Origin: an uncultured beta proteobacterium
GTDB taxonomy: Bacteria; Pseudomonadota; Gammaproteobacteria; Burkholderiales; Burkholderiaceae_C
Reading direction: 5' to 3'
Length of the DNA stretch: 64,000 nucleotides
NCBI GenBank assembly: GCA_903905735.1
Contig: CAIVHU010000133.1
Location: forward strand, 1 to 64,000
Shown here: positions 1-64,000 of the stretch, piece after piece
Numbering within the stretch: position 1 is the stretch's first letter
Layout of the letters: each line of letters begins with the position of its first letter
The notes under the pieces: model-generated
What the model saw: only the letters and a program-made list of their open reading frames with translations
The model's database searches: none
Told to the model about the DNA's origin: nothing
Translations under genes and position numbers: made by a program

Positions 1-903
1 CTTAATCCTGCTACTAAAGGTGCGGACGGGGACGCTTAACGAGCTACCCGCCGGCCAGGACACCGTTCCTTGGCCGTCAACCCTATCGACATGCCTGCTC
101 GAGTCAAATGAGCAGATTTGTACGGGTTTAAATAGAACGGTTTGTTTCTTGAGCGCGCCGGTGAAAAACGCGCCTTCCAACGCATACAACTCGCGCGCCA
201 CGTTGTTGTGCTGGTGAAAGTCGGCGTCGTCAAACACCTTGGCGAAGATTTCTTCGGTCAGGATGTGCTGGATGAGCATCTCGCGCACGTCGGCATCACC
301 CAGCGCGGGGTTGATGGCTTCTTGCGCGTGGAGCAGGAACTTGTCTTCTGCCGCGCGAAAACTTGGGTTTTTGAGGTGTTCGCGCTCGATCATCTCGCGC
401 AGCGCCAGCAGCACGGCGGGCAGGTCGGCCTTGAACTGCTCCACGGCGGCGCGGAAACCGGCGATCTCGGGGCGCTCAAAGCTGAAGAACAGTTTGAGCA
501 GTTTCTCCAGCGCCTGCGGGTCGGTCATGTCGCAGCGCAGCACCTCGGCGCGGTTTTGCCACAACACGGCGACCGCATCGTCGCTGAAGATGATGTTGTC
601 TTGCGGGTAGCCTTTTTTCAATTTTTTAACGACTTCGGCGTCCAGGTCGTCGTGGGCGTCTTTGGCCTCCCAGTAGCCCAGCGGCATGCGCAGCTCGTGC
701 AACAACGCGCCATCGACGTTAATGTTGGTTTTGGTGGCGGTTTTGAGCGGGTATTCGGCCAGAAAGATCAGGTCATGCTGCTTGCCCCAGTGTTTGAGCA
801 AGTCTTTGAAGGCCTCGCGAACGATGGTTTCGCGGCTGGAGCCGCTGATCTTCTTGATGAGGTCAAGCTGGCGGAGGTAGTCGTTGATGAGGATTTGACT
901 CAT
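1..903 (-). CDS. type ISP restriction-modification enzyme, N-terminal part, probably disrupted and running off the left edge
   Basis: The protein starts at 903 (MSQILINDYLRQLDLI) and stays open to position 1. The first ~248 residues read like the nuclease and linker N-terminus of single-chain type ISP enzymes: YWEAKD as part of a restriction-nuclease-like fold, then HAQEAINPALGDADVREM and VARELYALEGAFFTGALKK. Such enzymes combine nuclease, helicase, methyltransferase and target recognition in one chain of well over 1000 residues. From memory the family continues KQTLKGLE; here, after KQT near position 157, the frame continues as VLFKPVQICSFDSSRH, which I do not recognise as family sequence. 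The frame contains no stop, so this may be a gene broken by an insertion or rearrangement. The methyltransferase motifs would lie outside the window. A PIN-domain remnant lies upstream. Family call is fairly sure; disruption is inferred. Confidence 0.75.
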   Translation of the reverse strand, partial: MSQILINDYLRQLDLIKKISGSSRETIVREAFKDLLKHWGKQHDLIFLAEYPLKTATKTNINVDGALLHELRMPLGYWEAKDAHDDLDAEVVKKLKKGYPQDNIIFSDDAVAVLWQNRAEVLRCDMTDPQALEKLLKLFFSFERPEIAGFRAAVEQFKADLPAVLLALREMIEREHLKNPSFRAAEDKFLLHAQEAINPALGDADVREMLIQHILTEEIFAKVFDDADFHQHNNVARELYALEGAFFTGALKKQTVLFKPVQICSFDSSRHVDRVDGQGTVSWPAGSSLSVPVRTFSSRIK

Positions 904-1006
904 GGCATCCCTGCTGTTGTGCGCCCATTCTAGGGGCGCGGGGCAGGTGTTTTTGCTGGTGCGCGGCGGCGTTGAAGGTGCCGGTCAAATTTTGGTGAAT
1001 TTATGC

Positions 1007-1055
1007 CAAATCAGCCTCTAGCCCAATAAGAACGTGCGCAGGAAGCTATCAAAAA
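1007..1055 (-). repeat. dispersed repeat A, copy 1 (intergenic)
   Basis: The reverse strand reads TTTTGATAGCTTCCTGCGC, then after a spacer TTGGGCTAGAGGCTGATTTG. It lies between the type ISP gene start and the PIN remnant. This is a typical full-length copy of the ~48-bp family described in the findings. Confidence 0.75.
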
Positions 1056-1071
1056 CATATCAAATACAAGC

Positions 1072-1229
1072 TCAATCGCCCCGCGTGATGACGCTCAGGG
1101 CTTCAAAATAATGGCTGAAAACCCGGCATCGCTGGTGATCAGTCCATCGGCCTGGCACATGGCATGGGCACCGATCAAAAAGTCGGGGGCCACGCGCTCG
1201 CACGGGCCTTTGTTCGGGGCGTAACCACA
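1072..1229 (-). pseudogene. truncated, frameshifted PIN-domain (VapC-like) remnant
   Basis: The minus strand encodes GPCERVAPDFLIGAHAM followed by CQADGLITSDAGF, which matches the C-terminal half of VapC-type PIN nucleases (DFLIGAHA, LLTxDxGF). The frame then breaks at a T run (1118-1121); the neighbouring frame continues SHYFEALSVITRGD and stops at 1072. One base added in the T run would restore a plausible GF-F-SHYF ending. The N-terminal half is missing because the preceding deaminase gene ends at 1230, and no antitoxin gene is visible. It is therefore a decayed fragment of a toxin-antitoxin nuclease. The motif match is seen in the sequence; the family name is from knowledge of PIN proteins. 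Confidence 0.7.
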
Positions 1230-2507
1230 TCAAAAATACGTCGCCACCGCATCCACCACGTTGTAGTCCGCATCCACCAGCGGCATCCAGCGCCATTTGT
1301 CAAAGGTGGTGCAGGGGTGCGAGATGCCCAGGCAGACCTTGTCACCCACTTGCAAGGCGGCGTGCTCCGGTCCGCTGCCTTGCAAATAGGCATGCTGGTC
1401 ATTGAGTTGGGTGATGCGCCAGTCTGGCGGCACCGCTTGCAGCGCGCGTGTGCCGCGTGGGCACAGCAGCAGCGGCGTGGGCAGGTCCAGGTCGTGCGAG
1501 ATGTCGCGCTTGCCGACCGCCAGAATCGCCAGCCCAGGCTCGGGGCAGGACTGCACGTGGGCCCAGACTTCCAGCGCTGCCTCCAGCCCGGCACCACAAC
1601 CGGTGCGATCTGCCACGGCGCGCACCATGCGTTTGTAATTGCCCTGATCATGCGTGACGTAGCAGCCGGAGCGCAGCAGACCGACAACCGGGCGGCTCAG
1701 TTGTAGCTTCAAACCCGGCACCACCAAATCAAAAATAGCGGAACCACCGGCGGTGAGCAGCACCTCGTCCGCGTCAAACAGGTTTTGCGCGTCGCAGGCG
1801 AGGGCCACGCTTTGCACCAGGTCCATCAAGGCGCTGACATAAGGTTTGCCCTGGCTGGATTCACCGGAAGCGCCCAGGCCCTCGTAGCACTCCACGCCCA
1901 CCAGATGCACGGCAGCGCTGTCGTGCAGCCATTCCGCCAGGTTCATCGCCTGCGCCAATGTGCGGCAACCGGTGCGCCCGCCGGGCACGCCGATTTCCAG
2001 CAGCACTTCAAAGGCCAGGGGTGCAGGGTGGCGCTGGTGCCAGTCCTCGATCAGCAGCAGTTGTGCCACCGAGTCCACCAGAAACATCACGCGCAGACCT
2101 GGGTGGCTACGTTTGAGGCCATCCATCGCTGTCAGATCACCGTCGGCAAACACCTGGTTGGCGATCAGGCAGGCACGGGTACCCGCTGCCACGCCGATAC
2201 GCGCCTGCGTGACCGTAGCAAAAGACAGACCCCAGGCACCGGCATCGAGTTGTCGGCGAAACAGTTGCGGCGACATGCTGGTTTTGCCATGCGGAGCCAG
2301 GCCCAGACCGCGGCTGCTGGCAAAGTCCTGCATCCAGGCCAGGTTGTGCTGCAAGCGGTCCTGGTGAATCACCGCCAGCGGCAGCGGCAAATCGCCGTTC
2401 AACGCGTTCCAGCCCTGCGCGCCGATCTGGGACAGCGGCATCGGCGGGCTGGCGTGCGGAAAGCCTTTGAAGCTGCTGTCGATGAGCGGGTCAAGCATCG
2501 GGAACAT
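1230..2507 (-). CDS. DSD1-family PLP-dependent amino acid deaminase / D-threonine aldolase-like enzyme
   Basis: A 425-aa protein of the alanine-racemase-fold (type III PLP) class that includes D-serine dehydratase and D-threonine aldolase. The PLP lysine is expected in APHGKTSMSP (about K75). The C-terminal metal site of the family (His and Cys) is visible in GISHPCTTFDKW. It probably cleaves or deaminates a D- or beta-hydroxy-amino acid; the substrate cannot be read from sequence. I chose ATG 2507; a TTG at 2525 is in frame, and the GGAAG 11 bp before 2507 comes from the edge of the neighbouring repeat. It is transcribed towards the PIN remnant. Family confident, substrate unknown. Confidence 0.85.
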   Translation of the reverse strand: MFPMLDPLIDSSFKGFPHASPPMPLSQIGAQGWNALNGDLPLPLAVIHQDRLQHNLAWMQDFASSRGLGLAPHGKTSMSPQLFRRQLDAGAWGLSFATVTQARIGVAAGTRACLIANQVFADGDLTAMDGLKRSHPGLRVMFLVDSVAQLLLIEDWHQRHPAPLAFEVLLEIGVPGGRTGCRTLAQAMNLAEWLHDSAAVHLVGVECYEGLGASGESSQGKPYVSALMDLVQSVALACDAQNLFDADEVLLTAGGSAIFDLVVPGLKLQLSRPVVGLLRSGCYVTHDQGNYKRMVRAVADRTGCGAGLEAALEVWAHVQSCPEPGLAILAVGKRDISHDLDLPTPLLLCPRGTRALQAVPPDWRITQLNDQHAYLQGSGPEHAALQVGDKVCLGISHPCTTFDKWRWMPLVDADYNVVDAVATYF

Positions 2508-2525
2508 GGGCTTGTTTGCTTCCAA

Positions 2526-2573
2526 TTAAATAGCTGTAAGCGCTTGATGAATAAGGGCTACAGGCCAATTTTT
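2526..2573 (+). repeat. dispersed repeat A, copy 2 (intergenic)
   Basis: Reads AAATAGCTGTAAGCGCTTG, then TAAGGGCTACAGGCCAATTT. It fills the gap between fthC (which ends at 2614) and the deaminase start, and its flank TTGGAAGC on the minus strand is the only ribosome-binding-like sequence for the deaminase. The same flank occurs next to the copy upstream of ruvC. Confidence 0.85.
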
Positions 2574-2613
2574 CCTGCAACTTTGGCCGCGCCAGGCCGG
2601 GGCCTGCTGGCGC

Positions 2614-3213
2614 TCACACGGGCCAAACGACCCCGTGGTCGTTCAGGATGGCATCCAGCGGCACATCGTGCGGCTCGGGCTCGAAGTCGGGCAAAAAGTC
2701 GGTGCCAAACCCGAGACCCACGGTGAACGGCCGGGGGTTCAGGTCGGCCAGCATGCGGTCATAAAAACCGCCACCGTAGCCCAGCCTGTAGCCACCCGCC
2801 GCGTAGCCCACGCAAGCCATAAACAGCAGCGTCGGATAAATCACTTCGGTGTCTTTGGGTTTGGGGATGCCGTAGGCATCGTCTTCCATCGGGCAGCCGG
2901 GGTACCAGGCGTGAAAGGTCATGGTTTTATGAACTTTATCCACCACCGGCAGTCCAATCTTGCGCAACTTGGGTCGTTCGACCAGTTCACCGTCTTCTTT
3001 CCAGCGGTGCAGGGCGGGTAGCGGGTCGAATTCACCTTTGATGGGCCAGTAGGCACCGATCACCGTCTCAGGGCGGCCCACCAGCCAGATGCGCATGACG
3101 CGTTGCAGTAAATCGATGCGCTGCTCACGATCCGGCAGTTGCAGACGCTTTTCAATCAATTGCTGGCGCCAGGCTTTTTTGGCTTGCGCACGGTTTTCAT
3201 CAGAGGTATTCAT
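2614..3213 (-). CDS. fthC: 5-formyltetrahydrofolate cyclo-ligase
   Basis: A 199-aa cytoplasmic enzyme that uses ATP to convert 5-formyl-THF to 5,10-methenyl-THF, recovering a storage folate. Family motifs are visible: VIGAYWPIKGEFDP near residue 50, the substrate-binding segment PKLRKIGLPVV, and the C-terminal GYRLGYGGGFYDRML loop that binds ATP and phosphate. Length matches the YgfA/MTHFS family. The start at 3213 (MNTSDENRAQAKKAWRQQL) has GGAG at a good distance; the much longer upstream open frame is antisense to the transglycosylase gene and is not coding. It is divergent from that gene with only 9 bp between the start codons, so the promoters must lie inside the opposing coding regions. 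Confidence 0.95.
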   Translation of the reverse strand: MNTSDENRAQAKKAWRQQLIEKRLQLPDREQRIDLLQRVMRIWLVGRPETVIGAYWPIKGEFDPLPALHRWKEDGELVERPKLRKIGLPVVDKVHKTMTFHAWYPGCPMEDDAYGIPKPKDTEVIYPTLLFMACVGYAAGGYRLGYGGGFYDRMLADLNPRPFTVGLGFGTDFLPDFEPEPHDVPLDAILNDHGVVWPV

Positions 3214-3222
3214 AATCTCCAC

Positions 3223-5196
3223 ATGCAGTTCAAGATGATTTTGACATTGATTGGCTTGGCCGGGGTGCTTTTGGTACCTCTGGCTGACGCACAGTCGCCC
3301 GTGGATGACGTTTTGCTGCAAATGCAAAAAGCCTACAAAAAGGGCGATACGGCACTCCTGACCGCTTTGCTGCCGCAGGCCCAGGGCAGCCTGCTGGAGC
3401 CGTGGGCCGCGTACTGGGCGTTGAGCGCGCGGCTGGAGACGGCCACCCCTGAAGAAGTGAATGCTTTCCTGCGCCGCTACGCCGGCACTTACCAGGAAGA
3501 CCGCCTGCGCAACGACTGGCTGCTGCTGCTGGGCAAGCGTCAGGACTGGAACCAGTTTGCTGTGGTGGCACCCGAATTCCGCATGAACGATGACCGCGAG
3601 GTGCGTTGCTACACCTTGGCCATGGAAAACATCCTGACCAAAGTGAACATGGCTGACGAGGTCAAAACCCAGTGGTACGGGGCCAAGGACGCGGGCGAAG
3701 GCTGCACCCTGGCCGCACAAAGCCACTATGCCGCCGGGCAGATGACTGCGGACGACATCTGGCGCAAAGCCCGTCTGACCACCGAGGCGCGCATGCTGGA
3801 GTCCACCCGCCAAGTGGTGGCTATCGTGGCCCCCGATGCCGGTGCCGCGCTGACCGAGGCCCTGAAGAAGCCCGAACTCTTTCTGCTCAAACGCCCGCCG
3901 TCGAGCCATCGTCTGACCCAGGAACTGGCAGTGCTGGCCCTGATTCGCTGGGCCGACAACGACCCCGATGGTGCAGCCCAGGCGCTCGATGAGCGCTGGA
4001 GCAAGCAGCTCAGCAGCGCCCAGCGGGCCTGGGCCTGGGGCGCCATTGGCAAGCAGGCGGCACAGAAGCTCTCGGACAACGCGCTGGGTTATTTTCAAAA
4101 TGCCAGCCCCACCGCCATGACCGATGACCAGCTGGCCTGGCGCGTGCGCGCCGCGCTGCGACAAAGCCAGTGGTCTGATGTGTTGAGTGCCGTCGAGGCC
4201 ATGAGCCCGGATGTGGCCAACGACAGCACCTGGATGTATTGGCACGCACGCGCCCTGATGCAGCCAGGCCGCAGTGAAGCCGATCGCGCACAGGCCCGCC
4301 AACTGCTGCAGGATATGGCCAGTGTGCGCGGGTTTTACCCCCTGCTGGCTGAGGAAGAGCTGGGCCAGCCCATCACGCCCCCGCCCGCGCCCGCGCCCCT
4401 GACGGCGCAGGAAAAACAACGCGCCCAGTCCAACCCCGGCCTGCAACGCGCGCTGGCCGCCATTGACCTGGGCTTGCGGTCGGAAGGCGTGCGCGAGTGG
4501 AACTACACCACCAACATGCACATGCCCGGCGGCATGAACGACCGCGATTTGCTGGCCGCTGCCGACCTGGCCTGCCAGCACAGCGTCTGGGACCGCTGTA
4601 TCAACACCAGCGAGCGCACCCGCAGCTTTATCGACATGACACAGCGCTTTCCCATGCCATACCGCCAGGCAGTGGTGGAGCGCAGCCGCGAGATCAATCT
4701 GGACCCGGCCTATGTGTATGGACTGATTCGCCAGGAAAGCCGTTTTGTCACTGATGCGCGCTCCGGTGTCGGGGCTTCCGGCCTGATGCAGTTGATGCCT
4801 GCCACCGCCCGCTGGACTGCCCGCAAGATCGGTCTGACCGACTTCAAGACCCACCAGCTGAGCGATCAGGACACCAACATCGTGCTGGGCACCGGCTACC
4901 TCAAGCTGATTCTGGATGACTTTGCGGGCTCCATGCCGATGGCCGCCGCCGCCTACAACGCAGGGCCCCGGCGGCCTCGCATCTGGCGCGGCGAAGCCGG
5001 CAGCCCGACACTTGAAGCCGCCATCTGGGCCGAGAACATTCCGTTCAACGAGACGCGCGACTATGTCAAGAAAGTGCTGGCCAACACCACCTTGTACGCC
5101 GCCATGATCACCGGCCAGACGCAGTCACTCAAGGCCCGGCTGGGGATGATCGGCCCGCGCGATACCTCACAAGCTGACAACCCTGACCTGCCATGA
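3223..5196 (+). CDS. slt: soluble lytic murein transglycosylase
   Basis: A 657-aa periplasmic enzyme that cleaves peptidoglycan glycan strands to 1,6-anhydro-muramyl products. A signal peptide (MILTLIGLAGVLLVPLADA) is followed by a long alpha-helical superhelix (U/L domains) and a C-terminal SLT catalytic domain. The catalytic Glu is E505 in LIRQESRF, followed by the family motifs GASGLMQLMPATA and AAAAYNAGP. Start 3223 is chosen because it gives the signal peptide without running into fthC; 3235 is also possible and neither has a strong ribosome-binding site. The stop overlaps the following GST gene by 4 bp, so the two are probably cotranscribed. Confidence 0.93.
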   Translation: MQFKMILTLIGLAGVLLVPLADAQSPVDDVLLQMQKAYKKGDTALLTALLPQAQGSLLEPWAAYWALSARLETATPEEVNAFLRRYAGTYQEDRLRNDWLLLLGKRQDWNQFAVVAPEFRMNDDREVRCYTLAMENILTKVNMADEVKTQWYGAKDAGEGCTLAAQSHYAAGQMTADDIWRKARLTTEARMLESTRQVVAIVAPDAGAALTEALKKPELFLLKRPPSSHRLTQELAVLALIRWADNDPDGAAQALDERWSKQLSSAQRAWAWGAIGKQAAQKLSDNALGYFQNASPTAMTDDQLAWRVRAALRQSQWSDVLSAVEAMSPDVANDSTWMYWHARALMQPGRSEADRAQARQLLQDMASVRGFYPLLAEEELGQPITPPPAPAPLTAQEKQRAQSNPGLQRALAAIDLGLRSEGVREWNYTTNMHMPGGMNDRDLLAAADLACQHSVWDRCINTSERTRSFIDMTQRFPMPYRQAVVERSREINLDPAYVYGLIRQESRFVTDARSGVGASGLMQLMPATARWTARKIGLTDFKTHQLSDQDTNIVLGTGYLKLILDDFAGSMPMAAAAYNAGPRRPRIWRGEAGSPTLEAAIWAENIPFNETRDYVKKVLANTTLYAAMITGQTQSLKARLGMIGPRDTSQADNPDLP

Positions 5197-5876
5197 TGCA
5201 ACTCTATATCGGCAACAAAAACTACTCATCCTGGTCGATGCGACCGTGGGTGCTGCTGCAACAGGCTGGCATTGTGTTTGAAGAAGTCATGGTGCGGTTT
5301 GATGCCTTCACACCTGACTCGCAGTTCAAGGCAGCGCTCAAGCCCATCTCCCCGACCGGCAAGGTACCGGCGCTGGTCGATGGCGACCTGATCGTGTGGG
5401 ACACGCTGGCAATTGCCGAGTATTTGGCCGAGCAGTTCCCTGACAAACACCTCTGGCCCAGCGACAAGGCGGCCCGAGCCCGCGCGCGCAGCATCTGCGC
5501 GGAAATGCACAGCGGCTTCACCGGTCTGCGCACCCATTGCCCGATGAACATTGAAGCCAGCCTGCCCGAGGCTGGCGCGCTGATCTGGCGCGACCAGCCC
5601 GGCGTGCGCGCCGATGTGGCGCGGCTGGTGGCCATGTGGCAGCCGCTGCTCAAAGCGCACGGTGGCCCGATGTTATTTGGCGACTTCACGGTAGCCGATG
5701 CCTACTTTGCCCCCGTCTGCACCCGGCTGGTGACCTATGGGCTGCCCGTGCCTGAGGACATCGCCGCCTATGTGCAACGCGTCTGCGACCTGCCCGGCGT
5801 GCAGGCCTGGATCACGCAGGCCTGGGCCGAGCGCGATTTTTTGGACTTTGAGGAGCCGTACCGCCTGCATCGCTAG
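5193..5876 (+). CDS. glutathione S-transferase family protein
   Basis: A 227-aa cytosolic GST. The N-terminal thioredoxin-like domain starts MQLYIGNKNYSSWSMRPWVLL, with the zeta-like SSWSMR active-site region and PTGKVPALVDGDLIVWDTLAIAEYL around residues 52-75 (cis-Pro and glutathione-binding E/S region). The alpha-helical C-terminal domain carries FGDFTVADAYFAPV. It starts with ATG ATG overlapping the slt stop. Substrate is unknown; related proteins act on organic electrophiles or serve as stress proteins. Confidence 0.9.
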   Translation: MMQLYIGNKNYSSWSMRPWVLLQQAGIVFEEVMVRFDAFTPDSQFKAALKPISPTGKVPALVDGDLIVWDTLAIAEYLAEQFPDKHLWPSDKAARARARSICAEMHSGFTGLRTHCPMNIEASLPEAGALIWRDQPGVRADVARLVAMWQPLLKAHGGPMLFGDFTVADAYFAPVCTRLVTYGLPVPEDIAAYVQRVCDLPGVQAWITQAWAERDFLDFEEPYRLHR

Positions 5877-5902
5877 ATGCGCTTGATGGTGCGCGTTGCC
5901 CC

Positions 5903-7222
5903 ATGCCAAACCAATCGCTCGCCAATCTGCAGACTTATCTGGTCGGTGGAGCGGTGCGCGACGCGCTCTTGGGGCTACCTGTGCAGGATCGCGACTGGGT
6001 GGTGGTGGGTGCCACGCCGCAGGCACTGATCGACCAGGGATTTGTGCCGGTGGGCAAAGACTTTCCGGTGTTTTTGCACCCGACCACCCACGAGGAATAC
6101 GCCCTGGCCCGCACCGAGCGCAAAACCGCCCCCGGTTATCATGGCTTTGCCATCCACGCCGCGCCCAACGTGACGCTGCAAGACGATCTGGCCCGGCGCG
6201 ACATCACTATCAATGCCATAGCTGCCAGCGCAGACTGGCTAGGCGCTAAAGGCCAATTTGGCATCAAATACTCGCAACAAACTAACGCCACTCTGCCGGA
6301 TGCGCAGGCCTTGATCGACCCCTTTCACGGCCAACAAGACCTTGCCAACAAGGTGTTTCGGCATGTCAGCCCGACGTTCCGTGAGGACCCGGTGCGCATC
6401 CTGCGCGTGGCGCGTTTTGCTGCGCGCTTTGCCGACTTCACCGTCGCGCCCGAGACGCTGGTGCTGATGCGCGAGATGGTGGACAACGGCGAGGTCGATC
6501 ATCTGGTGCCGGAGCGCGTCTGGCAAGAACTGGCGCGCGGGTTGATGGAAGCCACCCCGTCGCGCATGTTCGCGGTGCTGCGCGATTGCGGCGCGTTGAA
6601 GCGCCTGTTGCCCGAAGTGGACCGCCTGTGGGGCGTGCCACAGCGCGCCGACTACCACCCAGAAGTGGACACTGGCGTGCACCTGATGATGGTGCTGGAC
6701 ATGGCCGCCCGCCTGCAAGCCTCGCTGGCCGTGCGCTTTGCCTGCCTGTGCCATGACCTGGGCAAGGGCACCACACCAGCCGATATTTTGCCGCGCCACC
6801 TGGGCCACGAGGAACGCAGTGCCAAACTGCTCAAGGCTGTCAGCGAGCGCCTGCGCGTGCCGGTGGAATGCCGCGAACTGGCCGACGTGATGGCGCGCGA
6901 ACACAGCAACATCCATCGCAGCACCGATTTCAGCGCCAGCGCCCTGACCCGCCTGCTGGAGCGCTGCGACGCGCTGCGCAAACCGCAACGCATGGCCGAC
7001 ATCCTGCTGGCCTGCGAGTGCGATGCACGCGGCAGGCTGGGTCACCTGGAATCACCCTACCCGCAGCGCCAGCGGCTACTGAAACTACTGGCCGTGATGC
7101 AGGCAGTTAATACCAAAACAATAGCTACCCAGGCAAAGGCTACGGGGGCTAATGGGCAAAATGTCGGCGAACAAATCCACCAGGCACGGGTGGCTGCAGT
7201 GCAGGCTGCGCTGGCTGCGTGA
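5903..7222 (+). CDS. cca: multifunctional CCA-adding enzyme (tRNA nucleotidyltransferase) with HD domain
   Basis: A 439-aa protein that adds or repairs the 3' CCA of tRNA. The nucleotidyltransferase domain has VGGAVRDALLG and QDRDWVVVG (metal-binding D-x-D region), followed by RRDITINAIA and the ERVWQEL neck segment. An HD phosphohydrolase domain (HPEVDTGVHLMM and CLCHDLGKG) follows, giving the multifunctional bacterial form with 2'3'-cyclic phosphodiesterase/phosphatase potential. About 25 residues (near 105-131) interrupt the usual INAMA...LIDPFGG segment and correspond to an in-frame copy of repeat A. Length and all catalytic motifs are otherwise normal, so the enzyme is probably active. 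No clear ribosome-binding site precedes the ATG. Confidence 0.95.
   Translation: MPNQSLANLQTYLVGGAVRDALLGLPVQDRDWVVVGATPQALIDQGFVPVGKDFPVFLHPTTHEEYALARTERKTAPGYHGFAIHAAPNVTLQDDLARRDITINAIAASADWLGAKGQFGIKYSQQTNATLPDAQALIDPFHGQQDLANKVFRHVSPTFREDPVRILRVARFAARFADFTVAPETLVLMREMVDNGEVDHLVPERVWQELARGLMEATPSRMFAVLRDCGALKRLLPEVDRLWGVPQRADYHPEVDTGVHLMMVLDMAARLQASLAVRFACLCHDLGKGTTPADILPRHLGHEERSAKLLKAVSERLRVPVECRELADVMAREHSNIHRSTDFSASALTRLLERCDALRKPQRMADILLACECDARGRLGHLESPYPQRQRLLKLLAVMQAVNTKTIATQAKATGANGQNVGEQIHQARVAAVQAALAA
6217..6260 (+). repeat. dispersed repeat A, copy 3 (in frame inside cca)
   Basis: Reads CATAGCTGCCAGCGC, then GGCGCTAAAGGCCAATTTGG. It is translated as part of CCA between INAIA and LIDPF, where homologues usually have only a short loop. 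Confidence 0.7.
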
Positions 7223-7337
7223 AACACCAACCAGCCAGCAGACATCTGCCCGCGCATCCGCTGCCTGACGGTCCACAGATAAGGGATGACGTGCTGAACA
7301 CCGGGGGAACAGCCCGCCGCTCAGGTATGCTTACATC

Positions 7338-8057
7338 ATGTCAAGTTTGCTCATTGTTGAAGACGACGAACTGCTGCGCGATGGCCTGAGCGCGCAGTTG
7401 TCACAGGTCGGCCATGCCGTCACGGCGGCGGCTGATGGCGAGGCCGCGCAGCGCCTGCTGGAAGCCAACCGCTATGACGGCGTGGTGCTCGATCTGGGCT
7501 TACCCAAAATCAGCGGCATGGACGTGCTGCGCTGGATACGAAGGCGCCTGCCTGCGCTGCCCGTGCTGATTCTGACCGCGCGCGACGGTGTCGATGACCG
7601 TGTGCACGGCCTGAACGCCGGGGCGGATGATTACCTCACCAAACCCTTTGACATGGCCGAGTTGCAGGCCCGCCTCGGTGCCATGTTGCGCCGCGCGCGC
7701 CTGCCCGCTTTTGGAGGCAGCCTGGAAGTACCCAGCAACACCACCCGGCGCCTGCGTGTGGATGCCACCTTGCCGCAAGCCTGGCTAGGCGACGAGGCGC
7801 TCGAACTCACCCAGCGTGAATGGGCACTGCTGTCCTTGCTGGTGACCCACGCCGGACGCGTGGTCAGCCGGGAAGACGTGCTGGAGACCTGGCAAATCGG
7901 TGACCCCGGCGACAGTGCTGGCAGTGGCGCTGCGGGCGTGGCCTCCAATGCGCTGGAGGTGTACATCCACCGCCTGCGCCGCAAGCTGGCTGACTCTGGC
8001 CTGAACATCCGCAACGTGCGCGGCCTGGGCTACATGCTGGAAACCACCCAGCCATGA
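7338..8057 (+). CDS. OmpR-family response regulator
   Basis: A 239-aa two-component regulator. The receiver domain (1-120) has the acidic pair in VEDDELL, the phospho-acceptor D52 in VVLDLGLP, the conserved Thr in LILTARD and Lys in YLTKPFD. The winged-helix DNA-binding domain (about 140-235) carries ELTQREWALL and VYIHRLRRKL. It overlaps the following kinase gene by 4 bp, so the two form one operon and a cognate pair. The pair resembles TctD/TctE or QseB/QseC, but no tricarboxylate transporter genes are adjacent, so the signal is unknown. The 115 bp upstream presumably holds the promoter; no clear site was seen there. Confidence 0.92.
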   Translation: MSSLLIVEDDELLRDGLSAQLSQVGHAVTAAADGEAAQRLLEANRYDGVVLDLGLPKISGMDVLRWIRRRLPALPVLILTARDGVDDRVHGLNAGADDYLTKPFDMAELQARLGAMLRRARLPAFGGSLEVPSNTTRRLRVDATLPQAWLGDEALELTQREWALLSLLVTHAGRVVSREDVLETWQIGDPGDSAGSGAAGVASNALEVYIHRLRRKLADSGLNIRNVRGLGYMLETTQP

Positions 8058-9550
8058 CGGACACCGCCAGCCCGGCGCAAGCTGCGCCTGGTGGCCTGCC
8101 GGGCAAACAGGGCCTGTCCCTCAAGCGCCAGCTTCTGCTGTGGCTGCTGCTGCCACAACTGGTGCTGCTTCTGGTGGGTGGCGCGCTGGCGTACCGCGTG
8201 GCGCTGAAATATGCCGAAAAAGCCATTGACCAGTCGCTCACACAATCGGTGCGATCGCTCTCGCGTCAGATCAAGCCGATCGGCTCGGGGCTGCTGATCG
8301 ACTTTCCGCGCGCCGCGCAGGACATCATCGAACAGGACCCCGACGACCGCGTGAGCTACATGGTGTCGAGCCCACCCGGCAGCTTTTTGCTGGGCAATGC
8401 CAAGCTGCCGGGCCCGACTGTCCCCGTGAACACGGGCAACGGCGAAACCATGTTGTACAACACCCGGATCGATGGCAAATCGATGCGGGTGGCCCTGCTG
8501 GAAGTGGATTACGGCGAGCCCAACACCCCGCAGAAACTACGGGTGCAACTGGCCAAGAGTCTGACGGTGCAGCAGCGCCTGACCGCCCAACTGATTGCCG
8601 ACATGCTCGCCCCCTTGCTGCTGCTGGGCGCGCTGCTGAGCGTGCTGGTCTATGGTGGCATTTCGCGTGGTCTCAAACCACTGACCCGATTACAGGCGCA
8701 GCTGGGCAACCGGCGCGCGCCCACCTTGGCGGCGTTGTCACCCATTGAGCTGACGCAAGCTCCGCAAGAGGTATACGCCCTGGCCATGGCCGTGAACCAG
8801 TTGCTGTCTGCCGTGCGGCGCAGCCTGGGGCAGGAAAAGCGTTTTTTGAACGACGCGGCCCACCAGTTGCGCACCCCCCTGGCCGGGCTCATCAGCCAGA
8901 CCGAACTGGCGCTCACCGAGACTGACCCGCAGGCGCTGCGCTCACGGCTGGGCAAGGTGTTGTCTGGCGCGCAGCGCAGCGCGCACCTGGTGCACCAACT
9001 GCTGTCGCTGGCGCGCAACGAGGTCGAGGTCAAGCTGCAGCTGCTCGACGTGGCGGCGCTGGCCCGCGACGTGGCGCGCGAGTGGACACCGCGCGCTGTC
9101 AAACAGCACATCGACCTCGGTTTTGAAGGTGCCGATCATCTGCTGGTGGCGGGTGAAGCCGTGCTGCTGCGCGAAGCCCTGAACAACCTGATTGACAACG
9201 CGCTGACCTACGCTGGGGCAGGCAGCGAGGTGACGCTGAGTGCGCACACCCAGGCAGACCAGGTGGTGCTGGAGGTGCGAGACAACGGCCCCGGCTTGTC
9301 AGCGCAGGACCTGCCCCACGCTTTTGAGCGCTTCTGGCGCGCCAGCGACTTGCCCGGCGGCTGCGGGCTGGGCCTGGCCATCGTGAAAGAGATTGCCCAG
9401 CGCCACGGTGGCAGCGCCATCGTGCTGGCCGCGGTGCCACAGGGTTTGCGGGTGCAACTGCTCTTGCCGCGTATCGACACTCACCCGGTGCGCCAGGGGG
9501 AAACCCTTGACAAAAGCACCGTTAACACCCGATCTTTGTGGGAGTCATGA
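8054..9550 (+). CDS. TctE/QseC-like sensor histidine kinase
   Basis: A 498-aa inner-membrane kinase. Two membrane segments (about residues 22-48 and 178-205) enclose a periplasmic sensor like the 2CSK_N domain of TctE. The phospho-acceptor H270 lies in NDAAHQLRTPL, and the ATPase domain has NNLIDNALTY (N box), VRDNGPGLSA (G1) and GCGLGLAIVKEIA (G2). It presumably phosphorylates the regulator encoded just upstream. The periplasmic ligand cannot be inferred. All catalytic motifs are intact. Confidence 0.92.
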   Translation: MTDTASPAQAAPGGLPGKQGLSLKRQLLLWLLLPQLVLLLVGGALAYRVALKYAEKAIDQSLTQSVRSLSRQIKPIGSGLLIDFPRAAQDIIEQDPDDRVSYMVSSPPGSFLLGNAKLPGPTVPVNTGNGETMLYNTRIDGKSMRVALLEVDYGEPNTPQKLRVQLAKSLTVQQRLTAQLIADMLAPLLLLGALLSVLVYGGISRGLKPLTRLQAQLGNRRAPTLAALSPIELTQAPQEVYALAMAVNQLLSAVRRSLGQEKRFLNDAAHQLRTPLAGLISQTELALTETDPQALRSRLGKVLSGAQRSAHLVHQLLSLARNEVEVKLQLLDVAALARDVAREWTPRAVKQHIDLGFEGADHLLVAGEAVLLREALNNLIDNALTYAGAGSEVTLSAHTQADQVVLEVRDNGPGLSAQDLPHAFERFWRASDLPGGCGLGLAIVKEIAQRHGGSAIVLAAVPQGLRVQLLLPRIDTHPVRQGETLDKSTVNTRSLWES

Positions 9551-9564
9551 GATACTGACTCAGC

Positions 9565-12237
9565 GTGAAGCACACGGTGCCTTCACCCCCAATTGGATTG
9601 CCGCACCAACTCTCAAAAGTGAAAAACGCTGCCCCCGCGCCCCACCCGACAAATCCCGCCGACACCCCCCAAGTGCGGGTGAGCGAGCGCGCTCCTGACG
9701 GCGCGACAGCGGCCAGCGCGGGTGGGGTCGAAAACCCCTGGCGACTGGCACTGGAAGGTTCGGGTGCGGGCATTTGGGACTGGGACCTGGTCACCGGGGC
9801 ACAGACGCACTCGGCCCGCTGGGAAGAAATCATCGGTTTTGCGGCCGGTGAATTTCACAAGGGCTACGCAGAATTCCTGTCGCGCGTGTACCCTGACGAT
9901 ATCGCTCCAATGCAAGCCGCCATAGCGGCTTACCGGGAAGGCCGCGCGGGCACCTACGCGATTGAATTTCGCATGCTGTGCAAGGACAACACCTGGAAGT
10001 GGATTTTGGCCACCGGCATCATCGTCAGTCGCGACGCACAGGGTCAACCGACGCGAATGATCGGCACCCACACCGACATCTCCGAGCGCAAGTTGGCTGA
10101 GCAGGAGCTTGTCAAGCTGAATGCGGCGCTACAGGAAAAATCCAGCCTGCTGCAGACCACGCTGACCAACATCAGCCAGGGCATCCTGCTGCTCGACCCG
10201 GCCAAGCACATCATTGGCTTCAACCCCCGGGTGTGCGAGTTGCTGGACGTGCCTGTCGATTTTTTGGCTGGCCGCCCCACGCTGGGTCAGCTCGCCGATC
10301 TTCAGAAAAGCAGGGGCGACTTCGGGCTCCATGCCAGTCGGGTCGACGAGGACGCACGCGACTACGTCATTGGCGACGGTATGGGTGACCCACCGACGCA
10401 CTACGTGCGTGAAACCCCGCAGGGTCGCATGCTGGAGGTCAAGAGCAAGCTGCTCGACGACGGCAGCATGGTGCGCACCTTTGCCGATGTCACCGACTAC
10501 ATCCAGGCGAAAAAGGCCCTGGAGACGAACGAAGAGCGCTGGAAGCTGGCGCTGGAGTGCACCGGTGATGGCGTGTGGGACCTCACGGTGCCAAGCGGCC
10601 ATGAGTACCTGTCGCCCAGCCTGTTGCGCATGTACGGTTTCGACGAAGGCGACCTCAGCCCCAGCATCGACGACCGTGACCTACATACCCATCCCGACGA
10701 TATTGAGCGGGTGCGTCGTGACCGTCAGGCACATCTGGACGGACTCACGCCCACGTACAGCAATGAGCACCGCGTGTTGTGCAAGGACGGCAGCTGGAAG
10801 TGGATTCTGTCGCGCGGCATGGTGATCAGCCGGGATGCACAGGGCAAGCCGCTGCGCATGATCGGGACCCACACCGACATCAGTGAACGCAAAGCGGCTG
10901 AAGCCACCATCTGGCAGCAAGCCCACTTTGACACCCTCACCGGTTTGCCCAATCGCCGTCTGATGCGCGAGCGCCTGGCGCAGGAGCTCAAAAGATGCCG
11001 CCGGGAGAAGCTGCAACTGGCGTTGCTGTTCATCGACCTGGATCGGTTCAAGGAAGTCAACGACACGCTGGGCCATGACCGCGGCGACATCCTGCTGACC
11101 GAAGCCGCCCGGCGCATCAGCGCCTGCCTGCGCGAGGTCGATACCGTGGCACGCATGGGTGGTGACGAGTTCATGGTCATCGTCACCGAGATGGCGGAGG
11201 TGGGCCACTTGGAAGTGGTGCTGCACAAACTGCTGGCCTCCCTGGGTGGGGTGTACCAACTCGGGCTGGACCAGGTGTTCATTTCAGCCAGCATCGGGGT
11301 CACTATTTACCCAGGAGACGCCAACGAGATCGAAGACCTGCTGAAAAATGCCGACCAGGCGCTGTATGTGGCCAAAAGTGCCGGGCGCAACCGCTACAGC
11401 TTTTTTACCCCGGCGCTGCAGGAAGCAGCGCAGTGGCGCGCCCAGCTCACCCGCGACTTGCGCGTCGCGCTGGTTGAGCACCAGTTCCGGGTGGTTTACC
11501 AGCCCATCGTCGAACTGGCCACCGGGGCCATCCACAAGGCCGAGGCGTTGGTGCGCTGGCAGCACCCCACTCGCGGGCTGATCAGCCCCGGCGAGTTCAT
11601 TCCGGTGGCTGAAAGCAGCGGCCTCATCGTGCCGCTGGGGGAATGGGTGTTCCAGCAGGCGGCTGACCAAGTAAAAGCCTGGCGCAAGACGCTGCACCCA
11701 GAGTTCCAGATCAGCATCAACAAGTCACCGGTGCAGTTTGAAAACCCCAACCCACTGAATGTGCCCTGGATCGAGCAACTGCGCGACCGCGGTCTGTGTG
11801 GCGAAAGCATCGTGGTGGAAATCACCGAGGGCCTGTTACTGTCCACCAGCGAGGGCGTGGTGGAGCAACTGCTGGCCATGAGCGATGACGGCATCGGCGT
11901 GTCGCTGGACGACTTTGGCACCGGCTACTCGTCACTGGCCTATTTGCAGAAATTTGACATCGACTTCATCAAGATCGACCAGTCGTTTGTGCGTCAGCTG
12001 GTACCCCAATCCACGGACTTGGCGCTGTGCCAGGCCATCATCGTGATGGCGCATGCGCTAGGCATGAAGGTGATAGCAGAAGGCATCGAGACCGAGTTGC
12101 AGCGCGCTCTGCTGGCCGCAGCGTGTTGCGACTATGGTCAGGGCTACCTATTCTCACGCCCGGTGCCTGCCGCAGATTTTGAATGGACCTACCAGCAGCT
12201 GACTGAAACGGCGGCTCAACCCGACTGGTCGATCTGA
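9565..12237 (+). CDS. PAS-PAS-PAS-GGDEF-EAL cyclic-di-GMP enzyme
   Basis: An 890-aa cytoplasmic protein starting with GTG. PAS domains lie at about 50-185, 185-310 and 320-450; the first and third are alike (both end RMIGTHTDISERK), suggesting internal duplication. The GGDEF domain has an intact GGDEF at 532-536 and an RxxD inhibitory site (REVD) five residues before it, so it should make c-di-GMP under product inhibition. The EAL domain (about 630-880) keeps KAEALVRW, EITEGLLL, DDFGTGYSSL and KIDQSFV, so phosphodiesterase activity is also possible. Which activity dominates cannot be decided from sequence. It follows the kinase gene by 14 bp and may be in the same operon. Confidence 0.92.
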   Translation: MKHTVPSPPIGLPHQLSKVKNAAPAPHPTNPADTPQVRVSERAPDGATAASAGGVENPWRLALEGSGAGIWDWDLVTGAQTHSARWEEIIGFAAGEFHKGYAEFLSRVYPDDIAPMQAAIAAYREGRAGTYAIEFRMLCKDNTWKWILATGIIVSRDAQGQPTRMIGTHTDISERKLAEQELVKLNAALQEKSSLLQTTLTNISQGILLLDPAKHIIGFNPRVCELLDVPVDFLAGRPTLGQLADLQKSRGDFGLHASRVDEDARDYVIGDGMGDPPTHYVRETPQGRMLEVKSKLLDDGSMVRTFADVTDYIQAKKALETNEERWKLALECTGDGVWDLTVPSGHEYLSPSLLRMYGFDEGDLSPSIDDRDLHTHPDDIERVRRDRQAHLDGLTPTYSNEHRVLCKDGSWKWILSRGMVISRDAQGKPLRMIGTHTDISERKAAEATIWQQAHFDTLTGLPNRRLMRERLAQELKRCRREKLQLALLFIDLDRFKEVNDTLGHDRGDILLTEAARRISACLREVDTVARMGGDEFMVIVTEMAEVGHLEVVLHKLLASLGGVYQLGLDQVFISASIGVTIYPGDANEIEDLLKNADQALYVAKSAGRNRYSFFTPALQEAAQWRAQLTRDLRVALVEHQFRVVYQPIVELATGAIHKAEALVRWQHPTRGLISPGEFIPVAESSGLIVPLGEWVFQQAADQVKAWRKTLHPEFQISINKSPVQFENPNPLNVPWIEQLRDRGLCGESIVVEITEGLLLSTSEGVVEQLLAMSDDGIGVSLDDFGTGYSSLAYLQKFDIDFIKIDQSFVRQLVPQSTDLALCQAIIVMAHALGMKVIAEGIETELQRALLAAACCDYGQGYLFSRPVPAADFEWTYQQLTETAAQPDWSI

Positions 12238-12255
12238 GCCCCTGCCAACCTCGTC

Positions 12256-13326
12256 TCAGGCCAGCCGCAGTCCACTTGTGGCGTCAAACCAGTTGTTGTG
12301 GTTGCCACTGACCGTCATGCCCACGTTGTCGCCCACCTTCACTATCGTGCTGGGTGGTGTGCGCACGGTCACCAGGCCGGCACCGGTTTTGATCACCACG
12401 TAGGTGTCGGCTCCGGTCGGCTCGACCAGCGTGACCTCGCCACGCCAGGTGGCATCGTCAGCCAGGTGAATGTGCTCCGGGCGCTGCCCCAGCGTGACCT
12501 TGCCCGCCTTGGGAGCGGGGATCTGCAGGCTCCCGCCTTCAAAGGAAAAAAGGCTTGTAGCCCCCGTCCCGCTTGCGGTTCCAGTTATGAAATTCATAGT
12601 AGGTGAACCAATGAAACCGGCGACGTAGGTGTTGGCTGGCAGGCGGTAAATCTCGTCTGGCGTGCCGATCTGCTGCAGGATGCCGTCTTTCATCACGGCG
12701 ATGCGGCTGCCCAGCGTCATGGCCTCAATCTGGTCGTGCGTCACATACACCGTGGTGATGCCGGAGAGCAGGTGCAGGCGCTTGATCTCGGCGCGCATTT
12801 CCACCCGCAGTTTGGCGTCCAGGTTGGACAGCGGCTCGTCAAACAGGAACAGTTTCGGGTCACGCGCCAAGGCGCGCCCCATCGCCACACGCTGGCGCTG
12901 ACCGCCTGAGAGCTGCGCCGGGCGGCGGTCCAGCAGTTGCTCAATCTGCAGCATGGCAGCCACTTCGTGGATGCGCTTGGTGCGCACCTCCAGCGGCACC
13001 TTGCGCATTTCCAGCGCAAAGCCGATGTTGTCGGCCACGGTCATGGTCGGGTACAGCGCGTAGCTCTGGAACACCATGGCGATGTCACGCTGCGCTGGTG
13101 CCACGCCAATGACATTTTTGCCGTCAATCTTGAGTTCGCCTTCAGTGGGTTCTTCCAGACCGGCAATGATGTTGAGCAGCGTGGATTTACCGCAACCCGA
13201 GGGGCCGACCAGGATCAGGAATTCACCGGGCGGGACATCGATTTCAATTTTTTTGAGAACCTCGACGGCCTTGTCGCCCTTGCCGAAAACCTTGCGAATG
13301 CCTGCAATGTGGAGTGATGCTGCCAT
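12256..13326 (-). CDS. ugpC: CUT1 sugar ABC transporter ATP-binding protein (MalK/UgpC type)
   Basis: A 356-aa ATPase for the adjacent sugar permease. Walker A GPSGCGKST near residue 42, Q-loop in VFQSYALYP, signature LSGGQRQRVAMGRAL, Walker B LFLFDEP and the H-loop THDQ are all present. The C-terminal TOBE regulatory domain of the MalK/UgpC class follows (about 240-356). It is the last gene of the operon, 17 bp after the second permease. Residues around 245-261 (the start of the TOBE region) coincide with a degenerate repeat A copy. The name UgpC reflects family convention; the neighbouring binding protein points to glucose or a related sugar rather than glycerol-3-phosphate. Confidence 0.9.
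   Translation of the reverse strand: MAASLHIAGIRKVFGKGDKAVEVLKKIEIDVPPGEFLILVGPSGCGKSTLLNIIAGLEEPTEGELKIDGKNVIGVAPAQRDIAMVFQSYALYPTMTVADNIGFALEMRKVPLEVRTKRIHEVAAMLQIEQLLDRRPAQLSGGQRQRVAMGRALARDPKLFLFDEPLSNLDAKLRVEMRAEIKRLHLLSGITTVYVTHDQIEAMTLGSRIAVMKDGILQQIGTPDEIYRLPANTYVAGFIGSPTMNFITGTASGTGATSLFSFEGGSLQIPAPKAGKVTLGQRPEHIHLADDATWRGEVTLVEPTGADTYVVIKTGAGLVTVRTPPSTIVKVGDNVGMTVSGNHNNWFDATSGLRLA
12546..12594 (-). repeat. dispersed repeat A, copy 4 (degenerate, in frame inside the ABC ATPase gene)
   Basis: The reverse strand reads TTCATAACTGGAACCGCAAG, then GGGGGCTACAAGCCTTTTTT. The order of the conserved blocks is kept, but this is one of the weaker copies. Confidence 0.45.
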
Positions 13327-13343
13327 GATGGAGTTGTCCCTTT

Positions 13344-14198
13344 TTATCCTTTGACCGCACCGGCAGTCAGACCTTTGACGAAATATTGACCTGCCAGCAC
13401 ATACACCAGCATGGTCGGCAAGCCCGCAATGATGGCTGCGGCCATGTCCACGTTGTAGTTTTTGACGCTGCTGGTGGTGTTGGCCATGTTGTTCAGGCCC
13501 ACGGTGATGGGTTTGCTATCGGCACCGCTGAAAGCCACACCAAACAGGAAGTCGTTCCAGATGTTGGTGAATTGCCAGATCAACGTCACCATCAGGATCG
13601 GCGTTGACATCGGCAACACAATACGCACAAAAATGCGCCAGAAGCCCGCGCCGTCGATTCGCGCGGCATTCACCAGCTCTCGCGGAATGGCGGTGTAATA
13701 GTTTCTGAAAAACAGCGTGGTGCTGGCCATGCCTGCCAGGCAGTGCACCAGAATCAGTCCGCCAATGGTGCTGGACATCCCCAAAAAGCCCAGCACCTGG
13801 CTCATTGGCAACAGCACCACCTGGTAGGGCATGAACACACCAAACAGGATGAAGCCGAACAACAGGTCACTGCCTTTGAACTTCCACATGGATAAGACAT
13901 AACCATTGAGCGCACCCCAGGTGGTAGAGATCAGCACTGCAGGCACCGCCATCATCACCGAGTTCATGAAGTAGGGCTTCAGGCCCCGGCAATCGACCCC
14001 GGTGCAGGCGGTGGACCAGGCCAGCTGCCATGAATCCAGGTTAAACGAGGTCGGCAAACTCATCAGGTTGCCCGCGCGAATCTGCGCGCCATCCTTGAGC
14101 GAGGTCACCAACATCACATACAGCGGCACCAGAAAGAAAAAAGCCGCCACCAGCAACACGCCGTACACCGCCACGCGGCTCAAAGTTTTTGCAGTCAT
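13344..14198 (-). CDS. gtsC: sugar ABC transporter permease, second subunit
   Basis: A 284-aa inner-membrane protein with about six hydrophobic segments. The cytoplasmic EAA-like loop that contacts the ATPase is AARIDGAGFWRIFVRIVLP (about 180-200), typical of CUT1 MalG-type subunits. It lies 5 bp after the first permease gene and 17 bp before the ATPase gene. Together they transport the sugar delivered by the binding protein encoded at the head of the operon. The gtsC name is by similarity to the Pseudomonas glucose system and is less certain than the family. Confidence 0.9.
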   Translation of the reverse strand: MTAKTLSRVAVYGVLLVAAFFFLVPLYVMLVTSLKDGAQIRAGNLMSLPTSFNLDSWQLAWSTACTGVDCRGLKPYFMNSVMMAVPAVLISTTWGALNGYVLSMWKFKGSDLLFGFILFGVFMPYQVVLLPMSQVLGFLGMSSTIGGLILVHCLAGMASTTLFFRNYYTAIPRELVNAARIDGAGFWRIFVRIVLPMSTPILMVTLIWQFTNIWNDFLFGVAFSGADSKPITVGLNNMANTTSSVKNYNVDMAAAIIAGLPTMLVYVLAGQYFVKGLTAGAVKG

Positions 14199-14203
14199 GA
14201 CTC

Positions 14204-15082
14204 TTACCTCTCGTGCGGCTTGGCGCGCAATTCGCTGTACAGATACGGCACCACAATGGCCGCCACGGTGGCCAGCATCATGGTGGCGCTGGCGGCACCC
14301 AGGCCGATCTCGCCACGGGTGAAACTCATGGTGTACATGAAGGTGGCCGGCACGTCAGTGGCGTAACCCGGCCCGCCGGCTGTCAAGGCCATCACCAGGT
14401 CAAACGCCTTGATGGACAGGTGCGAGAGCACCAGAATGGTCGAAAAGACCACCGGGCGAAGCACCGGCAAAATGATGCGCCAGTAAATGCGTGGCAGTGA
14501 CGCACCATCCATCTGCGCCGCCTTGATGATGCTGTCGTCAATGCCGCGCAGGCCCGCCAGAAACAGGGCCATGGCAAAGCCGGCCGACTGCCAGACACCG
14601 GCGATCACGATGCAGTAGATGGCGGTGTCGGACTGCACCAGCCAGTCAAAACTGAAGCTGGCCCAACCCAGGTCATGCATGAGCTTTTCCAGGCCCAGGC
14701 TGGGGTTCAAAATCCATTTCCAGGCGGTGCCGGTGACGATGAACGACAGCGCCATGGGGTACAGGTAAATGGTACGGATCACGCCCTCAAAGCGGATTTT
14801 CTGGTCCAGAAAAATCGCCAGCAGCATGCCCACCAGCATCGATCCACCGACATACAAGACGCTGAAAATGCCCAGATTCTTGAGCGCCACGTACCAACGG
14901 TCCATTTGCCACAGGCGCTTGTACTGGTCCAGCCCGACAAACTCGCTGTAGTTGGGCAACATGTGCGAATTGGACACGGACAAAATGCCGTTCCAGATCA
15001 TGAAGCCATAGATGAAGGCAAAACCAAGCACAAAGCCAGGTGCGATCACGATTTTGGGTAGCACGTTTTCAAAGGATTTCAT
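14204..15082 (-). CDS. gtsB: sugar ABC transporter permease, first subunit
   Basis: A 292-aa MalF/UgpA-type inner-membrane permease. Six membrane segments are visible, the first near residues 10-30, and the EAA loop is AAQMDGASLPRIYWRIILP. The start ATGAAATCC at 15082 gives MKSFENVLPKIVIAPGFVLG. It is separated from the binding-protein gene by an unusual 351-bp spacer full of inverted repeats, whereas the following genes are tightly packed. The substrate is probably glucose or a related hexose, inferred from the binding protein. Confidence 0.9.
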   Translation of the reverse strand: MKSFENVLPKIVIAPGFVLGFAFIYGFMIWNGILSVSNSHMLPNYSEFVGLDQYKRLWQMDRWYVALKNLGIFSVLYVGGSMLVGMLLAIFLDQKIRFEGVIRTIYLYPMALSFIVTGTAWKWILNPSLGLEKLMHDLGWASFSFDWLVQSDTAIYCIVIAGVWQSAGFAMALFLAGLRGIDDSIIKAAQMDGASLPRIYWRIILPVLRPVVFSTILVLSHLSIKAFDLVMALTAGGPGYATDVPATFMYTMSFTRGEIGLGAASATMMLATVAAIVVPYLYSELRAKPHER

Positions 15083-15188
15083 AAACGCTGTGCCTTTGGG
15101 TTAAACCCTGAGTTAGTCCCTTGCTGGAACGCCTTGCGCCTGCGCCAAGACCTGACGAGCCGGGTATTTCCCTTCGTTCGTGTCCCCC

Positions 15189-15214
15189 GACAGAAAGCCT
15201 CCCGGCTTTCTGTC
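15189..15214 (-). repeat. perfect hairpin in the spacer between the binding-protein and permease genes
   Basis: Arms GACAGAAAGCC and GGCTTTCTGTC (11 bp, perfect) enclose a 4-base loop. It has no T run after it, so it does not look like an intrinsic terminator. It is embedded in GTGTCCCCC ... CTCCTCCTTGAC, which recurs inverted at about 15334-15363. Confidence 0.8.
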
Positions 15215-15305
15215 TCCTCCTTGACCTCACTGTGGGAAACACCCGGCCCATCTGGTCCCGATACGATTTGAAAATTCAAGCAAGAAATCAAAAATCGTTC
15301 AGCAA

Positions 15306-15389
15306 CAGGGCTGGGGTGTGAACCAAAGCGAAGTCAAGGAGGAGCCCGCAGGGCGGGGGACATGAGCGGCGGTTCGCACCCCAGCCCTG
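15306..15389. repeat. long inverted repeat in the same spacer
   Basis: CAGGGCTGGGGTGTGAACC (15306-15324) and GGTTCGCACCCCAGCCCTG (15371-15389) are 19-bp arms with one mismatch. The 46 bp between them contain GTCAAGGAGGAGCCCGCAGG and GCGGGGGACATGAG, the inverted counterpart of the GTCCCCC/CTCCTCCTTGAC block at 15182-15225. The rest of 15083-15433 has no gene that I can support. Confidence 0.8.
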
Positions 15390-15433
15390 CTGCGGGTACG
15401 CACCACAAACGCCTCTCATGCCCCCAACACAAC

Positions 15434-16684
15434 TTACTGGTTCGACGTGGCCTTCACCATGTTGGTCATGGCTGTTTCAGGTGTCATCTTGTCGTCGTTC
15501 CAGAACTGGCTGACCACGTCTTTCAAGGCACCGGTCATTGAAGGTTTGAGGGCCATGTCCTGCGACACGGAAGGCACCAGACCACCCGATTTGGCGGTTT
15601 CCACAAACTCCTTGGCCGACAGCTTGGCACAGTCGTCAAACTTGGACATGTCCATGTTCAGGCGGACCGGGATCGAACCCTTGTTCAGGTTGAAGATTTC
15701 CTGGAATTCGGGGCTCATGATGGCCACAGCCAGATCAGCCTGGGCTTTCTGGGCTGCCGGGTCTTTCAGCTTGAACATGGCAAACGAGTCCACGTTGAAG
15801 GTGTAGCTTCCGGCATTACCGGGCGCGGCTGCGCACAGGAAGTCTTTGCCCGGCACCTTGCCTGCGGCCACAAACTCACCCTTGGCCCAGTCACCCATGA
15901 ACTGGAAGCCGGCTTTGCCCTGGATCACCATGGCAGTGGCCAGGTTCCAGTCACGTCCCACAGCACCCGGATCGATATAGCCTTTCAATTTGCGGAAGGT
16001 CTCCAGAGACTTCTTCATGGTGGGGCTGTTGAGCACCTTGGGGTCCAGCTTGACGAAAGCATCGTTGTAGAACTTGACCCCGCCAACACCCAATGCCACG
16101 GGCTCAAACGTGGTGAAGTCATTCCAGGCGTTGCCGCCGGTGGCTACCGGAATAAAGCCAGCCTTCTTGATCTTGTCAGCGTCAGCAAAGAACTGATCCC
16201 AGGTTGTAGGCATGCTCTTCACACCGGATTTTTTCAGCACATCGGCGTTGGCCCACATCCAGTTGACGCGGTGCACGTTGACCGGAACGGCCACATAGCT
16301 GCCTTTGTATTTCATGCCATCGGCCACGGCCTTGGGCAGCAGGCTGTCCCATTTTTCGGCCTTGGCGATCGGGTCCAGATTGGCCAGGACACCTTCGGCA
16401 GCCCATTCCTGAATGGCCGGGCCCTTGATTTGCGCTGCTGCAGGCGGGTTGCCAGCCACCACACGGCTCTTCAGGACCGTCATGGCGTTGTCACCGCCAC
16501 CACCAGCCACCGCAAAATCTTTCCAGGTATCACCCTTGGCTTGCATGATTTTTTTCAGCTCACCGACCGACTTGGCCTCGCCGCCGGATGTCCACCAATG
16601 CAACACCTCCACCTCGCCGGCCATTGCGGCAGAGCCTGCCACCACCAATGCCACGGCTGTCGCCATATGAGAAAGTTTCAACAT
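15434..16684 (-). CDS. gtsA: periplasmic sugar (glucose-type) ABC transporter substrate-binding protein
   Basis: A 416-aa secreted protein with signal peptide MLKLSHMATAVALVVAGSAAMA cut after AMA. The mature start EVEVLHWWTSGGEAKSV and the segment DNAMTVLKSRVVAGNPPAAA are characteristic of the GtsA/glucose-binding cluster-1 proteins. A strong ribosome-binding site (AGGAG, 6 bp) precedes the ATG. It heads the operon gtsA-gtsB-gtsC-ATPase. The structured spacer downstream could allow higher expression of the binding protein than of the membrane genes. Sugar identity is inferred from family resemblance. Confidence 0.9.
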   Translation of the reverse strand: MLKLSHMATAVALVVAGSAAMAGEVEVLHWWTSGGEAKSVGELKKIMQAKGDTWKDFAVAGGGGDNAMTVLKSRVVAGNPPAAAQIKGPAIQEWAAEGVLANLDPIAKAEKWDSLLPKAVADGMKYKGSYVAVPVNVHRVNWMWANADVLKKSGVKSMPTTWDQFFADADKIKKAGFIPVATGGNAWNDFTTFEPVALGVGGVKFYNDAFVKLDPKVLNSPTMKKSLETFRKLKGYIDPGAVGRDWNLATAMVIQGKAGFQFMGDWAKGEFVAAGKVPGKDFLCAAAPGNAGSYTFNVDSFAMFKLKDPAAQKAQADLAVAIMSPEFQEIFNLNKGSIPVRLNMDMSKFDDCAKLSAKEFVETAKSGGLVPSVSQDMALKPSMTGALKDVVSQFWNDDKMTPETAMTNMVKATSNQ

Positions 16685-16761
16685 GTGATCTCCTAAAGTG
16701 TCCGCCCCACAGACGAATAACCGGGGGCAAGGTTGATTCGTGCAGACACCATGTCGCCCGA

Positions 16762-16782
16762 ATTAATTAATTGTTAATTAAT
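16762..16782. promoter_or_regulatory. AT-rich palindrome upstream of gtsA, candidate operator
   Basis: ATTAATTAA-TTG-TTAATTAAT is a perfect 9-bp inverted repeat about 78 bp before the gtsA start and 68 bp past the end of the MocR gene. The position suits an operator or UP element of the sugar operon. Which regulator binds is unknown; RpiR/HexR-type sites of sugar genes are also TTAA-rich, but this is only a resemblance. Confidence 0.5.
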
Positions 16783-16849
16783 TTGCAGTACAAAGCAATG
16801 CGGACTTACCCTTAGAGACGCTGAAAACTTCAAAATGCCGCCCAAAGTC

Positions 16850-18295
16850 TCACAGGCTGGCGCGAACGTCCCTGAAAACCTGCCAAAACGCCGCATCCTG
16901 CGTGGTGCAGAAGTTGATGCGCATCAGCGTGCCGGGTGCGCGGCTGGCATGAAACAGCGAACCCGGGGCCAGCAAATAACCCGCATCGAGCATGCGCTGG
17001 GCCAGGGCATCGGTGTCCACACCAGTATCCACCCAGCCAAATAACCCCGATGGCGGCGCGGCAAAGCTGCAGCCCGCCGCCAGCGCCAGTGTCACGCTGC
17101 GGCCACGCGCCTGGTCCAGCCGGGAGCGCACCTGCTGCGCGTGGCGGCGCAACTGGCCTTGGTCGATGCACCAGGCCAGCGCTTTTTCCAGCAGCGCGGG
17201 TGTGGTCAGGGTGGCCAGCAGTTTGGTATCGAGCAAGCGCTCATACAAATACGTAGGTGCCGCCAAAAAGCCGATGCGCCAGCCAGGTGCCAGGATTTTG
17301 GAAAACCCGCTGACATAGATGGTGCGCTGCAAGCCGTCCAGCGCACTCAGGCGAGTGGCGTGTTCGGGCGCGAGGTGGCTGTAGGTGTCGTCCTCGACGA
17401 TGACAATGTTGTGGGTATTAGCCAGTTGTAACAGCCGGTGCGCGCTGCCGGGGCTCAAACAGTAGCCGGTGGGATTGTGCAGCACACTCACACTCACAAA
17501 CAGCTTGGGCTGGTGCAGCTCGCAGTAACGCGCCATCACCGCCAGGTCCGGCCCGTCCGGGCCGCGCGGCACGGGCAGGATGCGCATGCCCAAAGCGTCG
17601 AGCCGGGCAAATTCGATGGCCCAGCCGGGCTCCTCCACCATCACGCAGTCGCCCGCGCGCAGCAGCGTGCGACTGACGATGTCCAGCGCGTGGGTGGCAC
17701 CGACCGTGGTGATGATTTGCCGGGCCGTAGCCGGAATGGCCAGCGTGTTGAGTCGGGCGGAAAGTGCCTGGCGCAAGCCCGAGTCGCCAGCGGGTTCGCC
17801 ATATTGCAGCGAGAACGACTTGAGCTGCGGGCCGCTTGTGACGCGGCGGATGGCGGCGGCCAGATAGCTGTTCTCCAGCCAGTCGGGCGGGAAAGCGCCC
17901 AGGCCGGGCTGCGCCGTGGCGCTACCGCCATGGAACATGCCGCGAATCAGCGCCGTGGCGTTCACCGGCACATGCTGCGCCGCAAAGCCGGGACCCAGGA
18001 TGTTGTTCAAGGCCGAGTTCTCTACTTTTTCAGGAGCTGTCTGCCCTTGATCCATCAGGGCTGGCGACCGATTTCTTATATAAAAACCACGATGGCGATG
18101 GGCCTCCACCAAGCCTTGCGCCAGCAACTGGTCATACGCGGCAACCACGGTGCTGGGGCTCACGCCCTGTTGCTGGGCACATTGCCGCACCGACGGCAGA
18201 CGCGCACCCGGTGCCAGCAGCCCGGTGGCGATGCGTTCGGCAAAACGCGCCGCCAGTTGTGCAGACAAGGACTGGGTGGGTGTTTTAACTAACAT
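16850..18295 (-). CDS. MocR/PdxR-type GntR regulator with aminotransferase domain
   Basis: A 481-aa transcription regulator. The GntR winged helix (about 5-70) has LPSVRQCAQQQGVSPSTVVAAYDQL. The fold-type I aminotransferase domain (about 110-480) keeps the PLP lysine in YVSGFSKILAPGWRIGFL, plus HNPTGY and EDDTYSHL. The start ATG 18295 has AAAGG at proper spacing; the upstream TTG frame is less likely. It is divergent from a LysE exporter gene, and the 135 bp between starts carry repeated GTGTAyT motifs, so it probably controls that exporter in response to an amino acid or PLP compound. The linker at about 74-90 coincides with a copy of repeat A. Confidence 0.9.
   Translation of the reverse strand: MLVKTPTQSLSAQLAARFAERIATGLLAPGARLPSVRQCAQQQGVSPSTVVAAYDQLLAQGLVEAHRHRGFYIRNRSPALMDQGQTAPEKVENSALNNILGPGFAAQHVPVNATALIRGMFHGGSATAQPGLGAFPPDWLENSYLAAAIRRVTSGPQLKSFSLQYGEPAGDSGLRQALSARLNTLAIPATARQIITTVGATHALDIVSRTLLRAGDCVMVEEPGWAIEFARLDALGMRILPVPRGPDGPDLAVMARYCELHQPKLFVSVSVLHNPTGYCLSPGSAHRLLQLANTHNIVIVEDDTYSHLAPEHATRLSALDGLQRTIYVSGFSKILAPGWRIGFLAAPTYLYERLLDTKLLATLTTPALLEKALAWCIDQGQLRRHAQQVRSRLDQARGRSVTLALAAGCSFAAPPSGLFGWVDTGVDTDALAQRMLDAGYLLAPGSLFHASRAPGTLMRINFCTTQDAAFWQVFRDVRASL
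18026..18076 (+). repeat. dispersed repeat A, copy 5 (in frame in the MocR gene linker)
   Basis: Reads TTCAGGAGCTGTCTGCCC, then CATCAGGGCTGGCGACCGAT. It falls in the variable linker between the DNA-binding and aminotransferase domains, where an insertion would be tolerated. Confidence 0.65.
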
Positions 18296-18337
18296 GTGCG
18301 CCTTTCCATTGACCTTGTGCTGTGTGGTCATCACGAG

Positions 18338-18385
18338 CAATACACTTTGATTCAATGTCTTTTAAAGTGTACTGCAGGTGTATTG
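18338..18385. promoter_or_regulatory. repeated GTGTAyT motifs between the MocR and LysE genes, candidate operator
   Basis: CAATACACTT (18338-18347) is the inverse of AGGTGTATTG (18376-18385), and AAAGTGTACTG (18364-18374) is a direct partner of the latter, with the AGTGTACT/AGGTGTAT starts about 11 bp apart. Direct repeats one helical turn apart plus an inverted half-site are typical of MocR-family operators. The site lies in the divergent spacer, closer to the MocR start. Confidence 0.55.
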
Positions 18386-18430
18386 TTTTCAACGCTACAT
18401 TTATGACCATGCTCTACCCATCAACGCGCC

Positions 18431-19042
18431 ATGACATCCACTGAGCTCACCGCCTTGCTGGTGCTGTGCGCGGCGACCAGCTTCACGCCGCGGCCCAACA
18501 CCACGCTGTCGGCCGCGCTGGGGGCCAACCTGGGTTGGCGGCGCGCGCTGCGTTTTGTGCTGTCGGTGCCGGTGGGTTGGGGCTTGTTGTTCAGCCTGTG
18601 CGCGGCAGGTGTGGGCGCGCTGGTGATGGCGGTGCCCGCGCTGCGCATCGGCGTGCAAGTGCTGGGGGTCGGGTATTTGCTGTGGCTGGCGACCAAGCTG
18701 TTCAGAGCCACCGCGCTGACCCAAGCCGACACCGGGCGACTCAACGTGACCTTCTGGCAGGGTGTGATGCTGCAATTCTTGAACATCAAGGCCTGGATGC
18801 TGGCGCTGAGCGTGGTGGCTGGCTGGTTGGCCGGGCGCGACGACATGGTCAGCCGCTTTGCGGTAGTGCTGCCGATCCTGCTGCTGTTTGGCCTGGCCAG
18901 CAACCTCACCTACGCGCTGATGGGAACGCTGCTGCGCGGCTGGCTGGCAGACGCTGAACATGGCGGACGGCGGCTGCGCTGGTTTAACCGCAGCATGGGC
19001 GTGGTGCTGTTGGTGACGGCGGCGTGGATGGCGACCTTTTAA
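18431..19042 (+). CDS. LysE/RhtB-family amino acid exporter
   Basis: A 203-aa inner-membrane protein with about six hydrophobic segments. The family signature near the N-terminus reads SFTPRPNTTLSAALGANLGWRRAL (usual form TPGPN...GxxxG), and FLNIKAWMLAL matches the conserved NPK/KAW region. Such proteins export amino acids or related metabolites. The divergent MocR-type regulator suggests induction by an amino acid. TPRPN instead of TPGPN is a small departure from the usual motif. The exported compound is unknown. Confidence 0.88.
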   Translation: MTSTELTALLVLCAATSFTPRPNTTLSAALGANLGWRRALRFVLSVPVGWGLLFSLCAAGVGALVMAVPALRIGVQVLGVGYLLWLATKLFRATALTQADTGRLNVTFWQGVMLQFLNIKAWMLALSVVAGWLAGRDDMVSRFAVVLPILLLFGLASNLTYALMGTLLRGWLADAEHGGRRLRWFNRSMGVVLLVTAAWMATF

Positions 19043-19050
19043 GGCCTTGC

Positions 19051-19144
19051 GTGACAGACCAACATTTGCGGAGCAAATTTGCTCTGTTACCAACTGATGG
19101 CCAGAAGTCCGGCTGTCGGCCATGTGTGACAGAACAAAATTTGC
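19051..19144. repeat. three copies of a 19-bp GTGACAGA motif after the lysE-like gene
   Basis: GTGACAGACCAACATTTGC (19051-19069) and GTGACAGAACAAAATTTGC (19126-19144) match at 17 of 19 positions. An inverted relative, GTAACAGAGCAAATTTGC, lies at 19073-19090 on the other strand. The first two neighbours form a stem with a 3-base loop, and a further hairpin TGGCC...GGCCA lies at 19098-19122. The function may be transcript 3'-end formation or a small mobile repeat. Confidence 0.65.
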
Positions 19145-19150
19145 AAAGAT

Positions 19151-19193
19151 AATCGGCCTTCAGCCCTTATCCAGAAAGCGAAGGAAGCTATTT
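19151..19193 (-). repeat. dispersed repeat A, copy 6 (intergenic)
   Basis: The reverse strand reads AAATAGCTTCCTTCGCTTTC, then TAAGGGCTGAAGGCCGATTA. It is a strong copy lying just upstream of the racemase ribosome-binding site. Confidence 0.8.
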
Positions 19194-19208
19194 ATACAGG
19201 AGCAAATC

Positions 19209-19931
19209 ATGAAAACATTGGGCTTGATCGGCGGCATGAGTTGGGAGTCCACCGTGCCGTATTACCAGCAGATCAACCAGACGGTGCGCGAGCAACTCGG
19301 GGGCTTGCACTCGGCCAAAATCGTCCTGTACAGCGTGGACTTTGCCGAAGTTGAACATCTGCAAACCACCGGCCAGTGGGACGAGGCAGGCGCGCTGCTG
19401 GCCGCCATCGCCTGCCAACTCGAAGCTGCCGGGGCCGATGCGCTGGTGATCTGTACCAACACCATGCACAAGGTGGCCGAAGCGGTGCAAAGCGCCGTCA
19501 GAATCCCGCTGCTGCACATTGCCGACCCGACCGCGCTGGCCATACAGCAAGCAGGACTCACAAGGGTTGGCCTGCTCGGCACGCGCTTCACCATGGAGCA
19601 GGACTTTTACCGCAGCCGCCTGGAGCAGCAGCACGGTCTGACGGTGCTGACCCCACCTCAAGCCGATCGTGACCGGGTGCACCAGATCATTTATGACGAG
19701 CTGTGTCTGGGCGAGGTGAAAAACGCCTCACGCCAGACCTACCAGCGCATCATCAGCGACCTGCAGGCGCAAGGGGCGCAGGCGATCATCCTGGGCTGCA
19801 CCGAAATCGCCATGCTGATCCAGCCGCAGCACTGCGCGCTACCGCTGTTTGACACCACCGCCTTGCACACCCAGAGCGCCGCCCGGTGGGCGCTGTCGGA
19901 AGAGTTGGCACAAGGCACGGCCAGCCCATGA
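19209..19931 (+). CDS. aspartate/glutamate racemase family protein
   Basis: A 240-aa cofactor-independent racemase starting MKTLGLIGGMSWEST. The two catalytic cysteines are expected in ALVICTNTMH (about 83) and IILGCTEIAML (about 197), and both are present. The AGGAG before 19209 fixes the start; the upstream in-frame extension runs through the repeat and is rejected. It would interconvert L- and D-Asp or Glu. It lies in a run of plus-strand amino-acid genes (exporters, aminotransferase). Confidence 0.92.
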   Translation: MKTLGLIGGMSWESTVPYYQQINQTVREQLGGLHSAKIVLYSVDFAEVEHLQTTGQWDEAGALLAAIACQLEAAGADALVICTNTMHKVAEAVQSAVRIPLLHIADPTALAIQQAGLTRVGLLGTRFTMEQDFYRSRLEQQHGLTVLTPPQADRDRVHQIIYDELCLGEVKNASRQTYQRIISDLQAQGAQAIILGCTEIAMLIQPQHCALPLFDTTALHTQSAARWALSEELAQGTASP

Positions 19932-19980
19932 GCAGCGCCCTATTTCTGCCAAGCCGTCGAAAGTCTGCGCCGTGAAAACC

Positions 19981-20907
19981 ATGCACCACGAAACGCTCGG
20001 CATGTGGCTGGGCGTGCTCGGGGTCGCCATTTTTGCGGTAACGCTGCCGATGACGCGGCTGGCCACCGGCACCTTTGAAGCGCCGCAACTCTCGCCGTGG
20101 TTTGTGACCTTTGGCCGCGCGGCGTTGGCCGGGGGCTTGTCGCTGATCTTTCTAATGGTCACCCGCTCTGCGCTGCCAACGCCCGCGCAGCGCAAGCCGC
20201 TGGCCATGGCCTTGCTGGGCAACGCCATCGGCTACCCACTGCTGCTGGGGTTTGCGTTGCGCCAAGTCACCTCCGGCCATGCGGCGGTGATCACCGCGCT
20301 GCTGCCACTCACCACCGCCGCCATCGCCGCGTGGGTACTGCACCAGCGGGCCAAGCTGGGCTTCTGGGTGTTTGCGGCGTTAGGCAGCGCGCTGGTGGTG
20401 GTGTATTCGCTGTTGCGCGCTTACCAGCAAGGTCATGGTTTTGGCCTGGAATGGGCAGACTTGCTGCTGGTGGGCGCTGTTTTTGCCGCGTCGGTTGGCT
20501 ATGTCTATGGCGCGCAGGTGACCCAAGCGCTCGGTGCCGAGCGGGTAATTTGCTGGGTCTGCGTGATGGCGCTGCCGCTGAGTCTGCCCGGCGCGCTGCT
20601 GACCTGGCCAGACCATAGCGTCAACACCTCGGCCTGGCTGGGGTTGTTGTATGTCGGTGTGTTTTCCATGTGGGCGGGCTTTTTTGCCTGGTACCGTGGC
20701 ATGGCCATGGGCGGCGCGCTGCGCGTGAGCCAGACGCAATTGCTGCAACCTTTTCTGAGCATCCTGGCCGCCGTGCCGCTGCTGGGCGAGCCGCTGGAAG
20801 TGGTCACGCTGGGCTTTGCCCTGGCCGTGATCGTTACCGTTTTTCTGGGCAAGCGTTTTTCGCGGCCTGCCCCTGTTTTTTTGCTTGACTCGAAGGAACC
20901 TGTATGA
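19981..20907 (+). CDS. EamA/DMT-family transporter
   Basis: A 308-aa inner-membrane protein with about ten hydrophobic segments in two EamA repeats, the usual layout of drug/metabolite exporters such as RhaT/YdcZ relatives. The first repeat begins GMWLGVLGVAIFAVTLPMTRLA; the second ends GALRVSQTQLLQPFLSILAAVPLLGE with the conserved Q/P region. The start is ATG 19981; a GTG three codons earlier is possible. The stop overlaps the aminotransferase start (ATGA), so the two are coupled and the substrate may be an amino acid. The substrate itself is not known. Confidence 0.9.
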   Translation: MHHETLGMWLGVLGVAIFAVTLPMTRLATGTFEAPQLSPWFVTFGRAALAGGLSLIFLMVTRSALPTPAQRKPLAMALLGNAIGYPLLLGFALRQVTSGHAAVITALLPLTTAAIAAWVLHQRAKLGFWVFAALGSALVVVYSLLRAYQQGHGFGLEWADLLLVGAVFAASVGYVYGAQVTQALGAERVICWVCVMALPLSLPGALLTWPDHSVNTSAWLGLLYVGVFSMWAGFFAWYRGMAMGGALRVSQTQLLQPFLSILAAVPLLGEPLEVVTLGFALAVIVTVFLGKRFSRPAPVFLLDSKEPV

Positions 20908-22229
20908 ACGCGCCCTTACCCCCGGCTTCCCTGAATTCCCCCTGGCAGCTCGCTCACCGCGCTGCACGCATGAACCCGTCGGTGATCCGCGAGATTTTGA
21001 AGGTCACCGAACGCCCAGGCATCATCAGCTTCGCCGGTGGTCTGCCGTCCGCCAAGACCTTTCCGGTGGCGGCGTTTGAAGCCGCCTGCGCCAAAGTCCT
21101 CAAAAACGACCCGACCGGTGCACTGCAATATGCCGCCAGCGAGGGCTACGGCCCGCTGCGCGAGATGGTGGCTGCGCAGCTGCGCACGCAAGCCGCCGCT
21201 GCCGGACTGACCTGGAACGTGGATCCGGCGCAGGTGCTGATCACCACCGGCAGCCAGCAGGGATTGGACCTGGTGGCCAAGGTCCTGGTGGACGCAGGCA
21301 GCAGGATTCTGGTTGAGTCGCCGACCTATCTGGGTGCGGTGATGGCCTTCATCCCGATGGAGCCCGAGGTGGTGAGTGTGGTCAGCGATGCTGAGGGTGT
21401 GGACATTAACGCCCTACGGCAAGCTGCGCATACCGGGGCAAAAAGGGGTCAGAGTCCAAATTCTGCTTGGCAGATATTGGAATCCGACCCCAATTTGCCC
21501 CGCTTTCTCTACGTGCTGCCCAACTTCCAGAACCCCACCGGCAACACCATGAGCGAGGCACGCCGGGCGGCTTTGAGCACCACGGCCGCCGAGCTGAACC
21601 TGCCGCTGATCGAAGACAATCCCTATGGCGACCTGTGGTTTGACACCCCGCCGCCCGCCGCCTTGACCGCCCGCAACCCCGAGGGCTGCATTTATCTGGG
21701 TTCGTTCTCCAAGGTGCTGGCACCAGGGCTGCGCCTGGGCTTTCTGGTCGCGCCCAAAGCGGTGTTCCCCAAACTATTGCAAGCCAAGCAGGCCGCCGAC
21801 CTCCACAGCCCCGGTTTCAACCAGCGCATGATTGCCGAGGTGATGAAAGACGGCTTTCTGGACCGCCACGTGCCGACGATCCGCGCGCTTTACAAAGCGC
21901 AGCGCGACGCCATGCTGGATGCCTTGACGCAGCACTTTGGTGCCATGCCCGTGGACGCCACGGCGGCAGAACTCGATAACCGCCTGACCTGGAACACCCC
22001 CGCCGGTGGCATGTTTTTGTGGGCACGCTTGCCCAAGGGCATGAAAGCGGTGGACTTGCTGCCCCTGGCGGTGGACAAAGGTGTGGCTTTTGTGCCCGGA
22101 GCGCCTTTTTACGCCGACCATGGCGACGAACGCACCTTGCGGCTATCCTTCGTCACCCCCAGCGCCCTAGACATCCACCGAGGGGTGGCGGCACTGGCCA
22201 GTGCCATCCGGCAACAACAAGGAGTCTGA
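20904..22229 (+). CDS. PLP-dependent class I/II aminotransferase (LysN/aminoadipate type)
   Basis: A 441-aa fold-type I aminotransferase. Conserved parts: GIISFAGGLPSAKTFP near the N-terminus, YVLPNFQNPTGN, LIEDNPYGDLWFD, and the PLP lysine in YLGSFSKVLAPGLRLGFLVAP. It is closest to 2-aminoadipate/aromatic MocR-like aminotransferases without the DNA-binding domain. Residues 178-200 are an extra segment encoded by a 67-bp near-perfect palindrome between HTGA and PRFLYVLP, in frame and without a stop. It overlaps the EamA gene and is followed by a GST gene with its own AGGAG. Confidence 0.9.
   Translation: MNAPLPPASLNSPWQLAHRAARMNPSVIREILKVTERPGIISFAGGLPSAKTFPVAAFEAACAKVLKNDPTGALQYAASEGYGPLREMVAAQLRTQAAAAGLTWNVDPAQVLITTGSQQGLDLVAKVLVDAGSRILVESPTYLGAVMAFIPMEPEVVSVVSDAEGVDINALRQAAHTGAKRGQSPNSAWQILESDPNLPRFLYVLPNFQNPTGNTMSEARRAALSTTAAELNLPLIEDNPYGDLWFDTPPPAALTARNPEGCIYLGSFSKVLAPGLRLGFLVAPKAVFPKLLQAKQAADLHSPGFNQRMIAEVMKDGFLDRHVPTIRALYKAQRDAMLDALTQHFGAMPVDATAAELDNRLTWNTPAGGMFLWARLPKGMKAVDLLPLAVDKGVAFVPGAPFYADHGDERTLRLSFVTPSALDIHRGVAALASAIRQQQGV
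21435..21501. repeat. 67-bp palindromic insertion in the aminotransferase gene
   Basis: Two 32-bp arms (21435-21466 and 21470-21501) around a TTG loop; the arms differ at about 6 positions. The left arm begins GGGGCAAAAAGGGGTCAGAG, the right arm ends CCGACCCCAATTTGCCCC. The GGGGTCAGAGTC/GACTCTGACCCC type of terminus is, from memory, widespread as a small dispersed repeat in beta- and gammaproteobacteria. Confidence 0.85.
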
Positions 22230-22230
22230 C

Positions 22231-22848
22231 ATGATGCACATCTGGGGGCGGCTGAGCTCGCTCAATGTTCGCAAGGTGGTTTGGGCGGCGCAGGAAACTG
22301 GCGCGCCCTTCACCCGTACCGATGCCGGCATGGCTTTTGGTGTAGTCAAAACGCCCGAGTACCAGCAACTCAACCCGAACGCGTTGGTACCCACGCTGCA
22401 GGACGGTGAGCTGGTGCTGTGGGAGTCGAACGTGATCGTGCGTTACCTGTGCGCCAAGTACGCGCCGGCGCTCTACCCGCTAGACCTGGCACAGCGCTTT
22501 GATGCCGAGCGCTGGATGGACTGGCAGCAGACCACCCTCAACCCGGCAGGCGTGGGTGCCTTTATCCAGCTGATCCGCACACCCGAGGACAAACGCGACC
22601 CGACCATCGTGGCCAAATCGGTGGCAGCGATGGCCCCATTGCTGACGATGCTGGACCAGCACCTCTCCCGTCAGGCTTATCTGGGCGGCGCGACGTTCAC
22701 CATGGCCGACATCCCGGTGGCCTGCGACATGCACCGCTGGTTTGGCTTGCCGCAAGAACGCCCGGCGCTGCCACATCTGGCGCGCTGGTATGCCAGCATT
22801 CTGGCCCGTCCTGCCGCCAAAGGTGTGCTGGACCAAGCCCTGTCCTGA
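22231..22848 (+). CDS. glutathione S-transferase family protein
   Basis: A 205-aa GST. The N-terminal domain reads MHIWGRLSSLNVRKVVWAAQE, followed by LNPNALVPTLQDGELVLWESNVIVRYL (cis-Pro and the ES glutathione-binding pair). The helical domain ends with FTMADIPVACDMHRW. A good AGGAG site lies 6 bp before ATG 22231. It follows the aminotransferase gene by 1 bp and probably belongs to the same transcript. The substrate is unknown. Confidence 0.9.
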   Translation: MMHIWGRLSSLNVRKVVWAAQETGAPFTRTDAGMAFGVVKTPEYQQLNPNALVPTLQDGELVLWESNVIVRYLCAKYAPALYPLDLAQRFDAERWMDWQQTTLNPAGVGAFIQLIRTPEDKRDPTIVAKSVAAMAPLLTMLDQHLSRQAYLGGATFTMADIPVACDMHRWFGLPQERPALPHLARWYASILARPAAKGVLDQALS

Positions 22849-22872
22849 CATGTGTCGCACGTTGAGCTGCCC

Positions 22873-23808
22873 ATGAAACGCCGCCCGTTCAGGCAAGTGG
22901 ATGTCTTCACCGACACCGCCTACCTCGGCAACCCGCTGGCGGTGGTGCTGGATGGCTCGGAGCTGGACGGCGACGACATGCAGCACTTTGCCCGCTGGAT
23001 CAATCTGTCTGAGACCACTTTCCTGCTGCCGCCCACCGAAGCGGGCCAGGCCCAGGGCGCGGACTACCGCGTGCGCATCTTCACGCCCGGTGGCGAGCTG
23101 CCGTTTGCCGGACACCCCACGCTGGGCAGTTGCCATGCCTGGCTGCAGGCGGGTGGCGCGCCCCAATCACCAACACAGATCGTGCAGGAATGCGACAAAG
23201 GCCTGATCACCATCCGCCAAAACGCGGGCCGACCGGCGTTCGCCGCACCCGCGTTGCAGCGCAGCCAGCCTGACCAGGCGCTGGTGGCCGACGTGGCGGC
23301 TGCATTGGGACTCGACACCCGGCACATCTTTGCCAGCCAGTTGATGGACAACGGTCCCGTCTGGCTCGGTCTGCTAATCGACAGCCAGGAGGTTTTGCTG
23401 GGGCTGGAACCCGACCACTTGCGTCTCAAAAACTTAGGCTTAAAAGTGGGTCTAGCCCATATAGAACAAGCGCAGGCAGATACAACTTTGGTAGCACGCT
23501 CCAACCGTGAAGCGCGTGCCTTCGGTCAGCGCGGCGGCATCGTCGCCAGCGACCAGAACGCACCCGGACTCACTGTGCGCGCCTTCGCCGCCGCTATCGG
23601 CGTGAATGAAGACCCGGTCACTGGCAGCCTGAACGCCAGTCTGGCGCAATGGCTGATCGCCGAGCGCCTGGCACCCCTAAGCTACCTTGCCACCCAAGGC
23701 ACCTGTCTGGGTCGGCACGGGCAAGTGCACATCACCCAAGACTACAGCGGCCAGGTCTGGGTGGGTGGCGACTCGGTCACCTGCGTGGACGGTGTGGTCA
23801 TGTTGTGA
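22873..23808 (+). CDS. PhzF-family isomerase/epimerase-like protein
   Basis: A 311-aa protein of the PhzF/DapF fold. RPFRQVDVFTDTAYLGNPLAVVLD at the N-terminus and RIFTPGGELPFAGHPTLGS are hallmarks; the catalytic Glu of PhzF corresponds to LSETTF near residue 46. The second half has EDPVTGSLNASLAQWL. The biochemical reaction of most family members is unknown. Start 22873 gives the usual N-terminus; a GTG at 22852 is also in frame. Residues about 190-206 coincide with an in-frame repeat A copy. Confidence 0.88.
   Translation: MKRRPFRQVDVFTDTAYLGNPLAVVLDGSELDGDDMQHFARWINLSETTFLLPPTEAGQAQGADYRVRIFTPGGELPFAGHPTLGSCHAWLQAGGAPQSPTQIVQECDKGLITIRQNAGRPAFAAPALQRSQPDQALVADVAAALGLDTRHIFASQLMDNGPVWLGLLIDSQEVLLGLEPDHLRLKNLGLKVGLAHIEQAQADTTLVARSNREARAFGQRGGIVASDQNAPGLTVRAFAAAIGVNEDPVTGSLNASLAQWLIAERLAPLSYLATQGTCLGRHGQVHITQDYSGQVWVGGDSVTCVDGVVML
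23442..23489 (-). repeat. dispersed repeat A, copy 7 (in frame inside the phzF-like gene)
   Basis: The reverse strand reads GTTGTATCTGCCTGCGCTTG, then ATATGGGCTAGACCCACTTT. The whole copy is translated in the protein between the two PhzF half-domains. Confidence 0.65.
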
Positions 23809-23882
23809 GGAGGTCAGCCCGACTTTGAAGGACGTTTCGGCGAGGTCAGGCGGTTTGTCGGCACTTCGCTTAAATTAGGCCA

Positions 23883-24551
23883 ATGGCCATCCTTTATCTC
23901 GTTCGGCACGCGCAAGCTTCGTTTGGGGCGGCCGATTACGACCAGTTAAGCCCGCTGGGACAGCGCCAAAGTCTGCAACTGGGCCGCTACTTTGCGCGCA
24001 GAGGTGTGAAGTTTGACACCACCGCGAGCGGCACACTCCAGCGCCATGCACAAACACTGAGCGGCATCAGCGAGGGACTTGGTATGCCGCTGATTGCCAC
24101 GCCCTGTCCGGGTTTGAACGAGTACGACGGTGCAGCGGTGATCGCCGCGATCCACTCCACACCGCTGTCGGATACCAGCGCGACAGATCCCTATCGTCAT
24201 CACTTTCGCCTGCTGCGACAGGGCTTGCTGCAATGGATGATGGGCAAAACACAGCCCGTGGGGCTGCCGCCGTGGCCTGAATTCCGCCAGGGCGTGGTCG
24301 ATGTGCTGGACGACATTCAGGCCAGCGGTGCGCAAAGCGTGCTGCTGGTGTCCAGTGGCGGCCCCATTGCCTGCGCCATCAGCCATGTGCTGGCCACACC
24401 GCCCGAGTCCACACTGGAACTCAACATGCGCCTGCGCAACACCGCTGTGACCGAACTCGCCTTCACCCACAAACACCTGGCGCTGCAAACCTACAACACG
24501 CTGCCACACCTCGACAGCATCGAATTTGATAGCTGGATCACCCACGCCTGA
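23883..24551 (+). CDS. histidine phosphatase (phosphoglycerate mutase-like) family protein
   Basis: A 222-aa cytosolic protein with the RHG-type signature YLVRHAQASFG at residues 5-15; the phosphorylated His is in RHA. The partner residues of the family are visible in LNEYDG and VLLVSSGGPIACAI, where the usual second histidine of SHG is replaced by Ser-Gly-Gly, so catalysis may be altered. The gene stands alone between phzF and the transglutaminase gene. The last codons and stop lie in a repeat A copy. Substrate unknown. Confidence 0.85.
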   Translation: MAILYLVRHAQASFGAADYDQLSPLGQRQSLQLGRYFARRGVKFDTTASGTLQRHAQTLSGISEGLGMPLIATPCPGLNEYDGAAVIAAIHSTPLSDTSATDPYRHHFRLLRQGLLQWMMGKTQPVGLPPWPEFRQGVVDVLDDIQASGAQSVLLVSSGGPIACAISHVLATPPESTLELNMRLRNTAVTELAFTHKHLALQTYNTLPHLDSIEFDSWITHA

Positions 24552-24572
24552 AAGGGCTGCGGGTGTTTTTGG
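24525..24572 (+). repeat. dispersed repeat A, copy 8 (end of the phosphatase gene)
   Basis: Reads TTTGATAGCTGGATCACC, then CTGAAAGGGCTGCGGGTGTT. The phosphatase stop codon TGA lies inside this copy, so the C-terminal sequence DSWITHA is repeat-derived. Confidence 0.6.
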
Positions 24573-24721
24573 TTCAAATGAGGGTGTCCCGGATGTCGTG
24601 TGCCAGGGCGTGATGTTGAAGGTTGGGCATCCGTTCGCCGCGTCATCGCAGTCGCCGCCTCGTCACGCCCTCTTGCCCAGAAGATGTTAATCTGGACGAA
24701 ATTCAGGAGCCCCGCACCACC

Positions 24722-25582
24722 GTGACCCAAATTCGGATCAGTCATACAACGGTTTATCACTACCGCACCCCGGTCAGCCTGAATCCGCATCGGCTGATGT
24801 TGCGCCCCCGGGAAAGTCGCGAGCTGCAACTTTTGTCGCATACCTTGAAGGTGTTTCCCGACGCGTCGATCGCGTGGGCGAATGATGTCTGGGGCAATGC
24901 GATTGCGACGGCATCGTTTGGCGGCAAGACCGATGTTTTGCGGATTGAGAGTAGCGTCGAACTGACCCTCACCGGCAACCCCTGGCCGATCTTCAATATG
25001 GCGGCGACTGCCCTCAACTACCCCTTCTTTTATTCAAACGATGACCGCGCTGATCTGGGGGCGCTGGCGATCCAGCAGTACCTTGACCCGATGGGGCGCC
25101 TGCAGAAGTGGGCCCGATCATTCGTGCGGGGCATCGCACCGGACACGCTGGAATTGCTGAAGGCGATCAGTCACGGCGTGTCCGAAGCCTTGCAGTACGA
25201 AGTGCGCGAAAGCGAAGGTACCCAGACGCCGATCGAATCGCTTGACCGCGGGCGCGGTTCATGCCGCGACTTCGCCATCCTGTTTGCCGAGGCGGTACGC
25301 AGCCTGGACATGGGCGCCCGGATTGTGTCGGGCTACCTGTACGACCCGCAAGGCACGGCGACGGGTTCCTCAGGGTCAGGATCCACCCATGCGTGGGCAG
25401 AGGTCTATGTGCCCGGGGCTGGCTGGATCAACTTCGATCCGACCAATCGCAGCATCGGTGGATTCAATCTGGTTCCGGTCGCTGTTGCCCGCGACATCAC
25501 GCTGTTGATGCCGGTGTCGGGCAGCTACCTTGGTGCGACTGACACGTTCGCGGGCATGGAGGTCGAGGTCCGGGTGACCTGA
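24722..25582 (+). CDS. transglutaminase-like (cysteine protease fold) protein
   Basis: A 286-aa protein of the bacterial transglutaminase-like family with an N-terminal beta domain (TQIRISHTTVYHYRTPV). The catalytic Cys is in GRGSCRDFAILFAEAV, the His in THAWAEVYVPGAGW and the Asp in NFDPTN. This complete triad suggests peptidase or amidase activity. No signal peptide is seen. The start is uncertain: GTG 24722 has AGGAG about 12 bp upstream, and a longer frame starts at 24623. A strong terminator follows the gene. Confidence 0.85.
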   Translation: MTQIRISHTTVYHYRTPVSLNPHRLMLRPRESRELQLLSHTLKVFPDASIAWANDVWGNAIATASFGGKTDVLRIESSVELTLTGNPWPIFNMAATALNYPFFYSNDDRADLGALAIQQYLDPMGRLQKWARSFVRGIAPDTLELLKAISHGVSEALQYEVRESEGTQTPIESLDRGRGSCRDFAILFAEAVRSLDMGARIVSGYLYDPQGTATGSSGSGSTHAWAEVYVPGAGWINFDPTNRSIGGFNLVPVAVARDITLLMPVSGSYLGATDTFAGMEVEVRVT

Positions 25583-25628
25583 CTGATCAGGGTTGTCGGG
25601 CTGCTTGAACAATCCCTTTTCCAAAAAC

Positions 25629-25655
25629 AAAAAAGCACCCGAAGGTGCTTTTTTT
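25629..25655. terminator. intrinsic (bidirectional) terminator
   Basis: AAAAAAGCACC-CGAA-GGTGCTTTTTT is a perfect 11-bp stem with an A run before it and a T run after it, so it can end transcription from both sides. It lies between the convergent transglutaminase and phasin genes. Confidence 0.93.
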
Positions 25656-25690
25656 GTGGGGCGCTGCACAGGGCAGCGTTGCGAGAAGGC

Positions 25691-26236
25691 TTAGGCCTTC
25701 TTGCTGACCGCAGCAGCGGCGCTCAGAGCTTGCTCGGTCACGGCAGCCACATTGCTTTCAGCCATGGCCAGCGCCTTCTTGGCGGTGTTTTGAGCCGATT
25801 CGATGGCGCTTTGGCTGGAAGCCAGGGCGCTCTTGAGCACAGCCACAGCGGACTCCGTACCGGCCGGTACGTTCTTGGTCATGGTGTCCATCACTTGGGT
25901 GAAGGCTTTCTGGTTTTCAGCCGCTTTGCCTTCCATGGCCTTGGTGAACTCGGCGCTGGTCTCGATCGCGATGCCATACACGTGGCGGCCATAAGCGGCA
26001 GCCTTTTCAGCCATGGGAGCGAACAGGCCGGTTTGCAGGGCCATGACTTGTTGCACGTCTTTGGCAGCCATCAAGGTTTGAGCGTGTTCAAACGACTCGG
26101 TCATGATCGCTTTGGCAGCGGCCATGTTCAGCTCAACCATCTTTTCAAAACCGGCGAAGGTCTTGGTGGACAGGCCGCGAGCGGTGTCCATGTTGGCTTT
26201 GGTGAAGGCGGTGATTTGGTCTACGGTCATCATCAT
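25691..26236 (-). CDS. phaP: phasin family protein (polyhydroxyalkanoate granule-associated)
   Basis: A 181-aa helical, Ala-rich, cysteine-free protein of the phasin type. MTVDQITAFTKANMDTARGLSTKTFAGFEKMVELN and the TESFEHAQTLMAAKDVQQVMALQTGL segment match the phasin_2 family, which coats PHA storage granules and limits their size. The triple ATG at 26228-26236 marks the start; the first is chosen. Its promoter lies between two TGCAGTGCA-type operators, suggesting repression by a PhaR-like regulator until granules form. It is monocistronic, ending at the shared terminator. Confidence 0.9.
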   Translation of the reverse strand: MMMTVDQITAFTKANMDTARGLSTKTFAGFEKMVELNMAAAKAIMTESFEHAQTLMAAKDVQQVMALQTGLFAPMAEKAAAYGRHVYGIAIETSAEFTKAMEGKAAENQKAFTQVMDTMTKNVPAGTESAVAVLKSALASSQSAIESAQNTAKKALAMAESNVAAVTEQALSAAAAVSKKA

Positions 26237-26288
26237 GGTGGTACTCTCAGAGGTTGATTTCGGGTTGGGCATCTGCTTCACTCACTTA

Positions 26289-26362
26289 TGTTGCAGTGCA
26301 GCATGCATCGAATTATAGGGATGCAAAACCGCGATGCAAGTCTTTTTTGCTGCAGTGCAACA
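26289..26362 (-). promoter_or_regulatory. phasin promoter with two inverted operator-like sites
   Basis: On the minus strand a -35 TTGCAT (26334-26339) and a -10 TATAAT (26312-26317) are 16 bp apart. TGTTGCAGTGCAGCA (26289-26303) and TGCTGCAGTGCAACA (26348-26362) are inverted relatives of each other that bracket the promoter. Each is itself partly palindromic. GC-poor TGCA-rich sites are typical of PHA regulator (PhaR) control; the binding protein is inferred. Confidence 0.75.
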
Positions 26363-26393
26363 AAATAGCTAGATGGACACCTCTAAATCGGAT

Positions 26394-27287
26394 TCAGCGC
26401 CACAAAATCAGCCCGGTGCCCACCACCGTCATCACCGCGCCCAGCCACGCCGCCGGTGCCGGCGCGCGCTTGAGCTGGAACCACAGCAGCGGCAACACCA
26501 GAATCGGCGACACCGATGACAGGATGGCAACCAACCCCACTTTGCCTTTCTCCAGCGCCAGCAACACCAGCGTCATGCCCACGCCCATGGCGATAAAACC
26601 ATTGAGCCCGGTTTGCAGCAGCACCCGCGCGGTAGGTGCCTGCTGCGCACGCGCGGCCTGAAAACCCGTCAGCAGCAACACGCCATGTGCCGCCGTGGCG
26701 ACAGTGACACGTACCGCAGAGGCCATGATGGGGTCCACCTGCATCGTCATGACGGGCTTGGCGATGAGGGAGCCCACCGCCTGGCACAACGCCGCCAGCA
26801 GGGCCAGCGCCACGCCCATGCCGACATGGCCCTGGTCAGCCTCCCAGGCATGGGTTTCGTCCTTGTGCCGACCCAGCAGGATGGCAGTCATCACACCGGC
26901 CATGGTCAGTGCAGCACCGGCTGATGCCTGCAGACTCATGCGCTCACCCAGGAGCAGGAAACCCAGCCCCGCGCTGAAAGCCGCGTGGGTGGCAAACAGC
27001 ACCCCGGCCCGGCGCGGACCCAACCGGTTCATGGCGGCAAACAAAGCGGTGTCACCCACAAAAATGCCGATGAGGCCGCTCAGCGCCATGACGGCCCAGT
27101 AGCTGCTCTCAAAGCCGCGCCAGCCGCCAGTCACGGCCACCACCGTCCAGAGCATCACCGCCACCATGGCCATGCGCCAGCGGGTGAAAGCAAAGGCACC
27201 CAGATGCCGCGACGGTGTCACCGACATCACGCTGCCCACCGCCCAGCAAGCGGCGGCACCCAGCGCAAACAGGTCTTGCACCGCCAT
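26394..27287 (-). CDS. EamA/DMT-family transporter
   Basis: A 297-aa inner-membrane protein with ten hydrophobic segments in two EamA repeats (AAACWAVGSVMSV near the start, GDTALFAAMNRLGPRRAGVL in the first repeat, ALEKGKVGLVAILSSVSPILVLPLLW in the second). It is probably an exporter of a small metabolite. ATG 27287 is used; a GTG one codon earlier is also possible. It lies 30 bp after the creatininase-family gene on the same strand and may be cotranscribed. Substrate unknown. Confidence 0.9.
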   Translation of the reverse strand: MAVQDLFALGAAACWAVGSVMSVTPSRHLGAFAFTRWRMAMVAVMLWTVVAVTGGWRGFESSYWAVMALSGLIGIFVGDTALFAAMNRLGPRRAGVLFATHAAFSAGLGFLLLGERMSLQASAGAALTMAGVMTAILLGRHKDETHAWEADQGHVGMGVALALLAALCQAVGSLIAKPVMTMQVDPIMASAVRVTVATAAHGVLLLTGFQAARAQQAPTARVLLQTGLNGFIAMGVGMTLVLLALEKGKVGLVAILSSVSPILVLPLLWFQLKRAPAPAAWLGAVMTVVGTGLILWR

Positions 27288-27317
27288 CACGCGGGTCCGG
27301 TCATGCGGGCACCCACT

Positions 27318-28163
27318 TCAGCGCAGCGCGGGCTGCGCGTTGAGTATGTCGGGCGGTAGCCGGTCAAACTCAGCCAGCAGCTGCGCCAGCGCGCGGCCAG
27401 CGGCTTCGACCATCGCACGGCCCTTGTCTGCCGTGGCAGCCGATGCGTTGCCCACGGCACCGGCCGGGTTGTAGTCCTGCATCTGCCAGCCCAGCTTGGC
27501 GCTTTTTCCGTTGCCCAGAATCTCGAACTGCTTGGCGCGGGTTTGCGAGGTGGAGGTAAAGTTTTGCGCCTGGCTCATGTCCACGTGCGCGGGGGCCAAC
27601 GCCAGCATCATCGAGGTCTCGATATCGCCCGCGTGGATGCCAAAGCGGTGCTCGTCGGCGCTGAACAACGCATTCACATCGTGGCCCTGCGAGTCTTTGA
27701 GGGGCAGATTGAACCAGCTCACGCTGTACACGAGCATGTTCAGGCGCGCGCGCAGGTCACGCGCCACCAAATCCATCACACTGACATTGCCGCCGTGCGC
27801 GTTGAAGATCACCAGCTTGGTGATGCCGCTGGCAGCCACCGATTCGCCAATGTCTGTCCACAGCCGAACAATCGTTTCATTCTTGAGCGTCAGTGTGCCC
27901 GGAAAGCGCGTGTGCTCGGGGCTCAGACCCACCGTCTGCGCGGGCAAAAAGAGTACTTTCAGGTCAGCAGCCAGGTGCGGCAACGCGGCTTGGATGATGC
28001 CGTCCACCAGCACCGAATCGACACTCATTGGCAAATGCGGGCCATGCTGTTCGGTCGCCGCCACCGGCAACACCGCGATGGTGCGCGATGCGTCGCCGCT
28101 GGCCTGCAGCGCTGCAAAGTAACGGGTACTCAGATCGGCCCAAAAGCGTGATGAGGGAGTCAT
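27318..28163 (-). CDS. creatininase-family metal-dependent amidohydrolase
   Basis: A 281-aa protein with the family metal-binding motifs: TEQHGPHLP near residue 37 (Glu and His), D in MSVDSVLVDG, FNAHGGNVSVMD, and HAGDIETSMML with the conserved Glu. These match the creatininase/MftE/FAPy-deformylase superfamily. Possible roles are hydrolysis of a cyclic amide or of formamidopyrimidine-type compounds; sequence alone does not decide. It is upstream of the EamA transporter gene on the same strand. Confidence 0.88.
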   Translation of the reverse strand: MTPSSRFWADLSTRYFAALQASGDASRTIAVLPVAATEQHGPHLPMSVDSVLVDGIIQAALPHLAADLKVLFLPAQTVGLSPEHTRFPGTLTLKNETIVRLWTDIGESVAASGITKLVIFNAHGGNVSVMDLVARDLRARLNMLVYSVSWFNLPLKDSQGHDVNALFSADEHRFGIHAGDIETSMMLALAPAHVDMSQAQNFTSTSQTRAKQFEILGNGKSAKLGWQMQDYNPAGAVGNASAATADKGRAMVEAAGRALAQLLAEFDRLPPDILNAQPALR

Positions 28164-28194
28164 GGTGCAATTTGAGTGAGTAGGCGCTTGCGCC

Positions 28195-28542
28195 TCAAGC
28201 CTTCTTCATGAATTCGGCCTTGAGCATGAAGGCGCCCTGATCGGTTTTGCAATCGACCTCGTGGTCGCCCGCGCCTTCGGGCAGGCGGATACCTTTGATT
28301 TTGGTGCCCTTTTTCAACACGATGGACGAGCCCTTGACCTTCAGGTCCTTGATCAGGATCACCGTGTCGCCACTTGCCAGCGGATTGCCGTTGGCATCGA
28401 CCACCGGGCCGCTGGCCTCTTCACCGTCACCAGCGGCAGCCGTTTGCGGCCACTCAAACCCGCAGTCCGGGCAAATGTAGTTGTCTCCATCCGGGTAGGT
28501 GTTTTCTAAAGTGCATTGGGGGCAGCCGGGCAAATTGGACAT
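28195..28542 (-). CDS. yjdM: YjdM (PhnA-like) zinc-ribbon protein
   Basis: A 115-aa protein with an N-terminal zinc ribbon CPQC...CPDCGFEW (cysteines near residues 7, 10, 24, 27) and the C-terminal PhnA domain (DSxGNPLASGDTVxLIKDLKVKGSS-like segment). This matches E. coli YjdM, once called a phosphonate utilisation protein though its role is unclear. ATG 28542 gives the typical MSNLPGCPQC start. No phosphonate genes are nearby. It is divergent from the alanyl-tRNA editing gene. Confidence 0.92.
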   Translation of the reverse strand: MSNLPGCPQCTLENTYPDGDNYICPDCGFEWPQTAAAGDGEEASGPVVDANGNPLASGDTVILIKDLKVKGSSIVLKKGTKIKGIRLPEGAGDHEVDCKTDQGAFMLKAEFMKKA

Positions 28543-28673
28543 GATGAAAGGGTGAAACACATCGAAAATTTTCAGGCCGTAAGTGTACGAGCGCAACGCG
28601 CAGCGTAGATGTGGGCCCCGGCTTGACGCACGCAAACCTGCCAAGTGGCCGTTGCAGAGGCAAAATAGGCGGC

Positions 28674-29441
28674 ATGACCCAAGACCTCTTCCGCCAAAAC
28701 GCTTACCTCACAGAATGCACCGCCACGGTGACCGCCATCAAGCCCCAGGGCATCGTGCTGGATCGCACCGTGTTTTACTCGCTGGGCGGCGGACAGGCAG
28801 GGGATACTGGCGTGCTGGTGCTGGCCGATGGCTCTGAACTCGCCATTGTGGACACCCGCAAGGGCAAAGCGGACGACGGCAGTTTTACACAAGAAATATG
28901 CCACCAGCCCCTGTCGAAACAGCTTGAGCAGCTATTGAATCAGGATCAACACGATGCCCACAAACTCAAGGTGGGCGACAGCGTCACCGCGCGCATCGAC
29001 TGGGTGCGCCGCCATCGGATGATGCGTTTTCACACCGCCAGCCACCTGCTGTGCCACATCGTGCCCAAGCTGGTCAACGGCTGCTCGATCACGCCGGACT
29101 ACGCTCGCATCGACTTCAACATGACCGAGGCGCTGGACAAAGAGACGTTGAGCGCAGCAATTGCAAAACTGGTGGCAGCAAAGCACCCGGTAACGGTCGG
29201 TGCCATCACCGATGACGAACTCGACGCCAACCCGGCGTTGATCAAAAGCATGTCGGTGCAACCACCTCGCGGCAGCGGGCAGATTCGCACCATCGGCGTT
29301 GGCACTGACAACCTGATCGACCTGCAACCCTGCGGCGGCACGCATGTGGCCAACACCGCCGAGATTGGCGCGGTCATCGTCACCAAGATCGAGAAAAAAT
29401 CCGCCATGACGCGCCGCGTGGTGCTCGGTTTTGCGCCATGA
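28674..29441 (+). CDS. alanyl-tRNA editing protein (AlaX-type)
   Basis: A 255-aa free-standing editing domain related to AlaRS, which hydrolyses Ser- or Gly-mischarged tRNA-Ala. The zinc site is HTASHLLCH (H-x3-H) plus CGGTHVANTAEIG near the C-terminus. The N-terminal beta domain has VFYSLGGGQAGDTG. Residues about 73-89 (ICHQPLSKQLEQLL) interrupt the usual sequence before LKVGDSVTARIDW and correspond to repeat A. ATG 28674 is chosen over an upstream frame. The stop overlaps the DUF167 gene by 4 bp. Confidence 0.92.
   Translation: MTQDLFRQNAYLTECTATVTAIKPQGIVLDRTVFYSLGGGQAGDTGVLVLADGSELAIVDTRKGKADDGSFTQEICHQPLSKQLEQLLNQDQHDAHKLKVGDSVTARIDWVRRHRMMRFHTASHLLCHIVPKLVNGCSITPDYARIDFNMTEALDKETLSAAIAKLVAAKHPVTVGAITDDELDANPALIKSMSVQPPRGSGQIRTIGVGTDNLIDLQPCGGTHVANTAEIGAVIVTKIEKKSAMTRRVVLGFAP
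28891..28939 (-). repeat. dispersed repeat A, copy 9 (in frame inside the alaX-type gene)
   Basis: The reverse strand reads TTCAATAGCTGCTCAAGC, then ACAGGGGCTGGTGGCATATT. It is fully translated inside the editing protein. Confidence 0.65.
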
Positions 29442-29758
29442 GCCGTGGCCAGGTGAAGAACATCACCGGCGACAGCTTCTTCGCCTGGGACGGTGACGTG
29501 CTGGTGGTCAACATTCTGGGCAAACCCAGCTCCGCCAAAGACGCCATCGGCAAACCCAAGGGCACGCAACTCAAGATCAGCGTCACCGCCAAACCGTTAA
29601 ACGGCAAGGCCACCGACCACATGGTCCGTTTTCTGGCCCCGCTGTTTGGGGTGAACGTGTCGGCGATCGAAGTGGTATTTGGCCAGGAAAACGTCAACAA
29701 ACAGTTGCGCATCACCGCGCCCACCAAGTTGCCAACGGTGTTTACCGAGCAGGGCTAA
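29438..29758 (+). CDS. DUF167/YggU family protein
   Basis: A 106-aa protein with the DUF167 core LKISVTAKPLNGKATDHMVRFLAPLFGVN, the conserved P-x-x-GKA(N/T) segment of the family. Structures exist for relatives but the role is not established. It is coupled to the alanyl-tRNA editing gene by an ATGA overlap. The segment PSSAKDAIGKPKGTQ replaces the usual short P-x-ax-D loop and makes the protein slightly long. Function unknown. Confidence 0.85.
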   Translation: MSRGQVKNITGDSFFAWDGDVLVVNILGKPSSAKDAIGKPKGTQLKISVTAKPLNGKATDHMVRFLAPLFGVNVSAIEVVFGQENVNKQLRITAPTKLPTVFTEQG

Positions 29759-29813
29759 CGCTCCTCGCCCCTTCAAACTCCGCTTTTGGGGCGCACCGCG
29801 CCGTTGATCCAGC

Positions 29814-30401
29814 CTACTTCAGCTTGCCCAACGACACCCGGAACGCTTCCAGCCGCGCCTCGTAGTCGGTCGCGTCACCATAGGCAAGAAACTGGTTGTA
29901 GCGGGCGTGGGTGCCGATGACCTTTTTGGCGTGTTTGATGGGGCAAAAATAGGCTTCGGTGCGCGCCAGAATCTCGCGCATGTAGGCCATCAGGCCGTTG
30001 CCGTACTCGCAATAGGTGCAGTGAAATTTTTCGATGAAATTGAGGTATTGCAGCTGACCACGGTCATACACCAGATAGTCGGAACGTCGCACTTTGGTGA
30101 TGCCGTAGATCGGGAAACAGCTCCACTGGTAAAAGCTGATACACACATCCAGCAGCATCAGCGGAAAAATCATGCCGTAAATGATGGGGCCGGTGAGCAG
30201 GTTTTGCGGGCGATAACCAACCACCCAGCGGAAAAAATTCATCTTGAGCTTGCGGTGCGCGGCCTTCACCGAGGACTCAAACTCGACCTTCTTGCCCTTG
30301 ATCTCAAAGGCCATTTTGCTTTCCTGCGCATGCACGGCGGTGATCAGATCGGCCTCCAAAGTGGCCATTTGTGCCAGGATCTGACTGATGCGTTCGCTCA
30401 T
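29814..30401 (-). CDS. conserved hypothetical membrane protein with HCTYCEYGNG motif
   Basis: A 195-aa protein I cannot assign. An N-terminal helical stretch with Glu/Lys heptad character (about 1-55) is followed by two closely spaced hydrophobic segments (about 68-95: LLTGPIIYGMIFPLMLLDVCISFYQW). A conserved-looking motif FHCTYCEYGNGLMAYMREIL near residue 130 contains a CxxC pair and could bind metal. FCPIKHAKK follows. The gene is convergent with the DUF167 gene and divergent from the RNase gene. It is a real gene judging by codon use and composition; its function is unknown. Confidence 0.75.
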   Translation of the reverse strand: MSERISQILAQMATLEADLITAVHAQESKMAFEIKGKKVEFESSVKAAHRKLKMNFFRWVVGYRPQNLLTGPIIYGMIFPLMLLDVCISFYQWSCFPIYGITKVRRSDYLVYDRGQLQYLNFIEKFHCTYCEYGNGLMAYMREILARTEAYFCPIKHAKKVIGTHARYNQFLAYGDATDYEARLEAFRVSLGKLK

Positions 30402-30569
30402 GGTGTTCCCCTTTTGATTCTTGTATCACGTCTGCTCATGCTGCCTGGCAATATACGCGTATGCGGATTCTGAACTTCTGTCATCTGCATCGGCGGTAAG
30501 GCAGGGTGATTGGGTGAGGCGACCGGGCTTTGGGGCGAAAGGCGCGCGCCCCATGGGACAATCCGGCGC

Positions 30570-32645
30570 ATGCACTTATTATTTGAAGAAACTGGTAAAT
30601 TTCTCGCTGGCCGGGCTCTCTCGGAGACAGACACCTCGGCGCAGGTCGAGTTGGACAGCGGCAAACGCGTCAAGGTCAAAGCGGCCAATATCCTGCTCAA
30701 GTTTGACAAGCCCGAACCGGCCCAACTGATGGCCGCCGCGCAGGCGGTGGCCAGCGGCATCGAGCTGGACATGGCCTGGGAATTCGCCCCCGAAGAAGAG
30801 TTTGGCTTTGCCGAACTAGCACGCGACTATTTTTCGGAACAAGCCACCTTGAGTGAACAGGCTGGCATGCTGCTGGCGCTGTTTGAGGCCCCGCACTACT
30901 TTCGCCGCGCGGGCAAAGGACGATTCCGCAAGGCCTCCAAAGACATCCTGGCCCAGGCGCTGGCCGCTATCGAGAAGAAAAAGCAGATTGCCCTGCAAAT
31001 TGAAGACTGGGTGAAAGAGCTGAGCGCTGGCACCTGCCCGCAAGCCATTCGCGACCAGTTGTACAAAATCCTCTTCAAGCCCGACAAAAACGCGCCGGAG
31101 TACAAGGCAGTGGTGGAGGCTTCGCGGGCCACGCATCTGGGCCCGCTGGAGTTGCTGATCAAGGCCGGCGCGATTGACTCGCCCTACCAGTTCCACTGGC
31201 GGCGCTTTTTGCTGGAAAACTTCCCCAAAGGCACCGGTTTCCCCACGCTGGAGGCCCCGCGCATCACCGAAGACCTGCCGCTGGCCAGCGCGCAGGCGTT
31301 TTCGATCGACGATTCAGCCACCACCGAGATTGACGACGCGCTCTCGGTGCAGGGTCTGGGCACCGGCACGGTGCTGCTGGGCATCCACATCGCCGCACCG
31401 GGCCTGGCCATCACGCCCGGTAGCGCCATCGACCATTTGGGCCGCGCACGCCTGTCCACCGTGTACATGCCGGGCTACAAAATCACCATGCTGCCCGACG
31501 AGGTGGTGCAGGCCTACACACTGATGGAGGGCAAAGACTGCCCAGCAGTGTCGCTGTACGTCACGCTAGATGAAGCCACGCTGGAGATCAAAACGACTGA
31601 AACGAAGCTGGAGCGGGTCCATATCAGCGCCAACCTGCGCCACGACCAACTCGACGATGTGGTCACCACCGACTGGCTGGAAGACCCAGCTTTTACACAT
31701 CAAATCGACCCCCAGACCTTATTGGATAAGCGCGAGCAGCTCTCATTTTTATATCGCCTGGCAAAAGACTTGAAAGCCAAGCGCGAGCTGGTGCGCGGCA
31801 AACCCGAGACCTTTAACCGGCCAGATTACAACTACCGGCTGGTCGGCAATAACGGTGCCGTGCCCGATGGCTCCGAGCAGGTGCACATCAGCGTGCGCCA
31901 GCGCGGCGCGCCGCTGGACCTGATCGTCTCCGAGGCGATGATCCTGGCCAACAGCACCTGGGGCGGCTGGATGGCCGAGCTGGGTGTGCCCGGCATTTAC
32001 CGCAGCCAAGCCAGCATGGCACCCGGCGTGAAGGTGCGCATGGGCACCAAGGCGCTGCCACATGCCGGCATGGGCGTGAAAAGTTACGCCTGGAGCAGCT
32101 CACCGCTGCGTCGTTACACCGATTTGGTCAACCAGTGGCAGATCATTGCCTGCGCGCGCCACGGCAAAACTGCAGCGCTGGCGGCCCCTTTTAAGCCCAA
32201 GGACGTGGAACTGTTTGCCATCATCTCCAGCTTTGACGCCGCCTACGCCGCCTACAACGGCTTTCAGAATGCCATGGAGCGTTTCTGGGTGCTCAAATAC
32301 GTGCAGCAGCAGGGCATCACCGAGGTGGAAGCGACCCTATTCAAGGACAACCTGGTGCGCGCCGACCACCTGCCGCTGGTACTGCCGGTCGCCGGTGCCC
32401 AGGGCCTGCCGCGCTGGGCGCAGGTGATGGTGCGCCTGGGTGACATCGACGAAGTCTCGCTCGACATCCACGGCACGGTGACCGCGCACCTGGACGGTGG
32501 CGCTGATGACAAATCTGCGGCCGATGCCGACAGCGGCGAGGACGACGAAGACACCTTGGCCGGCCCGATTGCCATCGCCGTGGACCTTGACGAGGGTGAA
32601 AAATCCTCTGTCGTATCAGCACCCGGCGATAATCCCGCCCCGTGA
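30570..32645 (+). CDS. RNase II/VacB-family 3'-5' exoribonuclease
   Basis: A 691-aa protein with an RNB catalytic domain. IDDSATTEIDDALSVQ (about 246-261) carries the metal-binding aspartates, and the later motif WSSSPLRRYTDLVNQWQI matches the conserved SSPLRRYxDL signature. It degrades RNA processively from the 3' end. The C-terminal region after about 600 is acidic and does not show an obvious S1 domain. Start ATG 30570 (MHLLFEETGKFLAGR) is chosen over an earlier frame. Residues about 378-394 coincide with repeat A. It overlaps the TonB-like gene. Confidence 0.9.
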   Translation: MHLLFEETGKFLAGRALSETDTSAQVELDSGKRVKVKAANILLKFDKPEPAQLMAAAQAVASGIELDMAWEFAPEEEFGFAELARDYFSEQATLSEQAGMLLALFEAPHYFRRAGKGRFRKASKDILAQALAAIEKKKQIALQIEDWVKELSAGTCPQAIRDQLYKILFKPDKNAPEYKAVVEASRATHLGPLELLIKAGAIDSPYQFHWRRFLLENFPKGTGFPTLEAPRITEDLPLASAQAFSIDDSATTEIDDALSVQGLGTGTVLLGIHIAAPGLAITPGSAIDHLGRARLSTVYMPGYKITMLPDEVVQAYTLMEGKDCPAVSLYVTLDEATLEIKTTETKLERVHISANLRHDQLDDVVTTDWLEDPAFTHQIDPQTLLDKREQLSFLYRLAKDLKAKRELVRGKPETFNRPDYNYRLVGNNGAVPDGSEQVHISVRQRGAPLDLIVSEAMILANSTWGGWMAELGVPGIYRSQASMAPGVKVRMGTKALPHAGMGVKSYAWSSSPLRRYTDLVNQWQIIACARHGKTAALAAPFKPKDVELFAIISSFDAAYAAYNGFQNAMERFWVLKYVQQQGITEVEATLFKDNLVRADHLPLVLPVAGAQGLPRWAQVMVRLGDIDEVSLDIHGTVTAHLDGGADDKSAADADSGEDDEDTLAGPIAIAVDLDEGEKSSVVSAPGDNPAP
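31701..31750 (-). repeat. dispersed repeat A, copy 10 (in frame inside the RNase gene)
   Basis: The reverse strand reads GAGAGCTGCTCGCGCTTATC, then AATAAGGTCTGGGGGTCGAT. The match to the family is strong and the frame is kept. Confidence 0.7.
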
Positions 32646-33499
32646 ACCTGCGGTCTTTCAGCACCCTTCAAATTGCGCTTGGCGTGTCCATTGCCGTGCA
32701 CGCGGCGCTGCTGACGGTGCGTTTTGTGAACCCCGAAGCCTTCAACCGGGTGTTTGAAGACACCCCGCTCGAAGTCATTCTCGTCAACGCCAAAACCTCT
32801 GACAAACCCACCAAGGCCCGCGCCATTGCCCAAACCAACATGGCCGGCGGCGGCGACAAGGACAAAGGCCGCGCCACCAGCCCGCTGCCGCATGCGCTGA
32901 TGTCAACGCAGGGCGAAGTCAGCGAACGGGACAGCGAGCGCCAGGTGCGCGAGATGCAGGAGCAGCAAAAGGTGCTGCTCTCCAGGGTCAAAAACGCGTT
33001 GGCAGCCATGCCACCCACTGACCCGCAGCAACAAAAAGTCAGCCCGGATGTGGTTCAGCGCGAGGAAAAACGCCGCCAGTTGATTGAATTGCTGGCCGAA
33101 ATCGAGCGGCGCATCCATATGGAGAACGAGCGCCCCAAAAAGCGCTACATCAGCCCGGCCACGCGTGAAGCCGTTTACGCCATCTACTACGATCGCCTGC
33201 GCCGCGCCATTGAAGACAAGGGCACCGAGAACTTTCCCGAGCAGGGTGGCCACAAGCTTTATGGCGAGCTGACCATGATCGTCACGGTCAATCACGACGG
33301 CCGGGTCCTTGCCACTGAAGTGGTACAAAGCTCAGGCAACCCGCTGCTGGACCGGCGCGCCCAGGCGATTGCGAAAGCAGCCGGGCCGTTTGGGGCCTTC
33401 AATCGCGAGATGCGCCGCCAGGCGGACCAGATTGCAGTGGTGTCGCGCTTCAAATTCACCCGCGACGACACGCTGCAAACCAGCCTCAACGCGCCGTGA
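32642..33499 (+). CDS. TonB-family energy transducer-like protein
   Basis: A 285-aa protein with an N-terminal membrane anchor (ALGVSIAVHAALLTVRF), a charged periplasmic region with a predicted coiled coil (about 95-165), and a C-terminal TonB-like domain (GELTMIVTVNHDGRVLATEVVQSSGNPLLDRRAQAIAKAAGPF). It starts with GTG overlapping the RNase stop. The usual Pro-rich spacer is not seen and no exbB/exbD genes are near, so a role in outer-membrane transport is less certain than the family call. It precedes aroE and mtgA. Confidence 0.85.
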   Translation: MNLRSFSTLQIALGVSIAVHAALLTVRFVNPEAFNRVFEDTPLEVILVNAKTSDKPTKARAIAQTNMAGGGDKDKGRATSPLPHALMSTQGEVSERDSERQVREMQEQQKVLLSRVKNALAAMPPTDPQQQKVSPDVVQREEKRRQLIELLAEIERRIHMENERPKKRYISPATREAVYAIYYDRLRRAIEDKGTENFPEQGGHKLYGELTMIVTVNHDGRVLATEVVQSSGNPLLDRRAQAIAKAAGPFGAFNREMRRQADQIAVVSRFKFTRDDTLQTSLNAP

Positions 33500-33542
33500 G
33501 TCCGTTGACTGCCCTCGCCCCCCCAAGAAAGACACCATTGAC

Positions 33543-34379
33543 ATGAGCACAGACCTCTACTGCGTCATGGGCCACCCGGTGGCGCACAGCCAGTCGCCCT
33601 GGATCCACGCGCGTTTTGCCGAACTCACCGGGCAAGACATCAGCTACACCAAGCGCGAGATCCCGCTGGACCACTTTGCCGGCAGCGTGCAGACTTTCAT
33701 TGACGAGGGTGGCCACGGCTGCAACATCACCGTGCCCTTCAAGTTTGAAGCCGCCGCCCTGGCCACCCACACCAGCGAGCGCGGTCTGCTGGCGCAGGCC
33801 TGTAACATCCTGACGTTTTCTGCCGGAAAAATCGAAGCCGACAACACCGACGGCCTGGGGCTGGTGGACGACATCGAACAAAACGCTGGCGTGTCGCTGC
33901 ACGGCCAACGCGTGCTGCTGATGGGCGCTGGCGGTGCGGCGGCGGGCGTGCTGGGCCCGCTGATCAACGCGCAGCCCGCGCACATCAGCGTGGCCAACCG
34001 CACGCGGCACAAGGCCGAACTGCTGGTAGCGCGCCATCAGCCATTGGCGGTACTACAAAATGTAGAGCTGCAAGCGCATGATTTGAAAGGGCTGGAGGGC
34101 AATTTCGACCTCATCATCAACGGCACAGCCAGCAGCCTGGGTGGGCATGGCGTGCCGGTCGATGCGCGCGTTCTGAAGCCCGGCGCGCTGGCTTACGACA
34201 TGATGTATGGCGCGGGTGCCAAACCGTTCATGGACTGGGCGCGCGCCCACGGTGCCGTACCGCGTGACGGCCTGGGCATGCTGGTCGGGCAGGCGGCAGA
34301 GGCGTTTTACATCTGGCGCGGCGTGAGGCCACTGGCCGGACAGGTGCTGGCCGAGTTGCGCGCCAGGCTAGCCGATTGA
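33543..34379 (+). CDS. aroE: shikimate dehydrogenase
   Basis: A 278-aa enzyme that reduces 3-dehydroshikimate with NADPH in chorismate synthesis. The substrate site is GHPVAHSQSPWIHARF at the N-terminus; the catalytic Lys is in NITVPFKFEA and the catalytic Asp in ADNTDGLGL. The NADP fold has LLMGAGGAAAGVLGPL and the phosphate-binding ANRTRHK. Residues about 172-188 overlap a repeat A copy (VLQNVELQAHDLKGLEGNFD), which coincides with a normal-length region rather than an insertion. ATG 33543 gives the usual start. Confidence 0.95.
   Translation: MSTDLYCVMGHPVAHSQSPWIHARFAELTGQDISYTKREIPLDHFAGSVQTFIDEGGHGCNITVPFKFEAAALATHTSERGLLAQACNILTFSAGKIEADNTDGLGLVDDIEQNAGVSLHGQRVLLMGAGGAAAGVLGPLINAQPAHISVANRTRHKAELLVARHQPLAVLQNVELQAHDLKGLEGNFDLIINGTASSLGGHGVPVDARVLKPGALAYDMMYGAGAKPFMDWARAHGAVPRDGLGMLVGQAAEAFYIWRGVRPLAGQVLAELRARLAD
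34056..34106 (+). repeat. dispersed repeat A, copy 11 (in frame inside aroE)
   Basis: Reads TGTAGAGCTGCAAGCGCAT, then TGAAAGGGCTGGAGGGCAAT. It fits the family well, but the AroE protein has near-normal length here, so it may have replaced rather than added sequence. Confidence 0.6.
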
Positions 34380-34383
34380 CATC

Positions 34384-35175
34384 ATGAAAGCGGTCTGGCG
34401 CTGGGTGGGTTTGGTGCTGCTGGCAGGGCTGCTGCTGCAACTGTTTTTTGTCGCCCGCATCGCGGCCATGCTGGTCATCGACCCGCAATCCACCGCGTTT
34501 GAGCGCTCAGAAGTCTGGCGCGTGACAACTGAAAAGGGTGAATTGCACTGGCGACAGCAGTGGACCCCCTACGACAAGATTTCCAACAACCTCAAGCGCG
34601 CGGTGATTGCCAGTGAGGACGATGACTTTGTCAACCACGACGGTGTCGATTGGGACGCGCTGGAGAAAGCCTGGCAAAAAAACGCCATCGCCGAAGAGCG
34701 GGCCGCGAAAGCGCAAGAGTTGGCGGCCAAGGCGCAAGCCAGAATCGCCGCCAAAAACCCCGCCAAGGCTGCCGCTGCGCCAGTCCCCAAGCCGGTCAAA
34801 GCCCCCAAGGTGGTGGGTGGTTCCACCATTACCCAGCAGCTGGCCAAAAACCTGTTTTTGTCTGGCGAGCGCACGCTGCTACGCAAGGGGCAGGAATTCA
34901 TGCTGGCCATGATGCTCGAAGCTATTCTCAACAAACAGCGCATTCTGGAGATTTACCTCAACAGTGTGGAGTGGGGCGAAGGTATTTTTGGTGCCGAAGC
35001 CGCTGCCCAACATTACTTTCACAAACCGGCCGCTCAACTCAGCGCCTATGAGTCGGCGCGGCTGGCGGTGATGCTGCCGCGCCCGAAATACTTCGAGAAG
35101 TTGCCCAATTCAAGCTATGTCGCCGGGCGTGCCCGGATCATTGCCAACCGGCTGGAAAGTGCCGAGCTGCCCTGA
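34384..35175 (+). CDS. mtgA: monofunctional peptidoglycan glycosyltransferase
   Basis: A 263-aa inner-membrane enzyme that polymerises lipid II. A single N-terminal membrane segment (WVGLVLLAGLLLQLFFVARI) is followed by the GT51 domain: the catalytic Glu is in AVIASEDDDFVNHDGVD, then GGSTITQQLAKNLFLS and EIYLNSVEWGEGIFGAEAA. Between the first two motifs lies an Ala/Lys/Pro-rich insert of about 40 residues (about 98-137) that typical MtgA proteins lack; it looks like a low-complexity linker. The gene starts 4 bp after aroE. Confidence 0.93.
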   Translation: MKAVWRWVGLVLLAGLLLQLFFVARIAAMLVIDPQSTAFERSEVWRVTTEKGELHWRQQWTPYDKISNNLKRAVIASEDDDFVNHDGVDWDALEKAWQKNAIAEERAAKAQELAAKAQARIAAKNPAKAAAAPVPKPVKAPKVVGGSTITQQLAKNLFLSGERTLLRKGQEFMLAMMLEAILNKQRILEIYLNSVEWGEGIFGAEAAAQHYFHKPAAQLSAYESARLAVMLPRPKYFEKLPNSSYVAGRARIIANRLESAELP

Positions 35176-35188
35176 GGCCAAGCTGCCC

Positions 35189-35842
35189 ATGTCTGATACT
35201 GCAACCCGGCTAAAAAGACTGTTGCTTGACTGGGCCGCGGTGCTGGTGAGCTACTTCCTGCTCGGGCTGATCCGCATCCTGACCGGCTCGCAGGCGCGCT
35301 GGTGGGGCTGCCCGCCCAAGGCGTTGCAGCGCATTTACTTTGCCAACCACCAGAGTCACGCCGACCTTGTGATGATCTGGGCCGCCCTGCCCAAAGAGCT
35401 GCGCCACAACACCCGCGCCGTAGCGGCGCGCGACTACTGGACCAAAACGCCATTCCGGCAATGGATCACCACCGCCGTGTTCAACGTGATCTATGTCTCG
35501 CGCTCACGCCACGCCGATGAAGACCCGCTGGAGCCCCTGGTCGAAGCGCTGGAGGCAGGCAACTCGCTGATCCTGTTCCCTGAGGGCACGCGTGGCTTTG
35601 CCGACGAGCCGCAGGCCTTCAAGGCCGGGCTGTACAACCTGGCCTTGAAATTCCCCGAGGTCGAACTGGTGCCCGCCTGGATCAACAACGTGCAGCGCGT
35701 CATGCCCAAGGGCGAAGTGGTGCCGGTGCCGGTGCTGTGCTCGGTGACGTTTGGCGTGCCGATGCAGGTGCTGCCCGGCGAAGAATGTCACGCCTTTTCG
35801 CATCGCGCACGTGCCGCCGTGATCGCCCTGCGCGACGTGTAA
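35189..35842 (+). CDS. 1-acylglycerol-3-phosphate O-acyltransferase (PlsC-like)
   Basis: A 217-aa membrane-associated acyltransferase. The acyl-transfer motif HxxxxD is in FANHQSHADLV, the glycerophosphate-binding motif is FPEGTRG, and the membrane anchor is near the N-terminus (WAAVLVSYFLLGLIRIL). It would convert lysophosphatidic to phosphatidic acid. It is followed 13 bp later by a CdsA-like gene, so the two may act in sequence as an accessory phospholipid pathway. The start at 35189 has GAGG about 12 bp upstream. Confidence 0.9.
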   Translation: MSDTATRLKRLLLDWAAVLVSYFLLGLIRILTGSQARWWGCPPKALQRIYFANHQSHADLVMIWAALPKELRHNTRAVAARDYWTKTPFRQWITTAVFNVIYVSRSRHADEDPLEPLVEALEAGNSLILFPEGTRGFADEPQAFKAGLYNLALKFPEVELVPAWINNVQRVMPKGEVVPVPVLCSVTFGVPMQVLPGEECHAFSHRARAAVIALRDV

Positions 35843-35855
35843 CGGGGCTGACAAC

Positions 35856-36854
35856 ATGTATCAGAGCCTGAAGAACCTCACCCCCACACAGCAGATTGGC
35901 GCGCTGTTTGTCATCGTGTTTGGCTTGCTGATGCTTGGTGGGCTGGTGATTTTTTTGCGCTCGATGCGCGAATTTGAAGACCCACAGCAGGCCGCGCATC
36001 ACCAAAGCGAGATCGACAACCTGAACCAGCTGCTCAAAACCAGCTGGCTTCTGATCTTTGTCTTCTGGGTGGCCTGGCTGGCGGGCGACATCTCGCGGCT
36101 GGTGCTTTTTGGCGCCGGTTCTTTTTTCGCCTTGCGTGAGTTTTTGACGCTGTCACCGACCCGGCACGGCGACCATCGCAGCCTGGTGCTGGCATTTTTT
36201 GTCATCCTTCCGGTGCAGTACTGGCTGGTGGGCACGGCACAGTTCAACCTGTTTGTGGTTTTCATCCCGGTGTATGTTTTTCTGGCGCTGCCGGTGGCCA
36301 GCGCTCTGGCCAACGACCCCAAGCAGTTTCTGGAGCGCAATGCCAAGCTGCAATGGGGCATCATGGTTTGCATCTACGGCATGAGCCATGTGCCAGCGCT
36401 ATTGCTGCTCAAGTTCCCGCGCTACGACCACCAAAACGCGTTTCTCGTGCTGTTCCTGGTGCTGGTGGTGCAGACCTGCATGCTGACCCAGCATCTGGTG
36501 GCGCGGCGACTGATGCAACTGGGCAAGCCGCCCACCCTGCCTGCCATCAGCCAGAGTTTCAGCTGGCGTGCCTGGTGGGCGGGGATGATCTCGGGCAGCT
36601 TGCTGGGTGCCTTGCTGGCGGGCATCACGCCGTTTGTGCCGGGGCAGGGTTTTGCGCTCTCGTTCATTGCCTGCGCGGCCGGGTCGATGGGGCATCTGGT
36701 GATGAAGGCGCTCAAGCGTGACCGAGGCATTCCGATGTGGCGCGGTGAGGGGCGGGCCATCACCGGTGCCGGCGGTATGCTTGACCGCATTGACGCACTG
36801 TGTTTTGCAGCCCCCGTGTTCTTTTATTCGGTCAGATGGTATTTTGGCCTCTAG
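35856..36854 (+). CDS. CdsA-like phosphatidate cytidylyltransferase
   Basis: A 332-aa polytopic membrane protein with about nine hydrophobic segments. The C-terminal signature GAGGMLDRIDALCFAAPVFFYSVRWYF corresponds to the CdsA consensus (GHGGxLDRxDS...). The longer layout and pairing with a PlsC-like gene resemble the YnbB type rather than the main CdsA. It would make CDP-diacylglycerol from phosphatidic acid. The stop codon TAG comes from the adjacent repeat A copy, so the last two residues (GL) are repeat-encoded. Confidence 0.85.
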   Translation: MYQSLKNLTPTQQIGALFVIVFGLLMLGGLVIFLRSMREFEDPQQAAHHQSEIDNLNQLLKTSWLLIFVFWVAWLAGDISRLVLFGAGSFFALREFLTLSPTRHGDHRSLVLAFFVILPVQYWLVGTAQFNLFVVFIPVYVFLALPVASALANDPKQFLERNAKLQWGIMVCIYGMSHVPALLLLKFPRYDHQNAFLVLFLVLVVQTCMLTQHLVARRLMQLGKPPTLPAISQSFSWRAWWAGMISGSLLGALLAGITPFVPGQGFALSFIACAAGSMGHLVMKALKRDRGIPMWRGEGRAITGAGGMLDRIDALCFAAPVFFYSVRWYFGL

Positions 36855-36890
36855 CCCCCGTGTAGCAAGCGCTTACAGCTATTTATTTGG
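36841..36890 (-). repeat. dispersed repeat A, copy 12 (cdsA-like/ruvC junction)
   Basis: The reverse strand reads AAATAGCTGTAAGCGCTTG, then CGGGGGCTAGAGGCCAAAAT. It is nearly identical in its left half to copy 2 and provides the cdsA-like stop codon; its right edge TTTGGAAG serves as the ruvC ribosome-binding site. Confidence 0.85.
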
Positions 36891-36896
36891 AAGCGA

Positions 36897-37457
36897 ATGA
36901 GAATCCTCGGCATTGACCCGGGCCTGCGCACCACCGGCTTTGGCGTGGTGGATGTGGATGGCTCCAACCTGAGCTATGTGGCCAGTGGCACCATCAGCAC
37001 CATCCACATCGAAAAAGACCAGTTGCCCGCACGCCTGAAGGTGCTGTTTGACGGCATCCGTGAAGTGGTGGCGCGTTATGAGCCCGACGCGGCTTCGGTC
37101 GAAATCGTGTTTGTCAACGTCAACCCGCAGTCCACCTTGCTTTTGGGCCAGGCTCGCGGCGCGGTGGTGACGGCGCTGGTGTCGGCCGACCTGCCGGTGG
37201 CGGAATACACCGCCTTGCAGATGAAGCAGGCGGTGGTGGGCTACGGCCGCGCCGACAAGACGCAAATTCAGGAGATGGTGCGCCGCTTGCTGACGCTGCC
37301 CGGCCTGCCCGGGCCGGATGCCGCCGACGCGCTGGGCTTGGCCATCACCCACGCCCATGCAGCCAATTCAATCGCCCGACTGGCCCAAGCCAAGGGGCTG
37401 GGCGGTGCGCAAAACCAGACGCAAAAAGCGGCCTACAAGGGCGGGCGCAGCCGCTGA
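36897..37457 (+). CDS. ruvC: Holliday junction endonuclease RuvC
   Basis: A 186-aa nuclease that resolves Holliday junctions as a dimer with RuvAB. The four acidic residues are visible: D7 in ILGIDPG, E68 region in ASVEIVFVN, and the pair in [16 protein letters not shown]. The conserved Q/K segment [20 protein letters not shown] is intact. The ribosome-binding GGAAG 5 bp before ATG 36897 belongs to the repeat between it and the upstream gene. No ruvAB follows; the next gene downstream is on the other strand. Confidence 0.96.
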
Positions 37458-37500
37458 GATGCAGGAGCTCGCTGCCACGCCGCCCGATCCCTGCATGAAT

Positions 37501-37677
37501 TCAGGCCAGCCGCTCCAGAATCAGCACCGCAAAAAAACCGAAAGCTGCGATCATGGTCCACTTGATCACCTTCAGGCCCCAGGTCCTGTAGCGAGCCTGG
37601 CCGGTTCCAATGTAAAACACAAAGCAGGCCACGGCTGCCAGCAGCAGCATGAGGATGGCCCAGCGAAACAGCAGCAT
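37501..37677 (-). CDS. small membrane protein downstream of lpxC
   Basis: A 58-aa protein (MLLFRWAILMLLLAAVACF...) with two hydrophobic helices (about 5-24 and 41-55) joined by a short basic loop GTGQARYRTWGLKVIKW. It begins 27 bp after the lpxC stop on the same strand and presumably shares its transcript. I recognise no family. Its amphipathic two-helix layout and coding-like composition suggest a real gene. It would have been missed by a 60-residue length cutoff. Confidence 0.65.
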   Translation of the reverse strand: MLLFRWAILMLLLAAVACFVFYIGTGQARYRTWGLKVIKWTMIAAFGFFAVLILERLA

Positions 37678-37703
37678 GGCAGATCAATCAGCTCGCAGTG
37701 TGC

Positions 37704-38627
37704 TCACCAGGCCCGCGCCAATTGGGCAAAGCCTTGCGGGGCTTTTTTCTCGTCATCAAAGGTCACCACGTCCCAGGCCTCGGGATGGTCGAGCAGCTCG
37801 CGCAGCAGCAGGTTGTTGAGCGCATGGCCGGAGCGAAACGCGCTGTAGGCCGCCAGCAATGGTTTACCCAGCAGATACAGGTCGCCCATGGCGTCAAGGA
37901 TTTTGTGTTTGACAAACTCGTCGTCATAACGCAGGCCGCCGGCGTTGAGCACTTTGTAGTCGTCCATGACGATGGCGTTGTCCATGCCACCACCCAGCGC
38001 CAGCCCATTGGCGCGCATCATTTCCACGTCTTTGGTGAAGCCAAAGGTTCGGGCGCGGGCGATGTCCCGCGAATACGAACCCGTGCTCATGTCAAACACC
38101 ACACGCTGACCAGTGGAATCGACCGCCGGGTGGCTGAACTCGATCTCGAAACTGAGCTTGTAACCGTGATAGGGTTCCAGCCGCGCCCACTTGACATTGG
38201 CACCCTCGCCCTGGCGTACTTCCACCGGCTTGTTCACCCGGACGAATCGGCGCGGCGCGTTCTGCAGCTCAATGCCCGCGTTTTGCAGCAGGAACACGAA
38301 AGAAGCCGCCGAGCCGTCCAGGATCGGCACTTCTTCGGCGGTGATATCGACATACAAGTTGTCCACGCTCAGACCGGCGCAGGCCGACATCAGGTGTTCC
38401 ACCGTATGCACCTTGGCCTGACCATGCGAGATGGTTGATGCCATGCGTGTGTCAGTCACCGCCAGTGCAGACACCGGGATGTCCACCGGCTGAGGCAGAT
38501 CAACCCTTCGGAACACGATGCCGGTGTCGGGCTGCGCCGGGCGCAAGGTGATTTCCACCCGCTGCCCGCTGTGCAAGCCCACGCCGACGGCGCGGGTCAG
38601 GGTTTTGAGAGTTCGTTGTTTAAGCAC
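37704..38627 (-). CDS. lpxC: UDP-3-O-acyl-N-acetylglucosamine deacetylase
   Basis: A 307-aa zinc enzyme for the first committed step of lipid A synthesis. Zinc ligands are in HTVEHLM (about 79) and [10 protein letters not shown] (His and Asp near 240); the catalytic His lies in RSGHALNN. The product name and position after ftsZ are standard for beta- and gammaproteobacteria. It is the last classical gene of the cluster, 23 bp after ftsZ. LpxC level is known to be set by FtsH proteolysis; nothing here tests that. Confidence 0.97.
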
Positions 38628-38650
38628 ACAGCGATTTTACTTTTTTGAGC

Positions 38651-39910
38651 TCAATCGGCTTGTTTACGCAAAAACGCCGGAATCTCGAAGTCGTCCATGC
38701 CACCGCTGGACAGGGCATCGACCTTGGCCGCTGCCGTGGTGCGGTCACGCGTGCGCCAGACGCTGGGGGTTGCCATGGCACCGTAGTCGGGCTGGGTCCG
38801 ACCCAGCGTGGTACCCGTCAGCATGCCCGTGACCTGGTTGGCGTTGACCGGCGTGTCGAGCGTAGGCACATTGAACGGCACGTCATGGGTCCCGGTGCGC
38901 AGTTGCACTTGCTGCTGCGGAGGGGCCACCACCAGTTTTGGGCGCGCACCCTGGCGGCTCAGACCGGTGGCCACCACGGTGACCCGAATCTGGTCGCCCA
39001 GGTTGTCGTCATAAGCGGTGCCGTAGATCACATGCGCGTCGGGCGAGGCATAGGCGCGAATGGTGTTCATGGCCAGCTTGGATTCGCTCAGTTTGAGGGA
39101 GCCTTTTGCGGCGGTGATCAGTACCAGTACACCCTTGGCGCCTGAGAGGTCAATGCCTTCGAGCAGCGGGCAGGCCACGGCCTGCTCGGCGGCGATGCGG
39201 GCGCGGTCCGGGCCGGCAGACACCGCCGTGCCCATCATGGCCTTGCCGGGTTCACCCATCACCGTGCGCACGTCTTCAAAGTCCACGTTCACGTGGCCGG
39301 GCACGTTGATGATTTCGGCAATGCCGCCCACCGCGTTTTTCAATACATCGTTGGCATGGGCAAAGGCTTCGTCCTGCGTGGCATCGTCACCCAGCACCTC
39401 CAGCAGCTTGTCGTTGAGCACCACGATCAGGCTGTCCACATTGGCTTCGAGCTCGGTCAAGCCCTGGTCAGCATTGTCCATGCGCTTCTTGCCTTCAAAC
39501 TCGAACGGCTTGGTTACCACGCCGACGGTCAGGATGCCCATCTCGCGCGCCACGCGGGCAATCACCGGAGCAGCACCGGTGCCGGTGCCACCACCCATGC
39601 CAGCGGTGATGAAGAGCATATGCGCGCCATCGATGGCTTCGCGAATGTGCTCAATGGCCAGTTCGGCCGCGTCGCGCGCCTTGTCAGGCTTGCTGCCTGC
39701 GCCCAGGCCGGTGCTGCCGAGCTGGATGACGCGGTGGGCGTCGCTGGTGGACAGGGCCTGCGCGTCGGTGTTGGCGCAGATGAACTCCACACCCTGCACC
39801 GCGCTGGCAATCATGTGGGCCACGGCGTTGCCGCCGCCACCGCCTACGCCGATGACCTTGATCTGGGTGCCCAGGTTAAAGGCTTCTTCGTCAATTAGTT
39901 CAATGCTCAT
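38651..39910 (-). CDS. ftsZ: cell division GTPase FtsZ
   Basis: A 419-aa tubulin homologue forming the Z ring. The N-terminal GTP site has VIGVGGGGGNAVAHM and the signature loop AGMGGGTGTGAAPVIA. The variable linker (about 320-405) is followed by the conserved C-terminal peptide DDFEIPAFLRKQAD that binds FtsA and ZipA. ATG 39910 has AAGGAGC before it; the longer frame is rejected. A 141-bp gap separates it from ftsA, the only sizeable spacer inside the cluster's 3' part, so an internal promoter is plausible though no clear -35/-10 was found. Confidence 0.98.
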   Translation of the reverse strand: MSIELIDEEAFNLGTQIKVIGVGGGGGNAVAHMIASAVQGVEFICANTDAQALSTSDAHRVIQLGSTGLGAGSKPDKARDAAELAIEHIREAIDGAHMLFITAGMGGGTGTGAAPVIARVAREMGILTVGVVTKPFEFEGKKRMDNADQGLTELEANVDSLIVVLNDKLLEVLGDDATQDEAFAHANDVLKNAVGGIAEIINVPGHVNVDFEDVRTVMGEPGKAMMGTAVSAGPDRARIAAEQAVACPLLEGIDLSGAKGVLVLITAAKGSLKLSESKLAMNTIRAYASPDAHVIYGTAYDDNLGDQIRVTVVATGLSRQGARPKLVVAPPQQQVQLRTGTHDVPFNVPTLDTPVNANQVTGMLTGTTLGRTQPDYGAMATPSVWRTRDRTTAAAKVDALSSGGMDDFEIPAFLRKQAD

Positions 39911-40051
39911 GGTGTGCTCCTTGGGTGTGAATGGGTAAAAAATTAGTAAAAGGGTTGCGACTGAAAAGGGATTCGGGGTCCGGTGGAGGATCAACGCATC
40001 GCCATCGTCCAGGTGAGCAGGCTCGTTGGGGCCAGATGGGGTGTTTCATGG

Positions 40052-41281
40052 TTAAAAGTTCCCTACAAACCAGTCTTTGATGCCACTGAAGGCGGTTTTC
40101 ATCGATCCGTTTTTCTGCGACACCTTGAAACCGCGCAGGCGGGCCAGGCGGGCTTCTTCGAGCAGACCCATGACCGTGGCAGCGCGCGGCTGGGCCACCA
40201 TGTCGGACAGGGCTCCGGTGTACTTGGGAATGCCGCGGCGCACCGGTTTCAAAAAGATGTCTTCGCCCAGCTCGACCATGCCGGGCATGATGCAGCTGCC
40301 GCCGGTGAGCACGATGCCGCTGGAGAGCATTTCTTCAAAGCCCGATTCGCGCATCACCTGGTGCACCAGACTGAAAATTTCTTCCACCCGCGGCTCGATC
40401 ACGCCAGCGAGCGCCTGGCGGCTGAGCATGCGCGGGCCGCGGTCGCCCAGGCCGGGCACTTCCACCTGCGCTTCGGGGTCGGCGAGCAACTGCTTGGCAT
40501 AGCCGTTCTCGACCTTGATCTCTTCCGCGTCCTTGGTCGGTGTGCGCAGCGCCATGGCGATGTCGCTGGTGATCAGGTCACCGGCAATCGGAATGACGGC
40601 GGTATGGCGGATGGCTCCATTGGTGAAGATGGCTAGGTCGGTCGTGCCCGCGCCAATGTCCACCAGCGCCACGCCGAGTTCGCGCTCGTCCTCGGTCAGC
40701 ACGGACTGGCTGCTGGCCAGTGGGTTGAGCATGAGCTGCTCCACCTCCAAGCCGCAGCGGCGCACGCATTTGATGATGTTCTCGGCCGCACTTTGCGCAC
40801 CGGTCACGATGTGCACCTTGGCTTCCAGCCGGATACCGCTCATACCGATGGGCTCTTTCACATCCTGACCGTCAATGATGAATTCCTGCGGCTCCACCAG
40901 CAGCAGGCGCTGGTCGGTCGAGATGTTGATGGCCTTGGCGGTTTCCACCACCCGGGCCACGTCTGCGGCGCTCACTTCGCGGTCCTTGATGGCGACCATG
41001 CCGTGCGAGTTGATACCCCGGATGTGACTGCCGGTGATGCCGGTATAGACGCGCGTGATCTTGCAGTCGGCCATCAGCTCGGCTTCTTTCAAGGCCTGCT
41101 GGATGCTTTGCACCGTGGCATCGATGTTGACCACCACACCCCGCTTGAGGCCATTGCTCGGGGCCACGCCCAGGCCGGCCAGCTTGAGGCTGCCGTCGGG
41201 TAAAACCTCGGCCACCACCACCATCACCTTGGCGGTGCCGATGTCCAGTCCGACGACCAAATCCTTGTACTCTTTTGCCAT
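40052..41281 (-). CDS. ftsA: cell division protein FtsA
   Basis: A 409-aa actin-like ATPase that tethers FtsZ to the membrane. Phosphate loops are GLDIGTAKVMVVVAEV and ALVDIGAGTTDLAIF; VLTGGSCIMPGMVEL is the third nucleotide motif. The C-terminal amphipathic membrane-targeting sequence (SGIKDWFVGNF) is present. It lies 21 bp after ftsQ and before ftsZ. Confidence 0.97.
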   Translation of the reverse strand: MAKEYKDLVVGLDIGTAKVMVVVAEVLPDGSLKLAGLGVAPSNGLKRGVVVNIDATVQSIQQALKEAELMADCKITRVYTGITGSHIRGINSHGMVAIKDREVSAADVARVVETAKAINISTDQRLLLVEPQEFIIDGQDVKEPIGMSGIRLEAKVHIVTGAQSAAENIIKCVRRCGLEVEQLMLNPLASSQSVLTEDERELGVALVDIGAGTTDLAIFTNGAIRHTAVIPIAGDLITSDIAMALRTPTKDAEEIKVENGYAKQLLADPEAQVEVPGLGDRGPRMLSRQALAGVIEPRVEEIFSLVHQVMRESGFEEMLSSGIVLTGGSCIMPGMVELGEDIFLKPVRRGIPKYTGALSDMVAQPRAATVMGLLEEARLARLRGFKVSQKNGSMKTAFSGIKDWFVGNF

Positions 41282-41302
41282 GATGTCACCTGTTGTCTTG
41301 CA

Positions 41303-42091
41303 TTACTGTTTCTTGGTGTCTGCGCTGTCCAGCGTGGACACACCCTCAAGCCGGATCGCGTAACCGTCGGTGTGGCGCAAATCCACCGAAGCCAACTGCT
41401 CCGGCGTGCGCTGGTAGCGTGCCGTCACTTGCGTCACGGTCTTCAGAAATCGTTCGGCGCGGGCCACCAGCACCGGGGCATCGCCACTGCCGAGTTCGAT
41501 CTCTGTGCCGCTGTCCAACTGGGCGCGCCAACCGCCACGCGGCGTGAGCTCGAGCTGATCAATCGTCAAATCCAGGGAGGCAAACAGCGGCTGCAGGGTC
41601 TGATGCATGGCCAGAACCTGGGCTGACTGACCGTCCGGGCCACTCAGGCGGGGCAGGGTGTCCTGGTCAAGTTCTCCCGCGTTGGCTTCAAACACTTCGC
41701 CATAGCTGTTGACCATGCGCGAATCGCCATCCTCACCCCAGAAAGCGACGGCCTGATGCTCCTGCAACTGCACCTTGAGCCGGTTTGGAAAATCGCGCTT
41801 CACAATGGCCTGGCGCACCCAGGGCATGGTCTCAAACACCTTGCGCGCGGCGTTGATGTCGAGCGTGAAAAACGTGCCCTGCAGGTGCGGCATGACGTTG
41901 GCTCGCAGGGTGATGGCGTTGTAGTGCTTGACATCCCCCGTGACACTGACACCTTTGATGGCAAACGCAGGCAAACGTGCGCCCCAACCCAAAAGCGCGC
42001 CCACGCACAGGACCGCCACCACCACCAGCAGCAGATTCGCTGTGGCATGCATCAGGCGCACATCCATGGGCAGGGACTCGGGCGTTTTCAT
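41303..42091 (-). CDS. ftsQ: cell division protein FtsQ
   Basis: A 262-aa bitopic membrane protein of the divisome. A cytoplasmic N-terminus is followed by one membrane segment (about 19-38), the POTRA domain starting at [15 protein letters not shown], and a beta domain with [23 protein letters not shown]. It links FtsL/FtsB to early division proteins. ATG 42091 overlaps the ddlB stop (ATGA), giving [14 protein letters not shown]. Confidence 0.95.
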
Positions 42092-43047
42092 GCGGCGGCG
42101 TAATCCAGGGTGGCCGATTGCAGGATCTGCAGGCACAACTCGGCATAAGAGATGCCTGCTGCCTTGGCGGACATGGGCACCAGCGAATGGCTGGTCATGC
42201 CCGGGCTGGTGTTGATCTCCAGCAGGTAGGGCTTGCGTGTGGTGGCATCAATCATCACGTCGGCGCGCGCCCAGCCACGGCATTGCAGGCTCTTGAAGGC
42301 GCGCAACACCAGTGCCTGGATGGCGGCTTCTTCGCCTTCTGGCAGGCCGCAGGGCACCAGATACTGGGTGGTGTCGGTGAAATATTTGTTCTGGTAGTCG
42401 TAATTGCCGTCGGGTGCGACGATGCGGATCACCGGCAGGGCCCGCGCCTGCGCGCCGCTGCCCAGCACCGGAATGGTGACTTCGTCGCCCGCCACAAACT
42501 GCTCGCACAGCACCTCATCATCCATCCCGGCGGCCAGCGCATAGGCGCCAGCGCATTGGTCAGCGGCGGTGACTTTCGTCAGGCCCAGGGTGGAACCTTC
42601 CCGGGCTGGCTTGACGATCATCGGCTGGCCGGGGGAGGCCAGTTCGGCGTAAGCGGCTTGGGTAGCCTCGGCGCTGGTGACCGTTCGCCAGGCTGGCGTG
42701 GGCAGACCATCGGCCAGCCACAGGCGCTTGGTCATGATCTTGTCGATGGCGATTGCAGACGCCATCACACCCGGGCCGGTGTAGGGAATGCCGAGCAATT
42801 CCAGCGCGCCCTGCACCGTGCCGTCTTCACCAAAGCGACCATGCAGCGCGATGAAGCAGCGGGTGAAACCCTCCACCTTCAACTCACCCAGATCGCGCTG
42901 CGCCGGGTCAAACGCGTGGGCGTTCACGCCCAGCGACTGCAAGGCCTGCAACACGCCGGTGCCCGACATCAGCGACACCTCGCGCTCGCCAGACTGGCCG
43001 CCCATGAGAACGGCCACCTTGTCATTTTGTAGGTCAAATCGGCTCAT
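42088..43047 (-). CDS. ddlB: D-alanine--D-alanine ligase
   Basis: A 319-aa ATP-grasp enzyme making D-Ala-D-Ala for peptidoglycan. [17 protein letters not shown], the ATP loop in [15 protein letters not shown], and [17 protein letters not shown] (metal site) are intact. The start ATG and the first residues MSRFDL lie inside a repeat A copy that also contains the murC stop. No conventional ribosome-binding site is visible in the repeat, so coupling to murC is likely. Confidence 0.97.
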
Positions 43048-43085
43048 AGCCTTTATAAATCCTTCCCAGGTAGCTCTTTTTTTGA
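43034..43085 (-). repeat. dispersed repeat A, copy 13 (murC/ddlB junction)
   Basis: The reverse strand reads AAAAAGAGCTACCTGGGAAG, then TATAAAGGCTATGAGCCGAT. The murC stop codon and the ddlB start codon both lie inside the copy. Confidence 0.7.
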
Positions 43086-44477
43086 GAGCAAATCAACCAC
43101 CTTGGCACTGACCGCGCCAATTGAGCCCGCACCCATGCACAACACCACGTCGCCGCCGCGGGCGTTGTCAGCGATGGCTTGTGGCAAGTCGGCCACCGCA
43201 TCGACAAACACCGGTTCGATCTTGCCGGCCACGCGCAGCGCGCGCGCCAGACTGCGGCCATCGGCGGCCACGATGGGCGCTTCACCTGCGGCATAGACCT
43301 CGGTCAGCAGCACCGCATCGGCCTGGGCGATGACCTTGACGAAATCGTCAAAGCAGTCCCGTGTGCGGGTAAAACGGTGCGGCTGAAACGCCAGCAGCAA
43401 GCGCCTGCCGGGGAAAGCGCCGCGTGCGGCGGCCAGGGTGGCAGCCATCTCGATCGGGTGGTGGCCGTAGTCGTCCACCAGCGTGAACGTGCCGCCATCA
43501 GCCGTCGGCAGTTCTCCGTAACGCTGAAATCGCCGCCCCACGCCCTTGAACCCGGCCAGCGCGCGCTGCACCGCCTCGTCAGAAATGCCCAGCTCGACCG
43601 CCACCGCGATGGCCGACAGTGCATTGAGCACGTTGTGCTTTCCCGGCAGGTTCAACACCACCTCCAGATCGGGCAGCACCAGGCCGTTGCGCCGCTGCAC
43701 GGTGAAAAACATCTGGCCATCGACGGCACGCACATCCACCGCGCGCACTTCAGCGCCTTCCTCCAGACCGTAACTGGTGATCGGGCAGGTGACTTGCGGG
43801 AGGATGGCGCGCACGGCGGCATCGTCGGTGCACAGGATGGCCGTGCCGTAAAACGGCATCTTGTGCAGAAAATCGACAAACGCCTTTTTGAGGCGCTCGA
43901 AGTCGTGGCCGTAGGTCTCCATGTGGTCGGCATCGATGTTGGTGACCACCGCCATCACCGGCAACAGGTTCAGGAACGACGCATCCGACTCGTCGGCCTC
44001 GACCACGATGTACTCACCTTGCCCCAGGCGGGCATTGGCACCGGCGCTGTTGAGCCGCCCGCCGATCACAAAGGTTGGGTCCAGCCCGCCTTCGGCCAGC
44101 ACGCTGGCGACCAGGCTGGTGGTGGTGGTTTTGCCGTGGGTGCCGGCGATGGCAATGCCGCGTTTCAGGCGCATCAGTTCGGCCAGCATCAGCGCCCGTG
44201 GTACCACCGGAATATGTTTGCTGCGCGCTGCCAGCACTTCCGGGTTGTCGGCATGAACGGCGGTGGAGGTCACCACCGCGTCTGCCGTGCTCACGTTGCT
44301 CGCCGCGTGGCCGATGAACGTCAGAATGCCCAAGCTGCTCAGGCGCTGCAAAGTGGCGCTGTCAGACTGGTCCGAACCCGAGATGGTGTAACCCAGGTTG
44401 AACAAAATCTCGGCAATGCCGGACATGCCGACACCGCCAATGCCGACAAAGTGGATGTGTTGGATCGCGTGTTTCAT
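43053..44477 (-). CDS. murC: UDP-N-acetylmuramate--L-alanine ligase
   Basis: A 474-aa Mur ligase adding L-Ala to UDP-MurNAc. The N-terminal Rossmann part has [17 protein letters not shown], the ATP loop is [16 protein letters not shown], and the conserved His/Asn region is [14 protein letters not shown]. The C-terminal domain has [17 protein letters not shown] 44477 is preferred over a frame that would overlap murG. The last residues (KKELPGKDL) are encoded by repeat A. Confidence 0.96.
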
Positions 44478-44493
44478 TGTTTGGCTGTCCCAG

Positions 44494-45570
44494 TCATGTC
44501 GTCGCCTCCTCACAGGCGGCGACCATCTGTTCGGTTGCCTCCAGTTTTTGCATCTTTTTGGCCTCCAGCCCTTTATTCATAAGCGCAGTACGCTCCATTT
44601 TTAGCAGCAAATCTGCCAGACGACGGGCGCTCAGATCACGCTGCTGCACCAGCCAACCTCCACCGTGTTCCACCAGAAAACGCGCGTTGTGCGTCTGGTG
44701 GTCGTCCACCGCCGAGGGAAATGGCACAAACAGCGCCGCCGCCCCCACGGCGGCAATTTCGGTCACGGTGCTGGCACCGGCGCGGCAGATCACCAGGTCG
44801 GCGTCGGCAAAGGCCTGAGCGGTGTTGTCGATGAACGGGGTCAGCTCAGCCGCCACACCCGCCTGGGCGTAGTTGGCACGCAAGGCATCGATTTGCTTGG
44901 CACCGCTTTGATGCAGCACGGTGGGTCGCTGCGTCTCAGGCAGCAGCCCCAGCGCCTGCGGCACGATCTCATTGAGAGCTCTGGCGCCCAGGCTGCCGCC
45001 GAGCACCAACAGCTTGAGCGGGCCGCTGCGTCCAGCAAAACGCTGATCAGGGGTCGGCAGGTTCAAAAACGCCGCGCGCAGCGGGTTGCCGACCCACCGG
45101 GCACCCTTGAGGACATTCGGGAAAGCCGTGAACACCCGCACCGCCACCCCCGCCAGCACCTTGTTGGCCAGACCTGCCACCGAATTTTGTTCGTGCAGGA
45201 TGAGTGGCTTGCCCAGCAACACGGCCATCATGCCCGCCGGGAAGGTGATATAGCCACCCAAGCCCACCACCACATCGGGTTTGACGCGGCGCAGCACAAT
45301 GATGCTTTGCCAGAAAGCGGTGAGCAGGCGCAGCGGCAGCAGCGCCATCGTGACCGGACCCTTGCCTCGCAAACCGCCAAAGTCAATCGACTCGAAGGCA
45401 AAACCTTGCGGTGGCACCAGCTGGCTTTCCATGCTGGGCTGGGTCGCGCTGCCACGGCCACCGAGCCAATGCACGCTCCAGCCCTTGTCACGCAGCGCGT
45501 GCGCCACCGCCAGACCCGGGAAGATGTGGCCCCCTGTGCCGCCAGCCATGATCAGGGCGCATTTGCTCAT
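44494..45570 (-). CDS. murG: UDP-N-acetylglucosamine transferase MurG
   Basis: A 358-aa membrane-associated GT-B enzyme that adds GlcNAc to lipid I to form lipid II. The N-terminal glycine loop [17 protein letters not shown] and the donor-site motif [26 protein letters not shown] are intact. The start at 45570 follows GGAGG; this start region is one arm of a 22-bp duplication shared with the end of ftsW. Residues about 323-340 near the C-terminus overlap a strong repeat A copy. Confidence 0.96.
44553..44602 (-). repeat. dispersed repeat A, copy 14 (in frame near the murG end)
   Basis: The reverse strand reads AAAAATGGAGCGTACTGCGC, then AATAAAGGGCTGGAGGCCAA. It encodes part of the non-conserved C-terminal tail of MurG. 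Confidence 0.7.
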
Positions 45571-45673
45571 ACACGGCCTCCGTGCATTAACCAGGCCGCT
45601 GGCGCGCCCTGCTGCGCTACGCGCAGAGTTCGATTTTGGTGAAACAGAACCCTCATACACGGCCTCCGTGCAT
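45566..45673. repeat. 22-bp direct duplication around a 64-bp segment at the ftsW/murG junction
   Basis: CTCATACACGGCCTCCGTGC + AT occurs at 45566-45587 and again at 45652-45673 without mismatch, 86 bp apart. The second copy is the core of a larger inverted repeat: CAGAACcCTCATaCACGG (45645-45662), loop CCT, and CCGTGcATGAGcGTTCTG (45666-45683). In the mRNA each hairpin holds GGAGG in or next to its loop. Confidence 0.85.
45567..45656 (-). CDS. 29-residue mini-ORF coupled between ftsW and murG
   Basis: An open frame starting at ATG 45656, overlapping the ftsW stop (ATGA), and ending in TGA that overlaps the murG start in the same way. Its last seven residues, LMHGGRV, equal the C-terminus of FtsW because both come from the 22-bp duplication. 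GGAGG precedes both starts. It is probably a by-product of a duplication rather than a gene with its own role, but its exact coupling keeps translation running from ftsW into murG. Confidence 0.4.
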
Positions 45674-46918
45674 GAGCGTTCTGTTTTCTTGGTCGATTCT
45701 TAAAACCACGGCAATGGCCGCCAGATTGATCAGGATGGCTGAGCCGCCATAGCTCATCAGCGGCAGGGTCAGGCCCTTGGTGGGGAGCGCGCCCAGGTTC
45801 ACGCCCATGTTGATGAAGGCCTGAAAACCCATCCACACTGCCACGCCCTGCGCCACCAGACCTGCAAAGACACGCTCCAGCGCGATGGCCTGGCGGCCGA
45901 TGTACATCATGCGCCGCACGATCCACAAGAACAGGCCAATCACGATGACCACGCCGACCAGACCAAATTCCTCGCCGATCACCGCCATCAGGAAGTCGGT
46001 GTGGGCTTCGGGTAGCCAGTTGAGTTTCTCGACACTGCCACCAAGCCCGACACCAAAAATCTCGCCACGCCCGATGGCGATCAGCGAGTGCGTCAACTGG
46101 TAGCCCTTGGCCAGCGCGTTCTTTTCACTCCACGGGTCCAGGTAAGCAAAGATGCGGTCGCGCCGCCATGGGCTGGACGCGATGATCAGGCTGAATGCCA
46201 CCGTCAGCACGGCGGCAATCAGAAAGAACATGCGCGCGTTGACCCCGCCCAGAAACAGGATGCCCATGGCGATCACCGCAATCACCATGAACGCGCCCAT
46301 GTCGGGCTCGGCCAGCAGCAGCACGCCCATCACCGCCACCGCCGCGCCCATGGGCAGCACGGCGCGAAAGAAGCGCTCTTTCACATCCATCTTGCGCACC
46401 ATGTAATCGGCGGCGTACAACAGCACGGTGAACTTGGCCAGTTCGGACGGCTGAAAACTGATCGGCCCCAGGCCAATCCAGCGGCGCGCACCATACACCA
46501 CCTTGCCCAGATGCGGCACCAGCACCAGCAGGACGATGGAGATCACAAACAGCGGCCGCGCCATTTTTTCCCAGACACTCACCGGGACCTGGTAGGCCAG
46601 CAACGCGCCGACAAACGCAATCAGCAGCCACATGGTGTGCCGCACCAGAAAGTAAGTCGAGGTGTACAGCGCAAAACGCGGGTTTTCCGGCATGGCGATG
46701 GAGGCCGAATACACCATCACGAGGCCCCACAGCAGCAGCGTCACCGTGACCCAGAACAGCGGCTGGTCAAAGCCCTGGGCGCGCATTGGCGCAGAACCCG
46801 TCGAGGCCAGCCGGGTGGCTCCCAGCCGTACCGGCAGCACATCCGCCGCAGGCGCAGTCCGCCCCCCCGGCAGCCACTGGCGCAGACGTTGACCGAGCCG
46901 CAGGCTGCTCGTGCTCAT
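45653..46918 (-). CDS. ftsW: lipid II polymerase FtsW (SEDS family)
   Basis: A 421-aa polytopic membrane glycosyltransferase of the divisome, acting with FtsI. About ten hydrophobic segments; the SEDS signatures [21 protein letters not shown] (with the conserved Glu), ADPDxGA-like EPDMGAFMV, and the C-terminal [19 protein letters not shown] are all present. It overlaps murD by 4 bp. Its final residues lie in the duplicated 22-bp segment before murG. Confidence 0.96.
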
Positions 46919-48438
46919 GCGCTGCCCTCCAGCATCACACCGGCCTCCAGGGCCAGGTCGGTCACGGCTTGCACAAACACGCGGGCTCGGTGCTCGTAGT
47001 TGTCAAACATGTCAAAACTGGCGCACGCCGGAGACATCAGCACTGCGTCACCCGCCTTGGCCTGGCCGCTGGCTTGCACCACGGCGTCCTGCATGGCGGT
47101 GGCCATCAGCAACGGCACACCGGTGTCTGCCAACGCGGCACCGATCAGCGCTGCGTCGCGGCCGATCAGCACCACGGCGCGAACATGGCGGCGCACCGGC
47201 TCAGCCAAGGGCGAAAAGTCCTGCCCCTTGCCCTCGCCCCCCAAAATCACCACCACCTTGCGGTCCGCACCCAGGCCCATCAGCGCGGCCACCGTGGCAC
47301 CCACATTGGTGCCTTTGCTGTCGTCAAAATACTCCACGGCGTTCACCGTACCGACCGGCTGCACGCGGTGTGGCTCGCCGGTGTATTCGCGCAAGCCGTA
47401 GAGCATGGGGGCCAGGGCGCAACCAGCGCTGCTGGCCAAAGCCAGGGCTGACAGGGCGTTGATGGCGTTGTGCCGGCCACGAATGCGCAGCGCGTCAGCG
47501 GGCATCAGGCGCTGGACATACAGGTCTTCGGCAGCCTCGTTGCGCTTGCGTTTGGTTTCGTCCGCGTCCAGGGCCCGCACCAGCCAGGCTATGCCGTTGA
47601 CCGTCTCGATGCCAAAGTCACCCGGGCGCTTAGGCATATCGCCGCCAAACAGGATGCAGGCGCGTTGCTGGGGTTTTTGGCCTTTGGCCCGGGCAGGCGG
47701 CGGGAGCATGCGCATGACCTCTTCGTCATCACGATTCAGCACCATCAGGCCGGTCTGGCCAAAGATATGGCGCTTGGCCTGCACATAGGCGGCCATCGAG
47801 CCATGCCAGTCCAAATGGTCCTGGGTGATGTTGAGGACAGCTGCCGCGGTCGGCTCAAAGCTGGTTTCGCCGTCCAGCTGAAAGCTGGAGAGCTCCAGCA
47901 CCCACACTTCAGGCAGGCTGTCGGCATCCAGATGCTTTGCCAGCGTGTCGAGCAGCGTCGGGCCGATGTTGCCCGCCACCGCCACGCTTTTGCCTGCGCG
48001 CTCCACCAGTTGACCGGTGAGCGAAGTGACGGTGGTTTTGCCGTTGGTCCCGGTGATAGCCAGTACAGCCGGGGCGTAACCGCGCTCCTCCTTCAGCTGC
48101 GCCAGCGCCTGTGCATACAAGCCCAATTCGCCTGCAGCCCAGATACCCATTGCGCTGGCAGCTTCAAAAACAGGAGCAACTTCCAGCGGACTCAAGCCTG
48201 GGCTCTTGAACACCGCGCGCACATCGGTGCCCTGAACCAGCGCTGCATCGAAGGCACCGCCGATAAAACGGGCACCGGGCACCTCGGCTTGCAAGCGGGC
48301 CAGTTGCGGCGGCGCGCTGCGCGTGTCCGCCACCGTGACCTGCGCACCGCCGCGCGCGCACCAACGCGCCATCGCCAGGCCGGACGCACCCAGGCCGAGG
48401 ATCAGAACGTGTTGGTCTTGGAGGGTTTGCATGGTCAT
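46915..48438 (-). CDS. murD: UDP-N-acetylmuramoylalanine--D-glutamate ligase
   Basis: A 507-aa Mur ligase adding D-Glu. The N-terminal domain starts with [17 protein letters not shown], the ATP loop is [17 protein letters not shown], and the carbamylated-Lys/metal region has LSSFQLDG and HLDWHGSM. The C-terminal domain has [17 protein letters not shown] and [13 protein letters not shown]. It is longer than the E. coli enzyme (438 aa) because of inserts near residues 240-320. Start ATG 48438 overlaps the mraY stop; ATG 48432 is the alternative. Confidence 0.96.
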
Positions 48439-49613
48439 CGCAGTTTCAAAGTGCTCAAACCCACCAGGCACAAGAGCATGGTGATGATCCAGAAACGCAC
48501 CACCACCTGCGTTTCTTTCCAGCCGGTTTTCTCGAAATGGTGGTGCAGCGGGGCCATCTTCAGCAATCGTTGGCCGGTGCCGGAGCGTTTTTTGGTGTAC
48601 TTGAACCAGGTCACCTGCATCATGACAGACAGCGCCTCGGCCACAAACACGCCGCCCATGATGGCCAACACAATCTCCTGGCGTACGATCACCGCGATGG
48701 TGCCCAGGGCTGCGCCGAGCGCCAGCGCGCCCACGTCGCCCATGAACACCTGCGCCGGATGGGTGTTGAACCATAAAAAGGCCAGCCCGGCACCACTCAT
48801 GGCGGCACAAAAAATCATCAGTTCGCCCGCGCCCGGGATGTGCGGCAAAAACAGGTAGCGGGAAAAGACCGAGTTGCCAGTCACATAGGCAAAAATACCC
48901 AGGCAGGCCCCGACCATCACCACCGGCATGATGGCCAGGCCATCCAGACCGTCGGTCAGGTTGACGGCGTTGCTGGCGCCCACGATCACCAGATAGGTCA
49001 GGATGACAAAGCCCAGCACGCCCAGCGGGTAGCTGACTTCCTTGAAAAACGGCACCATCAACCCGGCCTTGGGTGGCAGGCTCAAGTCAAAACCTGACTG
49101 CACCCAGGTGAAAAACAGCTCCAGCACCCGGTAGTTGGAATTCTCAGAAATGGAGAACACCAGATACAGCGCGGCCACCACACCAATCAGCGACTGCCAC
49201 AGGTACTTTTCGCGTGAGGGCATGCCCTCCGGGTCCTTGTTGACCACCTTGCGCCAGTCGTCCGACCAGCCGATCGCGCCAAAACCCAGCGTCACCAGCA
49301 GCACGATCCAGACGAAGCGGTTGCTCCAGTCAAACCACAGCAAGGTAGAAATCGTGATGCACAGCAAAATCAGCACACCACCCATGGTCGGCGTGCCGCT
49401 CTTGACATGGTGCGACTCCATGCCGTAGCCGCGAATCGGCTGGCCAATTTTGAGCTCGGCCAGGCGGCGGATCACCCACGGCCCGGCGGCCAGACCCATC
49501 AGTAGCGCGGTCATGGCCGCCATCACCGCGCGGAAAGTCTGGTACTGGAACACGCGCAAGAACCCGAGTTCTGGCGACAGCGATTGCAACCATTGGGCCA
49601 GCCAGATCAGCAT
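48435..49613 (-). CDS. mraY: phospho-N-acetylmuramoyl-pentapeptide transferase
   Basis: A 392-aa polytopic membrane enzyme that makes lipid I from UDP-MurNAc-pentapeptide and undecaprenyl phosphate. About ten hydrophobic segments; [13 protein letters not shown], the aspartate-rich [19 protein letters not shown], and the C-terminal [13 protein letters not shown] motif are intact. It overlaps murF by 7 bp and murD by 4 bp. Confidence 0.97.
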
Positions 49614-51031
49614 GTGGCCCCCTGGCGCTCTTGCGTGGCGGCGACGATGGCTTCCACCACGCGCTCCATCTTCATGAAACGTGAGCCCTTGACCAGCACG
49701 CTGGCCAACTGTGGCAGCTCAGCCAGCACGGCCGTTTGTAAATCAGCCATCTCGGCAAACACCTTCACAGAATCAATTTTCATAGCTGCTTGCGCAGACG
49801 CTACGCCGGTTACAAGCACTTTTTCTATATTTTTTTCAACAGCATGCGCGAGCGCTTCGGCATGGAACTGCGGGCCCTGGTCGCCCACTTCACCCATGTC
49901 GCCCAGCACCAGCAAACGCGGGCCAGGCAGCGCAGCCAGCACGTCGATGGCGGCGCGCACCGAATCCGGGTTGGCGTTGTAGGTGTCATCGACCACGGTG
50001 ATCGTGCGACCCGCCAGCACCGCCTCGAACGCGCGGCTGCGGCCTTTGACCGGCTCGAACGCGCTCAGTCCCGCGCCGATCGCCGCCAATGGCACCCCAG
50101 CCGCCAGCGCACACGCCACAGCGGCCAGCGAGTTCTTGACGTTGTGGGCACCAGCAATGTGCAGGCTGTAACGCAGTTCGCCCCCCGGGGTGCTGGCCGT
50201 GACCTGCCAGGCCGCGTTGGCCCAGCTGGCCTGCAGGGCGAACACGTCGGTCCCCGCGTGCGGTTCAGCCGCAAAACGCAGCACCCGGCGGGTGTCTGCC
50301 AGTGCAGTCCAGACGCTGCTGAAAGCCTCATCTGCCGGGAACACGGCCACCCCATCCTTTGGCAAAGCGCTGATCACCGCGCCGTTTTCCTGCGCCACGG
50401 CCTGCACGGTCTGCATGAATTCCAGATGCTCGCGCTGCGCGTTGTTGACCAATGCCACGGTCGGCTGGGCGATGGCTGCCAGCGTGGCGATTTCGCCCGG
50501 GTGATTCATGCCGAGTTCCACCACGGCGATGTGATGGTCGGGCGTGAGCCGCAACACGGTCAGCGGCACGCCAATATCGTTGTTCAGATTGCCTTGCGTG
50601 GCCAGCGCGGCATTGCCTGCATGGGCGCGCAGGATCGACGCGATCATCTGTGTGACGGTTGTCTTGCCGTTGCTGCCAGTCACGGCGATCAGTGGCAAGG
50701 CGAACTGTGCGCGGTGATGCGTGGCCAGTTGCGCCAGCGCCAGGCGGGCGTCCGCCACCACCAGGCCCGGCAAACCGGCTTGTACCAGCTGGGCGGCCGC
50801 GTTGTCACCCTGGCAAATGGCCGCTACCGCGCCTTTGGCTTTGGCCTCGGCCAGAAATGCGTTGGCATCAAAACGCTCGCCACGCAGCGCCACAAACAGA
50901 TCTCCAGCTTGCAGCGTGCGGGTGTCGGTATGCACGCGGGCGATAGCCAATGGCGGCATCGCCTGAAAACCGACCTGCTGCTTCTGATCCAGCCAGGCGG
51001 CGGCTTGCTGCAAGGTCATCAACGCACTCAT
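49607..51031 (-). CDS. murF: UDP-N-acetylmuramoyl-tripeptide--D-alanyl-D-alanine ligase
   Basis: A 474-aa Mur ligase adding D-Ala-D-Ala. The ATP loop is [17 protein letters not shown], and [42 protein letters not shown] and [17 protein letters not shown] match the family. The start overlaps the murE stop (ATGA). Residues about 403-418 ([20 protein letters not shown]) overlap repeat A in the C-terminal domain; length stays near normal. Confidence 0.96.
49778..49825 (+). repeat. dispersed repeat A, copy 15 (in frame inside murF)
   Basis: Reads TTTCATAGCTGCTTGCGCAG, then GTTACAAGCACTTTTTC. The left half is a perfect consensus match; the right half is degenerate. Confidence 0.6.
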
Positions 51032-52569
51032 GCGTTCACCTCATGGCCGTCTGCCGGTCGGCGTTGCGCCAGCGCTTGCCGAACCTGGGCCATATCCGAG
51101 AAAGGCAGCCGCTGGCCAGCGATCTCCTGGTAGTCTTCGTGACCCTTGCCGGCCACCAGCACCACGTCGTTGGCAGCGGCTTGTTGCAACGCCTGCGCGA
51201 TGGCCCGGGCGCGGTCCGGCTCGACCATCACCGCTGGCACACCGGCCAGACCCAGCAAAATCTGGCTGATGATGGCATCGGGCACTTCGCTGCGCGGGTT
51301 GTCGCTGGTGACCATGACCTGATCAGCGTGCCCTGCGGCTACCGCGCCCATCAGCGGGCGCTTGCTGGTGTCGCGGTCGCCACCACAGCCAAACACGCAC
51401 CAGAGCTTGCCGCCGCGCTGCGCCGCCACTGGCTTGAGGGCGTCCAGCGCCTTGGCCAGCGCATCGGGCGTGTGTGCATAGTCCACCGCCACCAGCGGGT
51501 GGCCCGTCTGGCTGACACATTCCATGCGCCCGGGCACGGGGGTGAGCGCCGAGCAGGCCTGCACCGCAGCGTCCAAGGGCACACCCAGCGTACGCATGGC
51601 GGCGACCACGCCCAACAGATTGGCCACGTTGTACTCACCGATCAGACCTGTGGCCAGTGGCAGGCGTTGCGTGCCTTCGACAATGTCAAAACGCATCCCG
51701 CCCACGCTGTAGTCAATGGCCTGCGCCTGCAATCGCGCGCCGTTGCCGGAACCGGCCAGCATGGACACGGTCCAGAGATCAAGCGCTGCGGCGTCGGTCA
51801 TGGCCGCTTGATCTTTCAGCAGTCTGTGGGCCAGGTCAGCGCCATACCCATCATCCACATTGATCACGGCAGCGCGCAGCCCCGGCCAGGCAAACAGCTT
51901 GGTTTTGGCTTGCCAGTAGGCCTCCATGGTGCCGTGGTAATCCAGGTGGTCCTGCGTCAGGTTGGTGAGGATCGCGGTGTGGATGTGTGTGCCGTCCAGC
52001 CGGTGCTCTTCGATGCCGATGGACGAGGCCTCAATGGCACAGGCTTGCATGCCCGTGGCGGAAAAGTTCGCAAATGCCGCCTGCAGCGCCACCGGGTCGG
52101 GCGTGGTCAGGCCGGTGCTGATCACATTGGGCGGAACGCCAATGCCCAAAGTGCCCACTACCCCGCATGGAATAAGAGCAACCTGCTGTAAATTTGAGAG
52201 CGTTTGCGCCAGCCACCAGGCAGTGGAGGTTTTGCCGTTGGTACCGGTGACTGCCAGCACCCGCAGGGCCTGGCTCGGGTCCCCAAAATAATGGCTGGCC
52301 AGCACGCCGCTGGCGGCCTTCAGCCCGCTGTAGGTAGCGACCCGCGGGTCGTCAAAAGCAAACTGATCGACACCGACCTGCTCGACCAGGCAAGCAACGG
52401 CCCCGGCAGCCAGCGCGCCCGCCACATGCTCACGCGCATCCACAGCCGCGCCGGGCCAGGCCAGAAAGCCGTCGCCAGGGCGCAGCTTGCGGCTGTCAGT
52501 GCAAAGCGTGCCGGTCACTTGCGACTGCAGCCAGAGCGCTGCCTCCAGGGGAGTGTGGAGTTGCTGCAT
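51028..52569 (-). CDS. murE: UDP-N-acetylmuramoyl-L-alanyl-D-glutamate--2,6-diaminopimelate ligase
   Basis: A 513-aa Mur ligase adding the third amino acid. The ATP loop is LAVTGTNGKTSTAWWLA; YHGTMEAYWQAKTKLF and GEYNVANLLGVVAAMRTLG follow; the DNPRSE motif in VTSDNPRSEVP marks the meso-diaminopimelate-specific form. The start shares one base with the ftsI stop (TGATG). Residues about 125-141 (SNLQQVALIPCGVVGTLG) overlap a degenerate repeat A copy. Confidence 0.97.
   Translation of the reverse strand: MQQLHTPLEAALWLQSQVTGTLCTDSRKLRPGDGFLAWPGAAVDAREHVAGALAAGAVACLVEQVGVDQFAFDDPRVATYSGLKAASGVLASHYFGDPSQALRVLAVTGTNGKTSTAWWLAQTLSNLQQVALIPCGVVGTLGIGVPPNVISTGLTTPDPVALQAAFANFSATGMQACAIEASSIGIEEHRLDGTHIHTAILTNLTQDHLDYHGTMEAYWQAKTKLFAWPGLRAAVINVDDGYGADLAHRLLKDQAAMTDAAALDLWTVSMLAGSGNGARLQAQAIDYSVGGMRFDIVEGTQRLPLATGLIGEYNVANLLGVVAAMRTLGVPLDAAVQACSALTPVPGRMECVSQTGHPLVAVDYAHTPDALAKALDALKPVAAQRGGKLWCVFGCGGDRDTSKRPLMGAVAAGHADQVMVTSDNPRSEVPDAIISQILLGLAGVPAVMVEPDRARAIAQALQQAAANDVVLVAGKGHEDYQEIAGQRLPFSDMAQVRQALAQRRPADGHEVNA
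52147..52195 (-). repeat. dispersed repeat A, copy 16 (in frame inside murE)
   Basis: The reverse strand reads AAATTTACAGCAGGTTGCTC, then ATGCGGGGTAGTGGGCACTT. Degenerate but with the conserved blocks in the right order. Confidence 0.45.
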
Positions 52570-54299
52570 CAGAACGACTCCTCCACCGCATCCGTCACCA
52601 CCTGGGGCTTGACCGTCATGTCGGGTGGAACGCCCAGCACCCGCAGGGTCTGCTGCACCGTCTGACTGAACACCGGGGCGGCCACATCACCCCCGAAATA
52701 CTGCCCGTTGGTCGGCTCGTCGATCATCACCGCCACGGCAATACGCGGCGCATCAATCGGGGCCAGCCCGGCGAACACGCCTCGGTACTTCTTGGCAGCG
52801 TAGCCATGGCCCTCCTGCTTGTTGGCGGTCCCAGTCTTGCCGCCCACCGAGTAACCCATGGTCTGGGCTTTGGGAGCGGTACCGCCCGGGCCGACAACCA
52901 GATGCAGCATGTAGCGCACCTGCTCGGCCACCTTGGGATCGAACACCTGTTGGCCCGCCACCGGACCCGACACCTTGAGCATGGACAGCGGCACAATATC
53001 ACCGTTGCGTCCGAAGAGGGTGTAAGCATGGGCCAGTTGCATCAGACTCACCGACAAGCCGTAGCCGTAACTCATCGTGGCCTGCTCGATCGGGCGCCAG
53101 CTCTTGTATGGGCGCAAGCGGCCACTGACGGCACCGGGGAACGGCACCTGTGGTTTCTGACCAAAGCCGACGCTGCTGAACATTTCCCACATTTCACGCG
53201 CGGGCATCTGCAGGGCAATTTTGGCGGTGCCAATGTTGCTGGACTTCTGGATCACTTCATTGACCGTCAGCATGCCGTGGGCGTGCGAGTCGGAAATCGT
53301 CGCGCTGCCGATGGTCAGACGCCCAGGAGCCGTCTGCACTTGCGTTTCCGGTGTGACGCGTTTGGTGTTGAGGGCCAGACCGATGACAAAAGGCTTCATG
53401 GTGGAGCCGGGCTCAAAGCTGTCGGTGAGTGTGCGGTTGCGCAACTGCTCACCGTTGAGGTTGACACGCTTGTCTGGCACATAGCTGGGGTAATTGGCCA
53501 GTGCCAGCACCTCACCGGTGTGAACATCCAGCACCACGATGCCGCCAGCCTTGGCTTTATGCTTGAGTACCGCCTCCTTGATGGATTCGTAGGCAAAAAA
53601 CTGCACCTTGCTGTCAATGCTGAGTTGCAGGTCACGGCCATCCACCGGGGCTACCTGCTCGCCCAGGTCTTCCACCGCACGACCCATCCGGTCCTTGATG
53701 ACACGCCGGGAACCATCGCGCCCACCGAGCTCTTTGTTGAAAGCGAGCTCCATGCCTTCCTGACCCAGATCCTCAATGTTGGTGAAGCCCACGACGTGGG
53801 CTGCGGCTTCACCCTCAGGGTATTGACGCTTGTATTCCTTGCGCTGGTAAATGCCTTTGATCTTCAGCGCCTCGATCTCTTTGCCCACCGACTCGTCCAC
53901 TTGCCGTTTGAGCCAGACAAAACTCTTGTCGTCTTCGAGCTTCTTGTTCAGTTCCGGCATCGACATGCCCAGCAGCTTGGCGAGCTTTTTCAGGTTCTGC
54001 GGATCACGGTCGACATCCTCCGGGATCGCCCAGATGCTGGGCACCGGAATGCTCGACGCCAGAACCACGCCATTGCGGTCCAGAATACGACCGCGGTTGG
54101 CCGGCAGTGCCAGCGTGCGGGCAAAGCGCACCTCGCCCTGGCGCTGAAAGAAGTCGTTGGCAATCACCTGGATGTACACCGCACGTCCGGCCAGACCGAC
54201 AAAGGCCAGCGCGATGGCGGCCACGATGAACTTGCTGCGCCACACCGGGGTCGGGCTGGCCAGCAGCGGACTGGAGTTGTAGGCGATGCTGCGGCTCAT
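52569..54299 (-). CDS. ftsI: division-specific transpeptidase FtsI (PBP3)
   Basis: A 576-aa bitopic class B penicillin-binding protein. After one membrane segment (about 20-42) comes the dimerisation/pedestal domain, with RGRILDRNGVVLASS. The catalytic motifs are SFEPGSTMKPFVIG (STxK), IQKSSNIGTAK (SxN) and GYSVGGKTGTANK (KTG). It cross-links septal peptidoglycan with FtsW. It overlaps ftsL by 4 bp. Confidence 0.97.
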   Translation of the reverse strand: MSRSIAYNSSPLLASPTPVWRSKFIVAAIALAFVGLAGRAVYIQVIANDFFQRQGEVRFARTLALPANRGRILDRNGVVLASSIPVPSIWAIPEDVDRDPQNLKKLAKLLGMSMPELNKKLEDDKSFVWLKRQVDESVGKEIEALKIKGIYQRKEYKRQYPEGEAAAHVVGFTNIEDLGQEGMELAFNKELGGRDGSRRVIKDRMGRAVEDLGEQVAPVDGRDLQLSIDSKVQFFAYESIKEAVLKHKAKAGGIVVLDVHTGEVLALANYPSYVPDKRVNLNGEQLRNRTLTDSFEPGSTMKPFVIGLALNTKRVTPETQVQTAPGRLTIGSATISDSHAHGMLTVNEVIQKSSNIGTAKIALQMPAREMWEMFSSVGFGQKPQVPFPGAVSGRLRPYKSWRPIEQATMSYGYGLSVSLMQLAHAYTLFGRNGDIVPLSMLKVSGPVAGQQVFDPKVAEQVRYMLHLVVGPGGTAPKAQTMGYSVGGKTGTANKQEGHGYAAKKYRGVFAGLAPIDAPRIAVAVMIDEPTNGQYFGGDVAAPVFSQTVQQTLRVLGVPPDMTVKPQVVTDAVEESF

Positions 54300-54619
54300 T
54301 TCACCCGCCCGCTGGTTTGGGGGTTGACAATGGCCTGCGAGCCGTCCTGGGACTGCGCCGTGTAGGCCACATAGGTGGTGATGGCCGGGTTGGCAGGGCG
54401 CATCTGCAGGCGTGATTTGGCCAGGCTTTCAATGCGCGCCGACGTGGACTGGGCGCGCTTCTCCACCTGCAGGCGCTCGTTTTCAACTTCCAGCTTGTGG
54501 GCTTGCGCCTGTGCATGGTCGAGTTCTGAAAAAAGGTGACGCGACTGGTACTGCACGTTCACCAGAAACAGGGCGCTGAGCACCACGCCCAGCAGCAGCA
54601 GCAGGTTCAGGCGCACCAT
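54296..54619 (-). CDS. ftsL: cell division protein FtsL
   Basis: A 107-aa bitopic protein: an N-terminal membrane helix ([24 protein letters not shown]) followed by a leucine-zipper-like coiled coil ([25 protein letters not shown]). It forms the FtsQLB complex that activates FtsW-FtsI. It overlaps rsmH by 13 bp and ftsI by 4 bp. Confidence 0.94.
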
Positions 54620-55572
54620 GCGGCCACCTTCAGTGCGGCTGCGGTGCGCTCGGCCACACGCATGATGGCGCTGCGGGCGCGCGGGTTGGCGGCCACTTCT
54701 GCAGTCCCGGGGCGAATGCGGCCCAGCGCCTTCAAGTGCATCACCTGAGGTGCGGCAAAGGGCGCGCGGCGGTCATAGACTTCTTTGGCGTGCTGGGCGA
54801 TGAACTGCTTGACGATGCGGTCTTCCAGCGAATGAAAACTGATGACCACCAACCGGCCACCGGGTTGCAGCACCTTCAGAGCGCCCTCTAACGCCTGTTG
54901 CAGCTCTTCAAGCTCGGCGTTGATGAAAATCCGAAAAGCCTGAAATGTGCGCGTTGCAGGGTTCTGGCCCGGCTCGCGGGTTTTGACCGTGTCAGCCACG
55001 AGTTGGGCCAGTTCAGTGGTGGTTGAAAGGGGGCCCCGAGCCTGTCGGCGCGCAACAATCGCCTTTGCAATGGCGCCAGCAAACCGTTCTTCACCATATT
55101 CACGAATCACCTCCGTTATTTGATCTACTTCCGCATGGGCCAGCCACTGCGCCACCGAGGTGCCCCGCGTGGTGTCCATGCGCATATCCAGAGGACCTTC
55201 GAACCTGAAACTGAAACCCCGCGCCGGGTTGTCCACCTGCGGGGAACTGATGCCCAAATCCAGTAACAGACCCGCCACACTGGCCTGCGGCAACTCACCC
55301 AGATGCCGGAAACCCTGATGGCGGATGGCAAAACGTGGGTCGGTGATGGTGGCCGCCTCAGTCAGCGCGTCCGGGTCTTTGTCAAAGGCGATCAACCGCG
55401 CACCAGACGGCATGCGCGACAGGATCAGGCGGCTGTGGCCGCCGCGCCCAAACGTGGCATCCACATACACCGGGCTGGCTGTGCTGTCAGCGAGCGCCTC
55501 GGGGACTTGTCCGAGCAAAGCGTCAACCGCTTCGCCCAACAACACGGTGGTGTGTGTCCATGCGTTTTCCAC
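54607..55572 (-). CDS. rsmH: 16S rRNA (cytosine1402-N4)-methyltransferase
   Basis: A 321-aa SAM-dependent enzyme. The N-terminus [14 protein letters not shown] and the SAM loop [16 protein letters not shown] are typical, as are [32 protein letters not shown] and the C-terminal [15 protein letters not shown]. It starts with GTG 55572, 9 bp after the mraZ stop, with AAGG upstream. Confidence 0.96.
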
Positions 55573-55581
55573 CGCCTGCCT

Positions 55582-56010
55582 TCAGAACGCAAAGTCTTTG
55601 AAAACATCGGGCATGTCGCCCTGCATGGCCTGGGCTTCCTGCGCGTCGTAGGTGGCCTTGTCCCACAGCTCAAAGTAGCTGCCCATCCCCAAAAGCACTG
55701 ATTCCTTGGTGATGCCAGCGCCCGCGCGCAACTCTGGCGACACCAGCACACGACCCGTGGCATCCATCTCGACATCCATCGCATTGCCCAAAAAGATGCG
55801 TTTCCACCACTGGGCCGACATGGGCAGGCTGTTGATACGCTCACGGAACTTTTCCCACTCGGGCCGGGCGAAAATCATCAAACAACCGTGCGGGTGTTTG
55901 GTGATGGTGAGTTGGCCGCTGGCGGTGGCACTCAAGACGTCACGATGCCGGGTCGGCACAGACAGCCGACCCTTCGCATCCAGACTCAATGAGGAAGCCC
56001 CTTGAAACAC
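55582..56010 (-). CDS. mraZ: transcriptional regulator MraZ
   Basis: A 142-aa protein with two AbrB-like swapped-hairpin domains: [18 protein letters not shown] and [19 protein letters not shown] carry the duplicated DAKGR/DATGR signature. It represses its own dcw cluster in E. coli by binding direct repeats upstream. Four matching boxes lie 51-85 bp before its start. It is the first gene of the cluster. Confidence 0.95.
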
Positions 56011-56060
56011 GTGAAATGACCTTTGTTGGGTTTGCCGACTTGACGAATATCAGTGAAAAA

Positions 56061-56095
56061 GCACTTTTCACCACAAAATTGCACTTTTTTGCACT
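56061..56095 (-). promoter_or_regulatory. MraZ-operator-like direct repeats
   Basis: On the minus strand the boxes AGTGC (56095-56091), AGTGC (56085-56081), TGTGG (56075-56071) and AGTGC (56065-56061) are exactly 10 bp apart with 5-bp AT-rich spacers. E. coli MraZ binds TGGGN boxes with the same 5+5 geometry, so autoregulation of the dcw cluster is likely here with a GTGS core. Confidence 0.75.
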
Positions 56096-56125
56096 GTATC
56101 AGCAAAATTGTGGAACGCAAACCCG

Positions 56126-56154
56126 GTTACAACAAATTTTTACAATGAAATCAA
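56126..56154 (-). promoter_or_regulatory. candidate mraZ promoter
   Basis: Minus-strand -35 TTGATT (56149-56154) and -10 TGTAAC (56126-56131) are 17 bp apart. The -10 is weak. If used, transcription would start just upstream of the MraZ boxes. The rest of 56011-56305 shows no other gene. Confidence 0.45.
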
Positions 56155-56305
56155 GGACTTAGACGCGATTTCGAAGGCCAAAAAGGCGACAAAATCGTTT
56201 TAAATGAAGCACTTAGCGCATGCACTCAAAGTGATGCGTGAGGATGGCAAACATCCTTGCAAAGTGTGCAAAGTTACCGCCTGTCAGCGCCCGCCGGGCG
56301 CACCA

Positions 56306-57637
56306 TTACAAGATGTAACGGCTCAGATCTTCGTTTTTGCTGAGCTCAGCCAGGCGCGACTCGACATACACCGCATCCACCTGGACCGTCTGGCCAGCAA
56401 GGTCGCTGGCGTTGAAACTCACCTCATCGAGCAGGCGCTCCATCACCGTAGACAGCCTGCGCGCGCCAATGTTTTCGGTGCGCTCGTTCACATCAAAGGC
56501 GATCTGCGCCAGGCGCGTGATGCCTTCATCCGTGAAGTTGATGCTGACCTGCTCGGTGGCCAGCAAGGCCTGGTACTGCTTGACCAGGCAGGCGTGGGTT
56601 TGGGTCAGGATGGCCACAAAGTCCTCCACCGACAGCGAGGACAACTCGACCCGGATCGGGAAACGGCCCTGCAGCTCCGGAATCAGGTCGCTGGGTTTGC
56701 TCAGGTGAAACGCCCCCGATGCAATGAACAGAATATGGTCTGTTTTGACGATGCCGTATTTGGTGGACACCGAGGTGCCCTCCACCAGCGGCAACAAATC
56801 GCGTTGCACACCCTGGCGCGACACCTCGGCGCTGCCGCTGTCGGCACGCGAAGTCACCTTGTCAATCTCGTCGATGAAAACAATGCCGTTTTGCTCCAGC
56901 ATGTGCAGCGCCTGGCTCTTGATCTCGTCTTCGTTGACCAGTTTGCCCGCTTCCTCGTCGGTCAGCAGCTTGAGTGCTTCTTCGATCTTGAGCTTGCGCG
57001 TCTGCTTCTTGTTCTGATTGAGCTGGCCAAACATGCCGCGCAACTGCTCGGTCATTTCCTCCATGCCAGCCGCGCCCATGATTTCCATGCGCGGCGACGA
57101 CACAGCCAGATCAATTTCAATCTCACGGTCGTTCAACTGGCCTTCGCGCAGCTTTTTGCGGAAAGTCTGGCGTGTAGCGCTCTCGGGCTCTTTGGCCTCC
57201 AGCACACCCTGCTCCAGCCTTGGCATCGGAATCAGAATGTCGAGCACCCGGTCTTCTGCCGCGTCTTCAGCGCGCGAACGCATCTTGTGCATCTCACTCT
57301 GGCGGGTCTGCTTGACCGCCACATCGGCCAGATCACGAATGATGGCATCGACATCCTTGCCGACATAGCCGACCTCGGTGAATTTGGTGGCTTCTACCTT
57401 GATGAAAGGCGCATTCGCCAGGCGCGCCAGGCGGCGGGCAATTTCGGTTTTGCCCACGCCAGTGGGGCCGATCATCAGGATGTTCTTGGGGGTGATTTCA
57501 CCGCGCAAGTCGCCATCGACCTGCTGGCGGCGCCAGCGGTTGCGCAGCGCAATGGCCACAGCGCGTTTGGCCTGGTGCTGGCCGACGATGTGCTTGTCAA
57601 GTTCGGCAACGATTTCCTGGGGGGTAAGAGATGACAT
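56306..57637 (-). CDS. hslU: ATP-dependent protease ATPase subunit HslU
   Basis: A 443-aa AAA+ unfoldase of the HslUV protease. [20 protein letters not shown] at the N-terminus, Walker [18 protein letters not shown], the pore motif GYVGKDVD, Walker [11 protein letters not shown], and the C-terminal LSRYIL tail that activates HslV are present. ATG 57637 gives [10 protein letters not shown]. It follows hslV by 65 bp on the same strand. Confidence 0.97.
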
Positions 57638-57702
57638 GATTTCAAAATGTTGAGGACAGAGCAAAGTTCACTTCGTGTAACTCTTGGTCTGTCCCGCAAG
57701 GG

Positions 57703-58248
57703 TTAAAGACTCTCAATCGTGTGATTCATGTTGGTATAGATGCAGATCTCACCCGCAATTTCCAGTGACTTTTTGACCATGTCGGTCGCCGACAGTTCAG
57801 TGTTGTTGAGCATGGCGATGGCCGCGGCTTGGGCATAAGCACCGCCCGAGCCAATCGCCACGATGCCGTTCTCGGGTTCCAATACATCGCCGTTGCCGGT
57901 GATGATCAGCGAGGCTTCCAGGTCGGCTACCGCCAGCATGGCTTCCAGACGTCGCAACACGCGGTCGGTGCGCCAGTCTTTGGTCAGTTCAATGGCGGCG
58001 CGCACCAGGTGACCCTGATGCTTTTCCAGCTTGGCTTCAAATCGTTCAAACAGCGTGAAGGCATCGGCTGTGGCCCCGGCAAAACCCGCCAGCACCTTGC
58101 CGTGGTAGAGCTTGCGCACTTTGCGCGCCGTGCCCTTGACCACGATGTTGCCCAGAGTCACCTGTCCATCACCGCCAATGGCGACCTGCACACCCTGAGG
58201 CGTTTGTCGACGCACGCTGATGATGGTCGTTCCATGAAATTGTTCCAT
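57703..58248 (-). CDS. hslV: ATP-dependent protease proteolytic subunit HslV
   Basis: A 181-aa proteasome-like threonine peptidase. The catalytic Thr is expected at the second position of the mature form in GTTIISVRR, so MEQFHG would be a short propeptide removed on activation. [36 protein letters not shown] and [11 protein letters not shown] match the family. It sits just after the STAS-domain gene, 7 bp from its stop, and upstream of hslU. Confidence 0.96.
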
Positions 58249-58255
58249 ACCGTTG

Positions 58256-59992
58256 TCAAGTGTCCAGGTTGGCACGCGCCGTGACACGCGCGTGCTCGTT
58301 GATGCCGATCAGATTGAAAAACGCTGCCACCAGATGGGGCAAATGGCAAAACTCGATCTTTGTCCCGGCGGCTTGAGAACTGGCTACCCAGTTCAGAATG
58401 CTGCCAGCCGCCGAAAAATCAACCCTCACCAACCGCTCACAGTTGACAAGCAGGTCTGCATTGCCCTGCAAGGCAGCTTCCAACGGCAGCAAACCCTCAG
58501 CCACCGTACCCAGCACGTCGCCCACCAACTCGACTTGGCTGGCATTGGCATCCACAAAAGGCATAGCGGCAGTCACTGGACTACCCGAAGTGTTGCCATG
58601 GTCGCTTTCCTGCGCCAGGCGCTTCGCGGGCGTATCGGCAAGCTGCCCAAAAGCGCGGTGGCAGCGTGGGCTTTGCCAGGCAGGCGGCGACACCTCGTAA
58701 GTGACGCAGTAGTCCATCGACACCAGCTCAAACTCATCCTGTGAGCCCAGGACACGCAGCACATTCATCCGCAGTTGCCACCAGAAACGCGCCACCTGGC
58801 GATCACCTACCGGGGTGTTGACGCGCAGCAAGTCATCAAGCACTTCCAGGCTGTCCAATTGCAGCGTCAAAGGCTGTTCACACCAGTACCCCATCAGGGT
58901 AGCCAATGCCGCTGCAGCGTCGGGGGTGACCAGTTTCAGGGCCTGCCAATCCAGCCGGGTGTGCGAGTGACCCGTGGCCACACTGCCCTGCAGCTGATCC
59001 ACCGATGGTTTGTCTAGCACCACAGGCGCACGCCAGACCGAAAAGCCGGTTGGCGAAGATGCCGAGTGCGCTGGGGGCACGATGGCCTGGGTCGCATCCG
59101 CAGGTCTTTGTGCAGAATTCTGGCTGCGCACAAGCCGATCCGGTCGCTGGGCATATTCCAGGGCCAGGCGGTCATAGCTGGCCTGCTGCCCGGTGGATCG
59201 GTACATGTCCAGCAGTGCCAGGGTCCAGGTGTTTTTGGATGCCGGTGATGCCGCGTTGGCTTTGAGTGCCAGGGTGAGCACAAATTCAGCTCCCGCATCA
59301 TCACTGTTGGCAAAACGAATGGCTGCATCTTCCAGCACCGGGTCTGACAGGACCTGGCCCATGTCGATGGACACCATTTTGGAGCTGGAAAAACCACTGA
59401 TGCCCAACTGGTCTGCGCCTTGGGGCGGCATTGCAGGGCGCACTTTAACGATCGGCTGGACCAGCTTCTTGTCGCCAGGGGTCTGGCCGGGAATGGTCAA
59501 CGCAGACTCACCCAGATTGGTGGGCATGGTTGGCGCAAAGGTGTTGCAGGTCTCCAGCTGAGACTCAATCATACGGGGTGAGGGCACTTGCGGGCGCATG
59601 ACGGGTACGCCGGGAGGAGTGGTTTCAGGGGTTTTGCCCTGCTGCCCTTTCCACCACTGCTTGGACATCTGGGCTTCGATCTCGTCGATTTTCTTCAGTG
59701 TGGACTCGCGTCCTTCGGACACTGGATAACTGGAGCTGTCCTGGAAAAACGAGGCGCGCGCCGCCATTTCCGACAGTGCCGCCGGGGATGCTGCCCGCAG
59801 CTTTCTCAGTTGACTGAATTCACGCCGGCGCACCGCATCGTTGTGCGCCTTGCGCTCGATCATGCGCTTGATGGCCTGCTTGCCGGTTTCACCCTCGTCG
59901 GGCGCATTAACCGGTGGTGCGTCGGCAGCCGGACTACGCACAAAATTAGCGACTCTGGCCAGCAGCCCGTTGGGAGTGTCTTTGGTCGCCAT
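58256..59992 (-). CDS. hypothetical protein with C-terminal STAS-like domain
   Basis: A 578-aa protein without signal peptide or membrane segment. The N-terminal third (about 1-150) is charged and Pro-rich. The middle (about 215-300, [21 protein letters not shown]...) looks like a helical TPR-type stretch. The C-terminus (about 480-578, [16 protein letters not shown]...[13 protein letters not shown]...GINEHARV) resembles a STAS domain with a conserved-looking Ser in VDFSAAG. No anti-sigma kinase is adjacent. It sits between dksA and hslV on the same strand. Function unknown; the domain call is from pattern only. Confidence 0.7.
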
Positions 59993-60032
59993 CGATACAC
60001 TTTATCCGCAGTGACGCGTCTGGCTGGCCGCG

Positions 60033-61097
60033 TCAGTCTCCAAACATCTTCTGCTTGAGTTCGCGGCGCTGTTGGGCCTCCAGCGACAGGGTAGCCGTTG
60101 GACGCGCCAGCAGTCGGCCAACACCTATGGGCTCACCGGTTTCGTCGCAGTAGCCATAGTCACCCGCGTCAATGCGGTTGATGGACTGCTCGATCTTCTT
60201 GAGCAGCTTGCGCTCGCGGTCGCGAGTGCGCAACTCCAGCGCGTGTTCTTCTTCAATGGTGGCGCGGTCAGCGGGGTCGGGCACCACCACGGTGTCTTCG
60301 CGCAGATGCTCGGTCGTTTCACCGGCGTTGCTCAGGATGTCGTTCTTCAGTACCACCAGTTTCAGCCGGAAAAACGCCATCTGGGTGTCGTTCATATAGT
60401 CGTCATCCGACATGGCCATGATCTCGGCATCCGTCAACTCGTCCACCGGCTTTTTCTTCCAATTGTTGGCTAGTTTGGGGTCCTTCTTCACGGCCGAGGC
60501 CAGCGGCGAGACGATGGGTTGCACAGCGGTCATCTGCGTGAAACTGGCTTTGGCTGCCGTGGAGGCCACCGACTGCGCCATCGAGGGCACGGTCAGCTGG
60601 GCCAGCCGGGACGACGGTCGGCCCGAGCGCACCGGCACCCCCAGCGCCGTCATGGGCGGTGCCACAGGGGCGGCCTTAGCCGCAGCCACTGGCTCGGCGG
60701 ATTTGAGCGTTTTGGCGGTTTTTCCAGAGGACGTCACGTTGGCAGTTGGATCAATGGTAGTCACAGGTTCAGACTTCTTTTTGGAACGGAGCGGGGTCGG
60801 TGGTGCGGCTGGCACCGCTTTGACAGGCTCAGCCTTTTTGGCCGACTCCACTTTTTTGACGACGGGTGCCTTGGCCACGGGGGCCTTGGCGGCGGGTGTT
60901 TTAACGGCTGGCTTGGCTGCGGGTTTGGCCGCGGGCTTGGCAACCGACTGACTGGCAGATATGAGGGGTACGACAGGAGGCGCCACAGTCACCTTTTTTG
61001 CCGTGACCGTTTTGACGGCTTTGGCAGCAGGAGCTGGCTTGGTGGCGGCAACCGCTTTGGCGGGTACAGCTTTCGGTTTAACGGCTGGCGCTTTCAC
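60033..61097 (-). CDS. dksA: RNA polymerase-binding factor DksA, with long N-terminal extension
   Basis: A 354-aa protein. The last ~150 residues are DksA: coiled-coil tip DPADRATIEEEHALELRTRDRERKLLKKIEQS and the globular end YGYCDETGEPIGVGRLLARP. Only one of the four zinc cysteines remains, so this is the zinc-independent type. The first ~200 residues are a low-complexity Ala/Lys/Pro/Val extension (repeats of AKAP, KPAAKPA). The start GTG 61097 has AGGAG 7 bp upstream; the longer frame from 61274 lacks a site. It binds the polymerase secondary channel with ppGpp. The cobW GTPase lies upstream. Confidence 0.93.
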   Translation of the reverse strand: MKAPAVKPKAVPAKAVAATKPAPAAKAVKTVTAKKVTVAPPVVPLISASQSVAKPAAKPAAKPAVKTPAAKAPVAKAPVVKKVESAKKAEPVKAVPAAPPTPLRSKKKSEPVTTIDPTANVTSSGKTAKTLKSAEPVAAAKAAPVAPPMTALGVPVRSGRPSSRLAQLTVPSMAQSVASTAAKASFTQMTAVQPIVSPLASAVKKDPKLANNWKKKPVDELTDAEIMAMSDDDYMNDTQMAFFRLKLVVLKNDILSNAGETTEHLREDTVVVPDPADRATIEEEHALELRTRDRERKLLKKIEQSINRIDAGDYGYCDETGEPIGVGRLLARPTATLSLEAQQRRELKQKMFGD

Positions 61098-61302
61098 GGG
61101 TGGTCTCCTGGCGATTTTGTGGAAATCTTTGGGTTGGAATGTGAGGGCTTCCTGCTCTGCGGCGGATTGGGTCTGCGTTTTGACGACCTTGGGAGGCGCT
61201 TCCTCTTCGGCGCGCGAGTGTACCGGCGCTGCCGTTGAAAAACCCATCAGTTGCAAAAGCGAGACAAACATCACTCTTCGGGGGCAAGGTTAAAAGACGA
61301 AC

Positions 61303-62352
61303 TCAGACAAGGCTCTGCTCCATCCCTTGCAAAAAAATGTCCTGGGGCAGATCGATACCGATAAACACCATTTTGCTACAACGCTTTTCGTCCGGACCCC
61401 AGGCGGGGCCCAGGTCGCTGCCCATCAGCTGGTGCACCCCTTGGAAAATCACCTTGCGGTCGGTGCCTTTCATATAGAGAACACCTTTGTAGCGCAACAT
61501 ACGCGGGCCGTAGATGTTGACCACCGCCCCCAAAAAGTCTTCCAGTTTGGCCGGATCAAACGCGCGGTCTGAGCGGAACACAAAACTTTTCACGTCATCG
61601 TCATGCGCGTGGTGGTGGCCATGTTGGTGCGACAGGTGGTTGCAGGATTCGCCCGGTGCATGGTCGTGACCCGCATGGTCATGGTCGTGGTCGTCTTCCT
61701 TGAGGAAATCCGGGTCGATGTCGAGCTTGGTATTGAGGTTGAAACCGCGCAGGTCAAACACCTCTGACAGCGCCACCTCGCCAAAATGCACGGCTTTTTG
61801 CGGCGCACGCGGGTTCATGTGCTTGAGACGGTGCTGCAGGTCGGCCACCTCTTCGGCGCTGACCAGGTCGGTCTTGCTGATGAATATCTGGTCGGCAAAA
61901 CCCACCTGACGGCGCGCTTCCTGGCGGTCATCGAGCTGCTGGTTGGCGTGTTTGGCATCCACCAGCGTCAGGATCGAGTCCAGCAAATAGCTCTCGGCAA
62001 TCTCGTCGTCCATGAAAAAGGTCTGTGCCACCGGGCCCGGGTCGGCAACGCCGGTGGTCTCAATCACCACACGGTCAAAGTCCAGCAGGCCCTGGCGCTT
62101 TTTGGCGGCCAGAAGCTGCAGGGCTTCACGCAGGTCTTCGCGGATGGTGCAGCAGATGCAGCCGTTGCTCATCTGGATGATCTGCTCTTGGGAGTCGGTC
62201 ACCAGAATGTCGTTGTCGATGTTTTCCTCACCAAACTCGTTTTCGATGATGGCGATTTTCTGGCCATGCGCCTCCGACAACACGCGTTTGAGGAGCGTGG
62301 TTTTGCCGGATCCGAGAAAACCGGTGAGGATGGTGGCAGGAATCAGACTCAT
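61303..62352 (-). CDS. CobW/COG0523-family GTPase, probable zinc metallochaperone
   Basis: A 349-aa GTPase. The P loop is LTGFLGSGKTTLLKRVL, the metal-binding CxCC motif is SNGCICCTIREDL, and the base-recognition motif ISKTDL is present. A His/Asp-rich loop (about 215-250, DDHDHDHAGHDHA then HQHGHHHAHDDD) is typical of metal-handling members. COG0523 proteins often accompany zinc-independent paralogues, and here the next gene is the zinc-cysteine-poor dksA. Metal specificity is not shown by sequence. Confidence 0.93.
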   Translation of the reverse strand: MSLIPATILTGFLGSGKTTLLKRVLSEAHGQKIAIIENEFGEENIDNDILVTDSQEQIIQMSNGCICCTIREDLREALQLLAAKKRQGLLDFDRVVIETTGVADPGPVAQTFFMDDEIAESYLLDSILTLVDAKHANQQLDDRQEARRQVGFADQIFISKTDLVSAEEVADLQHRLKHMNPRAPQKAVHFGEVALSEVFDLRGFNLNTKLDIDPDFLKEDDHDHDHAGHDHAPGESCNHLSHQHGHHHAHDDDVKSFVFRSDRAFDPAKLEDFLGAVVNIYGPRMLRYKGVLYMKGTDRKVIFQGVHQLMGSDLGPAWGPDEKRCSKMVFIGIDLPQDIFLQGMEQSLV

Positions 62353-62396
62353 GATGGGTACAGGTTGAAAGGCAGCCAGTGTAACGATGATCTGTT

Positions 62397-63584
62397 CTAC
62401 ACCTGCTTACGCATCACCACCAGCCCCTTGAGGTACTCGCCCTCGGGAAAATGGATGGTCATGGGATGGTCCGGCGCGCCGCCCATACGCTCATGGATAT
62501 AGCCGTCGACCCCGGCATCGCAACCCGCCGATGCCACGATCTTGTGAAACAGGTCGGCGCTGATGCCACCCGAACAGCTGTAGGTGAACAACACGCCGCC
62601 CGGCTCCAGCAGTTTGAAGGCCAGCCGGTTGATGTCTTTATAGGCGCGTGCGGCGCGTTCGGCGTGCGCCACGGTCGGCGCAAACTTGGGCGGGTCAAGC
62701 ACGATGGCATCAAAGGTGCGGCCCTGCTCGATGAACTCGCGCAGCGAGGCGTTGACATCGGCGTCCATGAAAGTCACCCGATCTGGCGCAAAACCATTCA
62801 GCGCCACATTGGCGGCGGCTTTTTCCAGCGCCGGACCCGATGAGTCAATCGACGTGACGTGTACCGCGCCGCCTTTCAACGCCGCCACGGTGAAGCCGCC
62901 GGTGTAGCAATAACAGTTGAGCACGCGCTCAAACTTGAGCCGTTTCGCGTAGTCAAAAAAGCGTTTGCGGCTGTCGCGCTGGTCCAGGTAGAAACCGGTT
63001 TTGTGGCCTTCGGCGATGTTCACGGCCAGTTGCCAGTCATGCTCCTGCAGCAGCATTTCAACCTCGCCCGAGTCGCGCAGCCAGCCGGTGGCCTCGGGCA
63101 ATCCTTCCAGCGCCCGGCTACTGGCATCAGAGCGTTCGTACAGTTTGGTCAAGCCGGTGGCGGCCAACAAGGCATCGGCAATCACGTCTTTCCAGCGCTC
63201 CACGCCCGCGCTGGTGAATTGCGCCACCAACGTGTCGCCGTAGCGGTCCACGATCAGGCCCGGCAGCCCGTCGGACTCGCCGTGCACCAGGCGCACACCA
63301 TTGCTTTTTATGTCAAATCGGTCTCTAGCCCTTACTGCACCTGCGCAAGCAGCTATAAAAAAAGATGCATCTATGCGCTGGGCTTCATCGAAACTCCAGA
63401 CCCGCGCGCGGATTTTGGAGCTCGGGCTGAACGCCGCCCAGGCCAGAAACTGGCCGTCAGCCGACTCCACGCGCACGGTTTCACCGACGTCACCGCTGCC
63501 TTTGGCAATGGCAGATTCAAAAATCCAGGGGTGTCGGCGAAGCAGGGAGCGCTCTTTGCCAGGTCGCAGGCGGATGGCTTTCAT
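62397..63584 (-). CDS. rlmI: 23S rRNA (cytosine1962-C5)-methyltransferase RlmI-like
   Basis: A 395-aa SAM-dependent methyltransferase with an N-terminal PUA domain (RLRPGKERSLLRRHPWIFESAI). The Rossmann core has VLNCYCYTGGFTVAAL and the catalytic PPKF motif in AIVLDPPKFAPT, plus YSCSGGISADLF with the second Cys. Residues about 75-91 (ASFFIAACAGAVRARDRFD) are encoded by one of the best repeat A copies between the PUA and methyltransferase domains. It follows the small upstream gene immediately. Confidence 0.93.
   Translation of the reverse strand: MKAIRLRPGKERSLLRRHPWIFESAIAKGSGDVGETVRVESADGQFLAWAAFSPSSKIRARVWSFDEAQRIDASFFIAACAGAVRARDRFDIKSNGVRLVHGESDGLPGLIVDRYGDTLVAQFTSAGVERWKDVIADALLAATGLTKLYERSDASSRALEGLPEATGWLRDSGEVEMLLQEHDWQLAVNIAEGHKTGFYLDQRDSRKRFFDYAKRLKFERVLNCYCYTGGFTVAALKGGAVHVTSIDSSGPALEKAAANVALNGFAPDRVTFMDADVNASLREFIEQGRTFDAIVLDPPKFAPTVAHAERAARAYKDINRLAFKLLEPGGVLFTYSCSGGISADLFHKIVASAGCDAGVDGYIHERMGGAPDHPMTIHFPEGEYLKGLVVMRKQV
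63312..63362 (-). repeat. dispersed repeat A, copy 17 (in frame inside rlmI)
   Basis: The reverse strand reads TTTTTATAGCTGCTTGCGC, then GTAAGGGCTAGAGACCGATT. It is among the closest matches to the consensus and is fully translated. Confidence 0.85.
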
Positions 63585-63896
63585 TCAGTAGGTGATGGCC
63601 ATCGACGGCACGTCCACTTGGATCATCGGCTTGTCCAGTGCCGAACTGACGGCTGCAACGTATTCAGCCGCCCAGCTGGCATTGCCGAGCAGAAACGCAC
63701 CGGCAGCCTGAGTGACCACCAGCACCTTGTCGGCGGTCAGCACCTTGCCACTGGCGCGCAAGGGCTCACATTCGAGCTCGATGAACTGCTGGTCCAGCCA
63801 GGCCCGCGCCGCATCGTGTGCCAGCGGCTCACCTTCAGGCACATGAAAGGTGAATTCCACCCCCTTGGGCAACATCACACTGATTTGTTTTTGCAT
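63585..63896 (-). CDS. conserved hypothetical protein, 103 aa
   Basis: A small cytoplasmic protein starting MQKQISVMLPKGVEF with AGGAG 7 bp upstream. No family is recognised. It contains ADKVLVVTQAAGAFLLGNASWAAEYVAAV and ends with PMIQVDVPSMAITY. Its stop abuts the rlmI start, so the two are cotranscribed. Function unknown. Confidence 0.7.
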   Translation of the reverse strand: MQKQISVMLPKGVEFTFHVPEGEPLAHDAARAWLDQQFIELECEPLRASGKVLTADKVLVVTQAAGAFLLGNASWAAEYVAAVSSALDKPMIQVDVPSMAITY

Positions 63897-63930
63897 AGGT
63901 CTCCTTGATTGATGGAATGTAAGCAACGCA

Positions 63931-64000
63931 CTATTTTGAACCTGTCGGCTTGAGGTGGGCGCGCGGGTGTGCTGCGTCGTAGGCTTTGGCCAGATGGCCA
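63931..64000 (-). CDS. xerC: tyrosine recombinase XerC, C-terminal end (partial, runs off the right edge)
   Basis: The minus strand ends with HLAKAYDAAHPRAHLKPTGSK and a TAG stop at 63931. HLAKVYDAAHPRA is the characteristic C-terminal tail of XerC, the chromosome-dimer resolvase. Only 22 residues are in the window, so the catalytic residues cannot be checked. Confidence 0.75.
   Translation of the reverse strand, partial: GHLAKAYDAAHPRAHLKPTGSK

Follow-up and report, generated by a model that had tools for sequence, protein, structure and literature searches.

A 66-bp, two-fold symmetric motif interspersed in and between Comamonadaceae genes evolves in place and is probably a DNA recognition site, possibly for DNA uptake

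RESULTS AND DISCUSSION

A dense family of long, symmetric repeats

The 64-kb stretch of DNA analyzed here (the window) is dotted with copies of a degenerate repeat that lie between genes and also, in frame, inside conserved ones, which raises the question of what these copies are and how they came to be there. With a weight matrix built from 91 copies, all of them outside the window (window copies were excluded), we found 19 copies in the window, at 23.3 to 62.1 bits. A shuffled-sequence control, proposed as a check in a preliminary description of this DNA, consisted of 100 first-order Markov windows and gave a top score of 11.5 bits and a mean maximum of 1.8, with one site above 10 bits and none above 15; the reversed window, scanned with the same matrix, had no site above 10 bits. 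The dense family claimed in that description is therefore real, and its estimate of about one copy per 3.5 kb agrees with 19 copies in 64 kb. At up to two mismatches, GGGCTAGAGGCCNATTT had 240 matches in the 5.26-Mb genome, and the same pattern read backwards had none; in 464 kb of the window's own genome, 110 places scored above the Markov maximum (about 1 per 4.2 kb).

The motif is strongly over-represented on both strands, and its core is two-fold symmetric. The unit of ~48 bp originally described corresponds to this core; the edges of the full motif are sharp and place it at positions −39 to +27, i.e., at ~66 bp. By the crude gene calls of our own-genome sample, 47 of 97 copies above 25 bits fall wholly within genes.

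Copies in the window

Gene names given in the preliminary description agreed with family searches in Pfam (cca, MocR-type, phzF, alaX-type, RNB RNase, and aroE) and NCBIfam (murC, murD, murE, murF, murG, ddl, mraY, and an RlmI-like methyltransferase gene, the last matching the RlmI model below its cutoff). The best copy of the window (2519 to 2580, plus strand, 62.1 bits) lies in the gap between two minus-strand open reading frames (ORFs), overlapping one of them (1230 to 2525) by 7 bases, and another (999 to 1060, minus strand, 54.2 bits) lies between machine-called ORFs. Further copies cover the junction of machine-called ORFs 35856 to 36854 (plus) and 36879 to 37358 (minus) (copy at 36832 to 36893, minus strand, 51.5 bits) and the end of murC and start of ddl (43027 to 43088, minus strand, 43.2 bits), and a weak copy, the lowest scoring of the window, lies over the 3' end of machine-called ORF 23883 to 24551 (plus) (24518 to 24579, plus strand, 23.3 bits). 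A copy near 19151 (19141 to 19202, minus strand, 51.0 bits), previously labeled intergenic, either covers the 5' end of an Asp/Glu racemase-type gene (19122 to 19931, plus) or lies immediately upstream of it, the start codon being uncertain; it maps to residue 6 of the ORF as called by machine and precedes the Pfam domain, so that the label depends on the start codon.

The remaining copies lie within genes. In sense orientation, two are found in the cca-type gene assigned by Pfam (5903 to 7222, plus; copies at 6207 to 6268, 48.6 bits, and 7110 to 7171, 32.5 bits, both plus) and one each in an ABC transporter ATPase gene, also assigned by Pfam (12256 to 13326, minus; 12538 to 12599, minus, 37.2 bits), aroE, assigned by Pfam and PDB relatives (33309 to 34379, plus; 34053 to 34114, plus, 51.4 bits), the 3' part of murG (44494 to 45660, minus; 44546 to 44607, minus, 39.5 bits), murD (46915 to 48810, minus; 48115 to 48176, minus, 40.5 bits), murE (51028 to 52569, minus; 52139 to 52200, minus, 25.6 bits), and the RlmI-like methyltransferase gene, assigned by Pfam and NCBIfam (62397 to 63584, minus; 63306 to 63367, minus, 57.9 bits). 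Antisense copies are located in the MocR-type gene (16850 to 18355, minus; 18022 to 18083, plus, 56.6 bits), the phzF-type gene (22852 to 23808, plus; 23433 to 23494, minus, 41.9 bits), the alaX-type gene (28611 to 29441, plus; 28885 to 28946, minus, 45.8 bits), and the RNB-domain RNase gene (30510 to 32645, plus; 31693 to 31754, minus, 52.8 bits), all four assigned by Pfam, as well as in murF (49607 to 51031, minus; 49771 to 49832, plus, 31.3 bits).

Distribution among genomes

Genome and locus searches bore out the earlier suggestion that related repeats occur across Comamonadaceae. Among 160 genomes, a set that probably includes Comamonadaceae, judging from the named loci, counts were bimodal: 44 genomes (carriers) had at least 10 matches, 23 had 1 to 6, and 93 had none, and 40 of the 44 carriers reached at least 33 scored matches. 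Clade-wide losses of motif sites were seen. Any site above 20 bits was present in 26 of 80 dcw loci, and in these, a score above 15 bits was reached at murD in 23 of 26, at murG in 19 of 24, at murE in 9 of 24, and at murF in 5 of 26. Site presence is not strictly all-or-none, with 24 of 81 loci classed as intermediate in the conservation analysis. Two Acidovorax loci scored at the sites, L050 with 22 to 42 bits at three of four and L077 with 14 and 20 bits at two.

A 32-kb plasmid record of Rhodoferax antarcticus contained 11 copies, and one conjugative plasmid of Verminephrobacter eiseniae, the sole sequence of this species that was checked, contained none. Separately, one enterobacterial plasmid carries the motif at full length (58 bits) within the DUF1010 cassette of its class 1 integron, and pieces matching the motif occur in many such plasmids; the signal is possibly a mark of Comamonadaceae ancestry of the cassette.

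Sites evolve in place

We compared orthologous places in murD, murG, murF, and murE and at one intergenic junction (murC/ddl) across as many as 80 related loci (among the named loci, 80 in all, are some with odd labels, e.g., one metagenome-assembled genome labeled Akkermansia). The site was ungapped in 77 of 78 orthologues of murD, 66 of 66 of murG, 71 of 80 of murF, and 37 of 69 of murE, where the others mostly differed by 2 to 5 residues and one had a 21-residue gap. The murC/ddl junction measures 104 bases both here and in noncarrier loci L023 and L027. The murG segment aligned without a gap to Escherichia coli MurG (1f0k), and the Pseudomonas protein (3s2u) has two extra residues there; these alignments indicate that the segment is ancestral. 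The same orthologous places are occupied in Rhodoferax, Acidovorax, Simplicispira, and Ramlibacter. The preliminary description was thus correct in placing copies in frame within genes, but nothing has been inserted at the places tested, where lengths are equal, and it is because of this unchanged length that the reading frame is kept. Aligning orthologues, as had been suggested for reading element borders and target duplications, revealed no insertion at these five places and hence no borders or duplications to read, nor the insertion sites with terminal inverted repeats and target duplication that are hallmarks of MITEs.

These comparisons bear directly on the passively moving element that had been proposed. 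A mobile palindromic element (of the REP/MITE or Rickettsia palindromic element type) inserted in frame would account for a palindromic motif occurring in both orientations, in genes and in gaps, and for folding energies that were lower than the mean of shuffled sequences for 52 of 60 sequences in sense and for 39 of 60 in antisense orientation; Y1_Tnp genes, moreover, are more common in carriers (40 of 44, versus 80 of 116 other genomes; P = 0.004, uncorrected for kinship). Against this stand the orthologous places without length change, the apparently ancestral murG segment, the lack of clear subfamilies among copies, and carriers G095 and G141, which have the motif and no Y1_Tnp match. The search for a co-occurring transposase or RAYT gene, another check suggested earlier, yielded a weak association, and we rejected a RAYT/Y1 transposase, which is not strictly required, as the driver. 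On the basis of lengths, codon choice (see below), places shared by genera, and the lack of clear subfamilies, the mobile-element reading was rejected as well: the motif is very probably not a mobile element, and in-frame insertion of one appears very improbable. Annotators should note that a repeat of this type found inside a gene is not necessarily an insertion.

Codon choice, consensus, and independence of positions

In a test in which carrier status was judged from the other sites and only orthologues ungapped within the site were used, synonymous choice favored the motif in carriers (mean z, 4.9 for murD and 3.3 for murG) but not in noncarriers (0.2 and 0.2). For all 58 in-gene copies of the own genome, z exceeded 2 with the copy itself left out, a result that is weaker alone since these copies were picked by score. 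Same-codon conservation was marked at murG and murF and weak at murD and murE. Codons at the sites serve both the protein and the motif.

The murF site scored 17 to 39 bits within one clade and −20 to −78 outside it, with no clear intermediates elsewhere, as might be expected if a mobile or templated process (retron- or recombineering-like) overwrote sequence of equal length with the 66-bp unit. However, linkage in 83 copies was small, at a mean mutual information of 0.073 versus 0.066 expected (standard deviation, 0.0007), with the excess mostly between neighboring columns and a few distant pairs at z values of 5 to 7. The double duty of the codons and the orthologous places common to several genera likewise argue against such block conversion, for which we know of no template or enzyme and which we consider improbable.

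The consensus differs among genomes (sampled with 6 to 24 copies each in six genomes, 60 in G099, and 97 in G000; G003, with two copies, was left out), and both half-sites shift together. Within genomes, no hairpin covariation was found, paired fractions being near the expectation from independent columns. Since the core can fold, an element acting at the RNA level in transcripts (a terminator or an RNase or sRNA site) was considered, but both these paired fractions and the abundance of in-gene copies in either orientation (of 58, 24 sense and 34 antisense) speak against it; the hairpin or RNA reading was rejected for want of covariation, and its chances are slim indeed.

Because of the equal lengths, the codon choice, the places shared by several genera, the bimodal counts, the clade losses, the genome-specific consensus with its paired half-site shifts, and the lack of hairpin covariation, we conclude that each copy is very probably a DNA recognition site of ~66 bp, gained, kept, and lost in place by base substitutions, in and between genes, because a putative trans-acting protein reads it. 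The other option of the preliminary description, a regulatory or nucleoid site, was thus right in kind, in that the motif behaves like a site for DNA recognition; the specific functions discussed below are proposals.

Position and polarity of sites

Copies were not evenly spaced (coefficient of variation, ~1) and showed no origin-to-terminus gradient; they were denser in GC-rich stretches despite the AT-rich motif. Of six copy-free gaps of more than 14 kb, two were examined through their proteins (10 looked up in each); one is an integrase/restriction island, and the other is a photosynthesis cluster. Matches to a strict pattern fell in the origin half in 46 of 89 cases in G099 and 18 of 41 in G121 and had one polarity in 40 of 89 and 22 of 41 cases, respectively. 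Matrix matches in 19 sampled stretches of G099 were strand biased (16 away from the origin and 44 toward it; P = 0.0004), and those in seven other genomes were strand even (39 and 42). Neither replichore bias nor consistent polarity was thus found with the strict pattern in G099 and G121, and the matrix gave no polarity in the seven genomes. An apparently copy-poor region of G099 (~2.1 to 2.8 Mb) was dismissed as an artifact of the strict pattern, as ten 20-kb stretches there hold 34 copies and nine elsewhere hold 26.

A nucleoid protein particular to the lineage, dimeric or wrapping, that binds very many of the 66-bp sites and organizes or bridges the chromosome, with selection acting on each site and decay following loss of the protein, would fit the symmetric core, the half-sites that change together between genomes, the near independence of positions within a genome, the bimodal distribution, the copies on the R. 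antarcticus plasmid record, and the strand bias confined to G099. Such a role in chromosome architecture is less easily reconciled with the uneven spacing, the lack of a gradient, and the seven genomes without polarity. No nucleoid protein known to us has such numbers of long, specific sites held within essential genes, and we regard this role as rather unlikely.

A possible role in DNA uptake

For the recognition site proposed here, an uptake-like role seems the most likely one, since both Verminephrobacter and Acidovorax appear to be selective in their transformation. According to the available parts of one study (PMC4212676), a 100:1 excess of foreign DNA lowers transformation of V. eiseniae only ~10-fold, and ratios of up to 1500:1 lower it no more, A. 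temperans is transformed by DNA of its own species only, mutating the pilus abolishes most transformation, and it is suggested by the authors that uptake is sequence specific; those parts name no uptake sequence for Verminephrobacter or Acidovorax. The species barrier of A. temperans could stem from sequence divergence alone. The great length of the site, compared with the 9- to 12-bp cores of known uptake sequences, also counts against this role, and a dimeric DNA-binding protein would account for the two-fold symmetric core no worse than a pilin would. ComEC (43 of 44 carriers and 111 of 116 noncarriers) and GspH/FimT-type pilins (43 of 44 and 110 of 116) were rejected as the missing factor, as neither separates carriers from the others; no receptor emerged from the analysis. 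In carrier G088, comEC is split by ~49 kb, and the sites are nonetheless kept; the gene is also cut in G042 (contig end) and G000 (two contigs).

We therefore put forward only tentatively that the motif may function as DNA uptake sequences do. In this view, a receptor belonging to the type IV pilus or competence machinery would bind the motif in free DNA, motif-bearing DNA would be taken up preferentially, and uptake with recombination would spread variants nearer the preferred sequence (biased conversion, or "molecular drive"). Such drive would keep a great many sites close to the consensus, even in murD, murF, and murG. Where the receptor was lost or altered in a lineage, sites would decay jointly or drift to a new consensus. 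More tentatively still, Comamonadaceae may have an uptake code of their own, 66 bp long, two-fold symmetric, and dialect forming, read by a putative receptor and, through molecular drive, established within core genes. The literature that we searched, most subscription journals lying outside it, contained no description of the motif and no Comamonadaceae uptake sequence. To our knowledge, interspersed uptake sequences are generally credited to only two bacterial families; if the proposal holds, a third, well-sampled family, whose symmetric motif is long, forms dialects, and has repeatedly been lost in nature, would allow tests of how DNA self-recognition arises, changes, and disappears. Even if the role is not uptake, a specific site that occurs about once per 4 kb, influences codon choice in essential genes, and is lost from entire clades implies a new DNA-binding factor with a genome-wide effect.

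Comparison with known systems

Like the motif, BRE elements (Hot et al., 2011; PMC3110155) have been reported in Comamonadaceae, at times within coding sequence; in the portion of that paper available, they are described as ~90 bp long, 69% GC in Bordetella, often in tandem, and present in four copies in R. ferrireducens, and size, GC content, and copy number in this published description differ from those of the motif. REP sequences lie outside genes and carry a tag at one end, according to the accessible part of the REP/RAYT paper (PMC3733652), in the text of which none of six Burkholderiales genus stems that we searched for was present. The motif resembles REP/BIME elements in being a short palindrome with hundreds of copies and differs from REP/RAYT systems in that codon choice shapes those of its copies that lie within genes and a Y1 transposase is not strictly required.

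Rickettsia palindromic elements are palindromic and lie in frame in protein genes, as does the motif, but they are insertions that lengthen the protein, whereas the motif brings no length change at the places tested. KOPS, Chi, and MatP sites are, like the motif, recognition sites embedded in genes; they are short and either polar or confined to a domain, while the motif shows no gradient or consistent polarity.

The uptake sequences of Pasteurellaceae (USS) and Neisseriaceae (DUS) have cores of 9 to 12 bp and are interspersed on both strands, in and between genes, evolving in place, with species dialects and lineage losses. The motif lacks their short, nonpalindromic core, being ~66 bp long with a symmetric core; it occurs about once per 4 kb in another bacterial family, and its uptake role is a proposal. 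DUS and USS favor core over foreign genes, as stated in the available parts of PMC4212676, and in this the motif is like them. What the motif shares with DUS and USS is its interspersion on both strands, in and between genes, its evolution in place, its dialects, and its losses in whole lineages.

Definition of the motif and its placement in the genome

With a weight matrix built from 91 copies, all outside the window, 19 copies of 23 to 62 bits were found in the window, whereas the best score in 100 Markov windows was 11.5 bits; the dense repeat family proposed in the preliminary description is therefore real. In an own-genome sample of 464 kb (the window plus 20 stretches), 110 places scored above the Markov-null maximum of an iterated weight matrix. 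Relative to the GGGCTAG block, the information profile extends from position -39 to +27, approximately 66 bp, with flat flanks, and yields the following approximate consensus: CTAY.AAATTT..ATAGCTGC..GCGCTT.TT..ATAAGGGCTAGAGGCC.ATTT..C.TATAA, where the right end takes ATTT or AAAA as alternative forms. In places, neighboring copies lie about 90 to 110 bases apart (G121:C1:610180-610285 and 1071103-1071319 in one compared genome). The window also contains a separate pair of direct 174-nt repeats (9927-10100 and 10728-10901; 71% alike, 801 bases apart) inside an open reading frame at 9565-12237.

Among 97 copies above 25 bits in our own sample, for which gene calls were crude (91% coding), 47 lay wholly in genes, 30 across a gene end, and 20 between genes; the 58 in-gene copies occupied all six relative frames (24 sense, 34 antisense). 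Copy density rose with the GC content of 20-kb stretches (Spearman 0.72, n = 23), and such GC-rich enrichment is the opposite of a composition artefact. Six gaps of more than 14 kb were free of copies; ten proteins were examined in each of two, one containing an integrase, a type III restriction subunit, and a DNA methylase and the other a photosynthesis cluster. The latter (L017/L018, G000:C72:31160-60000 in the window's genome), with reaction centre, PUCC, NifH/frxC family, and CobN/Mg chelatase proteins, has no copy above 25 bits.

Neither an ori-ter gradient nor polarity was seen with a strict pattern in two closed genomes. In the sampled stretches of seven genomes, matrix hits pointed away from the origin and toward it about equally often (39 and 42), but they were biased in stretches L102-L120 of genome G099 (16 away, 44 toward; P = 0.0004), where the strict pattern showed no such bias; 42 of these hits were on the minus and 18 on the plus strand. 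Among plasmids, the 31.9 kb of a Rhodoferax antarcticus record (L137, NZ_CP019241.1) carried 11 copies, a higher density than that of the chromosome sample, an OS-4 (Comamonadaceae) stretch held 2 in 50 kb, and the V. eiseniae conjugative plasmid had no copy above 10 bits.

Coding sequence altered rather than interrupted

A single MraY protein scan gathered 80 named orthologous dcw cluster loci, and the orthologous places in each alignable gene were scored with a matrix lacking the window's dcw copies. While scores at these places ranged from -85 to +47, length was the same at the motif place in 77 of 78 (murD), 66 of 66 (murG), and 71 of 80 (murF) orthologues. For murE, 37 of 69 were ungapped; most differences were 2 to 5 missing residues, six orthologues had 2 to 12 extra, and one lacked 21 residues, about the size that a 62-bp insertion needs. 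The murG segment aligned without gaps to the E. coli enzyme (1f0k), the Pseudomonas enzyme (3s2u) having 2 more residues. The murC-ddl junction measured 104 bases in the window and likewise in several other loci, among them carriers L026, L070, L025, and L028 and non-carriers L023 and L027, with medians of 104 with the motif (21 loci) and 102.5 without it (36 loci; wider range, 68 to 228). It follows that the coding sequence at the five places examined was altered rather than interrupted, and the earlier suggestion of a mobile element inserted in frame is not supported there.

Codon choice was examined by fixing the amino acids and redrawing codons by local usage, with carrier state set from the other sites. 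Real codons lifted the motif score in carriers at murD (mean z 4.9, 16/19 above 2; non-carriers 0.2, 5/41), murG (3.3, 15/21; non-carriers 0.2, 6/39), and murE (2.7, 13/19; non-carriers 0.8, 2/14). At murF, a site confined to the Rhodoferax clade, 5 of 25 carriers exceeded z 2; here, the clade that gained the site differs in protein sequence itself, its length still equal. A cruder measure, the same codon given the same amino acid between distant genomes, singled out the murF site (0 of 408 other windows higher) and the murG site (10/330), with no clear signal at murD (151/504) or murE (90/450).

Distribution and mode of recognition

Loci of Rhodoferax, Acidovorax, Simplicispira, and Ramlibacter bear the motif at the same dcw places, and further loci, including those of Limnohabitans, lack it. 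Occupancy is incomplete: 26 of 80 loci had any of four sites above 20 bits and, among these, 23/26 (murD), 19/24 (murG), 9/24 (murE), and 5/26 (murF) exceeded 15 bits. In the mur-protein tree, whole empty clades (loci L021, L022, L023, and L027) stand next to full ones (L024 and L025). For the family to which the window belongs, a sequence-only model gave bimodal counts across 160 genomes (44 with at least 10 matches, 40 of them reaching at least 33; 23 with 1 to 6; 93 with none); within one genus (g128), G128 had at least 35 and G219 none. Among 150 genomes sampled across the order, two belonging to other families each gave a single marginal match at E up to 0.001. Together, the empty clades beside full ones and the bimodal counts point to a factor that acts in trans and is lost by lineages.

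Within a genome, motif positions are near-independent (mutual information 0.073, versus 0.066 in shuffles, the slight excess coming mostly from neighboring columns). Paired fractions in the palindromic core were close to independent-column expectation in 8 sampled genomes and thus gave no sign of hairpin constraint. Between genomes, half-sites tend to shift together, GCGCT with AGCGC (G121, G072, G015, and G128) and GCCCA with TGGGC (G099); as exceptions, one pair is mixed in both the window's genome and G004, and another departs from this in G120 (6 copies). Such joint change is the trace to be expected from a symmetric protein whose specificity changes.

Relation to known repeats and putative function

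Among the papers listed in searches of the open-access literature, none described this motif. Rickettsia palindromic elements and REP/RAYT were both rejected as its identity by membership tests, and the BRE repeat, as published in PMC3110155, is unlike it in size, GC, and copy number. A full copy (58 bits) occurs in a DUF1010 gene between dfrA12 and aadA2 of a class 1 integron (L139:2491-2552, NC_004464.2, reverse complement); blastn with the motif consensus matched 1,749 plasmid records, DUF1010 being named under the match in 23 of the 30 matches listed. This copy and these matches suggest a Comamonadaceae ancestry of the cassette.

Among known systems, it is the uptake sequences of Pasteurellaceae and Neisseriaceae that behave like this motif. 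Counted against an uptake role are the length and symmetry of the motif and the near-universal presence of ComEC and GspH-type pilins in carriers and non-carriers alike; a survey of these proteins identified no receptor. The main rival, in which a nucleoid-type protein binds the motif, strikes us as somewhat less likely than uptake. In G088, a carrier, about 49 kb separate two parts of comEC (G088:C23:141148-142821 and 191863-192684), which is broken near residue 259; the gene is also cut in the window's genome, G000, where it lies on two contigs, and at a contig end in G042, and a comEC-targeting element may exist. In the same-genus genome G121, comEC itself carries two copies (L101:2501 and L101:3583; 39 and 50 bits).

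According to PMC4212676, transformation of V. eiseniae depends on type IV pili and was only about tenfold lower at 100:1 foreign DNA, with no further drop up to 1500:1, and A. temperans was transformed by own-species DNA only; its authors proposed specific uptake for these Comamonadaceae. On this basis, a putative uptake-sequence role is our first, tentative choice.
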